From Owenia fusiformis (lineage: Eukaryota; Annelida; Polychaeta; Sabellida; Oweniidae): a stretch of DNA of 64,000 nt. Both the position numbers and the translations under genes were made by a program. The stretch's first letter is position 1. Each line of letters begins with the position of its first letter. Shown here piece by piece: positions 1 to 64,000 of this stretch. The stretch spans positions 23,203,248 to 23,267,247 of the forward strand of contig CAIIXF020000003.1 of assembly GCA_903813345.2 (NCBI GenBank), in the 5' to 3' direction. Under the pieces are notes generated by a model. It was not told the origin of the DNA, searched no databases, and saw nothing but the letters and a program-made list of their open reading frames with translations.

Positions 1-54
1 TATATAGCAAAGCCTCTTTTAAGGAATATAACAGTATCAAACAAGACATTAACA

Positions 55-170
55 TGCAATATTTTACCACCTGGCATTTGTTACAGACACCGACTGCCAA
101 ACAACAACTACCAAACACCATTCACAAAAAAAGTTGGAGACACTTCTGGTGGTGACATAATTATTTAAAA
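55..170 (-). repeat. Short dispersed repeat family (CACCACCTGCCATTTGTTAC type), copy 1
   Basis: Contains the shared blocks CACCTGGCATTTGTTACAGA, CACC-rich spacer, and AAAGTTGGAGAC. Similar copies lie near 3835, 12945, 15210, 41640 and 45095, in both orientations. The length of about 110-130 bp suggests a SINE or MITE; no terminal inverted repeats were clear. Confidence 0.7.
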
Positions 171-267
171 GTTAAACATATTTAATTCCATGAAGGCCTA
201 CGTCTACGTAAAATGCACACTTTGGGACAATATTTTTTTATATTATACTTGAATCATTGAATAATAC

Positions 268-3200
268 CTGATTATTAGTGAAGACTCTGAAGATATAGAG
301 GTCAGCATCTGGTGCAAAGCCCATACATTCCCTATGACTAGAAATCACACCTGCTACAAATGTTCCATGGCCCAATCCTGGAAAGCCAGCAGAGAATTAT
401 ACACATATCAAATGAAAGCTTGTTCAATTCTGGATGTATAGAGCCAGAAATACTCAGAGAGCTCATTGTTCTCCCTTAGAGTTTTTCTCAAGTGGGTGCA
501 AAACTCTTATTTTAAAAATTCGTTTTTCATGATTTTTCTTATTTTCATGAGGGTGCAAATGGATTTTCAGGTGGGTGCCAGCCTGTTTTCAAAATCTCAG
601 ATGGGTGCTGTGCTCACTTGCTTTACTGAGCTCTTAATAATATAATGGGTTATATAGCAATCTGCTTCTCTCTTTTAATCCATGAATCATGCAAATTGAG
701 GTGATATACACAACCAAACATAAGTTCACAAATCATGTTCCAAATCATGATCAATCATCCCAACATTTGAAACATAGTTCCAGAATTGAATAAGCTTTAT
801 TAGAATGAAAAAATTATGGGGTCATGTTATCTAGGATTGACTTTGGATGGGGGATGATCATTATAAAACAACATGTACATTAAAGGAAAAATTTTCACAC
901 TTTTCACCCAAATCTACCCATTTAGTTTTTAGCTATTGATTAAAACATGCAACAAACTTACCATCATCCAATGTTTTCTCATTGGTCCAGTTGGTTCGGT
1001 CTTTGACACGCCCACTCTTGAAATGAGGATGGTCTACTGACAGTCCAGTGTCAAATATAGCTACCTTGATTCCTGCCCCTATAACAGTAAAGAGAAAAGA
1101 CACTAAGAACAGGTTTTCGTCTCAACAATAACTTTTATAATTACATGTATAATACACATTGTGGCATTTGTGAAGAATGTGAATATGTAAATACCTGTAT
1201 AGCCCATCCCCCATAGAACCTCTGCTTGGAGGGCAGTCGTGATCTGCCTGGGGATTGCTCGCAACAATTTACGATTTTTGTGACGTACTTCAGAGAACCA
1301 AAATGCACCAGCCTGTAAAAATAGTATAACGAGAGGTTTACAACTGAAGGGCCCTTTACTTCTGTATGTATATCTAAATATTTTGCTCCAAGGCATTTTT
1401 CCATTTTAACATTTGAACTACACAACTGCCATCTTTATACAAGTAAATAACTTACAAGAGAGGAAGGCCCCCTATGTGTCCTCGGTCTGGAAGAGTGGTA
1501 TTTCTGTGTCCAACATGGGTCTGCTTTGTCTGATTCATTGCAAGGTGGTCCCTTATGAGATTGCAAGTCTTCTTTATCAACTTCATTCCCTTCTGCTCTA
1601 TCTTCATCTGTTTCATTGACTGCAAAATCAATCTTTTTAGTTAATTATCAAATATTAATTCATCCCCCAACCACAGGGCTCGAAGATCCAGAATATCATC
1701 TTTCACTTTAGGAAGAAGGAGAAACAAGTTCTGTAGCCCTGTGTTCAGAGGAAATGAGACAGTAAATATTTAACACTACAGCATTATCACTAGATAATAT
1801 ATCAAAGTATCATTCTGATAATTGAACATATCAAATATCACATTGCTCAGCTGGTTACTTCGACATTATCAATCTATCCAATCTCAGTCCATCAGTTAAT
1901 AGTATGATATATGATAAACTGTATTTGCTATTACACTATACTCTGATATATCAAATGGAAAGAAGCAGACAAGTGAATAGAACTATACAGTGATCTCCCC
2001 AGCATTAAAGCAAGTGGGCACAGCACCCACCTGAGATTTTGAAAATAGGCTTGCACCCATCTGAAAATCCATTTATAAAAACTTGAAAATGAAAAAATCA
2101 TGTAAAATGGGCATATTTTGACCAATTTTGGTCTGAATTGTGAAAATGAGAATTTTGCACCCACTTGAGAAAAAAACTATATTTCAATATGCGAGTAACC
2201 AGTTTCTGTGGTGTGACTTATCATGTTAATTGTATGATTGTACACTTACTATATTTTAATGTGCGAGTAACCAGTTTCTGTGGTGTGACTTATCATGTTA
2301 ATTGTATGATTGTACACTTACTATATTTTAATGTGCGAGTAACCAGTTTCTGTGGTGTGACTTATCGTGTTAATTGTATATGACTGTACACTTACTATAT
2401 TTTAATGTGCGAGTAACCAGTTTCTGTGGTGTGACTTATGTTAATTATATGATTGTACACTTACTATATTTTAATGTTCGAGTAACCAGTTTCTGTGGTG
2501 TGACTTATCATGTTAATTGTATGATGCACTTACTATATTTTAATGTGCGAGTAACCAGTTTCTGTGGTGTGACTTGTCTTATATTGAAATGGTTCTCCAA
2601 TGCATCTATGCCATCTGCAATGTGTGACCCAATCTGAAAAGATGTAAAAATATTTTTCAATATCTGTTATTTTTGGTGAAGATAATGTGCTCTAGCTAGA
2701 TTGTAATACAATAAGAGAAACGATAATTGTACAAAGTAACTTTTATGCATTGCAAATAAAGACTCACATAAAAACTAAAATGTGGTAATATAGGATATAA
2801 TAAAATTGATATAATACATTAAAGGTAATTTGTTAGATAAATACTGCTATGCAGTGTAGTCTGAGTAAGTCTTTCATTGGTACAACAGAGATTAAATGTA
2901 AATAAATTTTATTTAATTTCATTAATTCTACTCAATGATAGATAACAAATAAAACTTGAATAAAACATTAAGTTGTCAACATCAAAAATATTCCCAAAAA
3001 CAATATTTCTACCCTGCCTATCGCTTTGTGAGTACAATATACACTGTATATACAGTACCTTTATTAGTTCAAAATCACTTGGGTAGTCTGTGGCCGGATT
3101 GTGACGGGGAAGCAAGTGCCAGGATGTAACTCCAGCTTCGCGTAAAGCAGCAGATATAAACCCAGCTCTTGCTGAGTTACTATAGTAACCCTTGAAGGCG

Positions 3201-4285
3201 ACTATAAACTCTGAAATGTGTAAATAACAGAAACTTTAAGCCCAACTTTAAGTATTTTATGAATGAAAGTGACACAGACTTTTTCAGCAGTACAATGATA
3301 TATAATCATATATCTGTATATAGTGCTGGTTTTAGCACCTTTCATTATGGTCATATTTGCTAAGTTATCCAAGACAGTTACATAATAATGATTAAGGTAT
3401 CATTTCATGGAGGACAAATTAGGCTTTTTACTGCAACCCTTGTATTTCAGAAATATTGCTAAGGATTCTAGTAATCTGCCTCTGAAATTGGATATACTTT
3501 TTTATGGACAACCTGTATGTAAGATTTACCTGAAGTTGAACACTAAGAAAACAAAAAATTGCTATCAAATGTATTTTTTATTGCGAACTTTGACTTGTTT
3601 AATTGCTATTTTTGTTCATAAAAACCAAAAGCAGAAATTTAAATTCATTATTAAACTATTTGCAGTTGATCCATTTGCTTACTATTGACAAAAATCCATT
3701 TAAAAAATCCAAAGAGCGAAACAACCATTTGAGTACCAAATTCTTGACTATATCGTTTAAATAGTCAATTGATCAATAACTTAATTTATTGCCAAAACTT
3801 TTCTGTTTTGCCATTTGAAAAAAATAACAAAACAACATGCAAAATATCACCACAATTTGTTACAGACGCAAACCGCTAATCGCTAACCACTGATCGCCAA
3901 CTGCCATCACAAAAATTGGAGACCATAACAATATGTCATTTAACTAAAACTCAATAAGTGTCAGCCTTATCATCAAAAGAATCTACACATTTTAAGCTTT
4001 TAAATCATTCAGTCCCAAGTAAATAATTAATTAATTATCTCATGGATGAATATAAATAAATGGTTGAATTCCTTTGTTAATGCGATAATCTTTATAATAT
4101 ACATAAATCCTACCATTTTCTACAATCTGGCTTGAGAATTCCACCTGCACTCTTTGCTGTCCAGTGTTTGTTCCATTCATGCATGACTGCCTTGAGTTCA
4201 CTTTAATCTTGGGCTGACTTGCATTGCAGTCACATAATAATATGTGAACAAATAGAAGAATAACTATCCATGTTTTCTTGTTCAT
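268..4285 (-). CDS. MBTPS1: Membrane-bound transcription factor site-1 protease (S1P/SKI-1), N-terminal 311 residues, partial
   Basis: Golgi subtilisin-like serine protease that, in known animals, cuts SREBP and ATF6 in the lumen. Seven exons keep phase: 4285-4114, 3210-3059, 2633-2534, 1619-1456, 1312-1195, 1078-962, 377-268; the gene continues past the left edge. The start chosen (4285) gives MNKK followed by a hydrophobic signal peptide; an upstream in-frame ATG lies at 4333. Recognisable family blocks are [32 protein letters not shown], the catalytic Asp in AIFDTGLS (about D245) and the catalytic His in [10 protein letters not shown] (about H278). The catalytic Ser lies outside the window. 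Two autoprocessing sites known from mammalian S1P are conserved: RTLK (137-140) and RKLL (210-213). Exon 4 has an acidic insert relative to human. The third coding exon's 3' end is tandemly repeated into the next intron (see 2165-2575). Confidence 0.95.
485..640 (+). repeat. Dispersed repeat, copy 1 of an inverted pair
   Basis: The stretch starting CTCAAGTGGGTGCAAAAC and ending near GGGTGCTGTGCTCACTTGC reappears in reverse orientation at about 2000-2175. It lies in the MBTPS1 intron upstream of exon 7. No coding potential is seen. Confidence 0.75.
2000..2175 (-). repeat. Dispersed repeat, copy 2 (inverted relative to 485-640)
   Basis: Reverse complement reads CTCAAGTGGGTGCAAAAT at its start and GGTGGGTGCTGTGCCCACTT at its end, matching 485-640. 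It directly abuts the last copy of the MBTPS1 exon-donor array, so the array ends where this element begins. Confidence 0.75.
2165..2575 (-). repeat. Tandem repeat of MBTPS1 exon-3 3' end plus its splice donor
   Basis: Six copies with a period of 69-74 bp. In the gene sense each unit carries about 46 nt of exon 3 (coding for [12 protein letters not shown]), the donor GTAAGTG, and about 25 nt of intron. The copy at about 2508-2575 is the real exon end; the other five lie downstream in intron 3. The exon tail is strongly conserved between copies; the lowest-coordinate copy has a degraded donor. Intron stop codons interrupt every unit, so this is not a coding repeat. Confidence 0.93.
3835..3935 (-). 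repeat. Short dispersed repeat family, copy 2
   Basis: Shares ACATGCAAAATATCACCAC, TTGTTACAGACGC and CACAAAAATTGGAGACCATA with the copies at 55 and 41640. Lies in MBTPS1 intron 1. Confidence 0.7.
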
Positions 4286-4744
4286 TATGCAAGAAGACCA
4301 AGAAAATCTTGCAATGTTTCTGGTAATGTCCATCCTTGTTTGCTAACCATACCCCATCATTGATTCATCTTTTTAGTTTCAGCATTATTTCTTGCTTCAT
4401 GTAGAATGAAATACTTAGTCATACTCTGAAAGTAAAGGAATTCTTGTCATAAGCTTATATATAATTATTTATGCAAACAGCGCATATAGTATAAACATGT
4501 CAACATTTCTGAAAATGACCTACTTTCAGACCTACTTTTGTTATATAGATCTTTTATCTTTGTGTAATTGCTAAGCACTCAATATTTTTCTATTGCTATT
4601 CATATTGGTCCTTTGGTATGTTGAATGTGAATTCAGCAATCTGAAGTTCACAACAACAAAAATTGTTATAAGCACGCAAGGAAAACAATATATGCCAAAT
4701 ATCCATAATTCTTTGCAACTGTGGAAAAAAGTTGATCATTCCGA

Positions 4745-4875
4745 AAGTAATATATATACATGTACAGTGGAACACCTCTACAAGTGGAACACTTCTGTTA
4801 GTGGAACACCTCCAAAGTGGAACACATTTCAGAGGTACCAATGTGTTCCACTTAGACAGGTTTTACTGTATATTG
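4745..4875 (+). repeat. Short element with GTGGAACAC units and CAGGTTTTACTGTA end
   Basis: Imperfect repeats of AAGTGGAACACCTC end in GACAGGTTTTACTGTATA. Related copies end or start with TACAGTAAAACCTG at 42671, 59188 and 59925. The terminal TACAGT is consistent with a TA-target MITE. Confidence 0.65.
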
Positions 4876-5205
4876 CACTTCATTCATCTGAACAGGAATA
4901 AGAATTATCACTTAAGTTATCAAAGGGCTTCATTTATTTTTCAATGTGGAAAGAAGTGAAATACTTTTGGACCAAGGATGATAGGAATATATATACAGAA
5001 TAAAATTTGAATATGTTATCAATCATAAAAATTTCTGAATTACATTACATGTAACAAGTGACATTTTAAACAATTGAGAATTTTTATTTCTGAAATATAC
5101 AAATGTTTTGCGTGTAAAATATGAATCAATTTTTCCATGTAATATTGATCTTTTGATTGCTTATTTTTAGGTTTCATTGACACACTATTCAAATGACTCA
5201 CACAT

Positions 5206-5412
5206 CAGGCCCGTAACCAGGGGGGGGGGGGTTCGCAGGGTTCGGGCAAACCCCCCCTGGCCAAAAATTCTTTCAAAATCATACAGTTTTTCACCATTTT
5301 GAGCACTTCTCAAGTGATTATCACCATATTTGGACCAAAATTGTCAAATGTGAACCCCTCTGGAAATTTTTGAAAACTGAACACCCCTTGGTAAATCCTG
5401 GCTACGGGCCTG
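5206..5412. mobile_element. 207-bp MITE, GTAGCCAGG family, TSD CACAT
   Basis: Imperfect terminal inverted repeats CAGGCCCGTAACCAGG and CCTGGCTACGGGCCTG, with poly-G next to the left end. Flanked by CACAT at 5201-5205 and 5413-5417, a 5-bp target duplication. The interior matches the copy at 62438-62648 over its full length. Confidence 0.9.
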
Positions 5413-6529
5413 CACATAATACAACTTCAGAAAATTACATTGCTAATAATGTCAAAGAGATCATGAAGATACATTTTTGTTCATTTAGGTCTAATTTCTG
5501 ATCAATTATTTTGCATCCATGGATTTTGCCGAAATCTTAATGCTGATATTTTAGAAAAGCGGCATTCTTACCACACTTCATATCTCTAGCAGGGGTTTTA
5601 CTAGAATTTCTAACAAAAGGCTTAATAAATGAAAAACAACAGGCAAAATTAATGGAAATCATAAATTTATCATGGGAAAGTTGAAAAGATCCCTAGAAAC
5701 TATTTAAAGGCCCCATATAAAGTTTAAACCACTTTGGCTTATATTGTAGTCTTACCCAATGTTATCAAAGTGTGATATGTGAAACTTTTTTTTTAAATTT
5801 CAAAAAGTGGTTTTTGATAGATGTTCCAAAATTTGTGAATTTATTTAAAACCAACTTTTAGAGGTCACTCATATCTTTTAATTAGCCACAATTCATACCA
5901 ATGCATAGCATTCATCCTCCCATGTTTTTTGCCGAAAAAATTAAGAAAATCGGTTCATAAATAAGCGAGAAATGAACTTATCAGTGCATGAAAATGGTTC
6001 TGAGAAAAATGCATTTCAAAATTTTAGTTTTCATAGAAACCAATGGTACAATGATATCTAAAACATAATTTATTTTTTCCTTTTAACCTGGTTAGACAAT
6101 CAAAATTTTTTTTTCTATGAAAGTCTAACATATTTAGAAAAGATTGACATCGAAAAAAAAATTTCAATTTTTTTCAAAAAGTTTTTGGTACCTTAGTGAC
6201 ATCACTAATGTTTCAAAATATTTTTGATATGCTAAAACATTAAAGTGGCCCATTAAATATGGCATTTTATTATTGAAATGGTGTGTCCTTTGTTCAACCT
6301 TTGCATTGGTGTTAAGAAATGCATTAAGAAATATTTGATGATTAAGAAATTTCAACTTTTTTTGAAAAATGGCGGGAAATTTGATTATTTGAGAAATGAA
6401 ATGCTCACAACTTTTTTTTCAAAATTTTTTTTTGTTCAAAAATCTCTAAAATCACTTTTTAAGTCCTGACAAATAGTAAATGAATGATAAAAAAATATTT
6501 TCAAACTTTAGACGGGGACTTTAAATTTT

Positions 6530-6870
6530 TGAATATTTCTGGCTTATGTCATTCCTTTTCATGTCTATTTGCTTATAATCCCCAAAGTGCACACTTTATT
6601 TCAGGAAAACTAAAGATTTCTACAATAATATATTATTTTTCTATGAGAGGGCTTACCATTCTTATTATTTGGGAGAATTTAAACATTTTTCACCCATTTT
6701 TGCACTTTGATTCCATTTTAACTCTATCAATTTTTAACACATCGTGAATCTTTTTGGAGATATAATATTTGAGATGTAAGGAATAGATTGGTAGGTGAAT
6801 TGTACATGTTGCTTGTAATTTTGTCACTCCCATAGATCTGATTCAGCATATATCTGATTCTGCCTTTAAA
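6530..6870 (+). repeat. Dispersed repeat shared with 28845-29055
   Basis: Both copies share GGAAAACTAAAGATTT, a GTGAATCTTTTxGGAGATAT block, ATTGGTAGGT and TACATGTTGCTTGTAATTTT, ending near GATTCTGCCTTTAA. No coding potential. The family is unrecognised. Confidence 0.75.
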
Positions 6871-8724
6871 TAGGTAGTAACTTTATATGGTATAGTTTGC
6901 TTATGCTTTTACATTCCATTGGTTTGCGTTACACTCACTGCAGTGGAACTCTTCAAACTACTTTGCATATCCATTTCAAAAAAATGTCGCAGCTAGCCTT
7001 TTATTTTTCCATGATTTCAAGAGATCTTAACAACCTTTTTGGGAAAAAATAGTTAACATCTGAACTCTTGGCCGTTACGTTTATGTAATGATAGTGAAGA
7101 ATTATTTTGATCATTCTAGCATCTCTGGAACAATTCGTTCACAAAAACAAAATGCTTTCGTCAATGCAAAAAATCTATATGAATGGCTATTGACAAAAAT
7201 GAGCCAATGCAAAAAATATCAGGAAGTTATTGAGGTGTGTAATGCAAGCCATAAACCAGCAGATTGTAAAAGCATATTAGCAAATTCTGCAAATTGCAAA
7301 ACCATATTAGCAAATTTCGCAAAATGTTAAAGCTTATTAGCAAATTTCACTAATTGGTATTTTGTATGATAGTTTGCTTAGGTTAAAACACCTCAAATCT
7401 TCCTATATACAAGGTCTTCTTGTCACATTTATGGTCTATAGCAAACAGTATGTTGGACAGAATGTTACACGCAAACGTGGAAGGAATCCAATGTCAATAT
7501 CAACGGGAAATCATTAAAAGGTCTGTCAGCATTTTTTCTGTCTATGTTTTATGGTCTCGGGAGAAGGTTCCCCGGGATTTAGGTAATTTGATTGTGAATA
7601 TCGGCAGAAATAAGTTATGTTCTAGGGTTTTCTATTTAGCTACTGAAAATAGATGTTAGCCATGATGTAATTTGATGAAAGAAGACTAGATCTATCCAAA
7701 CTTCGATATATTTTGACACTAGGTCCATGATCGTTAGATACGTCTCTGCACTACTTAACCTAAAAGCACCAGCTTAAACGTTCTCTCAAAGCCAAAAAAA
7801 GAAGCGACTATCTCAAATTGCAGAGATATAGACTTCAATCTTTAAATTACCGGACTGTGGTTGCATTGAACGGTTTATTGTACATGACTAGATTGATCTT
7901 ATATTACTTTTCCCTTGGCCTATGAACAAATTCTACTTGTTACACAGCGAGTGGGGATTTCCTTATTAGTAAAACTCTACTCTCTGTTCCGATGCCTGTA
8001 GACCATGTCTGATAAGGCCAAGCCATGTTTTTTCTTTTCAGTGTTTTTCATGAAAAAAATTAGTCAACTTTTTCGTTTGTTTTGGCACTAAAATGAACAG
8101 CAAATAGAATATATGCTTACCCTTTGGATGGATCATATGACATCTTTGTATGATACATTATCTATAGCGCTTCATTGTGACTACGATTGTGTAAAATGTA
8201 TGAAAATTGAAAGAATTCTAACTTCACATTTTCTCATGAAAACATTACCTCACAAAGTAGCAATCTGATTGGTCGAGACAAAACTTACGCATTGCAATCT
8301 GGGTAAAATTCAATATGGACGACCAGGTTTGGAAAATTTTGGTAATATAATTTGATATTTTATTGAATAACTTCTGATATAAACGTTTATCAATATTATC
8401 ATTATAGCTATATGAACTTCGATACAGAAGCTTCATATTCATATTGTTTGATGAGTAACTGAAGCATTCATTGTTTCAAATTACTGCGTGCTTTTGAGGA
8501 CATTATTTCTTTCATTTTTCAGTTTCACCTCAGATTCATTTAGGCTAATTATTTTCAATGTCCCGTGTTCTTAATTTGATTATAACGACTATAACGGATC
8601 ACAGCAAAGCTAAATTATGTTAGACTCTATCAGAAATAATGCGTTGCTTGAAGAGGTACCACCTGATGTAAATTTGAATAGATAATTTGTTGCCACCCTG
8701 CACGACATGTAAGTCTACCCCTTA

Positions 8725-9345
8725 CTTCCTGCGAAAGCTATGTGGATTTTGATATAATAGCTTTCCCACTGCGCACTTGGACAGCTGAATAATAGTGACC
8801 TTTAAAACATGAATAATGAGATCCGCGGCTTACTTTTGGTCTCTAACTGTTTCTTACAACAGTAGACTATCATCAATTCGTGCAAGTATTGAAGCGCTGA
8901 AATACTTCTTTTCAATCAAGACTTGTAAATTGTTCATCGAGTGAATGTTTTTTCAACCCATTTCCAATATGGTGGTTTGCTAGGAGCGAGATACGCAACG
9001 AATGAAATGAATTTTGAGAATGAGTTAGGTTTGGACAACCTCCGGAGATTTACGAAAATGTCAGAGCAGAAAAAGCCATATTGGAATTTGACAGAAAAAA
9101 CATTCATTCGACTAACAATTACAAGTCTTGATCGAAAAGGAAGTACTTCGGCGCTCCAATACTTGCAGGGAAGGACTATAATGATGTATGACATGGTTAG
9201 AGAACAAAAGTAAGCCGCGGATCAACTTAATTTGTGTTTCAAAGGTCACTATTATTCAGCTGTCCATTTCTCCGTTGGAGAGCCATAAGTTTCAAAATCT
9301 AACATGGCTCTCGAAGTGAGTAATCTACCCCCATAAATGTGAGGC
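8725..9345. mobile_element. Inverted-repeat element, arms about 200-250 bp
   Basis: The left arm includes GGACAGCTGAATAATAGTGA and GATCCGCGGCTTACTTTTG; the right arm has the reverse complements at about 9207-9265. The arms converge near 9000-9020 around CCAATATGG. The open frames here on both strands are a by-product of the palindrome. Target duplications are not resolved. Confidence 0.78.
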
Positions 9346-9535
9346 TGATTTTCAAATCACCCTATCAACTACTGGTGTATTGAAAACTTAGGGTTGTAAA
9401 ATATTGTCAGTAGTTGACTCAAAGCTGAATTTTATCTAAATAACCCCTAATCCAGCTTATTTTCAACCCCAACTTCAATACAGATGTAATTGTGGGGGTG
9501 ATTTGAAAAATCAACTCTACATTTATGGGGTACCC
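9325..9535. mobile_element. Palindromic MITE-like element
   Basis: Left end TACCCCCATAAATGTGAGGC and right end CTCTACATTTATGGGGTA are inverted copies, and TGATTTTCAAATCACCC is mirrored by GGGGTGATTTGAAAAATCA. About 210 bp long, next to the right arm of the 8725-9345 element. Confidence 0.72.
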
Positions 9536-9985
9536 TGCATCCATTGCACGGATAGTAGGAAGTTCTACTATAAGCTGATAACAGTCTACTATAAGCTGAT
9601 AACAGTTTGAGTCATGGATTTGTTTCTTATATTAAAGTACATTGTAACAGAATTTTCAAGAGGCCGTGTAAAATGAACTAGTTTTAAAATGGTGATAGAA
9701 AATCGACTACTCACTTATTTATTTATGGTCCAAACTGTATAAATAATATATGCCAGGTTATGAAAGTGAAGTTCCCTTCCATCTTTATAGCTATTGCACA
9801 TGCATAAATCACCTAAATAAACATAATAACTCCTCAAAATGGTCTCATTTTTTGGTGTCACATTTAATCATGTTTCATATGATTTTTACAGGCAGGAGTT
9901 GGATGAATAAATTGCAAAGCCTTGGGATCTATGTCTAAAGTTCATGAACAATAATAGCTGTATATAGTTCCACAGTATGTGAGCA

Positions 9986-12900
9986 ATGGCATCTCAAGAA
10001 AATGACACAAATGACATTCAGAAGGATAGAGACCAATCTGAAAAAGAAAAGCCTGTTAAAATGAAAAATAAAACAGATGAAAATTGTAAATTACAAGGCA
10101 CAGAATTAAATAAAGGAAAAATACCAACTTCCAATATTCCAAATGGTATCACCATGCCAACTGAACATTCTGAGACATCACCACATGTGGTGAATGGACA
10201 CATTGATACAAATGGTCCAAACGGGGACGAAAGAGATTGTAATGTACATATTGGAATACAAAATCTACAAGAATCCTCAGTCAATGGACCTTCGAATCAT
10301 CTCATAAGAAGTAATACCAATACTTTACATACATCAAATGACAGTCAACATATAGAACCAGCTAAACAAATTCCTCCAATGCCCACATGTAGAAATATTG
10401 CAGAATCATCTAGTCGTCTCTGTAGTGTGTACCACACTCAGCAAAATCCTGTCAAGAATAGCAAGCGCTGGGATTGCTGTGCAATTGACTGTGGCAGGGT
10501 GGTCGATTTTAATACACTATTTTGTCAAGAATCTTCCCAGGATGCAAAAAAGGTTAAAAATGATAAACTGATGGAGTTCCTTACAGGACTGCCTCCACTT
10601 ATATCAGAGGAACTCCGTGTTGAGTACCTACTCACATACGGTGAATATTTGAGGAAGTATGGACTTCGTTATAATAACGCAAAAGATTTATGGTACTTGC
10701 CCCCCTGTTCAAGAACATGTGAATCATGTAACAGAATCCAGTGTCAGTCAGAAATTAGCAACCCGGGTGATGCAATGAACTCTTATCTTAATGATAATGC
10801 TCACTTACTGGAAAGCAATGAGTTCCAGATTACAAGACCTTTGGTTAATGGGAGCAATGTTCATATGAGATTACAAGAGGACCCTCCCAGTAGGCAAATT
10901 GGTGCATCAATACAAGCTACACGTGAGGGGGTGGAACATGGGTGTCAAAGCCCCATACAGGATGATAATCCAACCCTATACAACAAACAATTCAACAGTC
11001 AAAATAATCAAGATACTTCTGATTCTAAAGCTGAACTTTACCCTGATAGGAAATTCAGTGAAGCTGATATTGATAATCGGACATGTAAAGATACAGTCTT
11101 GGATTTCCAGTGCCATAATACCCCTGATACTGCCCAGTGCTATAGTACCCCGGATTCTCCCCCTCCACCATTTCATACTGTTATTAATGACAATGAAGTT
11201 CAAGAAGATGAAGGAGATTTTATTGAAGTGGACATATTAAACACTCCCAACAATGATTTTAGTGATAGTGACTCTGTTAATTCTGAAGGAATTGGGGGAA
11301 GCCCTTCATCTGCCAACCATTGCCATAGCAACATGGTTGCTCAGAATGAGGCTGTAAGCTTGAGGAATTCCCCTATTCAGAGGCTGAATGTTCAGCCTGC
11401 CTTGGATGATGGTTTTGATGATACTGTTGATAAAATAAGTGATAAAGATTCCAATTATAGTGATACTAACTGTGATCGATTGTCTCCTGTACAAGGAGAT
11501 GAAAACCTAGAAAATGACATGAACTCCAATAGTGAAAACTTTGAGTCTAACAGAGAAGATTCTGAACCATATAGAGATAATATTGATCAAGATGGTAATA
11601 GTTCTATGAAGTTACATCTAAAGGGGACATCTCAAAACTTGCCTGAAGCATCATGTTGTAGAACACCTGATTCACTTTATTTCTCTCCAATGGATTTTAT
11701 GGAGTTTGACATTGACCCTGGATCGGGTCTATTCAATAGTACCGACTCAGATAGAGAGAGTCTACTTGATAGATTAGATGATTTACAACCTACTGCTAAA
11801 CAAGTGCCTGTGGAGAATGACAGTCATAATAACGCAGTTAGAGAGACAATAAAACTTGAGGATGATGTAGATGGGGCCAGTCCTGAGCCAGAAGGAGCAT
11901 CTGGAGAAAACCAGGAGTACATCACATTGGATCTCTCAACTGAACCTGCCCCTACGAATAACCTTGATGAAGCCTATATGATTCCTAGACCTGGTCACTT
12001 TCATGAATATTTCAATGTGTCTTGTACATCAGTCGAGGATAATGCTTCACCTTCACACGTGTATCCTCGCTTTGCTTGGGATACTTCCTGCGATCCCAGT
12101 GGTCCCAATGATAACAGTACAGAAAGGATTGATCGTGAACGGTTGCATTTTATGCTTGAGATGCAACGTGAACACCGACATAGAAGCTCCCCACATTTAT
12201 CTCATGAAGTGCCATCATCCGTCAATCACTTACACTTTCCTCACCAGAGGGAGCCACAACTTTGTGTCGAGCGGGAAAATAATGCAACTTTACCATGGTC
12301 CAATGATCAGCAGTCTAGGTAGATATAAAACTAAATATAGAATATTTATGATTGTACAGGGGTGAGATCTTTAATTTGATATGTTTTTTTTTCATACTTG
12401 TTTTTTGCATGCATATAACATCTTTTCTGAAATCATCATACATATTTTTTTCTCCTTAACATATAATATGTAATTGATTTATATGTATTGTTCTGTTTAA
12501 CCTTAAAGTATAAGACTTGGTCGGCACGTATGTAGTTGAAGTATTTGGTAGCTCATTTTATAATATTTTCAGTGAATAAAAATTGAGAATTTTAATATTT
12601 GTATATATTTTTGTTTCCAGTCAAGATTTGTGTGCTGGAGGCCTATCTCCCAATAATCCTGTCTCTACCCATGACCCAATGTCCTTACCCCCGACAGAAT
12701 TTTTCCCCTACCCATATGGTTACTATAGGCACACAAACATTGGCCGGAGTCTGACGTTTCCTGTTAGTCGCAGACTTCTACCTGGTGGCCGCAGAGATGG
12801 GTTTGAGAGGAGCCGGACTCTGGATGGATACATGAGCTCAGCTGTCCCAGTAGAGCAGGTAAACAAGCCTTAAATATTCCTCTCCAGTATTAGGTATTCG

Positions 12901-15900
12901 GACATATTGTTAGGATATCCAAGGCGCTGTTCAGCAGTTGGCGTCTGTAAAAAATGCTGGTGGTGACATTTTGCATGTTAATGTCTTTTATTTTTATGTC
13001 ACCACCAGAAGTGGAAACATATTGTTATAGACTCCAACTTTTTTGTGGATGGCAGTTGGTGTCTGTAACAAATGGCAGGTGGTGACATTTTTCATGTTAA
13101 TGACTTGTTCATTCGAATTAGTTGATAAACATTTTTGTTCAGAATAGTACATATTAGATAAATGTTTTCTAGATGGAGAACATGGTTTTAACAGGAGAAT
13201 ATTCCAATTCATCATCAAGTCTACGTACAGAGACTGATGAGGAGCAAAACCATGACCAAAATGAGGCTGATGCTGCTGTAGCGCAAACAGAGCCCCCTGT
13301 TGAGCGAGTCATGATTTGGAGCGAGTTGATTGCTTATGTTCGTCAAGCCAAACAAATAGGGACATCTGCATGTGGACCAACTGCAGTTATAAACATTTTA
13401 AAGGCTTTCAATCTTGAAATTGAAAAAGACCTTGTGTGTACGAACTGTAGATTGAAATTGAGGAAGGAGGGATGGCCACTCCCAGAATACCTTCATTCTC
13501 GTAGTGAAGCAGGTATGTGTCCATCATGCCCTCAAAATTATTTCATTTTTATTTAATGGTGCCATTGTTTCAAGAATTTTTCTAAGCTAAAATGCAAGCC
13601 CTATCCAAACAATACAATACATTTTACAATATTTTTGCTCTCATCATTCATTGTCATGCCTATTTTATAAAAGGTCTAACATTTCTACTTCATTTTAGGA
13701 TATTCATTTAATTTTTTAGATTATGTGGCAAAAATATTGAAAAAGGGGCATCCATTTTCCTTTCTTACTAATGAATTTGGACATTTCTGCTGTAAAATCT
13801 TCAATTACTTCTTTTTGATCAGATCTTCTGAATAAATCAGAATTGTAAGGAAAATGTTGGCACGATCGCAAGAGGGGGAGAAACCCCAGGGTTCAAAGAT
13901 GACATACGCTTATAATGTAAATCTGTATTGAGATGACATCGTCGCTGATTGGTTTAGCGAGTCGATCGTTGATTGGTTTAAAACTAGGTCAATTTTAAAA
14001 CTTTGAAAACCAAGATGGAGGGTAAACAAATATACGTAATTCCGAGAATGGAGGTGCGCGAAGGAGGAAATCGTATATCATCAATTGAATCATGGGGTTT
14101 TCCCTCCTCTTCGCGATTGCCGAAGATTGCTTCCACCATTTTCCATTTCCCATCTCTTCTTTTTCATTTTACAGGCACTACTGCTGAAGATCTGACCAAT
14201 GCCATATATAAGCTGACAGATGGACAAATTGTTGGCCGATTTTTTAGTTTTTACCCCCTGAGGGATGTACATATACTAAAATGGTTGGGGGAATGGATGA
14301 AACTAGGTAAGAATCTATAATCTTATTATACATGTAAAACTAACTGTCCTTACTTGACCTTATCTATTTTTTATTTTATAAACAAAATGATTTAATTTTG
14401 CAACTCAAAAAGTAACTGTAAAATCTTGAAAAAGATTTATAGAATAAATCGAAATATTGCAAAACTAAATTTTGTAATTATTATAACATATAAACAACAA
14501 TTTTTTGATTTTATTAACAGGGAAATGTACAACTTTATTCTACTCATGGGCCATATTTTTCGGCTTACAGTCAGTTCATCTTTACTCTGTCTGTTTTTTG
14601 ACAGATTTTTGTCATTGCCATTTTAGGAGAACCACTCATAGAATTTTCTTTAAATTTACACCCGTTAGATGGTCTGGTTCTATTCACATATGACATGTCA
14701 TCACAATTTTCTGAGTCCTATTGATGTTTGTGAAATGCCAATTTTGAATCCAAAACTGAGACATTTCTTAAAAATAACTAGCGCCACTAATAAACTACAG
14801 AAATCACCTCTTATTTATATTGACACGTGTAGGTTGTTCTTGACAGTAAAATACATGATCTCAATTTATATTTATTTAGGTGCTGTACCCCTGGCCACTC
14901 TAAACTTACAGAAAGCGGTACCTCCAGGGTGGATTATACCAGATGCGTGGCATCATCAAATGGTCTATGGTGTTGCCCATGATGGTATGTATGCAAAGTA
15001 TGACGCGTCATCAATTGTTTCTGTTTTCATATTCTTCATCATGATGCATTCTGAGCACAAGACTATCACTCATCAAATACCTTTTTTAGGGATATACCTT
15101 CTGTCATGTTACAGTAAAAATGAATCATTTATTGTTCATTATTGGCATGGGATTGGTTTGCCAAAATTATACAATCTAAAAGTTATTAGGTTTTGATTTC
15201 CAATAATACTAGTCATGGCATATTGTTATAGTCTCCAAATTTTTGTGGACGATGTTCAGTGATTGGTGTTTGACATTTGTCACCTGTAACAAATGGCAGG
15301 GGGTAACATTTTGCATGTTAATGCCTTGTCTTTGTTTGAGTTTTTGCTATGTTGAATTTAGGAGTATACCTGACCAATCCTTTAGATGTCGCTAGTGAGG
15401 AGAGGATCAGCAGGCAACTATGCAGTAACTCAGTGTTGATGATACGTCGGAACGACATACTCACACGCTACCATGAAGATATAGATTTAGGAGACCTGAT
15501 GTCATTTCCTGATGAAAGATGGCGGGAATTGAATGTTTTAGGTATGAACACCTTTAATGTTACATGTTATGCACACACAATTTTTCACTACACATATTCT
15601 GTAAAGAATAAATATCTTAACAGAATGAGTCTTAAAATAATGAGTCATTAATGAATTATTGCAGAAATGACATCTTTGAAGACTCTGTACAGTTTTGTTT
15701 TCATTAACGATTCTGTAAAGAATATTCTTTACAGAAAATTACAGATTCGGTATAAAAACAAAAAAGTAAAAATCTTTACAAAATTTGATCAATGGGCATG
15801 GTTTCTTACAGTTTTTCTGTCTGTATGAACATGGTTCACATAGATATCCTAACAACTACACTATATGTTGAGACAATCAAAATAACTTTTCTGTATGGAA

Positions 15901-18106
15901 TAAGTTAATTCTAGTGAGAGGGTTAGGTTGTATTCAATTGAATTGCTTTTTTAATGTGCCAGAATCAAATAGTGAATATTCCAATAAACACTTGCAAAGT
16001 CCTGTATTTACCTCATATTTGCTCAATATTAGTAATCCTTGTGCTGGGTGATATTGAGTTTTGCCAATGTCACATAAAACATCTGTTTAACATAATTGTA
16101 CATGTCATACTTATACTTCAAATGGTTTTTAGTGAATTGAATAATCTCATCAGATGGTCTCCGTTTTGGCTTAGACGCAGCGTTTTCCCTGGTTATTTCC
16201 GGATTCATTTTTCCAATACCTCTGAAGAAAGAGGGCAGCATGTGTTCCATAGCCTTTAGAGTGAGATTGTACTCCTCAGTTAAGCCAATGAGCATGTGGT
16301 ATTTTTCGATGTTTTGTTTTGCCCTAGGAATTCCGTATTCCATGTTAGAGCATTCAGGCTCATGACCGCAGAACCACTCGATGTATTCTCCAGCCATCAG
16401 AGAGCATTTTTCATCCAGAACAGCTTTATTGTTCATATTTTCCTTGACACATTGTTCGAATGTTTGACGTTTGACGGATGTCTGGTTCCTCTCTTTTATA
16501 AGTAACGACTTATCAAGTAGGTAATAGTACTTTGATAAAGCTTGTTCAAATGGCTCCCTGATTAAGTTGAAATAAATTGGTTGCTGGAATCCATAATTCT
16601 GAAAATTAACAAACTGTATATGTCGATCAAATATACATTTCTCTTTTGAATAGTTCCCGAATGAGTTCACAAAATTTGCGAGGTTTTCTTTATCGAGACG
16701 TCTTTGACCATGTATGGGCGACTTTATCATTGTGTAATTATTTTCATTACTGAGCATTCTCATGAAAACCTCCATTGTGTTAGAGCCACATTTAGGCATT
16801 TTGTTGTATAGCACAAGACGTGGATTAGCCTGGGGGTATAGATGAAATGTTGATTCCACTACGTTACTTGTCCCAGGTAATCCATCACTGACCAAATGCC
16901 CCATTGGTTTTGATTCTTTATGAATAGACTGTTCCTTACTTTCTTCATTTCTTTCTGTATTAAGTTTTTGACTATCTGATGTGATAACTTGTTGAACTTT
17001 TGATAGCAATGTTATTTTCACCATAGCAACCAGTATTATCACCAGGAGACCAACTAGTTTTACTCCAGTGCGAACCAAACCGTAGTTATATCTCTGACGG
17101 CCATTTTTGATACACTTTTCTAATTTTGCCATTATTGTCATTGGTATTTATGAATTTGACATGTATTCTTTACTGAGATAATAACCATAATGTACAATGT
17201 ATTGTTGGTAATATAATGCTTCCTGAGGCAAATTTCTTACATTATAAATAAATCAATGTTGACAAGCTCAATAACTAATGTTTGACCTGTTTGTACATTA
17301 TCATGCTTTGCATAACTGAAGCTCAGATTTCAAGTACACTCATGAAGTTATCTATCGTCTCAGACAATTTAGGCTGAAAAGTCCAACTCTGCATTTTTTG
17401 CTTTTTCATTTTCTAAGTTGCTTAACATTTATGTAACATTTAACTTCCCATAATTTTTTGAAAAAGCTACATATGAAATTGTTAAAATCTGATCTGATCT
17501 AGTTATATAATCCTATGTAAGTCAGAGACAGGGGAGTTTTGTTTGCCTTGAAATGAAGGAATGAAGGATAAATGACATAAAACATGACATTAAAAATATG
17601 GTTTGCTACACTAGTTTTATGCTCCAGATTAAGAGATTATGTTATTTCAACTTGGTTTCCTTTGCAAATGGACTTAAACTTGGAAATTGAGCATTTAAAG
17701 ATGAAATTAATTCAAATCTTAAAAAGGATATTGACAAAGCAAATTGCAAAGTTGTTTCTCTATTGAATTCTACATTTTAAAATATAAAATCTCCAACTCT
17801 GGAGGGCGTTATTTATTTATTTTTTGATAACTTCTCAAAAGGTTGTGACGTGGCCTTAAGATTGATGACATTACAAATTCATTTGTTGTTATTAACATTT
17901 CAGGGCAAGTAGTGAATGTGATCCGTGAACACAACACACAAAGACTGCCAGGATTCCGACCAACACTTACATCGCACATAACCATACCCGCTGCATACAG
18001 AGCGGGAATCACATTATTTGTTAAAAAGGACTCAGACGTTTATAAGGAACTCATGGAGGCTGAAGAGCTGCCTTTGAAAGACCATGAGAATGCAGATCAT
18101 GGTTGA
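9986..18106 (+). CDS. C39-like papain-fold cysteine peptidase-like protein with long disordered N-terminus (1,176 aa)
   Basis: Seven exons in phase: 9986-12318, 12621-12858, 13173-13512, 14175-14306, 14880-14984, 15362-15541, 17904-18106. The first ATG is in good context (GCAATGG); an upstream non-coding exon probably ends at an acceptor near 9891. Residues 1-850 are rich in Asn, Ser, Asp and Glu apart from a Cys-rich block (about 165-255: WDCCAIDCG then CSRTCESCNRIQC). The C-terminal domain has C39-like peptidase signatures: IGTSACGPTAVINIL (Cys about 924), PDAWHHQMVYGV (His about 1039-1040) and VYLTNPLD (Asn about 1055, replacing the usual Asp). Catalysis is inferred, not shown. Possible poly(A) signals lie at 18810 and 19303. 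Intron 6 hosts the sulfotransferase gene on the other strand. I do not recognise a named orthologue. Confidence 0.88.
12945..13095 (+). repeat. Short dispersed repeat family, copy 3 (double)
   Basis: Two partial tandem units carrying GTTGGCGTCTGTAA and GTTGGTGTCTGTAACAAATG, each followed by GGTGGTGACATTTT and CATGTTAATG. Lies in intron 2 of the C39-like gene, just upstream of exon 3. Confidence 0.7.
13858..14126. mobile_element. MITE with roughly 40-bp inverted ends in C39-like gene intron 3
   Basis: Left end GGCACGATCGCAAGAGGGGG and right end (reverse complement) GGCAATCGCGAAGAGGAGGG are followed on both sides by AAACCCCA-like sequence. It sits just upstream of exon 4. Target duplications are not clear. 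Confidence 0.65.
15210..15330 (+). repeat. Short dispersed repeat family, copy 4
   Basis: Contains TTGTTATAGTCTCCAAATTT, CTGTAACAAATGGCAGG and ACATTTTGCATGTTAATGCC, as in the other copies. It sits just upstream of exon 6 of the C39-like gene and contributes sequence close to its splice acceptor. Confidence 0.7.
15713..15734. repeat. Perfect 22-bp palindrome
   Basis: CTGTAAAGAAT followed by ATTCTTTACAG forms a perfect inverted repeat in intron 6 of the C39-like gene. Function is unknown; it could be a small hairpin or the relic of an element end. Confidence 0.6.
16029..17141 (-). CDS. Uronyl 2-O-sulfotransferase-like (UST/HS2ST family), single exon, 370 aa
   Basis: Golgi type II enzyme of the family that transfers sulfate from PAPS to the 2-O position of uronic acids in glycosaminoglycans. 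There is a short cytosolic N-terminus, a membrane anchor at about 29-46 (LVGLLVIILVAMVKITLL), a stem, then the catalytic domain. Family marks include the 5'-phosphosulfate loop NKMPKCGSNTM (113-123), the catalytic-His block FDRHIQFVNF (His174), the 3'-phosphate loop LIREPFEQALS (193-203), and the C-terminal blocks FCGHEPECSN and RAKQNIEKYHMLIGL, closest to vertebrate UST. The reading frame is uninterrupted over 370 codons, with no introns, inside intron 6 of the C39-like gene on the opposite strand. An alternative start at 17132 (MAKLEK) is possible. A retrocopy origin fits the lack of introns but is not proven; no poly(A) tract or duplication was seen. Confidence 0.9.
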   Translation of the reverse strand: MTIMAKLEKCIKNGRQRYNYGLVRTGVKLVGLLVIILVAMVKITLLSKVQQVITSDSQKLNTERNEESKEQSIHKESKPMGHLVSDGLPGTSNVVESTFHLYPQANPRLVLYNKMPKCGSNTMEVFMRMLSNENNYTMIKSPIHGQRRLDKENLANFVNSFGNYSKEKCIFDRHIQFVNFQNYGFQQPIYFNLIREPFEQALSKYYYLLDKSLLIKERNQTSVKRQTFEQCVKENMNNKAVLDEKCSLMAGEYIEWFCGHEPECSNMEYGIPRAKQNIEKYHMLIGLTEEYNLTLKAMEHMLPSFFRGIGKMNPEITRENAASKPKRRPSDEIIQFTKNHLKYKYDMYNYVKQMFYVTLAKLNITQHKDY

Positions 18107-19619
18107 AACCGATCAACTATTGTGTCTATGTGCATCTTGCCAATATAGAAAAATATGCTTTGACTAATGAGTGTATTCAGTATCTCAACCCTTGACTCGA
18201 TTTAATCTATTTTAATCCAGTCATTGATCTATTGTGATCTGATCAAGATGAGATGATCTGATCAAGATCAAATTTTGATGAAGGCATTCAGTCATGATCA
18301 TAGAGTCAGAGACCAGAGAAGATTTGACTCGACATTACAATTTATCCAGTGAGCATGGTGCGAGATAAAACCAGTTTATAAGTCCTGACCAAGTTAGTGT
18401 TCGTTATAGGTCAGCTCATGTTTCAGCGTGTATAAGAAAATAACATGACAACTGGTCTATAATATATCTGCCTTGTATGCTAGAAATAATTATGCTGCAC
18501 CCTGCCAATCAACATGTACATCTTATACAGGCTTATAACCATTAATGTCCTTCCACTGTGATATGTAGTTAAAAGAACTGCAAAAAAGCTGGAACCATTC
18601 ACTGATGAAATGTTAAATGTTAAATCTCTAATGCTTATATCTGTTAACCTTTTGAAGACTTTATTGTACTATCATGTTCCTTACTTTTCTCTAAGAATAT
18701 TGCCGATAGCCAACATATATTAAGGAGATAACCCATGCCAGTGAAATAACATGTTTAAAATTTTGTCAAGCCTGTTAAACTGTTTTAGTTAAAATCAAAA
18801 GTCACAGAGAATAAAGAAAACAACTATTTTGAAAATTATCACATGATGTCTCGCACATAATGAGGTTAGATTCGTTAATGATCCATATCTACCCCGATGT
18901 CTGTTTTGTATCTTGATAACTCAAATACTAGAAATCAGATTTGATTGGATGATTATGCAGTGAGGAGATTTTTATAATATAACAACAAAGCTTCAATGTA
19001 ATGTACATGTGTTGTTCTAATTAAGCTTAACTTGAACCAGTTTTTGAAATGTCCTATTACATATTTAACTTTCTTGAAATTCAAAATCTATAGCAACTTG
19101 TGTCCTACAGTATTCAGTTAATTGATATTAGATCTGATTTTCATATTGGTAATATTAATTCACACAAATACATTTATATGTGTAAAATATATATGTATTT
19201 TCTCTTATGTTTTCAAAACTGCAAAACAGAAAAACAAAAGTACATCAAGATTTACAGTGTTTGTGGTTTATATGATAAAATATATGTAAAGGTAAAGAAC
19301 AGAATAAAATAAAAATGCAGTATTTTCTAAAAATTAGAGTAAATATTTTGTTGATTTGTGCGCGTTGTTATATTTTGTTGCATATGTATATGCTTTTGTA
19401 AATGTTGTCTACACAGTACATACAGTTCAGTATATAGAAGTTAAAGTCTTTAGATATCAGCCAATGGTTATCAAACTATTTTTCAGCTGAAATAGCCTAT
19501 GTTGTACAACCCTATAAGCATTCCCGATAATATCACATATTCTGCAGATTTTTGTAGATTCTGTTAAAATATAAGCAACCAAATCTATTGTTTATTATGC
19601 AAGTGTCCTAATTTAGAGG
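18107..19619. other. 3' flank of the C39-like gene
   Basis: No coding exons seen. Probably 3' UTR and intergenic DNA, with AATAAA signals at 18810 and 19303. AT-rich, with TGATCA-like short repeats (18220-18310) of no evident function. Confidence 0.55.
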
Positions 19620-20305
19620 TGTATGTAACAAGCATGTTAAAGAAACATGTAACATGTGTAACAAGCATGTTAACAGAACATGTAACATGTGTAACAAGCA
19701 TGTTACAAGAACATGTAACATGTGTAGCAAGCATGTTAAAGGAACATGTAACATGTGTAGCAAGCATGTTAAAGGAACATGTAACATGTGTAACAAGCAT
19801 GTTAAGGAACATGTAACATGTGTAACAAGCATGTTAAAGGAACATGTAACATGTGTAGCAAGCATGTTAAAGGAACATGTAACATGTGTAACAAGCATGT
19901 TAAGGAACATGTAACATGTGTAGCAAGCATGTTAAAGGAACATGTAACATGTGTAGCAAGCATGTTAAAGGAACATGTAACATGTGTAACAAGCATGTTA
20001 AGGAACATGTAACATGTGTAACAAGCATGTTAAAGGAACATGTCACATGTGTAACAAGCATGTTAAGGAACATGTAACATGTGTAACAAGCATGTTAAAG
20101 GAACATGTGACATGTGTAACACGCATGTTAAAGGAACATGTAACCTGTGTAACAAGCATGTGAAAGGAACATGTAACATGTGTAACAAGCATGTTAAAGG
20201 AACATGTGCCATGTGTAACAAGCATGTTAACAGAACATGTAACATGTGTAACAAGCATGTTAAAGAAACATGTGACATGTGTAACAAGCATGTTAAAGGA
20301 ACATA
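19620..20305. repeat. 33-bp minisatellite, about 21 copies
   Basis: The unit is ATGTAACATGTGTAACAAGC plus ATGTTAAAGGAAC, with 32- and 33-bp variants. It is rich in the palindromic core ACATGT and could fold back on itself. It separates the 3' ends of two convergent genes. The open frames across it on both strands are phase artefacts of the unit. Confidence 0.95.
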
Positions 20306-20439
20306 TCATACATGCGTTGATAACCAATATGACATTCAAGATTGTAAGCTCTTTACATGTGACACGTCACATACTGAATCACCCCAGCTTGAGATTTGTC
20401 AAGAAATTGCCTCTCGCACATGACTAAAAGGCTGATTAG

Positions 20440-23400
20440 TTACATTTGAAAGGATGGAGTTTGTTTATTGATACTTGATCGAGCATACATGAATCTCTTT
20501 GGAATGTTCATATTTGTGTCCTTGTTATTCATATTTGTGAAAGCTATCGCTGATTTTGAGTCTGCTGTGTAACTTTCACCGACCACTGGGAAAAAACGTG
20601 GCAAATTAAGCTGCATGCTAGAAACTTCTTGCTGTCTGTATGGGCCTTTGAGATTTGCTGTATCTCTGAATGTATCAACTTTGGCATCACTGTTTTTGTC
20701 TTGATTTTTAGATTTAGACCTGGATATAGAAAATAATAAGACATAACAGTGATAGTACATTACTAAACAGTAAAAGTGTAAAAACAAATATTAAAGGTCC
20801 CATGTAATCATTTTTGCTAATATTGTATCATATTTATCTGTTTCTCAAAAGTTAATGTGATATTACATTTCTTAAAGTACATTACATAGAATTAACAATC
20901 ATACAAACCTCCTGATATACATAATACAGGCTGCCAATAAAATAGCTAGTATAACCAGCATCACAAGGCCCATTGCAACAATGACAAATATCTCCCAACT
21001 TGGTCCTTCATTGTTCTGTTCAATAGATGGCACTACAGGCAATTCCAATGCCTCTAGTGTTGTATTACAACAATCTTCCAGAGATTCCTGCAGAGAGGCT
21101 TCTGATTCCTTCAATGCATCTAGCAATGTCTCCTGGTCCAAGTATAACACTGGAAAGTGAAATTACAATTTTATTCAATGGACTTTATTTCTTATTTTAT
21201 CTTATTTTATCACTACAGTATTCCAAATGATTTAATCATGTACATCATATTGAATCCTTTATAATATGTAATCATGATATTAGCCAAAAAGGCAAAACAA
21301 GTCAAAAGTAACAAGTAAATATGGGAAATATTCCAACATAAAGTATGACACAAAGTTATAAGATACATATATATTAAGGTGTTATTACAAGAAAACAATC
21401 CCCAAGATCCAAAACAATGAACAAGGCATGATTAATCTAATCACTTTACTTGAAATTGATTAAAAAGCAGATATTACCACTCTGGTACTTTAAATGATCA
21501 AACTACAAGATCCTACCATCTGAAACTGCTCTGTTGAATCTGTCTTTTAACCCTCTCCGTACACGCTGAGTTGATATATCTCCATCAGAACACAAAGGGT
21601 TATCAACTGGCACCTCTGCATAGAAGACAACAGTTAGTCTCTTCCTTTGACCCACATCAACTTCTGTAGGGTAGCCCTTGGCAGATATGATGTTGTTCTC
21701 TGTTGCATAGACTAAAAAGTCATTGCTGAAACATGAAATATTTGTCATAACTCAGTCTTTATAGGTCCTATATTTAAGGAATAAAGACCGAGATCTTAAT
21801 GATTTATGGCGTGATATATGACCGAAAAATTTATACTGTTCGATTGAGGTCTTTGGCAATGGCCAGAATAAAATTTGAGGTCATATATTTGACATAAATC
21901 ATAAAATCGAGGTCTTTGTTATGATTCTAATATGATAAACAGACAAGAAAAACAAATATTTGCAATATCAGTTATTGTGACGTCACATATCATATTAGAA
22001 TTATTCATAAACATCTTTATGAATAAATATAGATATGTATGTGCCAGGTCGTTCAATAAGTTCCCGGAAAAACGCTCTCATTTTGTTAGTTTGTAGTATT
22101 TTTTATTGAAATTTTCACAGTATGTGTAAAATTTATTTAGAATTTATGTATAGAAATATTTTTGTACAATATTTCATATTTATTAACTTATCCTTGATAA
22201 CGTGACATCATAAAAGGGTATGCGGGGCACTATTTTGACGTTAAAATTTCACAATTTTCAATTTATTCATCATATGTTCACATATTTGTATTTTTTATTT
22301 CAACTGAATAAACAGTCCTGTTGCCATGGTAACAATGTGACATCATATTACTGCTGTACAAGATGCAAAAATTCTTGGATTGAAGACATCATACATATTG
22401 CATGACATCACACAACTAATGCATGACATCAGTCATTAGTCAAACACCAAAATGGCTACTGTCCTCTAGGATATTCCATTAGGACAATGCTCCAAGCCAT
22501 AGGTCTAACTTGGTGCAGGACACCATTTCCATCAATCTCCAAATGGAACTGCAAGACCAGGCACCCTATTCACCTGATACGGCAGTATTAGATTTTGCTG
22601 TTTTCAACAGATTGAAGGAAGCTCTGAGGGGGATTCGCTTTGGCTCAGTTGATGATCTTAAAGCAGGTGTTCAGAATGCACTAAAGGAGAAGTTTCCAGC
22701 TGGGTTCCGTGACCAATACAAGCAATGGGTTCAGAGACAGAGGCTATGTATTCAACACGATGGTTCATATTTTGAGCATTTAATGTAGATGACAGTGAAG
22801 GACTATGTGAATATATAATCTTACAAGCATACAAAGACATCAAAGGGTGTTAAATATATCGTAAAATGTGACTAAAACGTTTAGATTTAATGATCCAAAC
22901 TTAACCGTAATACCAAACAGTGCCCCGCATACCCTTTTGTGATGTCACATGATGTTGGATAACTTAAAAACTAGTGGGACATTTTCAAATTAATTTAACA
23001 CAATGATTTGAAAATAAATTGCACACAATACTGTGAAAATTTCAATGAACAATATTATAAACTAATAAAATGAGAGCGTTTTTCCGGGAACTTATTGAAC
23101 GACCTGGTACAAGTGCCAAAAAGAAGGGACCAAAATTGTTACAGAACAAAGCAAGAAAATGAAAACATCTAAGAGTACACAAGTCATAAGGAAAACAAAC
23201 CCCAACTATCCCAAACCATGATCCGACATGAAAAGAAACAATGTCTAAATAAAGAGTTATTTAATGGAAGTTCATGTAAGTTTCTCCTCAGGTTATCTTT
23301 CCTTGAGAAACCTTATGGTAGACTAAACTTCATTTACTTTCATACTATGGTGTTTTATTACACCCCAGTCACATTTCCTAAGGCGACCTTGCGGTCTATC

Positions 23401-26400
23401 ATTTCTGCGGCCAGTAGCTTTTCTACGCTCGCCGCAGAATTTCTGCGCTCTCATACTTTTGCAGTCACATTTCCCACGGCAGCCGCACGGTGAACTTCAA
23501 ATTTCTATTGATAAATAATAGTTTTTTTCATTTTATTTACATCAGGACAATTTATAAATGTTATTCAAAGTGCTAGGATGTAATATCAAATGAAAAGTGA
23601 TCGTGAAACATTGACAGATAATGATTCAATCTTGTTGAGCCAGTTGATTTCTACGGGGACCTCAGAAATGAACAAATATTATAACTCCGAGTTATCATTT
23701 CTACGGCGACCCTGCGGCCTGTAAAAATCTGCATACGCCGTACGGAGGCCGCAAGGCGAGCGTAGTTTTTCTACGCTCGCCGCAGAAATTCACCGATTTA
23801 ATTGTTCTGCGGTCGACTTGCGGCCGCCGTGCGACAAATGTGACTGGGGTGTTACATGTATGTATTATTACTATAATAGACTATTATAGATTATCAATTA
23901 TAACATTAATTATTAGGAAGAATACAAAATCATTTACTTTCTCCTGTTTCCTTTGTCAGGACAGCAACGCCTGAATTTGTTATTGCAGTATCTTGTAAGA
24001 AAGTCCGCCACTTTGTTCCTAATGGTTCCCCAGATGGCCTGCCACTGAAGTGCAAGTTATACACAGAGCTCAATAAATGCTATATTGATATCAACTTTAG
24101 CATTTGGGACATTTAGGACCTCTGATATATTATATCCTTTGAAGCCATTATTGTAGCTGATAAAAGATATAATTGTTCATCATGATAAACCATGACAACT
24201 CATTTCTTCTCAGCCCTGAGATGTTTCAGTTAAAACAGAAGGATGCTGTATCAAAATGATAACTGTTTAGAGCAAAAGACTTTAATAAATATTCATAATA
24301 TTAAATATCAAGCTATTTTTACAAATGATACAGTGATTGGGATAGTGTTTTCACAACAAAACAACTTACTAAACCAGCACTAGCTGTGGCAGTGAGCTGA
24401 ACTCCTCTACTGGCTTCATTCCTAGAATCTGTCAGAGAGATTATTTATTAAAATTATTTAATATGAAATAGTGACAAAGGCAATGGTGCAAAGGCTGCCA
24501 CTATAGCCTGAAACTGGGTAAGGTGAAATGTCATTATTGCTCTGTTTTAAAGCAGGTTTAATGTTTCTGTCCCTCAATTATTGTGTATTTTTGGTTTGAA
24601 GTAGGAAAGCCTTACGGTGAAATGTACTTACGTTGACAGCGTCTTCCGTACCAAGAATTTGTACATTGACATCGGCACTGGGATTGAGATTCTACAGCCA
24701 CACCTCCATTTTGACACTGGAAGCTTTCACAAGGATCCATCTTTTCAGTTGTTGTTACTTTTGTTGGCCTTTTTGTTGTTGTGGGCTTTTTTGTTGTGGT
24801 GGTAGTGGGTTTTTTCGTTGTTGTTGTGGGCTTTTTAGTGGTGGTAGTGGGTTTTTTCGTTGTTGTTGTGGGCTTTTTAGTGGTGGTGGTGGGCTTTTTA
24901 GTAGTGGTGGTGGGCTTTTTCGTTGTTGTTGTGGGCTTTTTCGTAGTGGTGGTGGGCTTTTTTGTTGTTGTTGTGGGCTTTTCCGTTGTTTTAGGACACA
25001 CATTAGTTCCGTCACCAGTTGCACCAACTATACAAAACAAACTTCACTCGTATATACATTGTTTTAGTCATGCATAAAGAAGTTCAGCAAAGGACCATGC
25101 CATGGTATATCTTTTAGTGTAAAAACTAAATAAAAACATTGATTAAGGGAGACACCATACCACATCTTCCGCAGTGAGCTGCACAATTTTTCGTCATAAA
25201 GGCGTAGAAATCATCACATGCATTAGCTCCATAACCATTGCAGTTCTCGTTGACATCAACACATGCATCTAAATCAAAACACAAAACAGCTGCAAATATT
25301 TTTTTTTAAATTATTGTACAGGGTGGGCCGAACAATGAATCCACCTTCATATTCAAGCCCTTTTTAATTCTTCCATTACTTGTGTATGATGATAAATCAC
25401 TGGGTAGATAATTCAATTTCCAATGAAGTGACATGTATGATAGAGAGAATAGATCAAAGGTGTTGACTTTACACAATGTTTTTACCATGGGGGTATTTCA
25501 TTGACGAACAATGAGGTTTTGGTGCAATATCACACCATATACTTACACCATATACTTACACCATATACTTACACCATATACTTACACCATATACTTACAC
25601 CATATACTTATACCATATACTTACACAATATCATTCTTTAATAATACAAGAATGTCTGATCAAGTGGCGCATGTCTTAAGTTGTCATCTTCTATTTCAAA
25701 CTATTCAATTTAAACAGATACAAATGGACACAGTGTTCTCCAGCAGACATAGCTAGACATAGCTAGACATAAGCAATACTTCAAATTAAATAGTACTGAT
25801 TTTTACTGGCCTACCCCATATGCACTGTAATTGTAATTTCCCATTTATTTCTTAGTGTTCACACTTTGTTCCAAATTTTCAATTATATACAGGCTGTGAA
25901 AATAAAACATAGAAAGATACAGCCCTGCGCAAGCTAGATCAGATATACCTCACATTACCTTGGCAACTGTTTCCCCACCATCCAGCAGGACAACTGCAGC
26001 TGCATTCATTAGTAACCGTGCCACAATTAGCACACTCTTTCCCACAGGCTGTAATGTTATAATGCAAGATTTAACATAATACCTATCTTCCAAGTAAAAT
26101 CCAGGCCTACAAATATCAGCAATGTTGTATGGAAAAGTCAGAAGGAACGAGGTATCTGGAGCTCTGGGATTGGAGAATGACAGAATGAGAATGATGTTAG
26201 ACATAAAATAAAATGCACAAAATCTAACAAATAGAAATAAATCAATAAGGGAAATACATAAAGAACAAATAGAAAAACTCAAAGACTTAGAAAAATACAG
26301 GTAAACGAAAAAATAGACAACAAACAAAAAGAAATAAGATAAGTGTGCAGAGAAAAATATGAATATAAAAGGAACAAATGAACCTTACTCATATTACAAT

Positions 26401-29400
26401 TGTAGTAACCATAGTATGTGCCAAATCGCTTCCAAAGTGGCTTAGTTAGTCTAAACCGATGTTGAGGTAGATTACTAAGAAGCGGCCCAAAGGCATTATA
26501 GTTTGGTTCATTGACTATTCGTTTTCACTTGTCTGCAGTCAAAAAGGTGACACGAAAGGGCTAAACGGCTTGCCCCAAGGTGCAACCGTCAAAAAGATGA
26601 GTTTGAAAAAAATCATTTTTTTCAAATAATAGCAGCGAGGATATAAAATAGGAGGCAAATTTGATATTAATACGTATGATAGTCCATTTAGGTGTGGTCT
26701 TTTTTATTAAAAACAATAACGGTGAAGAATTATATATTTCTGACCTTAAAACGCCATTTTAATGCAAAAGTCACCTTTGTTAATAATAATATTCCTATTT
26801 TACCTATTCAATGTTTTATAAGTATTACAATTACCATTATATTAGTTTTTGGCAAAGTAAATAATTAAAGGGCTCACACAAGGATCAACTTTATTTACAA
26901 CTTTTCATATCTAGTGATGTTTTGTAAAAATACTACGTTTAACACAATTCTATGTGTTAAATATTAAACAAAATAATGATAATGTATTTGTTTTGTTGTT
27001 TCAACTGAAAAATCACAATTCATTGCTCTTGCTCTTAGAGTGGCAGGGCATATACCAGTATGAAAAACCGTCAATACAGTTGATCCTTGTGTGACCCCTA
27101 CAATAATTTACTTTGCCTAAAACTAATATAATGATTATTCGGATATATAAAAATCATTTCATAGGTAAAATAGTAATAAAATGATTGACTTTTGAATAAA
27201 AAGGCATTATAGTTGTTGCAGTAAAATTACCACACCAAAGTGGACTATCTTTACATATTAATATTAAATGGGCCTTCTATTTGCATGTTTTACTGTACCA
27301 TAGCCGTAGCCAGCGGGGGTTCGGTGGGTTCGAACGAACCCCCGGTCAGGATTTCCCAAAATATCATTTTGCGAAAAAATGCATATAACCAGAATCATTA
27401 AATTACTGTGCTATTTGAAAACTACATATATGAGCAGTAAATGAATTGATATTTGTTATGGTGAACACGAGAGCATTATTTTCTTAAAAACATGTCATAG
27501 TGAAGTTACACTTCCCTCAAAACGTTTAGCATGCTTCATCTCGGACAAAATAACCCATCTTGGGCAATGGCTAAATCAGTCCTTTGTAGGAATTTTGTCT
27601 TAAGCCAGTTCTGGTCCAATACGAAGTTATTGAAAGTTATTGAAAACAATGCAGACGTCCCATACTCCGAATGATTTTTACAACATTGGTGAATAAATAT
27701 CTGGAATAGTCGTAATATTGATGAAACACATGTTCTTTCAAATGTGTACATCTCTGTTTTGTTTTATTTCGATTAAAATTTAAAATATTTCTTGGGGCGT
27801 CCCTGGGGCTGGCAAGTCGAAGTCCCCGAAACCAATTAATAATATAAACGTTGTGAAATGAATTATCTAAAAGCGTATCATTTATAAACACAAAGATTTG
27901 TTAAAATTTATTCATTCTTTCATTTGATCAGTATTTCTTTACCCATCACTTTCCAAAGAAAAATCAATCATTGCAAAAAAATGATTTTGTTTTTTTTCAG
28001 ATACACTCCACTCATCTAAGAGATTGTATAGAATTCAAATTGTTATCGTTCCAGTTTACTTGCTCTCCATTTTCATGTTAATGTCATGATATGTTTAGCG
28101 AATATAATAAAAAAAAAACATTGAACAATTATATGGTATTTATCTTCAAATAATGAAGGCCTAATTTGTTATCAAGCCGTCTGAACTTAACAAAATAACA
28201 GTCGCTTTTATTTATATAATTTTATCCACTAAAACGTTGTTATTATCAATTGCGGTTGATCTGCTCTGGGGGACTTACCACTGAGCTCCGATGACGTCCA
28301 AAGAAATATTTTTAACTTTTTAAAACAAAGCATAACCGAGACCCACTTATTTGAATAATATATATTTTCATCAGTAATAGTACGACTATCCCGGATAGTT
28401 TATAAAGCCTTCGTGTAAACGTTGTGAAAAGTTATCATAGAAGAACGATCTTTCGGAGTATAGGGTGTTTGCGTCAATTTCAATAACCTTGCATTTGATC
28501 CGAACTGGCTTCCAACAAATTTACTGAAAAATAATGATAAGCCATTGCATGAGGTGATTTATTTCGTCCTAGATGAAGTAGCTTAAGTTAAAGAATAAAT
28601 TGTGCGAAATAGTTTATATTCCTTGGAAACAAATCATGCTACAGGGTCTTCCAGAAATCATTCGAAATAATAGATTTCAGGATATGTATTCAGTAAAAGA
28701 TTCACCGAAGTATATTTTGATGCAGAAAATTAATTACAAGTTGTCTGACTTTTTTTGCACGTTGCCCGTTTATTTTACTTTGTGAACATTAAAGTTGCAA
28801 AGCTACAAGGTCATTTTTGAAAATCATTTTTACGTCCAGACTTTTCTCCTGTCATTCCTTGTCATGTCTATTTTCTAAATATCACAACAGTGCATACTTT
28901 ATTCCAGGAAAACTAAAGATTTTTTACAAAAATGTAAAAAAGTTGTGAATCTTTTGGGAGATATTGTATTTGATATTGTAAGGAATATATTGGTAGGTCA
29001 ATTATACATGTTGCTTGTAATTTTATCACCCCCTATAGATCAGATTCTGCCTTTAATGAAGGTATTGCAATGAATTATATTTCCCCTCCCAAAATAGTTT
29101 TTTCTTTACAAATTATGCAAATAAGAATTCAAACTTAAAGATGCTTTAATACATAATCCAATGGGGTAGTTAGGATTGCCAAACTTTTGGAGGGAGTGTA
29201 ATTGTACACATTGCATTATTTGAGAAACCCTAATGAAGGGGAGGGGGATTTGTGAATAACATAAAAATAGAACCCCCGGTCACCAAATCCTGGCTACGCC
29301 ACTGCTGTACTTATTTGTAACAAAAGTTTATTGTGATAAAGCAAGCAGTGAATTTGATATTTTTAGCTAGCAGACAGTGATCTAGACGAGGCAACGTCTT

Positions 29401-32400
29401 GTTGTAATAGGTGTAACAGTAATGAGGCAGGAATTACTTTATAAATGAAATGACAAATGACAATTCCAGTGTTGATGGTTTATCTAACAATTAGCCATTT
29501 TGTCCAACATTCTGCTTGGACGTCAAATTAAAAGATGCCGATTTCCATCACATCAAGTTTGATTTGTTCACGGATGTATGTCAGAGTGATACCTGTAGCA
29601 GCTCCTGCACTCATACCTACATTTTGAAACATATGCAGCAATTGTATTTCCAAAAGGTCAGTTTTCAACTTTGTATGTTTCATTTTTGTTCATAAAATGT
29701 GAATTCTAGAAATGTCAAAAATGGAATGGAAAAATATCAATATTTAGTTAGTTGGCTTTTTAAAACACTTGCCCGATGATTTGACCCTTCATAACCAACG
29801 ATAAGGTGACCTGAGGTCAAGATCTGAATGGGTCAAGGTAATTTAAAGGTCAAAGGTCAATATCTAGCAATTTGACGTTTTGAGGCAATTGAGAACAATT
29901 GTGACATTTGGCGACCAATGATGAGGAGACCTGATTTCAAGGTAATTTCTCGGTAGTTGGCTACTGTGGGTCTACAGTAGCATTTGATCACCAATGATAA
30001 AGTGACCTACGGTCAATGTCATTGTTTAGGGTCAAGGTCATCTCAAGGTCATAGATCTAAATCTATCTAAATATTTGGTGTTTTGGGGATGCTGCTTCAC
30101 ATGAGGACCCATGAATATGTGTCCTGAGGTCAAGGTCATTCCTACAAGGTCAATATCTCAGTATTTGGAGTTTTGAGCCCCTGGGGGCTGCTGTGGCCCT
30201 TTGCAACTCATGTTAAGGTGACATGGAGTTAAAGTCAATACCTATGGTTCAAAAACATTATAAGGTATATCTAGGTATTTGGCCTTTAAAGGCACTCAGG
30301 GGACGAAGTAGCCCTTGGTGACCCATTATTAGGCGACTTGAGGTAAAAGTTATTACTGATGGGTTAATGTCAATTCAAGGTCAAAAGTCAATATCTAGGT
30401 ATTTGGATTTATTTTTACGGCCATGTTGGGCTGCTGTGACCCACTCGAACAATAGATTGCTAGTATTATTAAAGATAAACAAGAATATAGCGGGAGGATG
30501 GGAAAATTGTCTAACCACACCTGGGACCTTCTAGTCTAGATTCTGATGCTCTACCACCTGAACTAAACAACCAAGCTTAAAAGATACAATTCCTTAAAAA
30601 GAAATCATGGACCGATATTGTTTTGTTTAGATTAATATGTCAAATCAATTTTCCATTGCAATTCACGTAGTGCAATACACTTTATCAATTGACATTTTAA
30701 AAATAACAGTCGATCATTTCTGTTTTATGATGGTTTGAATAAAATTTGCTGATTTGAAATACAATTTTAACACAGGAGATCGAGGGGTTATACAAATATG
30801 AGGTCATATTGATGACTGCACTCAGTAATCTTCAGTCAAGTTGACGAAGTTTTTCATGAAAGAGTTACCTTCTATTGTGGTTCTGAATTGAATCGGTATA
30901 AGCAGATGTGTTTCCAAAAATGCAAATTTAAAGCAAATTTCGCAGAATTTAGTTATCGATATGTAGAGATAGTCCATTAGGGTATGGTTAAAAACAATAA
31001 TGGTCAAAATCTGGTACATCTGACTGTAAAATGCTTTTTTATTCAAAAGTCAATGATATTATTCTTATTTTACCTATCAAATGATTTTCATATATCCGAA
31101 TAACCATTATATTAGTTTTTGGCAAAGTAAACTATTGTAGGGGTCACACAAGGATCAACTGTATTGACTGATATATGCCCTGCCGCTCTAAGAGCAAGAG
31201 CAATGAATTGTGATTTTTCAGTTGAAACAACAAAACAAACACATTATCATTATTTTGTTTAATATTTAACACATAGAATTGTGTTAAACGTAGTATTTTT
31301 TCAAAACATCACTAGATATGAAAAAGTTGTAAATAAAGTTGATCCTTGTCTGAGCCCTATAATTATTTACTTTGCCAAAAACTAATATAATGGTAATTGT
31401 AATACTTAAAAAACATTGAACAGGTAAAATATGAATATTATTGTTAACAATGGTGACTTTTGCATTAAAATGGTGTTTTAAGGTCAGAAATATATAGTTC
31501 TTCACCATTATTGTTTTTAATAAAAATGACCACACACAAATAGAGTATCAAACATATCAATATTAAAGTTTCCTCCTATTTCGTATACTCGCTGCTATTA
31601 TTTGAAAAAAAGTGATTTTTTCAAACTCATCTTTTTGATGGTCGATCCTTGGGGCAAGCCGTTTAGCCCTTTCGTGTCACCTTTTTTACTGCAGACAAGT
31701 AAAAATGAATAGTCAATGAACCAATCTATAATGACTATGGGTCACTTGATAGTAACCTACCTCAACATCAGTTTATGGGATTTTCTGGAGTTTTGGCGCA
31801 CACTACCAGGCCAATTTACATAATCTTACAATCCGTCATTATTCCATATTCCATTAGAAAGTATCCCTACCCCCAATTTGTAATACACATAGGGAGAATA
31901 TCTTATGTAATAAGAATCATAATTCCTCATAAGATAAGAAAGTATCCCAATACCTATCCTTATGGAAACTGTTTATAGGTAAGAGGATAAAAATCAAATC
32001 TGAGAAATACAAAATCTTGAAGAACAGAAAACCTAAAATATTGATTGTACTTACTACATTGTGAGGTAATGCCTTCAGCAAAGCAATCTCCTAAAAGTAT
32101 ATAATATTTGTTAATTTGTTAATATAATATATTCAATTTGTGAATCCTCAATCACTAACTAAATAGTATGGTTCACTTCTAAATATGTATCATGTTTAAA
32201 TAACTATTTGCGATTAATTTTGTTAGCTTGTTGTTTTTCAAAACAACATTTTCAAAACGGATATTGGTATAAAAATTGTAGTCAATTTTGCTTTGAATAT
32301 GCAAAACGTTATCAATAAATACATTCAAAATCGATAAGTTCTAATGATGGATCTGACTATAACTTACTAGTATCATTAAAAACTATACCATTAAAAACAA

Positions 32401-35400
32401 TGTATTTTCATAAAAATCTCAAAACATGCCAACAAAAATATACAATAGAGTTATCAAAATTATTGCAGAATCATCAATTGAGCTTTTATGAATATGGTTG
32501 GTTACACAATGCCCCCGTCACAAATTTGATCTCTCACGGCTATGTTTAGCCGTAGCTTCGCGGGATCGAGGAATACCCGTAAAGACATCAGAAACCTTGC
32601 GATCGCCTCAATGCTGCTCTACACGTATCCCTTTTTTACAGGCCGTATGGTTGCCTTGGAATTGTAACACGGAGTTATAACTTTTTTCATTTCTACGTTC
32701 TTCGTTGAAATTAGACACGCAGTAGCCAAGCCATAGCGTCAGACTGGCTCAATGGTCGCGCCGTACGGTATTTCTCAAAACGGTTGCCGCAGGAACGCCC
32801 AGGATGACGGTGTGTCATCACTTCACAAGCTGTACGGTAGCAACTGGTTTCCTCTGCTCACATTTGCTACGACGGTCTTATAATTGCTATTGACCATTGC
32901 TAATGCTAATGGACTGAGTATTTTAGTGTTGAACTTACTACAGAAGCCGTCAAAGCAGAATAGTCCTGGACCGCAATCAGAACACCCCTCTCCAACAGTA
33001 TAAGGCTGACGAGGAAAATTGCCTCTGTAATGAAAAAATGTGACAAATGAATCTACGAAGAACACAATATATGATAAACAGATCATTTCACTGTCGGTTT
33101 ACGATATTGGGATTACCCTTGCTTGATATGATATTCAGTCCAAAAAACAACTCTGTTCTACAAGGGTTGTTCAATATCTTATCCTATAACTATTGAGGTT
33201 TCAGGTACACATATGGTAATGATTTGTTGTATAATATTAATATATTTCATTTACACAAATAAAGTGATTAAAATTGTCGGACTGGGAGATTTATTAAAGA
33301 GGCAATAAGGACTGTAGAGAGAAAATTCGAAAATTTTTATTTTTTCTGAGCTATCAGGTCAATATTTGGCTTAATACCTTCTTTGACATACCTATTTTCA
33401 TAAAATGTATGTATAAACTATCAATTTCAGCATTAAGAAGTGTAAATTCAATTCAAAGCTTCTATAAAGGGAGTCCCACTTATAGATTTTTAAGATCCAC
33501 CATGTTTCAAGAGGAATATCAGCTGAAATAATGTTCATCCAGAGGGTTTCTTTGTAGATAATGAAAATATATGTTAGTCTTGATGAAATATCCAAACCTA
33601 AATATATTTTGACACTTGTCGATGATTGTTGAATGGCCCCCCTGCACTATTTGTAGCACCTTTAAATCATAACACAAAAAATAGGAACAAAGGTAAACAA
33701 GTAGCTTGTTTGAATCCCTATTTAGATCCATCATTAGACCGATAATGAATGATTGATAGTTAAAACACTTAATCATTGGATAAATTAGTTATGTAATGCT
33801 ATGTGTTGGATATGGGATATATCGAAAACCTCCCATATCACAACCCTGTTCCAAGCAATCCATTCCTAATTTCGAATTATACTTTTCGTATTTTATCTAT
33901 ATTTGAACCGAATAAAGATTTAATACTTGTTTTAAATGAGGAAGGTTTGCTTTATACTTTTTTTGAAACCAGCTTCCAATGACTACCACATAAGAAACAT
34001 TTTAATATTCATCAAAAAAACGTCTCATCAAATTCAACTTTGTGTGTGTTTTACATAAAAAGTTAAAAGATAGAAAACTGTACACAGATTAGAAAAAGAT
34101 AAGGAATGATGAGCTATTAAAATAATCTATCTGCGATCGGATTTCAAGAATCTCAGTTAATCATTCGATCATTTTTGTCAGTAAGATGATCATAACGTAT
34201 AGTTACGGTGGGTTGTAGTTGCACACTACTAATGTTGCATCTGACCAAGACCTTCCTTTTTTGCTATCGGTCAGTGTCGGACACAGAGTGGCTCCACATC
34301 CAAGTTTAAAGCTGTCATCCCAAACAATCTTCAAGAATAAACAATTTCTCTGGGTAAAATCAAACGAATTTTGTGAACTACACATACTGTAAATAACGTT
34401 ACATTAAAGGGGAAACAAGGACTGTATAGAGAAAATTCAATTTATTTTTATTTTTTGAGTTATTAGGTCAATATTTGGCTTAACATTTCTTTGACATACC
34501 TATTTTCTTAAAATGTATGGATAAACTCTCAATTTGAACTGATGATCGTTGAATGCCCCCCCCCCCCCCCTGCACTAATTGTTGCACCTTTAAACTTAAT
34601 ATCGAAAGTAAAGAAACCCCTGAAACTTCTGTGAATACACAACAAATCAGATATCAGTGTGTAATGACCACACTTTCCACTTACCCGTGTGTGATGACCA
34701 CACTTTTTCATCTACCTATGTGTAATGACCAAACGTTCCCACCTCCCCGTGTGTGATAATCAAAATCTTTCCCGATCTCACCTCCCCGTCGTGTGTGATA
34801 ATCAAAATCCTTCCCGATCCCATCTCCCCGTGTGTGATAACCACACTCTCACCTGTCCTTGTGTAATTGTATTGTAATTGTATATTTATTTACCTCTTAT
34901 CACTAGCACGCCCGGTGATCGTAAAAAATGGATGGAGGGGGGGATTAGGCGATTTCTGCAAGAAAACTCAACAAATTTGGAAGATTTATTTTTTCAAGAG
35001 AAAATTTACAACTGAATTGCCAAATGAATAGGCGCAGTGCATGGTAAAATATGTTAGGTCATCTAGTATTTTTTTTGAACTGATACCCTTCTATGATATG
35101 AGATCTATTAAAAAAGGCGCATCATCACCAACGTGCAAAAGTCAATGGTTTTGCTATAAATCGGGCAACAATGGTCTTCCAGACCTGTAATAAATAGGTA
35201 TAAGAGACATTATTATCACAATACTAATGACATTGCTCACTTTTTAAAGTTAGTTTCCATGCGTTATACAAAAAATAATCGAAATAAATTGATAGTGGAT
35301 GGAGGGGGGGATTGGATGGAGGGGGGGATCACGTGTATGTAATACATGATAAGACATGCTGCTTGAATTTATTCTTATGACTCCAAATTTTCCCATTTTT

Positions 35401-37819
35401 CATTCTCCAGAGATATAATATCCAGTTTCTTACTGGGGTACTGAGTTTAGTTTTTTCAAATAGACGAGTTCTTGTGAATTTGTTCCATCGTAAAGACATA
35501 TTAATCCCCCCCTCCATCCACTCCCCCCCTCCATCCAAAATTAATTTATTTCGATTATTTTTTGTATAACGCATGGAAATTAAATTTAAAAAGTGAGCAA
35601 TGTCATTAGTATTGTGATAATAACGTCCCTTATATCTATTTATTACAGGTTGTGTAGACCATTGTTGCCCGATTTATAGCAAAAACATTGACTTTTGCAC
35701 GTTGGTGATGATGCGCCTTTTTTAATAGATCTCATATCTTTGAAGGGTATCAGTTCAAAAAAAATACTAGATTACCTAACATGTTTTGCCATGCACTGCG
35801 CCTATTCATTTGACAATTCAGTTGTAAATTTTCTCTTAAAAAAATAAATCTTCCAAATTTGTTGAGTTTTCTTGCAGAAATCGGCTAATCCCCCCCTCCA
35901 TCCATTTTGTACGATCACCGGGCGTGACTAGAGAGTTACAATTATAAAGTTACAAATTGAAATAAAGAATAAAAACACACATATTTAAAATAGTGAACAA
36001 ATCTATATCCCCAGTTGAGATGAAACCTCTATAGTGACCGTGTAATGACCATTTGTTTTCCCACCTACCTGTGTGTAATGACCACAAGCTTTCCCATCTC
36101 TACATTTATTTGTGGCATACGTATAATCAAATCGCTCATTCTCCCACGACTTTACAGAGGAATTAGCATTGAAGGTTCCAGTTGTCATATAGAGGTTCTG
36201 GCCGAGAGATAAAGAATTGGGGACCTGACCATGCACAAAATCACAGCGATCGGCCCATTGTTGTGCTAAGGATGCTACTTCATTGTCCCAGACCTAGGAA
36301 AAGGAGTTTTAACATGTATTTTGTAACATGAGATTGAAGGAGATGCCACTTTAATATTTCATTTAAAGATGTAACTTTAGAGAGAAAATATAGTAGCATT
36401 TAAATCAACTATTCTCGTTTATTTATTTTTTAATTTCAATCATTTTCGTTTTCCTTTTCATCAAAATTACAAAAGACTCTATTTTTCCAAGTTTAGAAGA
36501 AGGTGTAAATTATGAGGTAAATAATGATTATCCTATATGAGGTTCAGGATAATGGTATGTGAAATTATTGAAAAATGAAACACTTTTTTCTCATCCCGAC
36601 TGAAATTCATAGCAAGAACTGGATGATTCAGTGATGGCCTTTGCCCAAACTGTAATTTGATTGTCCCATGACCTTAAAATACAATATACCGTAAGGGATG
36701 AAGTTTTTATAATGTTGGGGAATGAAATAGAAAAACAATTTCATAATTGTTTTAAAGTTTTTAACAGAGGTACCATACTCTTGTGAACCATTATGGTTAT
36801 TTTAGAAAATCATAGGTTGTACATGTTTGTGTACTTCATATTTTAATGAATGTAATACTTGTACAGTCGACGCTCCTTTTATACTATGTACAAATGTGAG
36901 CCACTGTTTTAAAAATGTATGTCGAAATAATCCCGGGGCAAATACATTTGCCCAAAAGTCAGGGCGTGTTTATTGAAAAATGGGAATTCATTATAACTAA
37001 TGTTTCTTAGAATATAAAGCATATATTCAAACCAACTAATCACATTTTATCTTAAAATTACTTCTATCTTATGAATGACAACTACTGATTTATTGTATAC
37101 TCATTAAAGTATGTAAACTAATTTAATTTACCCCTCGATTATTGTATTATCAGTACAATAAAAGCCAGTGATATTTCTTTTATTATAGAAATCCATTCCG
37201 TGTGATATTCTTCAGAAAATCGTTTATCGGCCCCATATGCGACTGACATCGTTCATCAGACGATTCGTATGATAAACGAATTTGACTTTTTTGAATTTGT
37301 TATTGTAATCATGGGATAAACCAAGTATCAAATCATTTTTCGTGATATCATTTTGTCGCCTCGTAGATAAACCAACTCTTCGATAAAAATGATATCACTC
37401 AAAATTATCCGATAATATTCTCCATTTACCACGACACTGTACATTACTGTAAAATTACATAACTGTAAAATTGTATTGTAATATTGTTCTACATAAACGC
37501 AATAAATATTGAATCATGAAACAATATAAAAAACTGGTATTACCATATATCTCATATCTGAAGCGCCAACGGACGCTCTTATAGAGTTATGTAAACTTAG
37601 CACCCATTGAGCATCTTGGGAGGAAAACACATCAGTTCCTCGCCTCTTTCGCTCTGCACGCTTTATATCTCCAAAGATTTGACTCCGAATTGAATTATCA
37701 CTTGTTTCAGAAATAAGACTGGATTCTTCATTTTTTCTTGATTTTGTTTCTCCTGAATTTACCATTAAAATTATCAAGAAAATTAAAAGTACATTTTTTA
37801 AAGTTCTGAAAGTTGCCAT
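20440..37819 (-). CDS. CAP-domain (SCP/CRISP-type) type I membrane protein with EGF, ShKT and mucin-like regions, 744 aa
   Basis: Thirteen exons in phase: 37819-37544, 36293-36069, 34328-34207, 33024-32939, 32090-32055, 26048-25959, 25268-25161, 25027-24632, 24428-24370, 24044-23938, 21725-21517, 21149-20909, 20719-20440. Domains in order: signal peptide (1-25); CAP domain with LHNSIRAS, SVKSWENE, the CGHYTQIVW and VVCNYNPPGNF signatures (about 70-212); Cys-rich hinge GEGCSDCGPGLFCFDGFC; EGF-like (CSCSCPAGWWGNSC); a six-Cys ShKT domain (CVDVNENC to HCGRC); a (TTTTKKP)n linker; a second EGF-like repeat; an unrecognised extracellular domain with a possible furin site RVRR; a transmembrane helix at about 625-648; and a 95-aa cytoplasmic tail. 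The start at 37819 (MATF) precedes the hydrophobic signal; another ATG is at 37876. CAP proteins are usually secreted, so membrane anchoring is notable. Function is not assignable. Confidence 0.9.
21783..21922. repeat. Hairpin (about 60-bp arms) in CAP-gene intron
   Basis: AAAGACCGAGATCTTAATGA on the left is matched by the reverse complement AAAGACCTCGATTTTATGAT on the right, with TATATGACC near the loop in both arms. Probably a small foldback MITE. Confidence 0.65.
22047..23105 (+). mobile_element. Degenerate mariner-type transposon with long TIRs
   Basis: Ends CCAGGTCGTTCAATAAGTTC and its reverse complement at 23106-23087 define terminal inverted repeats. The repeat continues inward at a distance to the inverted pair AAAGGGTATGCGGGGCAC (22215) and GTGCCCCGCATACCC (22921). 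TA lies at the right edge; the left target site looks mutated. Only the C-terminal part of the transposase remains. Confidence 0.88.
22483..22787 (+). pseudogene. Mariner transposase fragment (C-terminal)
   Basis: The frame reads DNAPSHRSNLVQ, which contains the second catalytic Asp of the DD(34)D triad, then PYSPD, FNRLKEALRGIRFGSVDDLK and LCIQHDGSYFEHLM, ending at 22787. A TAG stop sits immediately before the catalytic Asp and no N-terminal or DNA-binding part is present. Inside CAP-gene intron 10, opposite to the host gene. Non-functional. Confidence 0.87.
23361..23851. mobile_element. 491-bp GC-rich MITE, Harbinger-like, TSD TTA
   Basis: Terminal inverted repeats CACCCCAGTCACATTT / AAATGTGACTGGGGTG are flanked by TTA at 23358-23360 and 23852-23854. 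A 3-bp TTA duplication fits the PIF/Harbinger superfamily. The interior has repeated inverted TTTCTACGCTCGCCGCAGAA blocks and is far more GC-rich than its surroundings. No transposase. Confidence 0.85.
24755..24990 (-). repeat. In-frame coding repeat (TTTTKKP)n in the CAP-membrane protein
   Basis: About ten 21-nt units encode Thr-Thr-Thr-Thr-Lys-Lys-Pro heptads within exon 24632-25027. Such Thr/Pro tracts are typical O-glycosylated stalks. The array is in frame, so copy-number changes would keep the reading frame; one unit carries an extra Thr. The long Val/Gly open frames on the other strand are shadows of it. Confidence 0.92.
25531..25628 (-). repeat. 13-bp tandem array of donor-like GTAAGTATATGGT
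   Basis: About seven near-identical units. Read in the sense of the CAP gene the unit is GTAAGTATATGGT, whose first eight bases match the U1-complementary consensus GTAAGTAT. It lies in intron 6, about 330 nt downstream of the real donor of the EGF exon. Confidence 0.93.
27299..29304. mobile_element. 2.0-kb relative of the GTAGCCAGG MITE family
   Basis: Left end CATAGCCGTAGCCAGCGGGG and right end CCTGGCTACGCCACTG are inverted relatives, flanked by CTGTAC on both sides (27293-27298, 29305-29310). Inside are GGTTCGAACGAACCCCCGG near the left end and a copy of the 6530-6870 repeat at 28845-29055. No intact transposase frame. Nested inside the 26452-31775 element. Confidence 0.8.
28845..29055 (+). 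repeat. Dispersed repeat shared with 6530-6870
   Basis: Shares CAGGAAAACTAAAGATTTTT, ATTGGTAGGTCAAT and TACATGTTGCTTGTAATTTT with the copy at 6.5-6.9 kb, in the same orientation. Confidence 0.75.
29790..30400 (+). repeat. Degenerate tandem repeat of about 105 bp rich in AGGTCA
   Basis: About six divergent units pairing an ACCAATGATAAGGTGACCT-like half with GGTCAAGGTCA. Includes AGGTCAAAGGTCA (29850-29862), formally a perfect DR1 nuclear-receptor site. Such repeats are probably transposon-derived; regulatory use is speculative. Confidence 0.75.
30470..30600 (-). mobile_element. tRNA-derived SINE-like element
   Basis: The reverse complement contains TTTAGTTCAGGTGGTAGAGC, an A-box-like tRNA sequence, then a TCTAGACTAGAAGGTCCCAG stretch resembling an anticodon arm leading to a degenerate B box. 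A functional tRNA fold is not supported. A SINE head is the best explanation. Confidence 0.6.
33280..33680 (+). repeat. Dispersed repeat shared with 34403-34600
   Basis: Shares GGACTGTAxAGAGAAAATTC, GGTCAATATTTGGCTTAA, TCTTTGACATACCTATTTTC and CCCCCCTGCACTA with 34403-34600. A more distant relative of its right part lies at 7680-7790. Lies in a CAP-gene intron. Confidence 0.8.
34403..34600 (+). repeat. Dispersed repeat, second copy (of 33280-33680)
   Basis: Shorter copy lacking a middle segment present in the first copy and carrying an expanded poly-C tract before TGCACTAATTGTTGCACCT. Confidence 0.8.
34640..34865 (-). repeat. Tandem repeat of CAP exon-2 3' end plus donor
   Basis: In gene sense the units read GTGTGGTCATTACACACxG followed by GGTAAGTGGAAA or GGTAGATG variants. 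They match the true exon end AAAGCTTGTGGTCATTACAC-ACAG and its donor GTAGGTGGGAAA at 36090-36060. About six copies with a period of 30-47 bp. Another copy lies right next to the exon (36020-36056). Between the two blocks sits the 34907-35926 transposon, which appears to have interrupted the array. Confidence 0.87.
34907..35926. mobile_element. 1,020-bp MITE with about 400-bp inverted arms, TSD ACTAG
   Basis: Ends CACGCCCGGTGATCGTA and TACGATCACCGGGCGTG are perfect inverted repeats flanked by ACTAG at 34902-34906 and 35927-35931. Inversion continues for about 400 bp on each side (for example AAAAGGCGCATCATCACCAA and its complement near 35710). GGATGGAGGGGGGGAT tracts lie at both arm bases. A 5-bp duplication is used. 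No transposase; family uncertain. Confidence 0.92.
36020..36095 (-). repeat. Exon-proximal copies of the CAP exon-donor repeat
   Basis: The true exon end (CGHYTQ, donor at 36068) is immediately followed in the intron by a decayed second copy containing AAATGGTCATTACACGGTCA. This links the exon to the array at 34640-34865. Confidence 0.85.
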
Positions 37820-37945
37820 CTTAATGTATCTCCTGTCACTCAAGTAGTAGAGTGAGGCAGAAAACGTTTCTAACATAAATTTCTATAGGCTAGAATTGAG
37901 TGTTTCATTCAATTCTAATAGTTTATATAAAAGCCACACATACAG

Positions 37946-38653
37946 CATACCAGCTCGATCAATAAGTTATGAGAAAAAGTTTCTTAAAACAAGTTGTTTT
38001 TCCCTTTCACTCTCTAATTTTGGACGAAAAATATAGGTTTATGAGACACATTTTGACACCAATTTAAACGATAATTGTGATTTTAGGATATTGAAATACT
38101 AATTTACTAAATAGCCTGTCACAATAATTCTGATATTTTCCGAAATCATTTATTTGTTTCTTTTCTTATCTTTAAGATGACATTGAAAGAAATATTATTT
38201 TCTAAATATAAGTCTTTCTATTTTCTTTGTACTTTGATCACTCAAACGTACATTTGCTCTTCATTTTCTACATTCGAATTAAATATATGGCATTGGATTT
38301 GGATTATTTTTGGTTTGGATTAATTTTGCTAGATTTGGATTGAGTGAATTTGCGAGAGGAAGAATACCAGTTTTCAATTGGGCTGACAGGGTAGAAGTTT
38401 TTCCACGGCACAAATTCTTAACTTTGATTGGGATTCAATGTCTGTGCGAAGTTGCGTTGCTCTTGTAATGTTGTGCCACGTGTCAATGTAGTATCTTTGG
38501 TTATAGCATGGGCGAGCCTATGGTTATAGGAAAAGCTCTGCCGACAAAAAGAAAGAAACAATTATATCCATATTTGTCTAATTGAGGGATAATTCCTAAA
38601 GACAACTCTTGCTAAAAGCCTTTTTTAAGAACATATTGAACGACCTGCGTATA
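37946..38653. mobile_element. Mariner-like MITE just upstream of the CAP gene
   Basis: Left CCAGCTCGATCAATAAGTTA and right (reverse complement) CGCAGGTCGTTCAATATGTT resemble the ends of the mariner relic at 22047-23105, and both are bordered by TA. No coding sequence remains inside. It may lie close to the CAP-gene promoter. Confidence 0.65.
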
Positions 38654-40189
38654 CTATTCAGCATCAATAGTGTTTACCCGAAATCTAATATTTACGTGAT
38701 TTTTTATGAGATAATTTTTTGTATTTGTATTAATTTTTCAGGTCACTGACCAAACTTAAGGACCCGATGCGAAGGTTGAAAATATTTTTTAATAATGTAA
38801 GTCTTATTTTCAGGAATCAAAAGTTGTAATTAATCGAAAAAATAGTCTTTTAATTCTCGAGCAAATGTTTCATTTTTTGATTATCAACTTCTACACAATA
38901 CATTGAAAAAGACTCCATTGTATAGATTGATGAAAAGTTATACTCCCTGGACAATATCAGTCGTCTTACCATTGCTTTCATAAGTTCAACATTAATTTTT
39001 CTCAGAGCTATTATCTGTTGTCGTGGGTAAATTTTGGACACATTTCGGAATTAGACACCGTTTATTACTAGATATACATGATCGCCGAAATGGTATCTTT
39101 AGGAAAGGACAATGAATTAAACGTTTAAAAATTCTCAAAAAGAATTTGCCAAATCAAATCTCGATAACATTATATGGTTTAGGCAACATTACAATATATA
39201 TACGCGGTCTTAACTTTCCATGGAACATTTAGCATTAACCTTTACCTTAAAAGTCTTAGTCTTTAAGGTTGACCCCATATATCCAAATAAATATCATAAC
39301 AACACGCACTATAATATAAATGGATTTGAAGTACGTTTTGTCTGTAAATACTGAATCTTGAAGCATAGTAAGCGTCATGACAAGGGCAAGTTGTATATGT
39401 ACCAAGAACATGCAAGATAAAGAGCTTTGCATTTTGCCAGCCAGTTTGTCGCCCCCTTGCCAGACAGGTTACAATACGAATATAACACACGGAGGTGCGA
39501 TAAAACAGATTGTTAAAAACATGAGTAACAAAAAAGTTATTATTTGAGAAAATGTCAATGGAAGTATAATATATTATTATAATGCAAGAAAAGCAAGAAT
39601 CTCAAAAGTCAAGGAATTTTGGGTGGGCTCACTGATTATTATTTCAAAAATTTAGAAAGTACTTCAAAATGACCTTTAAATGTAATTAAGTTATAATAAG
39701 TCCAGAACCCAAGTTGAACATAAAAATATCTAAAAAATGAATACAAAAATGGCAGAAAGTAAATACAGCAACTCCCATGGAGAATAATTCAGAAGTGATA
39801 TTGAATAAAAAAAACATTCTGAAAATATTTGGATATTATTCAATGGCTTCTATTGCCACAAATGAACCATACTTTCATTATAAATCAATAGAAACATATC
39901 AATATTTATCAACAAAAATATGTCAATCAAATATTGACAGCCGAGGATTAACACGCGTTTCGTTACAAGTAGATGTTAATTTTAAAGAAGCCGGGTTAAA
40001 GGTCTAAAAGTGACATTCTTTTCTCGTGTTCAAATACTGATAACATTGTGTGGAAAATGGGAGCCTGTGGTACCGTAAATTGGTTTATTTTGGTAGTATT
40101 AATTTGGTGAATTTGCCATTTTCAGAATAATGACAACTGTTTAATTTTGCAGATTGTTTAATTTGGCAGATCTTTAAAAATATTTCAAA

Positions 40190-40905
40190 ACGGATATTAT
40201 GGAATTTCCATTTGTCCAACATAGTTGACGGATGGACAGACAGACGTATGAGAAGGCATTATATAAGCTCACCAGTAAAAACTACAAAAAGTACAGTAGT
40301 TTACACTCTGAATGTAAATGTTTACATAGAGGATTAGCAATGTTGTTATTTATCAAATTATAAAATTAACCTTTAAAGGTATCTCCTTTACAATGTTTAT
40401 TCAATTTCATCCAATAATGAATATAGATATAATCCAGCAATGGCACCTGCTAAGCACATCGACGTTTCAATGGTATTGTGTCAACTTCATATTGCATTTC
40501 AAGTTTTCTCAAAATACTGAGAAATATATGAATCAAAATGTTTTCTGAAAAACTGAGACCTTGAAGAACACTTGGTTTCCCCATGGGCTTTCAAGATTTT
40601 AAAAAATATATCAAAACTGATATTATGGAATTTCCATTTGTCCAAAGTAGTTGATAGATAGACAGATAGACAGACAGACGGATGAGAGGGGATTACATAA
40701 GCCAACCAATAAGGACTATAAAAAGTACAGTAGTTTACACTTTGAATGTAAATGTTTACATAGAAGATTAGTAATGTTGTTATTTTTTAAATTATAAAAT
40801 TAACCTTTAAAGATATCTCCTTTACAATATTTATTTAATCTTTTTCAATTATTAATATGGAGATAATCCCGCAATGACACCTGCAAAGCACATCAACATT
40901 TTTGC
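40190..40905 (+). repeat. Direct duplication of about 300 bp
   Basis: ATTATGGAATTTCCATTTGT through AATGTAAATGTTTACATAGA to GCAAAGCACATC-like sequence occurs twice about 420 bp apart. Both units contain a GACAGACAGACG microsatellite-like tract typical of dispersed invertebrate repeats. Confidence 0.8.
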
Positions 40906-41639
40906 TTGTATTTAGATAATGTTGCTGCCCGGGCATTGCTCCTTTTTCATTTTCCTTCTTATAACATATCATGTATCTTTATTAAGGGTGTCAAAATAGC
41001 ACTCTACTTTTCTAAAGTCATCGCCTTTTTGGAATGTTTTTGTCCCATTCAAGGCTGTGTTGATGTCAAAACTACAATGTTATGTCTATTTTTTAAACAT
41101 CCAGAAAATAAAGATGGCAATTTTTAACATTCATGTTTTTATTATGAATATCCAACATTATAAATTTAAATAATTTTAACATTTCTCAGCATTCTGATTC
41201 ATACAACAGGTATGTTCTATTTAGGACGGTAAAGCATGTTGGTCAATTAGTTAGTAAGTACCAATGGTAACACAGATCTTAACTTAAATACAAAGAACAT
41301 TGTTTTTTCTGATGATATATTTTTTTATTATTGCACCAAAGTTGTAATGTATCCTTATCCACAACAGCGCTTTTAAAATGATTGACATGCTAACTGTAAA
41401 GTACATCTGTACTTTTTCAAGATGTACAAATAACACATTTAAAATATCTGCACATGGAAGAGAATGGGTGTACATAATGGGATACATAAACCTCCTCTCA
41501 TCAGTAGTGTAGAGGAATCATGGGAGATATCCTTCCTTGGGTGATGGAAGTATTTGTGCATGTGAACTATGGTACATGTATGCATAATGTGCCTTCCTTT
41601 TTGGAATTTCAAAGGAATACCCTAACACAACAATCTTGA

Positions 41640-41760
41640 AACTAGGCATTAACATACAAGATATCACCACCTGCCATTTGTTACAGACACCGAACACCAA
41701 ACTTTGACCACCAAATGCTACCCACTGAACACTGTCCACAAAAATGAGTGTTCTCATAAC
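41640..41760 (-). repeat. Short dispersed repeat family, copy 5
   Basis: Contains CATTAACATACAAGATATCA, CACCTGCCATTTGTTACAGA and CCACAAAAATGAGTGTTCTC, matching copies 1-4. Confidence 0.7.
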
Positions 41761-42171
41761 AGCAGCCCTTCGTCTAATGCTGTATGGTAATATGTGGTAT
41801 AAAAGAAAAAGACTAGTCTCGGTTTGGAGAACAAAGTTTATCACTACTGCACATTACCCCTGCTTTGGACAATTCTGATATTTTTACATATTGTAGATTT
41901 AAATGTCCTCTTTTGAATATTCATTATTCAATTTGGGAAAAAATTATTAGCCAAGGAGACTGTTCACCAAACCGAAACTTGTCCTTTCAATACATGAACA
42001 TAGAGAATGTACACTGTTGCCTGCCATCTTTTGTCAAGAATAGTAGTCTAAAGTGTGTTACTTTAATGTGTTTTCTTGCTGCTAACTTTAAACCATATCA
42101 AGAAAATATTTTAATGTTAAATGTTCCAATACCATTAGTAGGTACTGTGGGAATATACCAGAGAATATACA

Positions 42172-42452
42172 TGGTGGGCTAAAAAACCAATACCCAAGTT
42201 TAAAGATGAATGATTCATATGATATATGTTAAACCATGCCATGTATTATATATCATTTTAAAGATAAATCGTTTCCTAACAAAATGACACCATCCAATTG
42301 AACAAAGACTTTGAGCCTGTGAACCCTTGAGTATTATTCCGAGATCGGGCCTTTTATACTAAACGGTGAGCAACACCAGAAATGAGCTTTCGATTTACTA
42401 ATCGATATGTGCCACCCTTAAAACTTGGGTATTGTTTTTTTGGCCAACCTGT
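42172..42452. mobile_element. MITE with CAGGTTGGCCAAAAAA-type inverted ends
   Basis: Left GGGCTAAAAAACCAATACCC and right GGGTATTGTTTTTTTGGCC are inverted copies, about 280 bp apart. Flanking TAC/GTA suggests a TA target site. Confidence 0.7.
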
Positions 42453-42670
42453 AGTACTACTTATTGTACACAGTTTCCTCCCACCGAGTACATAAATTAC
42501 AATATCATAACATCATTAAAGTCAAATTACAATTTTTTCTTAAATGTGAGAAGCGTAAAATGCAGAATCATAAGTTGGAGATATAGTTTTTAAATAACAT
42601 TCCCCATTTAACCTGTTATACTCACCATTACAATTACATTATTTTAACTCCATATTTCATAAATACATTG

Positions 42671-42768
42671 TACAGTAAAACCTGTCTAATTTGAATTCCT
42701 TTGGTACTACTCTAAAAAGACTTGGGATTCTGGAAAGTGTTCCACTTTACAGGTTTCACTGTAATTGA
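42671..42768. mobile_element. 98-bp TACAGTAAAACCTGT MITE
   Basis: Starts TACAGTAAAACCTGTCTAA and ends ACAGGTTTCACTGTAA. Same end family as 4745-4875 and 59188-59925. Confidence 0.72.
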
Positions 42769-43232
42769 CTATTCCATATTTAATATGTACAAGTACAGTC
42801 TAATGCATTGCCCAGAGAAATATGTAAGTTTCATTTATGGTCATGCACTATTCTGCACTGCATATTGACACAACCACAGAATTAATGCTGGTCTAATCTT
42901 GCATCTTACTCTTGCTTGATACAAACTTAATATACATTACCAACTTAGTGGAGCACTAGAACTTAGAATGGGAGTTGAGGCTTGATGCAAGACTATGTAA
43001 GTTCCATTTACCCAGGAGAATAACAAAAAATTACAATAAATAAAATAACAAAATATTGTAATGTGACACTGCACTGCAACTAAAGTCTCCTATGTTAGCC
43101 AACATCAAACATTAATCTATCAAACATTATAAACAAATACAAGTAGTGTACTTTGCATTCAAAAACTTATATGTCTCTCAAATAGATATTAATAGTTCAT
43201 ATATTTTGATCAAAATGGATCTCCATTCACTT

Positions 43233-43460
43233 AAGTAGCTGTCATACTAGCCATGTGGGCTCACTGTTTGCCACTATGTGGCTTATCTTGGGCATTAATT
43301 TTTAAATTAATTTTTGAATTTGGTATGATGGGAGATATATTGCTTTAAAACTGTTTGTTTTGTCCACCGTGTATCCATGCTGTGCCCCACCGTCTGCCCA
43401 AAGTATTCACACATTGGTGAACAGTGAGCCCACACGACCTAAGTGTGACAGCCACATTAT
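43233..43460. mobile_element. MITE with about 38-bp inverted ends
   Basis: GCTGTCATACTAGCCATGTG and GGGCTCACTGTTTGCC at the left are mirrored by GTGAACAGTGAGCCCACACG and ACCTAAGTGTGACAGC at the right. Confidence 0.75.
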
Positions 43461-43982
43461 AGGTAACTATATCTAAGGAATGTCATAGGTGACTTTAACA
43501 AGCTTTAACAAGAAAATAAATAAGTATTTTTCATGTGAGGTCATGCATAATATTGTTATAAGTAAATACAAAATTGAAGTTTGACCCTCCAAGTATCACC
43601 TTAATATATCAATAAAAAATTACATGAAATATATTGTAACTACATGTATGTTGGCTTACATGGGAAAATAACCTTACAATTACATCTTAGATCAAATTTG
43701 AAGTTAGTGGTTAATTAAATGACATTGAAAGCTCATTCCCCTGCACAACCAGGAAGATTGAGGTACAAAAAATGTTGATCTAGGATTTATTATAAATTCA
43801 AAAATTAAATCTTGACACGTGGAATGTACAACCACAGAACATGCATATCATGTTCACATTTTTCACAAATCAATTAACATTGGTGAAGTTACTTATTTTG
43901 AATTCACTGATGGTGATATAAGTATATGAAATTGACGATATGACAGTAAATAAAATTTTTAACAGTATTCCATGAGTTACTT

Positions 43983-46900
43983 CTATTGCACATCTGTGGG
44001 AGCAACATCATCACCCAGTTGGCTCTCAGTCTGAGATGTCTCACTGACGTCATCTTCTAGAGCATTTCCTTCGATGTTGTTATCCTCATCTGTATTGTTT
44101 ACAACCATGAGAGAAATCTTGGTGACTCCATCGGAATTTACATTTGGCATATTGTCAACTATTTTTGAGGAAGAAACATCAATTTTCAAACGTTCACTCT
44201 CTGGGTCATGGACCCCAACAAAACTTTGAGTTTGACTAGGAGTACTGTCATAAAGTTTGTTGGCAATGTTTTCTTCAGTGGTTAGCCTGGATTCATCTTT
44301 ATCAAAACTTCCTGATGCTTCTGTTTGTGCATAACTTGAATCTATTTTCTGTTTCTCCACCTTCTCACCCCCAATTGCAATATCCATCCCACTTGCCTCA
44401 CCACAACGATATCCCGGGGCTATATCAAGTAGTTCATGCTCAATGATTGGTTCAATGTCTTGCTCACTTAAACTCTGTTGACTTCTTGGTGAATCATTGT
44501 CATTATCAACAGGAACTTCATCAACTAAATCCTTCTCGGTAAACTCCTTATCAAATATATCACTTGATGTTCTCAGTATTGGATCACTTCGATCGAAACT
44601 TTCAACACGTTTCAACCTTGATGGTTTAAAGTTCTGAATACTCAACTGATGCTTGAGTACAAAGTCTAGCCTAGGGGAGCTACGATCGCGTGTTATAGTA
44701 CGACGTAGTTTATGTTTAGCGTCAAATTTTTTGATTGATTTTGTGATTTGCTGTAGTTGTTTTATGTCTTTTTCCTCAAATGCAGCAAACAGTTCCTTTA
44801 TACTAAGTCTCTGAACCTCTGAACCTGAAATTAAACAGAATGGAGTCTTATCTAGCATGAAAATATGAGCAGTGACGTTTAAAGGCCAGGATAGTAATGC
44901 ACCGTCAACAAATATATCTAAAGTTATTGTTATAGTCTATAACATAATATTGTCAAAACAAACATGCCTTCATGCAATTTCACATTAGATTACATCACAC
45001 AAATTTTTATTCAACATTTTTGAATGTTTCACTAAAACAATTTTTATAAAAACTTAAGAATTAAAGCTCCAAACAAAAGCAAAAAGGGGATTAATGTGAC
45101 AAAACATCACCACCTGGTATGTTAATGCAAATGGCTACAAAAATAAAACAATTTGCAACAGATGGCAAACGCACCAATGGATGATTCTAACTAATGCATC
45201 AATGGGTGATTCTATTTAATGCACCAATGGGTGATTCTATTTAATGCACCAATGGGTGATTTCTATTTAATGCACCAATGGGTGATTTCTATTTAATGCA
45301 CCAATGGGTGATTCTATTTAAAGCACCAATGGATGATTCTATTTAATGCATTAATGGGTGATTCTATTTAATGCACCAATGGGTGATTTCTATTTAATGC
45401 ACCAATGGGTGATTTCTATTTAATGCACCAATGGATGATTCTAACTAATGCATCAATGGGTGATTCTATTTAATGCACCAATGGGTGATTCTATTTAATG
45501 CACCAATGGGTGATTTCTATTTAATGCACCAATGGGTGATTTCTATTTAATGCACCAATGGGTGATTCTATTTAAAGCACCAATGGATGATTCTATTTAA
45601 TGCATTAATGGGTGATTCTATTTAATGCACCAATGGGTGATTTCTATTTAATGCACCAATGGGTGATTTCTATTTAATGCATCAATGGGTGATTCTATTT
45701 AATGCACCAATGGGTGATTCTATTTAATGCACCAATGGGTGATTTTATTTAATGCACCAATGGGTGATTCTATTTAATGCACCAATGGGTGATTCTAATA
45801 AATGCACCAATGGATGATTCTATTTAATGCACCAATGGGTGATTCTATTTAATGCACCAATGGGTGATTCTAATAAATGCACCAATGGATGATTCTATTT
45901 AATGCACCAATGGGTGATTCTATTTAATGCACCAATGGGTGATTCTAATAAATGCACCAATGGGTGATTCTATTTAATGCATTAATGGGTGATTCTATTT
46001 TATGCACCAATCAGTGATTTTATTTAATGCATCAATTCTAATATACATGTACTTAATAAATAAATAAACCCTTAATTAGTCAAAATACGGTAAGCAGCCC
46101 TGAGCCTGCAAGCAACAGCAAAGCTCTGACTGTTGTTAGTCAACACATTCAATTTGCCATCATTACATTTACATGTACATTGTATAAACCAACAAAGTCT
46201 AAGCTTACACTTATTTTAAATCTAACAACCATTCTAGAGGTGAGAATGTGTTGGCGTATGTACAACTGCCGCTCTTACAAGCTCTCCGTGTCCACAAAGC
46301 TTTAAGCTTTTACCTCAAACAGACACTACAATAACACCAGACACAGGATGTCCCACAGGAGGTCACGCCATACCATCAAGATACGACACATTTCCATCCC
46401 CACTACTCCCACTAGTTGTATTATGCCCTAAGTATTGTGAATATGGCTCAAGGTCTTTGAGAAGTCCTTTAAGGCTCACTGAGCGCTTTTTTATGTTCAA
46501 AGGAAGGCCAAACCCTGCTCAGAAATAAGTTTTCAATTTTATAACGAATGGATCATATCATCTTCTTGGTTACCATAACAACGGTAAAAAATATCAAGTC
46601 ATAGATATACACTAATGATATGACACTGTGAAGGAAAATTGTACATATTTGTGCAGAAGTTTTTGAATGACCCTAATAATTTCCATATTTTTTCTGAAAG
46701 TTTTCAGAACCAACAAAATATAACTAAATACTGGTGCCACCTACCTTTCCTTGACACCTTTGCTCCATCTGCTTGTTGCCATGGAGGGTCAAGGTCATCA
46801 TGCTCCTCGACCAGCTTCAAGGCATTGTCAAGTAGCTTAATTATTGCATCATTCTGAAAGTATTTCAATATTTTAGCCTTATCATAATCCTGGCTCCATA

Positions 46901-49900
46901 TAAAATATATGGGCAAATGTTTTAAATATGAGGCCAAATGTTTTAAATATGTAGCCCAGTGTTTTAAATGTGTCGTCAAGTATATTAAATATGTGGTCCA
47001 ACGGTTTAAATTTATGTGGCCCTGAATGTTTTCAATATGTGGTCCAATGTTTACCTGAGCTAGTTGCATAGGCATCAGTTGTTGTCTATTCCTGGCACCA
47101 GGTACTGCGCCATGTTGCAGTAATAGGTTAACAATGGATATATGGTGCCACTTAGCAGCCTCATGTAGGGGGGTATTGCCACGCTGGTTGGTTTGATTTA
47201 TGGACGCACCATGCTGGAAAGTGTTTTGCGAGTAATTAGAGTGGGAGAGATGGAGCCACTACATACTCCCTAATTTTTACTATAAATCATTGTTTCGGGA
47301 TTTTACACATGATAAGGTTATCTATTATCTACAACTTATTCATGTTTGAGTTTTTCCAAGCCGAAGAGTAAATAATTTGTGTCATAATAGAATTTCAATT
47401 TACAGAGATTTCAGTTTATATTGTTTGGAATGATGAAAAAATGTTTAATCAATTTACAGTTCACTTTCCTTGAGTTTATACTAAATAAAACGTGAGTCAT
47501 TCAATATTTTTTCATGAGTTATTTCTGTAGTTAATAGTTATACCTTTAATAGAACCTCAGCTGGACCTTCGCAGCCATTCAGGGCGCAGTAATGCAGGGG
47601 CGTGTCACCTCGAACATCTTTGATATTTATCTTAGCACCATGAATTAATAATAGAGAAACAATCTGCAAAACATAAATCTGATAATTTAAAGTGTGTAAT
47701 TTAAACTGCTTAAGTGGAATACCTTTGGTACCTCTTAAAAGTGTTTCACTTGGGAGGCGTTCCATTTACAGAGGGTCATTTAAAATAAGTCAATAAGTCT
47801 AAATTATATAGCTTGGCTGCGCCCTCAGCCAATTCTCATAACGTAGCAGATGGAGGGAGATTAACAATTATAAAGCACTTAGTAAATAAATGTTTAAGAA
47901 ATGAGTAATCTCACTTTAAGGTAGGCCCATTGCAAATAGGTTTGCACAATGACATCATAAGCAAACAGGTTCAAAAGTTGTCACACTGAGTCTACCTTAA
48001 AAACATTAAAAGCCTTGTAGCGTATACCTTTGGCATGTTCATTTGGCAAGCAAGATGTAATGCGGAACACTGACTTGTCCGAGTTTTTGCATCTATATCA
48101 GCACCTTTACGAATCAAGATGGTTGACATATCTTCGTAACCATGGAGAGCAGCAACATGGAGTGGAGAAAAACCATCGCTATTGGTTGAATTGATGTGGA
48201 GACCATCTGATGTCACAGAAGAGTTCCTCTGTAAATATAAATAAATTTAACCCCTTGAATACAACTGTAAACAAATTTTGGATTTTATGAGTCACAGGAT
48301 TTTGAAAGTGAGCCAAATGTAAAGGCCTTCAACTGTTTCGTAAGTCCAAAGAAAATATAAATAAAGACTGACTTGCAGTCATTTTAATAAAATGATGTCA
48401 ACATTTCTCTTTCATTCATTACAATGATCACTATTCACATTGAACTCTTTGAACAATCAGAATCCAGTAATTCAAATTAAATGAATTATTAACAAAACAT
48501 ATCAGAACGTAACTGCAGTGTTTGAGAAAATCCCTCAGCTCTGGTATATCTTTATTGCAAGGGTCAGCTGTCCCTTAAGCATGGAAACTTGGCTCCATTA
48601 CCATAACAACCATCAATACCTTCTATTTACTTCCTGGTTCCTTAATTTACCCTTATATAATATTTGTGTCTGAAAGCAAAAGTTATCAGACCCGTAGCCA
48701 GCTGTGCCAAGGGGGGTTCACTTTAAAAAAAAATTCCATGTGGGTCACATTTGACAAGCAAAAAATGGCCAAAACCACTTGAAAAGTGCTCATAAAAGTG
48801 AAACACTGCATGATTTTGAAATGTGGGGGGGGGGTTATACAATATATAATCTAATCTAATCAAATTATATCATTTTTCTGGCATTCTTATACAATTGTAA
48901 ATAATATGAGTTGGTGATTCATTCATTTCCATTTGCTAATTCTCCTTATTGTCAATTTCATGTTTTCACTTTCTTTTAATCAATAGAAAATTATTAAATC
49001 ATTCACAAAAATGAGCTAATTCTCTTTTGGAAAAAATGGAAGCTGTGTTCTTTCTGTTCAGTATTTAACGCGAGTTCTTCAAGAAATAATGTTCTTCAAG
49101 AGATAATGGGGAGGGGAGCTGATGCCAATATAGCCACTTAATTGGTCCACAAAAAATTCTCAACAAAACACACGGTGATCAAAACAAACAAACAAACAAT
49201 CAAATAACAAACAAACAAACAAACAATTAACATCAAAGACAAGACAGTGCTAATGCCAAAATAAATAGTCTTGCTTCAAAACCCTGGACCCCTCTCATCT
49301 ACTTTACTACTTGTTGAAGAAGAGGGGGGGGGGGGTCTTATAAGATAAATTATTTCACCGGGAATTGCTTCCTTCACCTCTGACTAAGCCATCTGCACTT
49401 GAGGCCCACATAGAGATAATATAGTACTATTTCATCAGTCTCCCCCTTGCTAATCAATATTACATGGGGAGAGATAACTGACAAGTCATGTCTTCAAACT
49501 AAGCCATGAAAAGTAAACGAAAGTCAGATTGTAAGTGACTAATATAAAACCCAATTTTGGATGTTATTTCAATGAGCAGGTTTTCAAGAAGATATATTTA
49601 GACTTTCTTGTAGCTTTCTAGCTTGGTAATATTTTCAAGGGGTTCTTTCCAGGTGCTACAAAGTCTCTGAGCATCTTCAATAACATACTGCAACCTTACT
49701 AAAATCTTCAGTGGGTGTTAATAATTCTCAATTTTGAAGAGCAGATTATCTCGGAGTGACAAGTCCAGTTGTTTTAATAGGAGATTATCCAATAATTTTA
49801 TCACTGATCATTCCAATATAAACAGTCAGACATCACAAAAGTACTGAGCTGGAAATTACAAGATAGTGCACGAGTGAGTGAAATATTAAAATGTGAAACT

Positions 49901-52900
49901 GAGATAAAGAGATTTAAGTGGAATTGCCATGGAATAAAGGCAGTGAAATGATGAAATCGAAATTTTCTAAATCAGCACTATACAGTACATAGAAAAACCA
50001 CAAAATCAGTGTGTAAAGGAGAGACAATAAAAGAACAAAGCCAACTGGCATAAAATGTTTTAAAATACAGGATTTTTCTCTCAGCTGTTTGAGGTTTTGA
50101 AATCAAGTAACTGAATATGATGGTAACAAAAATACTAATTCCTTTACTCCTCATAACCACACTACATATCTCGGGTAGGCCAAATAGACATAGAAAGAAT
50201 TTGAGACACCAACATGGAAAGAAAACGAGACACCAACATCTGAAAAATCCAAGAACCAAACAGGAACATGTATTAAAGCCATTAAAGCCAAGGATTAGAC
50301 TTCGCATAACCAGGGACTTTCTTCCCATTGATGATAAGACCAATACTAATAAAGAACAAAGGGATTCGGGACTTATATCTCCATGGCGTCCACTTGTAGG
50401 ACCAAAAAAACTGGTCCAAAAATGTGACAATGCTGAGAAGATTTTTAGCAGTGATGAAAAGGGTATTTCATTAAGGGAGGCTCAACGTAAGGCTTCTGCT
50501 TCTGGAACTGAGGTATATGTCATATCTTTCTATTATAAAGAGAGACGATCCGTTATGTCTTGTTTTCTCTGTTAAACCTAAGAATATTTTGAAAGTTTAA
50601 AAAAAGGGTGAGTGCATGTTTTAACATCCCATAAAAGGTCAAAGTTCGTTGTATTGAATCTGATCCGGGGTCACCTCCTTTGTCCATAAATAGGTTGCCT
50701 TATATAAAGCATGTTTGGAGACTTTCTGTGCCTTTTGATGGTCTGTCAAAAATAACTGTACCGACAAGGATTTCCCTCAAGGAGTGCCCTACAGGTTAAT
50801 ATTATGCACATATAGTACTAATATAATTGTTAATTTGTGAATACATATATGTAGTCTAGGAAGCACATACAAAAAGGTTGACATGCAGTAGGTACAGTAG
50901 GTGGCACATCAATGTAAGCAATTATTTCATAATGGTATGAATGCTAAAAACTTGGCTAGCACCTTGTAAAATAAATATTTTTTCAGAACAATATTTTCTT
51001 AACAGTAATTATGTCTTACTTAAATCATTGAACTTATAAGAATGTATTTCTAGGATTGGGTTAAATCAAGAAAACACAATGTTTTGGACCGGATGGATCC
51101 TTTGTACAGTATGAGTCCTAGTGTTGGCGGGAACAGGGGGCCAGCTGGACAGGTGAAAAATAGTGATTATGATGACAATATCTACAGTTTCTTCACATGT
51201 AATGTATGTGAAACGTGAGTACCAAACTATGCAAAAAATATATGTGAAACATGAGTACCAAACTATGGAAATTATATATGTGAAACGTAAGTGCAATAAG
51301 TACAAAAATATGCAATATAATTTATGTGAAATGTAAGTACAAAACTATGCAATGTAATCTACATGTAAATGAATCATTAGTACAAAACTATGCAATGTGA
51401 TCAATGGGATACGTGAGTACAAAACTATGCAACATAATCTATGTGAAACGCGAGTACAAAACTATGCAATGAAACTGTGTGAAATGTAAGTACAAAACTA
51501 TGCAATACTAGAAAAACAGCAACTCCACGGAGTAGCAAATCCCACCGAACAAAACATGTTTTGATAAGAAATATAACACAATTTTTAAAGTATATGTGAA
51601 GTTTATATTTATATTTATTGAATGCTGGTGATAGTAACTGCTAACATTGAAAGATGTCATGGTTTATTGGAGGAATCAGGATCAACGCTAAAGAAAAGGT
51701 AGCGGCCATTTAAAATTTGAGCCAAATCCATCCACTGGTATTTGAATTATCAAAGATTGTGTTTTTATGAAACATGTTTGCCATTTTGAAATTCAGCAGT
51801 CATATTTAGATTTCTTCTTTAGCAGTGCTCCTACGTCCCAATGTATCAGCATATACAATTTAATCCAAATCCGTCAACTGGAACTTGAGTTATCAAGGAT
51901 TACATGTTTAATGAAAAATGGGGGAGATTTCGATAAATAGCAGCCACCTTGAAAATTTCTTCTCAAGCAGAGCTCCTTTATCTCTAGGCATCAGTATATA
52001 AAATTAGAACCAAATCTGTCCATCTGGTATTTGAATTATCAAAGATTACCTTTTTTTATGAAAAATGGCCGCCATTTTGAAATATGGTGGCCATCTTGAA
52101 AATGTCTTCTTGAGCAAGGATCCTTTGTACCAAAGCAACAGCATATAAAATTTGATCCAAATCCATTCAATGGTTTTTGAGTTATCAAAGATAACGTTTT
52201 TTAAGAAAAATGGTCGCCATTTTGAAATATGGTGGCCATCTTGAAAATGTCTTCTTCAGCAAGGCTCCTTTGTACCAGGGCAACAGCATATAAATTTGAA
52301 CCAAATCCATCCACTAGTATTTGAGTTATCAAAGATTATGTTTTTTTCGAAAAATGGCCGCCATTTTGAATTTAGTGACCATATTAAAAATTTCTTATCG
52401 AGCAGAGGTCCTACGAACGGACCGACGAACGGACGAACGGATGGACGGTCGGCTTTTCTATATACCCCTCGAACTTCGTTCGGTGGGATAATAATCTACA
52501 TGTATATGAATCATTAGTACAAAACTATGCAATGTGATCTATGGGATATGTGAGTACAAAACTATGCAATGTGATGATTGTAAAAACATGAGTACAAAAC
52601 TGTGCAATGTGATCTATGTGATTCGTGAGTATTAAACTATGCAATGTGATGAATGTGAAAAATTGTGTTCAAGACTGTGTCATGTGATGCATTTGGACAT
52701 ATGATTACGAGACTTTACAATGTGATTGATGTGAAAAAATGAGTACAAAACTATGCAATATTATTATTCAATGCTTTATTGTACTAAAAATCCCTTTCGG
52801 GTGAGTGTACAGCAAATAAACATGATAAAATAAAAATTAAACTATACATACAATTACAATAACATACAATGCAAATTTTACATGGCATATAATGACAATA

Positions 52901-55900
52901 TAATGTATGTGAAATGTGAAATGTGAGTACAAAACTATGCAATATAATATATGTGAAAAAATGAGTACAAAACTATGCAATATAATGTATGTGAAAAAAT
53001 GAGTACAAAACTATGCAATATAATATATGTGAAAAAATGAGTACAAAACTATGCAATATAATGCATGTGAAAAAAATGAGTACAAAACTAAGCAATGTGA
53101 TGTATGTGAAAAAATGAGTACAAAATGATGCATCATTGCAAATAATCTTTACTGTAACAATCCCCTACATTGCAATACATAACTACTGAGACTAAACTTT
53201 TTCACAACTGTCTAATACCACAATATCACCAGAAGTAAAAAGTAGTTTTGAACTAGATAAAAATTTAAACCAGGAGATCTCTAAATAAGCTATATAAAAT
53301 ATCTGCCTTTAATGATAAGTTCCTAGATAACCCACTTTGCTCAAACATCTTGCCAGCTACCAAAAGCTAGAAATTAGCACAGGATTTACACTGATTACTC
53401 TAGCAGATACATTTTGAAACATGTCAGTAACTACAAGGCTGGTTTTCCAGCTATTTCTAATTCTCAAAGCTATACCCAACTGTGAAACAAATGGATCATT
53501 ATCTGAAACTTCTATGGAAACTTTACTTAACAGTACACAAGGAATTTTTCATAGTACAAAACATAATTCAACAATTGAATCTGCAAGATATCAAATTAGA
53601 TTAGAACAATTTTCAGAGGGGTACTTTAGAATATTTAGTCATACAGGCAGGGGTAGTAGGCCTGGTCAAGGAGGAGATAGGATACATGCACAGCAGGGAT
53701 TTATACCTGTTCGATGGACAGGGAGACATAGTAGGTAGTGAGGTAGCACCGAAAAATGTACCCGCTTCTGAACAAATTGAAATTACTTGTTTCTTATGTA
53801 TTTTTATGTGATACTTCAGAAAATCTTTGTCTGACGCGCCATATCTGGGGCAAAAGTTGTCAAAATTGGGTTTTTGACCCTAAAAAGGAAAATTACAGGG
53901 GGTACATTAACATCATTGAATAATTCATTCAGGTAGTCTTCAATCATCATAATGATTTTATTGAGAGTTGATGAGATCATTTTAAGGTAGTATGCAAACT
54001 TTCAATGGTCTGTCACTCATGGTTGCCATGGAAACCACAATTTTTGCTGAGAAAATCCTTAATTTTGGTAAAACCTGTACCTGTACATAATATAGAATGT
54101 GGATTATTTTTCAAATCAACAGATATCAGAACATTTTAGCACTCTAAAAATCACCAGGGCTGTCCAAACATTTGTTTAAAGAGAAAGAATATTGCAATTT
54201 ATATGCCTGGTAAGTGTCAAAGACCATACAATTACATAAGTGGTCAAAAGTGGGCGTCGCCCTCATAATAGTAGTTGATTGCCATTCTCTATAAATACAG
54301 AGTTTTACTTGACTTTTGAGATACATTTATATTGAATTTCTTTGGTCATACTTAATATCAAGCATTTTTACATCTAAGTGTTATAGTTATTGCATGGGGA
54401 TACAGGGGGAGGGGGGAGGGGGGGTAGTAACAGAATTGGGAGGGGGCAGAGCTTATCAGCCTTAAGTGTAAATATCATCTACATGGTTCTAGATTTCATA
54501 GGGTACAGCTTCTGGGTCTTATTATATTCATCTCAATATAGAAGATATTAGAATTTACATGGTTGGTAAGTGTCAAAGACCATAGAATTACACATGTGAT
54601 CAAAAGTGGGCGTCGCCCTAATCATAGTATATGGTTCATTCTCTATAAATACAGAGTTTAACTTGACTTTTGAAGTACATTTACTTAAAAACATCTTTGA
54701 TTTATACTTAATGTCAAGCATTTCTGGTAAGTTATATATGTACATCTAATTGTAATAGTTATTGTCTGGGGGTGGAGGAGGGGGGGAGAGTAACAGAATT
54801 GGAAATGGGCAGAGCTAATAAGCCTTAAATGTAAATCTCATTTATTTAGTTCTGGATTTCAAGGGGTGCATCTTCTGGGTCTTCTTCACTTCTGGGTCTT
54901 CTTCATCTCAATATATGGGATATTCCAATTTACATGATTGGTAAGTGTCAAAGACCATACAATTACATAAGTGATCAAAAGTGGGTGTTGCTCTAACAAT
55001 AGTAGATAATTTATTCTCTATGAATATGGAGTTTAACTTGACTTTAAGATTTATTTTTTAAATTAAAACTTCTTTGATTACATTTAGTATTGTAATATTT
55101 ATTCCCTGTGGGGGGGCAAGGGGGGTAGTAGCAGAAATGGGAGGGGGCAGAGCCAATGGCCAGTCAGTCTTAAGTATTAATATCATAGTTTGATCATTTT
55201 CATTCACCTCCCAATGTTAATATATTAACAATATCATGTGGGAGAATATACCACTACACTTGCAGATTTGAGAGTCATTCAGTTGAGTGTATCTATATGG
55301 CGCTCCACCTTTGCCTTTTAAAAAGGTGCTATTGCTATTGCCCCTTCTGCATGGCACTTCATCTGTGAATGTGTGAAGTGCTAGGAAGGCTGCATATATG
55401 TCAGGGTCTATATTGGAGGAAATACCACTGACATCAGTCTTCATTTGTTTCCAACTCAAATATCCAGCAGCAGACTTTGCTGTATTTGCTTTTTGTTTTC
55501 ATCATCATACAAGAACTAATTCCAATCTTTAGGGACTCATGTTTTTCTACCTTAAATAGGGCAAGGTGTCCCTCCCCTCTTTCAGGTTCCTTTATAGAAT
55601 TTTTGATGTAATTATCACATACAAAAACGAATCAATCTGCAATTGTAGAATCTTGAAACAGTCTCCGCCAGATCCAGAAACAAAACTACCTTTCAAGTTG
55701 AATTATGGTTTGGGATAGTTGGGGTTTGTTTTCCTTATGACTTGTATACATTTAGAAGTTTTCTTTTTCTTGCTGGGTTCTATTACAAATTTTGGTCCTT
55801 TCCCTTTGGCACTTGTGGGTACATGTTCATGCATAGGGATGCGTTTCTCTGTTCCTGCAAGAAGTCCAGTCAGTGTTCCTAGAGCCCAAGGCACAGGGCT

Positions 55901-58900
55901 CAATAGGAACTGCAGGAGACATTCTAGGCTAATTTTATGTTCTTAAGCAAGATCGAAGCTGTTCAAAGATGTTTCATTCAGAATGTATTTGTATAAGCTT
56001 GTTCTGAGTACTTTTTTACTGTCACTGTCACTGTTGCTGCTGTAGTTTGCTGCTATAGTTTTCAATTTCATATGTTTTATTAGATCATGAAATCTTTTTT
56101 TCAACTAATCTCAGATGGTATCTCTTCATGCAATTTCCCCTTTTGACTAAAATTAGATGAGATCTGCAGCGACATCATTTGGCACAGATTTTCCTTATGA
56201 TACACCGTAGAGATGACCTTCATCCTCAATGGTAAATGTATCAAGGAAGTCTTTGATTGCGGTTTTTGTCATCTTTATGTCTTCTTCTATACTTGCTATT
56301 TGTGCCTTTCCAAGGTCATTTTGGGTGTCACACTCATCTCATCTCTAGATAATTTTCCTAAGTTGGTCTAATGAATGACTGTCTGATTGTTGTAACCATC
56401 TCATCCATATAAAGCACTTATTGTCTGTATGGCCCATATTGCAAATCCTCGTAGTGAACCACCAGGTGGACTTGAATGGAAACTAAATGACTCCATATCT
56501 TTCCAGTGGGTATTGACTGATATTCTCATACAAGAGATTGGTGATATAGCAACACTAGGAGATGAATCAGAAAATCCCAGAAGATGTACCCTATGAAAAA
56601 CTATAATACTTACACAGATGTATTTACCAGAAATGCTTGACATAAATTATAATAACAGCAGTTCAGTATAACTATGAATGTATCTCAAAAGTCAAGTTCA
56701 ATTTTGTATTTATACAAAGAACAAATCATCTACTATTGTTAGGGTGACACTCCTTTTGATCGTTTATAAATATGTAATTGTATGGTGTTTGACAAATCCT
56801 GTAAATTGTAATATCCTATATAATGAGATGAATATGAAGAAGACCCAGACGAGGTGCCCCATGAAATCCAGAACTATGCAGATGAGATTTATACTTAAGG
56901 CTGATTACCTCTGCCCCCTCCCTATTCTGTTACTACTCACCCCCATCTACCCCAGGCAAGAACTATTACAATAAGATGTGCATTACTAACCAGAAATGCT
57001 TGAAATTAAGTATAATCAAAGAAGTTGTAATGTAAATGTATCTCAAAAGTCAACTTAGACTCTGTATTTATAGAGAATGAATCTATAAGGGCGACGCCCA
57101 CTTTTGATCACTTGAGTCATTCTATGGTCTTTATACTTACCAATCATGCAGAATTATAATATCCTATATATTCAGAAGATGAACCCTATGAGCCCAGAAG
57201 ATGAACCCTATGAAATCCAGAACTATGTAGATGAAATTTATACTTAAGGGTGATTAGCTTTGCCCTCTTCCAATTCTGTTACCCCCCCCCCCCCATCTAC
57301 TCCCTCCCCAATGCAATAAGTATAACACTTACATGTACATTATTTACCAAAAATGCTTCATATTTAGTATAACCAAAGAACATCATTATAAATGTATCTC
57401 AAAAGTCAAGTAAAACTCTGTATTTTTAGAGAATGGCAATCATCTACTATGATAAGGGCGACGCCCACTTTTGATCACTTATGTAATTGTATGGTCTTTG
57501 ACACTCCCCAGTTATGTTAATTGCAATATCCTTTATATTTAAATAAATGTTTGAACTGCCCTTGTAATTTTGAAAATGCTAAAATGTTCTGATTTCTGTT
57601 GATTTGAAAAATAATCCACATTCTATATTATGTACAGGTACAGGTTTTACCAAAATTGTGGTTTTTCTCAGCAAAAATTGTGGTTTCCATGGCAACCATG
57701 AGTGACAGACCATTGAAACTTTGCATACTACCTAAAAATGATCTCATCAACTCTCGATAAAATCATTATGATGATTGAAGACCAACTGAATGAATAATTC
57801 AATGATGATAATGTACCCCCTGTAATTTTCCTTTTTAGGGTCAAAAACCCAATTTTGACAACTTTCGCCCCGGATACGGCGCATCAGACAAAAAATTTCT
57901 GAAGTATCACATAAAAATACATAAGAAACAAGTAATTTCAATTTGTTCAGAAGCGGGTACATTTTTCGGTGCTACCTCACTAACTATAGATACAACTGTT
58001 GCAAAACGTAAGTAAGGTAAGACCTGAAGAAAGCCATGAGTCAAGATGACATGCTAATTCAAAGAAAACATAGGGTGACATCTATATATATATGACTAGG
58101 ACTATTTCATTTATGAAAAAGGCAATAATTTATAATCAGTTATAATATCAGAAAATAACGACATTCTGACATTTTCATTGTTGGAAAATATCGAGTTGTA
58201 TCGCTGGGAGGCAATCCTCCTTGTAGAGAAACATAAATGAAATAAACATAAAATGTTTTTCCTTACAAACATAATTCAAATAGACAGAATGATGGATAAT
58301 TTAAAAATATAAATGCTTTACAAATTAAATTTATTTTATTACATTTTCTGTTTTTGTTAACAAGAGATGAAATATAAATAATATCTAAAATCATGAACTT
58401 CACCTCAGCCATATAAAATCCTTTAATTATATGTGTGGTAAATTGAAATATTTGAACTGTTCATTTTAATCAAATAAATTGATAATTAGTATTAGTCTGA
58501 CATATAAAGATAATTATTCAAGTCTTGAAGATGAATATTGAGTTGTCTTGTAGGCAGGTATACCACTGCATGATTAAGTAAAAATCAAGCCAACTTTATT
58601 TTTTAATATATTAATGTGCCGCATTATACAGGTAATAAAAACCAAATAACCCCAAGCTATTATGAATTGGCTGATACTAAGGCACATCTATAAAATTCTT
58701 TGAAAAATGATCTCATATTTCATTTCTTTGAAAACAGGAAGCTTATTCAATGAACCCAACCCAAAATAGGAAGTGAGATAGAAATTTATACATTCTGCCT
58801 ACTGACCTCAAGTAAAACCCATTCACCTGTTAAAATACTTCATTCAAAGAGAAACTACCAGCTATAGGTCTCAAATACTGCAGTACAATGGAGAAAATTC

Positions 58901-61900
58901 TGATAGCGTACATTTTCTTAGCATTAACATGTACATGCTCAGGACGTATCTTTGATCGATTTTTATGGCAGAGTCGACTTGGTATTAATCCATGGAAATT
59001 GGACAAATCTATCGAAACAGATAAAATATTTCAAACCAGTAAGAAAGGAGTAACATTGAAAGATGCTATGAGGAACATTGACATTGGCAGGAAACACAAT
59101 AAGATCAACCCAAAATGGGAAAGAAACAACCACTGTTGCCAGACGTAAGTCTACCACCAACAATAGCGATATGGGTTAGGTTAGATACAGTAAAACCTGC
59201 CCGATGGAATACCTCTCTGTAGGGAAAACCTATGAACAAGGAATGCTTTTCAAAAGAACCAAATATTTTTCCATTGACTTAGATGTTAACGGACCCTCTC
59301 TGTAGGGAAAACCTGTGAAAAGGGAACAAGGAACACTACTTTGGGGCAAATTATGAAAATTCACCTGTGATCAAGGAATTTGGAATATTGGTGACACTGT
59401 ATATTCCAGTTTTTCAGAGGTGTGAAAGTCTTAAGCCAATATCTGATTCTAAAATGCTTGGATTAATATGAATGGGATTAAGATAAGCCAATTGTTCACA
59501 GGATGAAGCATCCCACCCACTGTTAATTACCCTGATATATTTTAACTAATACTAATCTGTTCATTTCTTATTATCATGACTCTAATTCTTCCTTTCAACA
59601 AACCCAATTACATCTAATCAGTTGTGATAATCTAGGGACTGGCACAATTGTTTTATGGAGATAATAGATAAGTACATGTACATTTGTCATGTTGCGCCAA
59701 ATCTCTTTAAATAGTTTACTGATCCAAACCTCTAGATTATCAATTATATAAAATGGGGTTGAAACTTGAAATTAAGTTCTTACATGCCTTTATACATACA
59801 AATATGCTTATTCGACAAGTTTGAGTTTGCTGAAAGTGCGGCCCCTCTCTATAGGGAAAACCTCTGAACAAGGAAACTTTCCTCCAGTCCCAAGAGCATT
59901 CCCTGTTCGCAGGTTTTACTGTAATTATGTATTGGTACAAAGCTGTTCAACAAATGTATTGGCAATGGTTTATATTATGTTTTTCATAGGTTTTATGTAT
60001 TATGTTTTATTTTTCATTGGTTTTTTCTTGATTTCTATCACCTAACAAGTAATGTATCCTGGCAAGTAATTGTATCTTGGAAAGTATTGTGCCTTGATAA
60101 GTAAAATATCTTGGTTAGTATTGATAACTAAAGTGTCTTGGTAAGTGCTGCAGCTGTATCTTGATATATAATAAGCGACTCATTAAGTACAAGTAATATC
60201 TGAAAATAAGTGGTCTTGTCTTGGTAAGTATCTTGGTAAGTAATATATCTTGATATATACAATAAATATGTCTAGGCAAGTAAAGTATGGCAAATTATGT
60301 TTGTAAGTAAGTAATGTACCTGGCAAGTAATATACCCTAGCAAGTAATGAGTCTAGGAAAGTAATATACCTTGGCAAATAATGAGTCTAGGAAAGTAATA
60401 TACCTTGACAAGTGACATATCTAGGCAAGTAATGAGTCTAGGCAAGTAATGTATCTTGGGAAATGACATATTTTGGCAGGTAATGTATTTTGGCAAGTAA
60501 TGAGTCAAGGCAAGTAATGTGCTTCGGCAAGTAATGTATCTTGGCAAGTAATAGGCAAGTAATGAGTCTAGGCAAGTAATGTACATTGGCAAGTAATATA
60601 TCTTGGAAAGTAATAGGCCTTGGCAAGTAAAGAGTCTAGGCAAGTAATATACATTGGCAAGAAATGTATCTTGGCAAGTAATAGGCAAGTAATGAGTCTA
60701 GGCAAGTAATGTACATTGGCAAGTAATATATCTTGGAAAGTAATAGGCCTTGGCAAGTAAAGAGGCTAGGCAAGTAATGTGCTTTGGCAAGGAATGTAAC
60801 TTAGGAAGTAAGAGGCCTTGGCAAGTAATTTGCCTTGAAAAGAAATATGATTAGTAATACAATCAACAGAAAACCTTTTGAAAACCAAACATAACATTTC
60901 ACCAATCAAATGATATATAAGTGCATGAACAATGAACTTCTAAAGAATTGGAAGAGGATGAAATATCAGTACTAATTATATTTCTCATTTAATGGTTACT
61001 GATTGATTTTACTGATTAATTGATTGACACAATGATCAATTAAATTGATTTATTAATTAATTGACATAATGATTAATTGATTGATTTATTGATGATTGAT
61101 TGATTCACAAAATGATTGATTTATTAATTGATTGATTAACCAATGCATTCTACATCTTTTTCAGTCATAGCGAAAATCGTAAGATAACACACATAAAATG
61201 GCCACCATTTTCAAAATGATCAGTCACTAGCCAAATTTTCATAAGAAAGTGTAATAAATAGGCACATACAGTATTATGTTTCAACAAAATTGCACACACG
61301 TACATAAGACAGTGTGCCATGCTTATGAGTACTCACATATCAAATATGAACAATATTGTAGCAAAAAACGTAAAATAGCGTGTTAAGGCCACCATTTTTC
61401 AAGATGGCTGCCATGTGGTTCTTAAATATCTACATTTCTAGCTTTATTAATGTCCTAAATAACTTTTTCACATTAAAAACATATCGCTATTACAGTTTTA
61501 TGTATTGTACCTAAATTACTGTAAAATCAGCACTAAAATTGCTGCCATTTTTAAATGAGTGGCCATTTTGAAAAATGGCTTTTGAGCAAAACTTCTACCC
61601 CCATAGGGCTTATCTGTACAAAATATGAACAAAATCGGGCCAACAGTATTTTAGTTATTGCCCCGACGGACAGACAGATGTATGGATGGATGGATGGTCG
61701 GACAGATGCATTCCCTATATCCCTCCGAACTTCGTTCGATAGGACAATTATGAATCAGCATATAGGCACATATTTTCTGTTTTCAGGAAGAAATTCTTCA
61801 TCACAGAGGAGTTCTTGACAGATACTAAAACCAACCGTCAACTTCATCTGGTTCAGTTAGGACATCTCAACCCTCCAAAATACCAGAATATACAGATTGG

Positions 61901-63907
61901 GCTGTGCAAGTAAGAGGTTTTGCTTATAATTGGGCTATGTATACATAACTTATATTTGGGCTGTGTAAGTAAGGGGGTTTACTTATTTTTGAACTGTGTT
62001 AGTAAGTAGTTTTACTTATTATCAGACTGTGTAAGTATGGGATTTTACTTATAATTGGGCTGTGTAAAAAAAGGGTTTTTACTCAATATTGGGCTTTGCA
62101 AGTAAGGGGCTTTACTCATAATTAGGGTGTGTTAGTCTAGCATGATATCCTGAATTTTTCTGTTATTAAGTATGGAAATACAATTGTAATAATAAAATGT
62201 TCTTTTCTTAATTTCAGAAATAAAGGTAGATGTTCAAATGGCGGAAAATGCACAGAAGAGACAATTGTACATTATGTATTTGTACACACAGACAGTGGGA
62301 CTGGCTATGAATTTGCACCTATACACCTACCTGGATACTGCTCTTGTAAAAATACATTCAAATAAATGGACAGAATTAACATTCAAGAGTGTATTTTATT
62401 TTCTTCGATGACACACCTGCCATTGATAAAGATGAGGCAGGACCGTAGCTAGGATTTGCAAAGGGGGGGGGGTTCAGTTTTCAAAAATTTCCAAGAGGGT
62501 TCACATTTGACAATTTTTGCCCAAATATGGCTAAAATCACAAGAGAAGTGCTCAAAATTGTGAAAAACTGCATGATTTTGAAAGAAGTTTTGGCCAGGGG
62601 GGGGGGGGCTTAGCCCGAACCCTGCGAACCCCCCTGGCTACGGGCCTGTGAGGGTGTAACAGAATCAGAAACCAGCGGGTCACAAAATAAGAAATCATGG
62701 GTATTATAAACAGTCATGGTTGAAACTGATTCAAAATTTGTCCAGCAAGATGTATTGAGGACCATCAGTATTTGACAACCTGTAACAATCGTAGATCACC
62801 ATGTGAGCCAAAAAAGTACCATTGACAATGATGGGAGAGGAGCGGGAGGGTTGTTACAGGTACTAGGGTTGTCACAGGTGCTAGGTACCAAGGGGTCACA
62901 AAATTGAAAATTATATAGATTATAAATACTTATTGGTAATATGAAATCCAAAGACTCTTGTTCTGCATGTTAACAAGGAATATGTATTAGAATACAACTA
63001 AATAGTAGATCCTGTTTGCTACAATGCCTACGATTTGTATATTCAGTAGGGACCTCAATTATTTTATAAACTGTGACACACATTCTTATATGAATCTTAA
63101 TGTACAATTGGAGTAGCAATGGAACACTTAAAACAATGTTGGAAACAGATGTATATTTTTATTTGAAAATAAATCTATAAATAATTAATTTTAAATGCAT
63201 TATATTTCATTTTGCATGGGATTTAAAAAGCACATGAAAGGCAAAGCTATTAAAATTATACTTTCTTGTCATCCGAGAAAACCCTCAGAGTTACTATGCT
63301 AGTCAAATGCCTAATAAATCAGTATATTACAAGTGATACATCAGAGTATAGAGCCCCATTCTGTTAAACTTCCTTATTAACAAGACAAACCCTAGTTTAG
63401 TAACAAGATGAAGGTCTCGTTTTTACTCAAAAAACGAAAGAAGTAGTTTTTGACATCTCCAATAAGAAGAATCTAATTTATAATACTTTGGGTCCATCAG
63501 TATATAACCTGTTTACCACTGTGAACTTTCCCCTTTGTCTAAATCTAAATTTCATTAGATTTTCCCACAATTGTACATGCAATTGTTTTTCCTTAACTAA
63601 TTCTTCTCTTGTTTTATGTTCAATGTTTTAGCCCTGTATTTTTAAACTGCACAGTGACATCTTTTTAAATGAAATAAAAACCTGACTGAAAAAAGTAGAA
63701 TGAACTAAACAGAAATGTTTCCACAATCATTAATTGTTCCCATACTATATTAACTTGTAAAATTGTTTTTAACAGACTTACCTTCTGCAATGGAATGCAT
63801 TTAGGACACTGACATAATGGATGGCAAAGTTCCCGCGTTGCATCAAAGCATTCATCATCAGAGTCCTCTATATCTGAATCTATATCCCACCCGAGATGAT
63901 ATTTCAC
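43983..63907 (-). CDS. ANKRD27: Ankyrin repeat domain-containing protein 27 (VARP), C-terminal 518 residues, partial
   Basis: VARP is an endosomal VPS9-domain Rab GEF and retromer/Rab32/38 effector. The window holds the last six exons, all in phase: 63907-63782, 48228-48028, 47663-47544, 47213-47055, 46853-46745, 44824-43983; the VPS9 part lies beyond the right edge. The first exon has the Cys motif HPLCQCPKCIPLQK, characteristic of VARP. The next three encode ankyrin repeats (DGFSPLHVAALHGYED, DVRGDTPLHYCALNG, QRGNTPLHEAAKW), followed by an acidic, Ser-rich, probably disordered 280-aa tail. All internal ankyrin exons are phase 0. A possible poly(A) signal on this strand lies near 43787. The intron between 63782 and 48228 is 15.6 kb and contains a cytokine locus on the opposite strand. 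Confidence 0.92.
45095..45165 (-). repeat. Short dispersed repeat family, copy 6 (fragment)
   Basis: Contains AAACATCACCACCTGGTATG and TTTGCAACAGATGGCAAACG, partial matches to the family. It borders the 25-bp minisatellite. Confidence 0.55.
45175..46030. repeat. 25-bp minisatellite with higher-order structure, about 33 copies
   Basis: The unit GCACCAATGGGTGATTCTAT plus TTAAT (24-26 bp) fills most of the last ANKRD27 intron. A variant-unit pattern beginning ATGGATGATTCTAACTAATG at 45178 recurs at 45432, giving a higher-order period of about 254 bp (ten units). The unit contains no donor consensus on the host-gene strand. Confidence 0.95.
46890..47054 (-). repeat. 22-bp tandem array starting at an ANKRD27 splice donor
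   Basis: In gene sense the intron begins GTAAACATTGGACCACATAT and continues with about seven degenerate copies of the theme AACATTTGGCCACATATTTA. The first unit starts at the donor GT itself (47054). Exon bases are not included. Confidence 0.85.
48688..48840. mobile_element. Truncated GTAGCCAGG-family MITE
   Basis: Begins CCCGTAGCCAGCTGTGCCAA and shares CACATTTGACAA, GAAAAGTGCTCA and CTGCATGATTTTGAAA with the full copies at 5206 and 62438. The right terminal repeat is missing after the poly-G tract. Confidence 0.78.
49186..49230. repeat. AAAC microsatellite
   Basis: Repeated CAAA/AAAC tetranucleotide interrupted by TCAAATAAC. Confidence 0.85.
50117..51214 (+). CDS. Spatzle-like cytokine N-terminal unit 1 (two exons, signal peptide and pro-region)
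   Basis: Exons 50117-50512 (132 codons, phase 0) and 51054-51214 (ends in phase 2). There is a signal peptide (ILIPLLLITTLHISG), then a very basic pro-region. The stretch KIFSSDEKGISLREAQRK resembles KIFQTSKKGVTLKDAMRN of unit 3 (58888), so the two are paralogous. The last codons TCNVCET align with NHCCQT at the end of unit 3 exon 1. No cystine-knot exons follow before unit 2; the phase-2 donor at 51215 is compatible with the knot exon at 61787. It could be an alternative first module of one gene or a truncated paralogue. The donor-exon end is amplified downstream (51200-53130). Confidence 0.72.
51196..51520 (+). repeat. Tandem repeat of cytokine unit-1 exon end plus donor, block 1
   Basis: Unit of about 37-40 bp: AATGTATGTGAAAC (exon end) joined to GTGAGTACAAAACTATGC (donor and intron). 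The first copy is the real exon/intron junction at 51214/51215. About eight copies follow, many with GTGAGTAC or GTAAGTAC retained. Confidence 0.93.
51535..52493 (+). mobile_element. Dispersed repeat with internal 150-bp units, inserted in the donor array
   Basis: Bounded by AAATCCCACCGAACAAAA and CGTTCGGTGGGATAAT, short inverted ends. Inside are about five units with CAAATCCATCCACTGGTATT, TTATCAAAGATTA and ATGGCCGCCATTTTGAAAT themes, then GGACGAACGGATGGACGG. A relative lies at 61160-61750. It separates blocks 1 and 2 of the exon-donor array. Confidence 0.82.
52494..52765 (+). repeat. Exon-donor array, block 2
   Basis: About six further units with ATCATTAGTACAAAACTATG and GTGATCTATGGGATATGTGA themes, continuing the array after the inserted element. 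Confidence 0.88.
52770..52905 (+). repeat. Inserted sequence between array blocks 2 and 3
   Basis: About 135 bp unlike the array, including TCCCTTTCGGGTGAGTGTAC and A-rich tracts. Probably a retroelement fragment; not classified. Confidence 0.5.
52906..53130 (+). repeat. Exon-donor array, block 3
   Basis: About six homogeneous units TATAATGTATGTGAAAAAAT + GAGTACAAAACTATGCAA. These copies lost the donor GT (AATGAGTAC instead of ACGTGAGTAC) and are more uniform than block 1, suggesting later local expansion. Confidence 0.92.
53421..58007 (+). pseudogene. Spatzle-like cytokine N-terminal unit 2, exon split by a 4.2-kb transposon
   Basis: From ATG at 53421 the frame encodes a signal peptide (LVFQLFLILKAIPNC) and about 105 residues to RWTGRHSR, where a transposon begins (53736). 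Immediately after its right end (57982) the sequence AACTATAGATACAACTGTTG resumes, coding NYRYNCCKT and then a donor GTAAGT at 58008. This matches the end of unit 3 exon 1 (NNHCCQT, donor GTAAGT) in sequence and in phase 2. The unit therefore looks like a third paralogous first exon disrupted by insertion. The frame across the junction cannot be restored with certainty. The left fragment alone could still use a donor-like GT at 53735. Confidence 0.65.
53736..57982. mobile_element. 4.25-kb element with long inverted terminal repeats
   Basis: Ends TAGTGAGGTAGCACCGAAAA and its reverse complement at 57982-57963. The outer 440 bp (to about 54160 and 57555) are inverted copies. Further inward each arm carries three direct units of about 350-400 bp with AAAAGTGGGCGTCGCCCT, a poly-G tract and CAGAGCTxATxAGCCTTAA. 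The middle (55.2-56.6 kb) has only degraded open frames on the minus strand, such as WKQMKTDVSG. Long TIRs recall Polinton/Maverick or foldback elements, but no diagnostic enzyme was recognised. A target duplication is not evident. Confidence 0.85.
58888..62365 (+). CDS. Spatzle/Trunk-like cystine-knot secreted cytokine, 175 aa
   Basis: Three exons in phase: 58888-59144, 61787-61909, 62218-62365 (TAA). Signal peptide ILIAYIFLALTCTCSG, basic pro-region, then a C-terminal domain with cysteines spaced HCCQT, IGLCK, GRCSNGGKC and LPGYCSC. Spatzle-family ligands have a similar tail: one Cys after a beta strand, a Cys-Ser, a Cys before an aromatic strand, and a final Pro-x-x-C-x-C; IL-17-type knots were considered but fit less well. 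In insects this family activates Toll or Torso receptors; the receptor here is unknown. No clear furin site. The stop codon overlaps AATAAA (62361-62366). The gene is nested in the large ANKRD27 intron on the opposite strand, and its second donor is the seed of a tandem array. Confidence 0.8.
59185..59930. repeat. TACAGTAAAACCTGC-type elements (two copies)
   Basis: One begins TACAGTAAAACCTGCCCGAT (59188) and contains CTCTGTAGGGAAAACCT units up to about 59400; another at 59835-59930 ends CGCAGGTTTTACTGTAATTA. Same end family as 42671-42768. Confidence 0.7.
60040..60835 (+). repeat. Degenerate minisatellite GGCAAGTAATGTATCTT in cytokine intron 1
   Basis: Some 40 units of 17-20 bp. A longer motif (AGGCAAGTAATGAGTCTAGG to CCTTGGCAAGTAA) is duplicated at about 60550-60635 and 60680-60770 with a period near 130 bp. 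Many units read CTAGGCAAGTAAT, resembling the consensus AGGCAAGT of minor GC-AG splice donors on the cytokine strand. Confidence 0.9.
60985..61140. repeat. ATTG/TGAT simple repeat
   Basis: Imperfect ATTGATTGATTTATTGATG runs; low complexity, no function seen. Confidence 0.8.
61160..61750 (+). mobile_element. Dispersed repeat related to 51535-52493
   Basis: Shares the ATGGCxGCCATTTT theme, the GACGGACAGACAG and GGATGGATGGTCGG tract, and the end CCGAACTTCGTTCGATAGGA with the copy near 52.4 kb. It ends just upstream of the acceptor of cytokine exon 2. Confidence 0.75.
61893..62145 (+). repeat. Tandem repeat of cytokine exon-2 end plus donor
   Basis: Seven to eight units of about 33-35 bp. Each unit joins the exon end ATTGGGCTGTGCAA to the donor GTAAGAGG/GTAAGGGG and TTTTACTTATA. 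The first unit is the real junction (61909/61910). At least three later copies keep AAGTAAG; others are decayed (GTGTAAAAAAAG). Confidence 0.93.
62438..62648. mobile_element. 211-bp MITE, GTAGCCAGG family, TSD TGAGG
   Basis: Left CAGGACCGTAGCTAGG and right CCTGGCTACGGGCCTG terminal repeats, poly-G tracts at both sides, flanked by TGAGG at 62433-62437 and 62649-62653. Lies about 70 bp downstream of the cytokine stop codon. Confidence 0.92.
62654..63780. other. Right part of the ANKRD27 intron
   Basis: AT-rich sequence without recognisable exons, repeats or RNA genes; ends at the donor of the ANKRD27 exon at 63782. Confidence 0.6.
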
Positions 63908-64000
63908 CTGAAAGTAAATGTAGTATAGATGTCACTGGTGTAGTCAGGTAAATCATTTTAGCTTATCTTTGTTGAAATGAGACCGAAAGTTTTGTTTGAA

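What the first reader, a model, noticed from the sequence alone, without database searches (positions are those of the whole stretch)
2165..62145. Recurrent tandem arrays seeded exactly at 5' splice sites (four introns, plus two related cases)
In four introns of four different transcription units (2165-2575, 34640-36095, 51196-53130, 61893-62145) the real exon 3' end with its GT donor is the first unit of a tandem array running into the intron. Units differ in sequence and length (about 33 to 74 bp) but all have the same architecture: 14-46 nt of exon, donor, short intron piece. A fifth intron starts a 22-bp array at its donor, and a sixth holds a GTAAGTAT array. With roughly 30 introns visible this is a striking share. 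Unrelated sequences argue against one mobile element; a donor-linked duplication process (for example slippage at U1/R-loop sites, or selection for extra U1 sites to suppress early polyadenylation) is inference.
Basis: partly seen in the sequence, partly recalled or inferred. Interest (0 to 1): 0.9.

Follow-up and report, generated by a model that had tools for sequence, protein, structure and literature searches.

The report
Tandem arrays spanning exon-intron borders
In this animal genome the junction between a gene's coding piece and its intron is quite often copied many times in a row into the intron, at both ends of coding pieces and not only at the start of introns; the same oddity was named 'mirages' in amphioxus and offers a natural test of how cells choose among identical splice sites.

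Summary
The arrays are real. Three of the four donor cases hold (S1P/MBTPS1-like, CAP-domain and a Trunk-like gene); the one at 51.2 kb is uncertain. The 'fifth' array starts at its donor without copying exon. The 'sixth' is an ordinary intronic array.

The proposed link to donors fails outside the window. I tested 303 protein-domain exon rows from five families across the genome. By my curated count, border-spanning arrays (unit 20 bp or more, TRF score 80 or more) occur at 18 acceptors and 5 donors. Spread evenly at the density of intronic arrays, about 4.5 would be expected. So borders carry about five times too many, chiefly at acceptors (p about 5e-11); the donor excess alone is weak (p = 0.08; 0.03 if one borderline case is added).

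At a donor the real site is the first copy, at an acceptor the last. Extra copies mostly keep an intact GT or AG, with no sign of selection on it.

This matches amphioxus 'mirages' (PMC3087553, PMC3902484). New here: another genome, by size and 12 chromosomes probably the annelid Owenia fusiformis, and prevalence: 7.6% of sampled exons. Best explanation: tandem duplications that arise often in and around exons survive only where extra copies fall into an intron.

The parts
2165..2575 (-). Donor-type border-spanning array, S1P/MBTPS1-like gene; 72-bp unit, 5.6 copies; real donor is the first copy, exon end 2534, GT from 2533
2534..2633 (-). S1P exon whose 3' end is the first unit of the array
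1456..1619 (-). Next S1P exon ([11 protein letters not shown]...); the intron runs on about 550 bp past the array, so the array is not the whole intron
34640..36095 (-). Donor-type border-spanning array, CAP/GLIPR1-like gene; unit about 33 bp, diverged; exon end 36069; interrupted by an inserted element
34907..35926 (.). Fold-back element (423-nt arms, 95% complementary) lying inside the CAP-gene array
51196..53132 (+). 37-38-bp array in a gene that looks Trunk-like (name by eye); donor GT at 51215 possible but unproven (TGA in frame, no next exon found)
61893..62145 (+). Donor-type border-spanning array, second Trunk-like gene; unit about 33 bp; exon end 61909
62218..62365 (+). Following exon (NKGRCSNGGKCTEE...CSCKNTFK stop) that fixes the donor of the array at 61.9 kb by frame
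46903..47052 (-). 21-bp array that begins at the donor of an ankyrin-repeat exon (exon end 47055) without copying exon sequence
25532..25631 (-). GTGTAAGTATATG array inside an intron; not border-spanning

Best explanation
These are 'mirage'-type minisatellites: tandem arrays whose unit straddles an exon-intron border. A segment covering the end of an exon and the start of the neighbouring intron part (or the reverse at an acceptor) was duplicated in tandem and then expanded. At a donor the first copy stays the real site, at an acceptor the last copy does; the other copies lie in the intron and are tolerated because they leave the coding sequence whole. Shown here: the anatomy, occurrence at both borders, and an about five-fold excess over evenly spread intronic arrays. 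Inferred: that tandem duplication is frequent in and around exons and only border-spanning events survive selection; that splicing uses the exon-side copy (the choice that leaves the protein intact in the cases read); and that the extra copies have no function.
For: Anatomy and homology of the junctions. Curated sample of 303 exon rows: 18 acceptor-spanning and 5 donor-spanning arrays against 4.5 expected over 606 borders, p = 6e-10. Each of the three sampling rounds shows both kinds (12 acceptors and 3 donors of 191 exons; 5 and 1 of 84; 1 and 1 of 28). The automatic count of the first set, before any curation, already shows the acceptor excess (10 against 1.4 expected, p = 2e-6; 9 without the spurious L024, p = 2e-5). 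Kinesin gene: the last of 18 units of 159 bp is the real exon start. Unit lengths are multiples of 3 no more often than chance (6 of 20), so the copies are not generally read as protein. Units are mostly exonic (median 51.5 exonic and 24 intronic nt), as expected if exon-like DNA seeds the arrays. Two paralogous SNF2-family exons (L144, L146) share the array with 3.9 and 2.1 copies, showing length change. No sign of selection on splice dinucleotides of the copies.
Against: No transcript data, so use of the exon-side copy is inferred. The bias to acceptors (18 to 5, p = 0.011) is not explained by the bare survivorship model. Arrays in loci without a border array are only slightly richer in G+C than introns (0.360 against 0.328), so base composition is at most part of the reason for the excess. 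The counted cases were settled by eye: from the automatic list of the first set I struck out L024, moved L117 to the edge class and added L010, L028 and L111; in the second set L128 was added by eye. If the baseline density were three times too low, the total excess would be weak (p = 0.012). A UCH-domain gene (L189, not counted) has 150-bp units that stay in frame for 666 codons, so there the copies could be read as protein.
Confidence: 0.72

Rival explanations
1. Donor-linked process: duplication seeded at U1 or R-loop sites, or selection for extra U1 sites.
For: Three or four donor cases within 64 kb and none seen at acceptors there; five donor cases in the sample, six with the borderline L117 (p = 0.03 over expectation); one further array starting exactly at a donor (L007).
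Against: Acceptor arrays outnumber donor arrays 18 to 5 in the sample; the donor excess alone has p = 0.08; no sign of conservation of GT in the copies; the border's place within the unit varies (exonic share 0.35-0.90).
Confidence: 0.05
2. A splice-site-linked or acceptor-linked duplication hotspot: something about the exon border itself (transcription, chromatin, the polypyrimidine tract) raises tandem duplication there.
For: Acceptor excess p about 5e-11 over evenly spread intronic arrays. Border arrays are somewhat more uniform between copies than other arrays in the same loci (median match 94.5% of 20 arrays against 90% of 38), but this is not significant (p = 0.06).
Against: The border is not at a fixed place in the unit: test against uniform placement p = 0.07, with a skew towards exon. 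Nothing shows where the break occurred.
Confidence: 0.2
3. Chance: arrays fall anywhere in non-coding DNA and the reader noticed those next to exons.
For: Tandem arrays are common here (67 TRF rows in 64 kb); donors alone nearly fit this (5 observed, 2.3 expected).
Against: 23 border-spanning arrays against 4.5 expected, both kinds seen in each of three sampling rounds.
Confidence: 0.1
4. A mobile element carries or triggers the arrays.
For: A dispersed 190-bp element at 1983-2175 touches the S1P array; 39 other places at 91-94% identity were listed, a lower bound.
Against: Units at different loci are unrelated. In the loci held the element was found in the window and six loci, of which one (L004) carries a border array, and there it does not touch the array.
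Confidence: 0.03

Closest known systems
Amphioxus 'mirages' (Adh3, TnC, globins BflGb6 and BflGb9, PGBD5)
   Same: Minisatellite-like tandem duplications of exon-intron borders; units of 10-160 bp; both 5' and 3' borders; many copies with AG/GT signals; 6 and 3 units in two haplotypes of BflGb6 (passages of PMC3087553 and PMC3902484).
   Different: Described gene by gene in lancelets in the passages seen. Here another genome with 12 large contigs, 23 of 303 sampled exon rows, and a measured excess over intronic arrays. RT-PCR in the globin paper suggested undisturbed splicing; nothing of the kind could be done here.
Intron gain by tandem genomic duplication (AGGT model)
   Same: Tandem duplication of exonic sequence with splice signals (passages of PMC3443670).
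   Different: There the duplication makes a new intron lying between two AGGT copies. Here the intron already exists; in the S1P case it runs on for about 550 bp past the array.
Ordinary minisatellites
   Same: Unit length, copy number, divergence between copies.
   Different: Found at exon borders about five times more than an even spread predicts.

Membership tests
Amphioxus-type mirage | Repeat unit contains an exon-intron border | tested here: met
   23 sampled cases and three window cases
Amphioxus-type mirage | Real border is the terminal, exon-side copy | tested here: met
   By homology or reading frame; actual use not shown by RNA
Amphioxus-type mirage | Occurs at 5' and 3' borders | tested here: met
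   5 donors, 18 acceptors of 303 exon rows
Amphioxus-type mirage | Copy number unstable | tested here: inconclusive
   Paralogous exons L144 and L146 have 3.9 and 2.1 copies; no haplotypes or reads available
Amphioxus-type mirage | Regular splicing not disturbed | not testable with these tools
   No transcripts held
Intron gain by tandem genomic duplication | Array makes up the whole intron, both exons in the repeat | tested here: not met
   S1P intron continues about 550 bp past the array and the intron at 61910-62217 continues about 70 bp past its array; other introns not examined for this

The most novel reading that the evidence does not exclude
Exon borders, above all acceptors, are hotspots of tandem duplication in this genome, so that thousands of genes carry ladders of nearly identical decoy splice sites that the spliceosome passes over in favour of the exon-side copy.
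Probability: 0.25. Interest if true: 0.8.

Novelty: new member of a known kind. Interest (0 to 1): 0.6.

Why it matters
Mirages were reported, in the passages I could find, from a handful of lancelet genes. If about 8% of exons in a distant animal carry them (23 of 303 rows here), they are a natural experiment on splice-site choice: up to 18 nearly identical sites in a row (the kinesin case), of which only the exon-side one appears to leave the protein whole. They also give a large supply of duplicated splice signals, the raw material proposed for new introns, and a direct way to measure tandem duplication at genes.

Tried and rejected
Donor-only seeding: rejected by the acceptor arrays. Genome-wide pattern count of paired CAGGTAAGT: 150 matches against 88 for the reversed pattern, but in the 100 places listed the matches pile up in a few large arrays and one 35-bp form found at many places, so not used as evidence. 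Selection on decoy splice sites: per-base counts looked conserved (97.5% against 89.4%), but counted by column the difference goes. A mobile element at array ends: not general. Frame-preserving units: no. Base composition: weak. Greater uniformity of border arrays: one search gave 95% against 88%, but its border group held some other arrays and used another unit-length limit; the cleaned comparison gives 94.5% against 90%, p = 0.06. COX1 search, which might have helped to name the species: no match.

Rows dropped before counting. Myosin: 12 of 92 rows (a tandem exon cluster on C9). Kinesin: 24 of 144 rows (17 further copies of one array, 7 weak or interrupted rows); the row kept for that array is its first copy, and the real exon is the last copy, one of the 17. 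119 of the 128 merged regions were fetched, drawn at random; these hold 191 of 200 exons. SNF2: 4 of 73 rows dropped (copies of one array); E1-E2 ATPase: 0 of 15; all 50 regions fetched. PI3/PI4 kinase: 0 of 28. Of the UCH family (73 rows) only the array at L189 was read, after it was seen in the listing, and it is not counted; L190 and L191 were fetched and not analysed. Curation: from the automatic list (4 donors, 1 array starting at a donor, 10 acceptors) I struck out L024 (domain match ran through an intron), moved L117 to the edge class (only 4 nt of exon) and added L010, L028, L111; L128 was added by eye. L007 and L117 (array edge within 4 nt of the donor), L132 (13-bp unit) and the window cases are not in the 23. 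L144 and L146 are paralogues; counted once, acceptors are 17 (p = 4e-10).

Splice-site scoring used approximate frequencies recalled from general knowledge; borders of counted cases were set by eye from homology, reading frame or both, and so were some of the lengths used. Exon counts are protein-domain match rows, not annotated exons; some rows cross a short intron.

Full report
Window and genome. The window lies in a 498-Mb genome of 525 contigs, C3:23203248-23267247. Contigs C1 to C12 (lengths) are 32 to 62 Mb and sum to 477.5 Mb, leaving 20.8 Mb for the other 513. Owenia fusiformis has a 505.8-Mb assembly with 12 chromosome-scale scaffolds (passages of PMC9977687; PMC9539403), which fits; this is inference, and a COX1 search gave nothing. 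Lancelets have 19-20 chromosomes (recalled), so this is not expected to be one.

The observation. TRF lists 67 rows in the window. At the S1P-like gene the exon ends ...RTLKY plus one base at 2534 and is followed by GTAAGTG; the 72-bp unit holds about 42 nt of exon, the donor and about 30 nt of intron, 5.6 copies. A joined translation aligns with membrane-bound site-1 protease across this junction. At the CAP-domain gene the exon ends ...GHYTQ at 36069; a joined translation aligns with GLIPR1 across the junction; the array is diverged and split by a fold-back element. At 61909 the exon ends ...GLC plus two bases and joins in frame to NKGRCSNGGKC at 62218. At 51.2 kb the donor is not proven: the frame runs into TGA within GTGAGT and no convincing next exon was found. 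The ankyrin-gene array starts at its donor but copies no exon. The GTAAGTAT array is intronic.

Genome sample. To test the claim without choosing by arrays, I took exons as matches of protein domains: Myosin_head and Kinesin (191 exons fetched), SNF2 and E1-E2 ATPase (84 exons), PI3/PI4 kinase (28 exons). Arrays were found by TRF with one setting (unit 20 bp or more, score 80 or more) and counted as border-spanning when, read by eye, the unit held at least 8 nt of exon and the splice site. First set: donors L027, L060, L065; acceptors L002, L004, L010, L028, L062, L071, L082, L094, L101, L103, L111, L116. Second set: donor L133; acceptors L128, L139, L142, L144, L146. Third set: donor L186; acceptor L183, taken as one array with L184. 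Total: 5 donors and 18 acceptors of 303 exon rows (7.6%). The automatic list of the first set differs: 4 donors including L117, one array starting at a donor (L007), 10 acceptors including the spurious L024.

Expectation. In the first two sets there were 26 intronic array edges 9-250 nt from exons in 127.9 kb, mean unit 45 bp, which gives 4.1 expected border-spanning arrays in 550 borders, or 4.5 in 606. Two of those 26 edges belong to arrays at a neighbouring exon's border (L103, L117), so the baseline is if anything slightly high. Observed 23: p = 6e-10; acceptors 18 against 2.3: p = 5e-11; donors 5 against 2.3: p = 0.08; donors against acceptors: p = 0.011. With L117 as a donor: 6 donors, p = 0.03 over expectation and p = 0.023 against acceptors. 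The automatic counts of the first set alone give acceptors p = 2e-6, donors p = 0.05, and no significant asymmetry (p = 0.18). With the baseline doubled the curated total keeps p = 7e-5, with it tripled p = 0.012. The cases were settled by eye, so these p-values carry that uncertainty.

Anatomy of the arrays. At acceptors the last copy is the real exon start: in a kinesin gene on C2, 17 upstream copies of a 159-bp unit (about 127 nt exon, 32 nt intron) precede the real exon, which alone runs on into further coding sequence. In a gene of the VPS34 type (by reading; name recalled) a 79-bp unit is present from about 27219384 to 27219881 and from 27220334 to 27220806 on C10; the 452 bases between were not read. 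At donors the first copy is real. In 20 sampled arrays the unit has a median 51.5 nt of exon and 24 nt of intron, the exonic share runs from 0.35 to 0.90 and is not clearly different from uniform (p = 0.07), and 6 of 20 units are multiples of 3. Copies mostly keep the splice dinucleotide: 5 of 198 bases changed in 99 copies of 24 arrays (21 of them sampled, 3 in the window; L111, L183 and L186 not included, L117 included); by column 5 of 48 against 162 of 912 elsewhere, p = 0.24. Border arrays are slightly more uniform between copies than other arrays in the loci (94.5% against 90%), not significantly (p = 0.06).

Interpretation. Tandem duplication that covers a border leaves one intact border and puts the rest into the intron, so selection tolerates it, while the same event inside an exon is removed. 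That explains why arrays can exist at borders, and the exon-heavy units suggest that exon-like DNA seeds them often. It does not by itself explain why acceptors exceed donors. Two ideas, both untested: duplicated donors are purged more because the intron-side copy of two equal donors tends to win (recalled from classical splicing work), or something at acceptors promotes duplication. Which copy is used is inferred from the coding sequence; the exon-side copy leaves it whole in the cases read, with a possible alternative in a UCH-domain gene whose 150-bp units stay in frame for 666 codons.

Known or new. The anatomy is that of amphioxus mirages (passages read in PMC3087553 and PMC3902484; the original Adh3 paper is cited there and was not read). 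Searches for mirages or border-spanning minisatellites elsewhere listed no paper that looked like a report from annelids or a genome-wide survey; apart from the passages named, I saw listings only, and the library holds open-licence papers only. I therefore file it as a new member of a known kind, with prevalence, excess and acceptor bias as the new points.

Noticed in passing
L189 (G000:C9:8171498-8174400): UCH-domain gene with an acceptor-type array of 150-bp units, 11.2 copies, whose frame stays open for 666 codons, so the copies could be read as protein.
   Followed up: partly
G000:C9:37986009-37994334: Twelve diverged tandem matches to one stretch of the Myosin_head domain (profile about 18-84); looks like a cluster of alternative exons.
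   Followed up: no
window 1983-2175: Dispersed element of about 190 bp, 91-94% identical at 39 other listed places in the genome, touching the distal end of the S1P array.
   Followed up: partly
window 34907-35926: Fold-back element with 423-nt arms, 95% complementary, lying in the CAP-gene array.
   Followed up: partly
window 50111-51215 and 58853-62365: Two neighbouring genes for short secreted proteins that look Trunk-like (name by eye; no Pfam match), each with an array at or near a donor.
   Followed up: partly
window 24773-24990: Coding 21-bp array giving KPTTTT repeats in a minus-strand exon with cysteine-rich neighbours.
   Followed up: no
L144 and L146 (G000:C2:7806874-7807838 and 7836239-7837188): Paralogous SNF2-family exons about 29 kb apart share an acceptor array with 3.9 and 2.1 copies.
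   Followed up: partly
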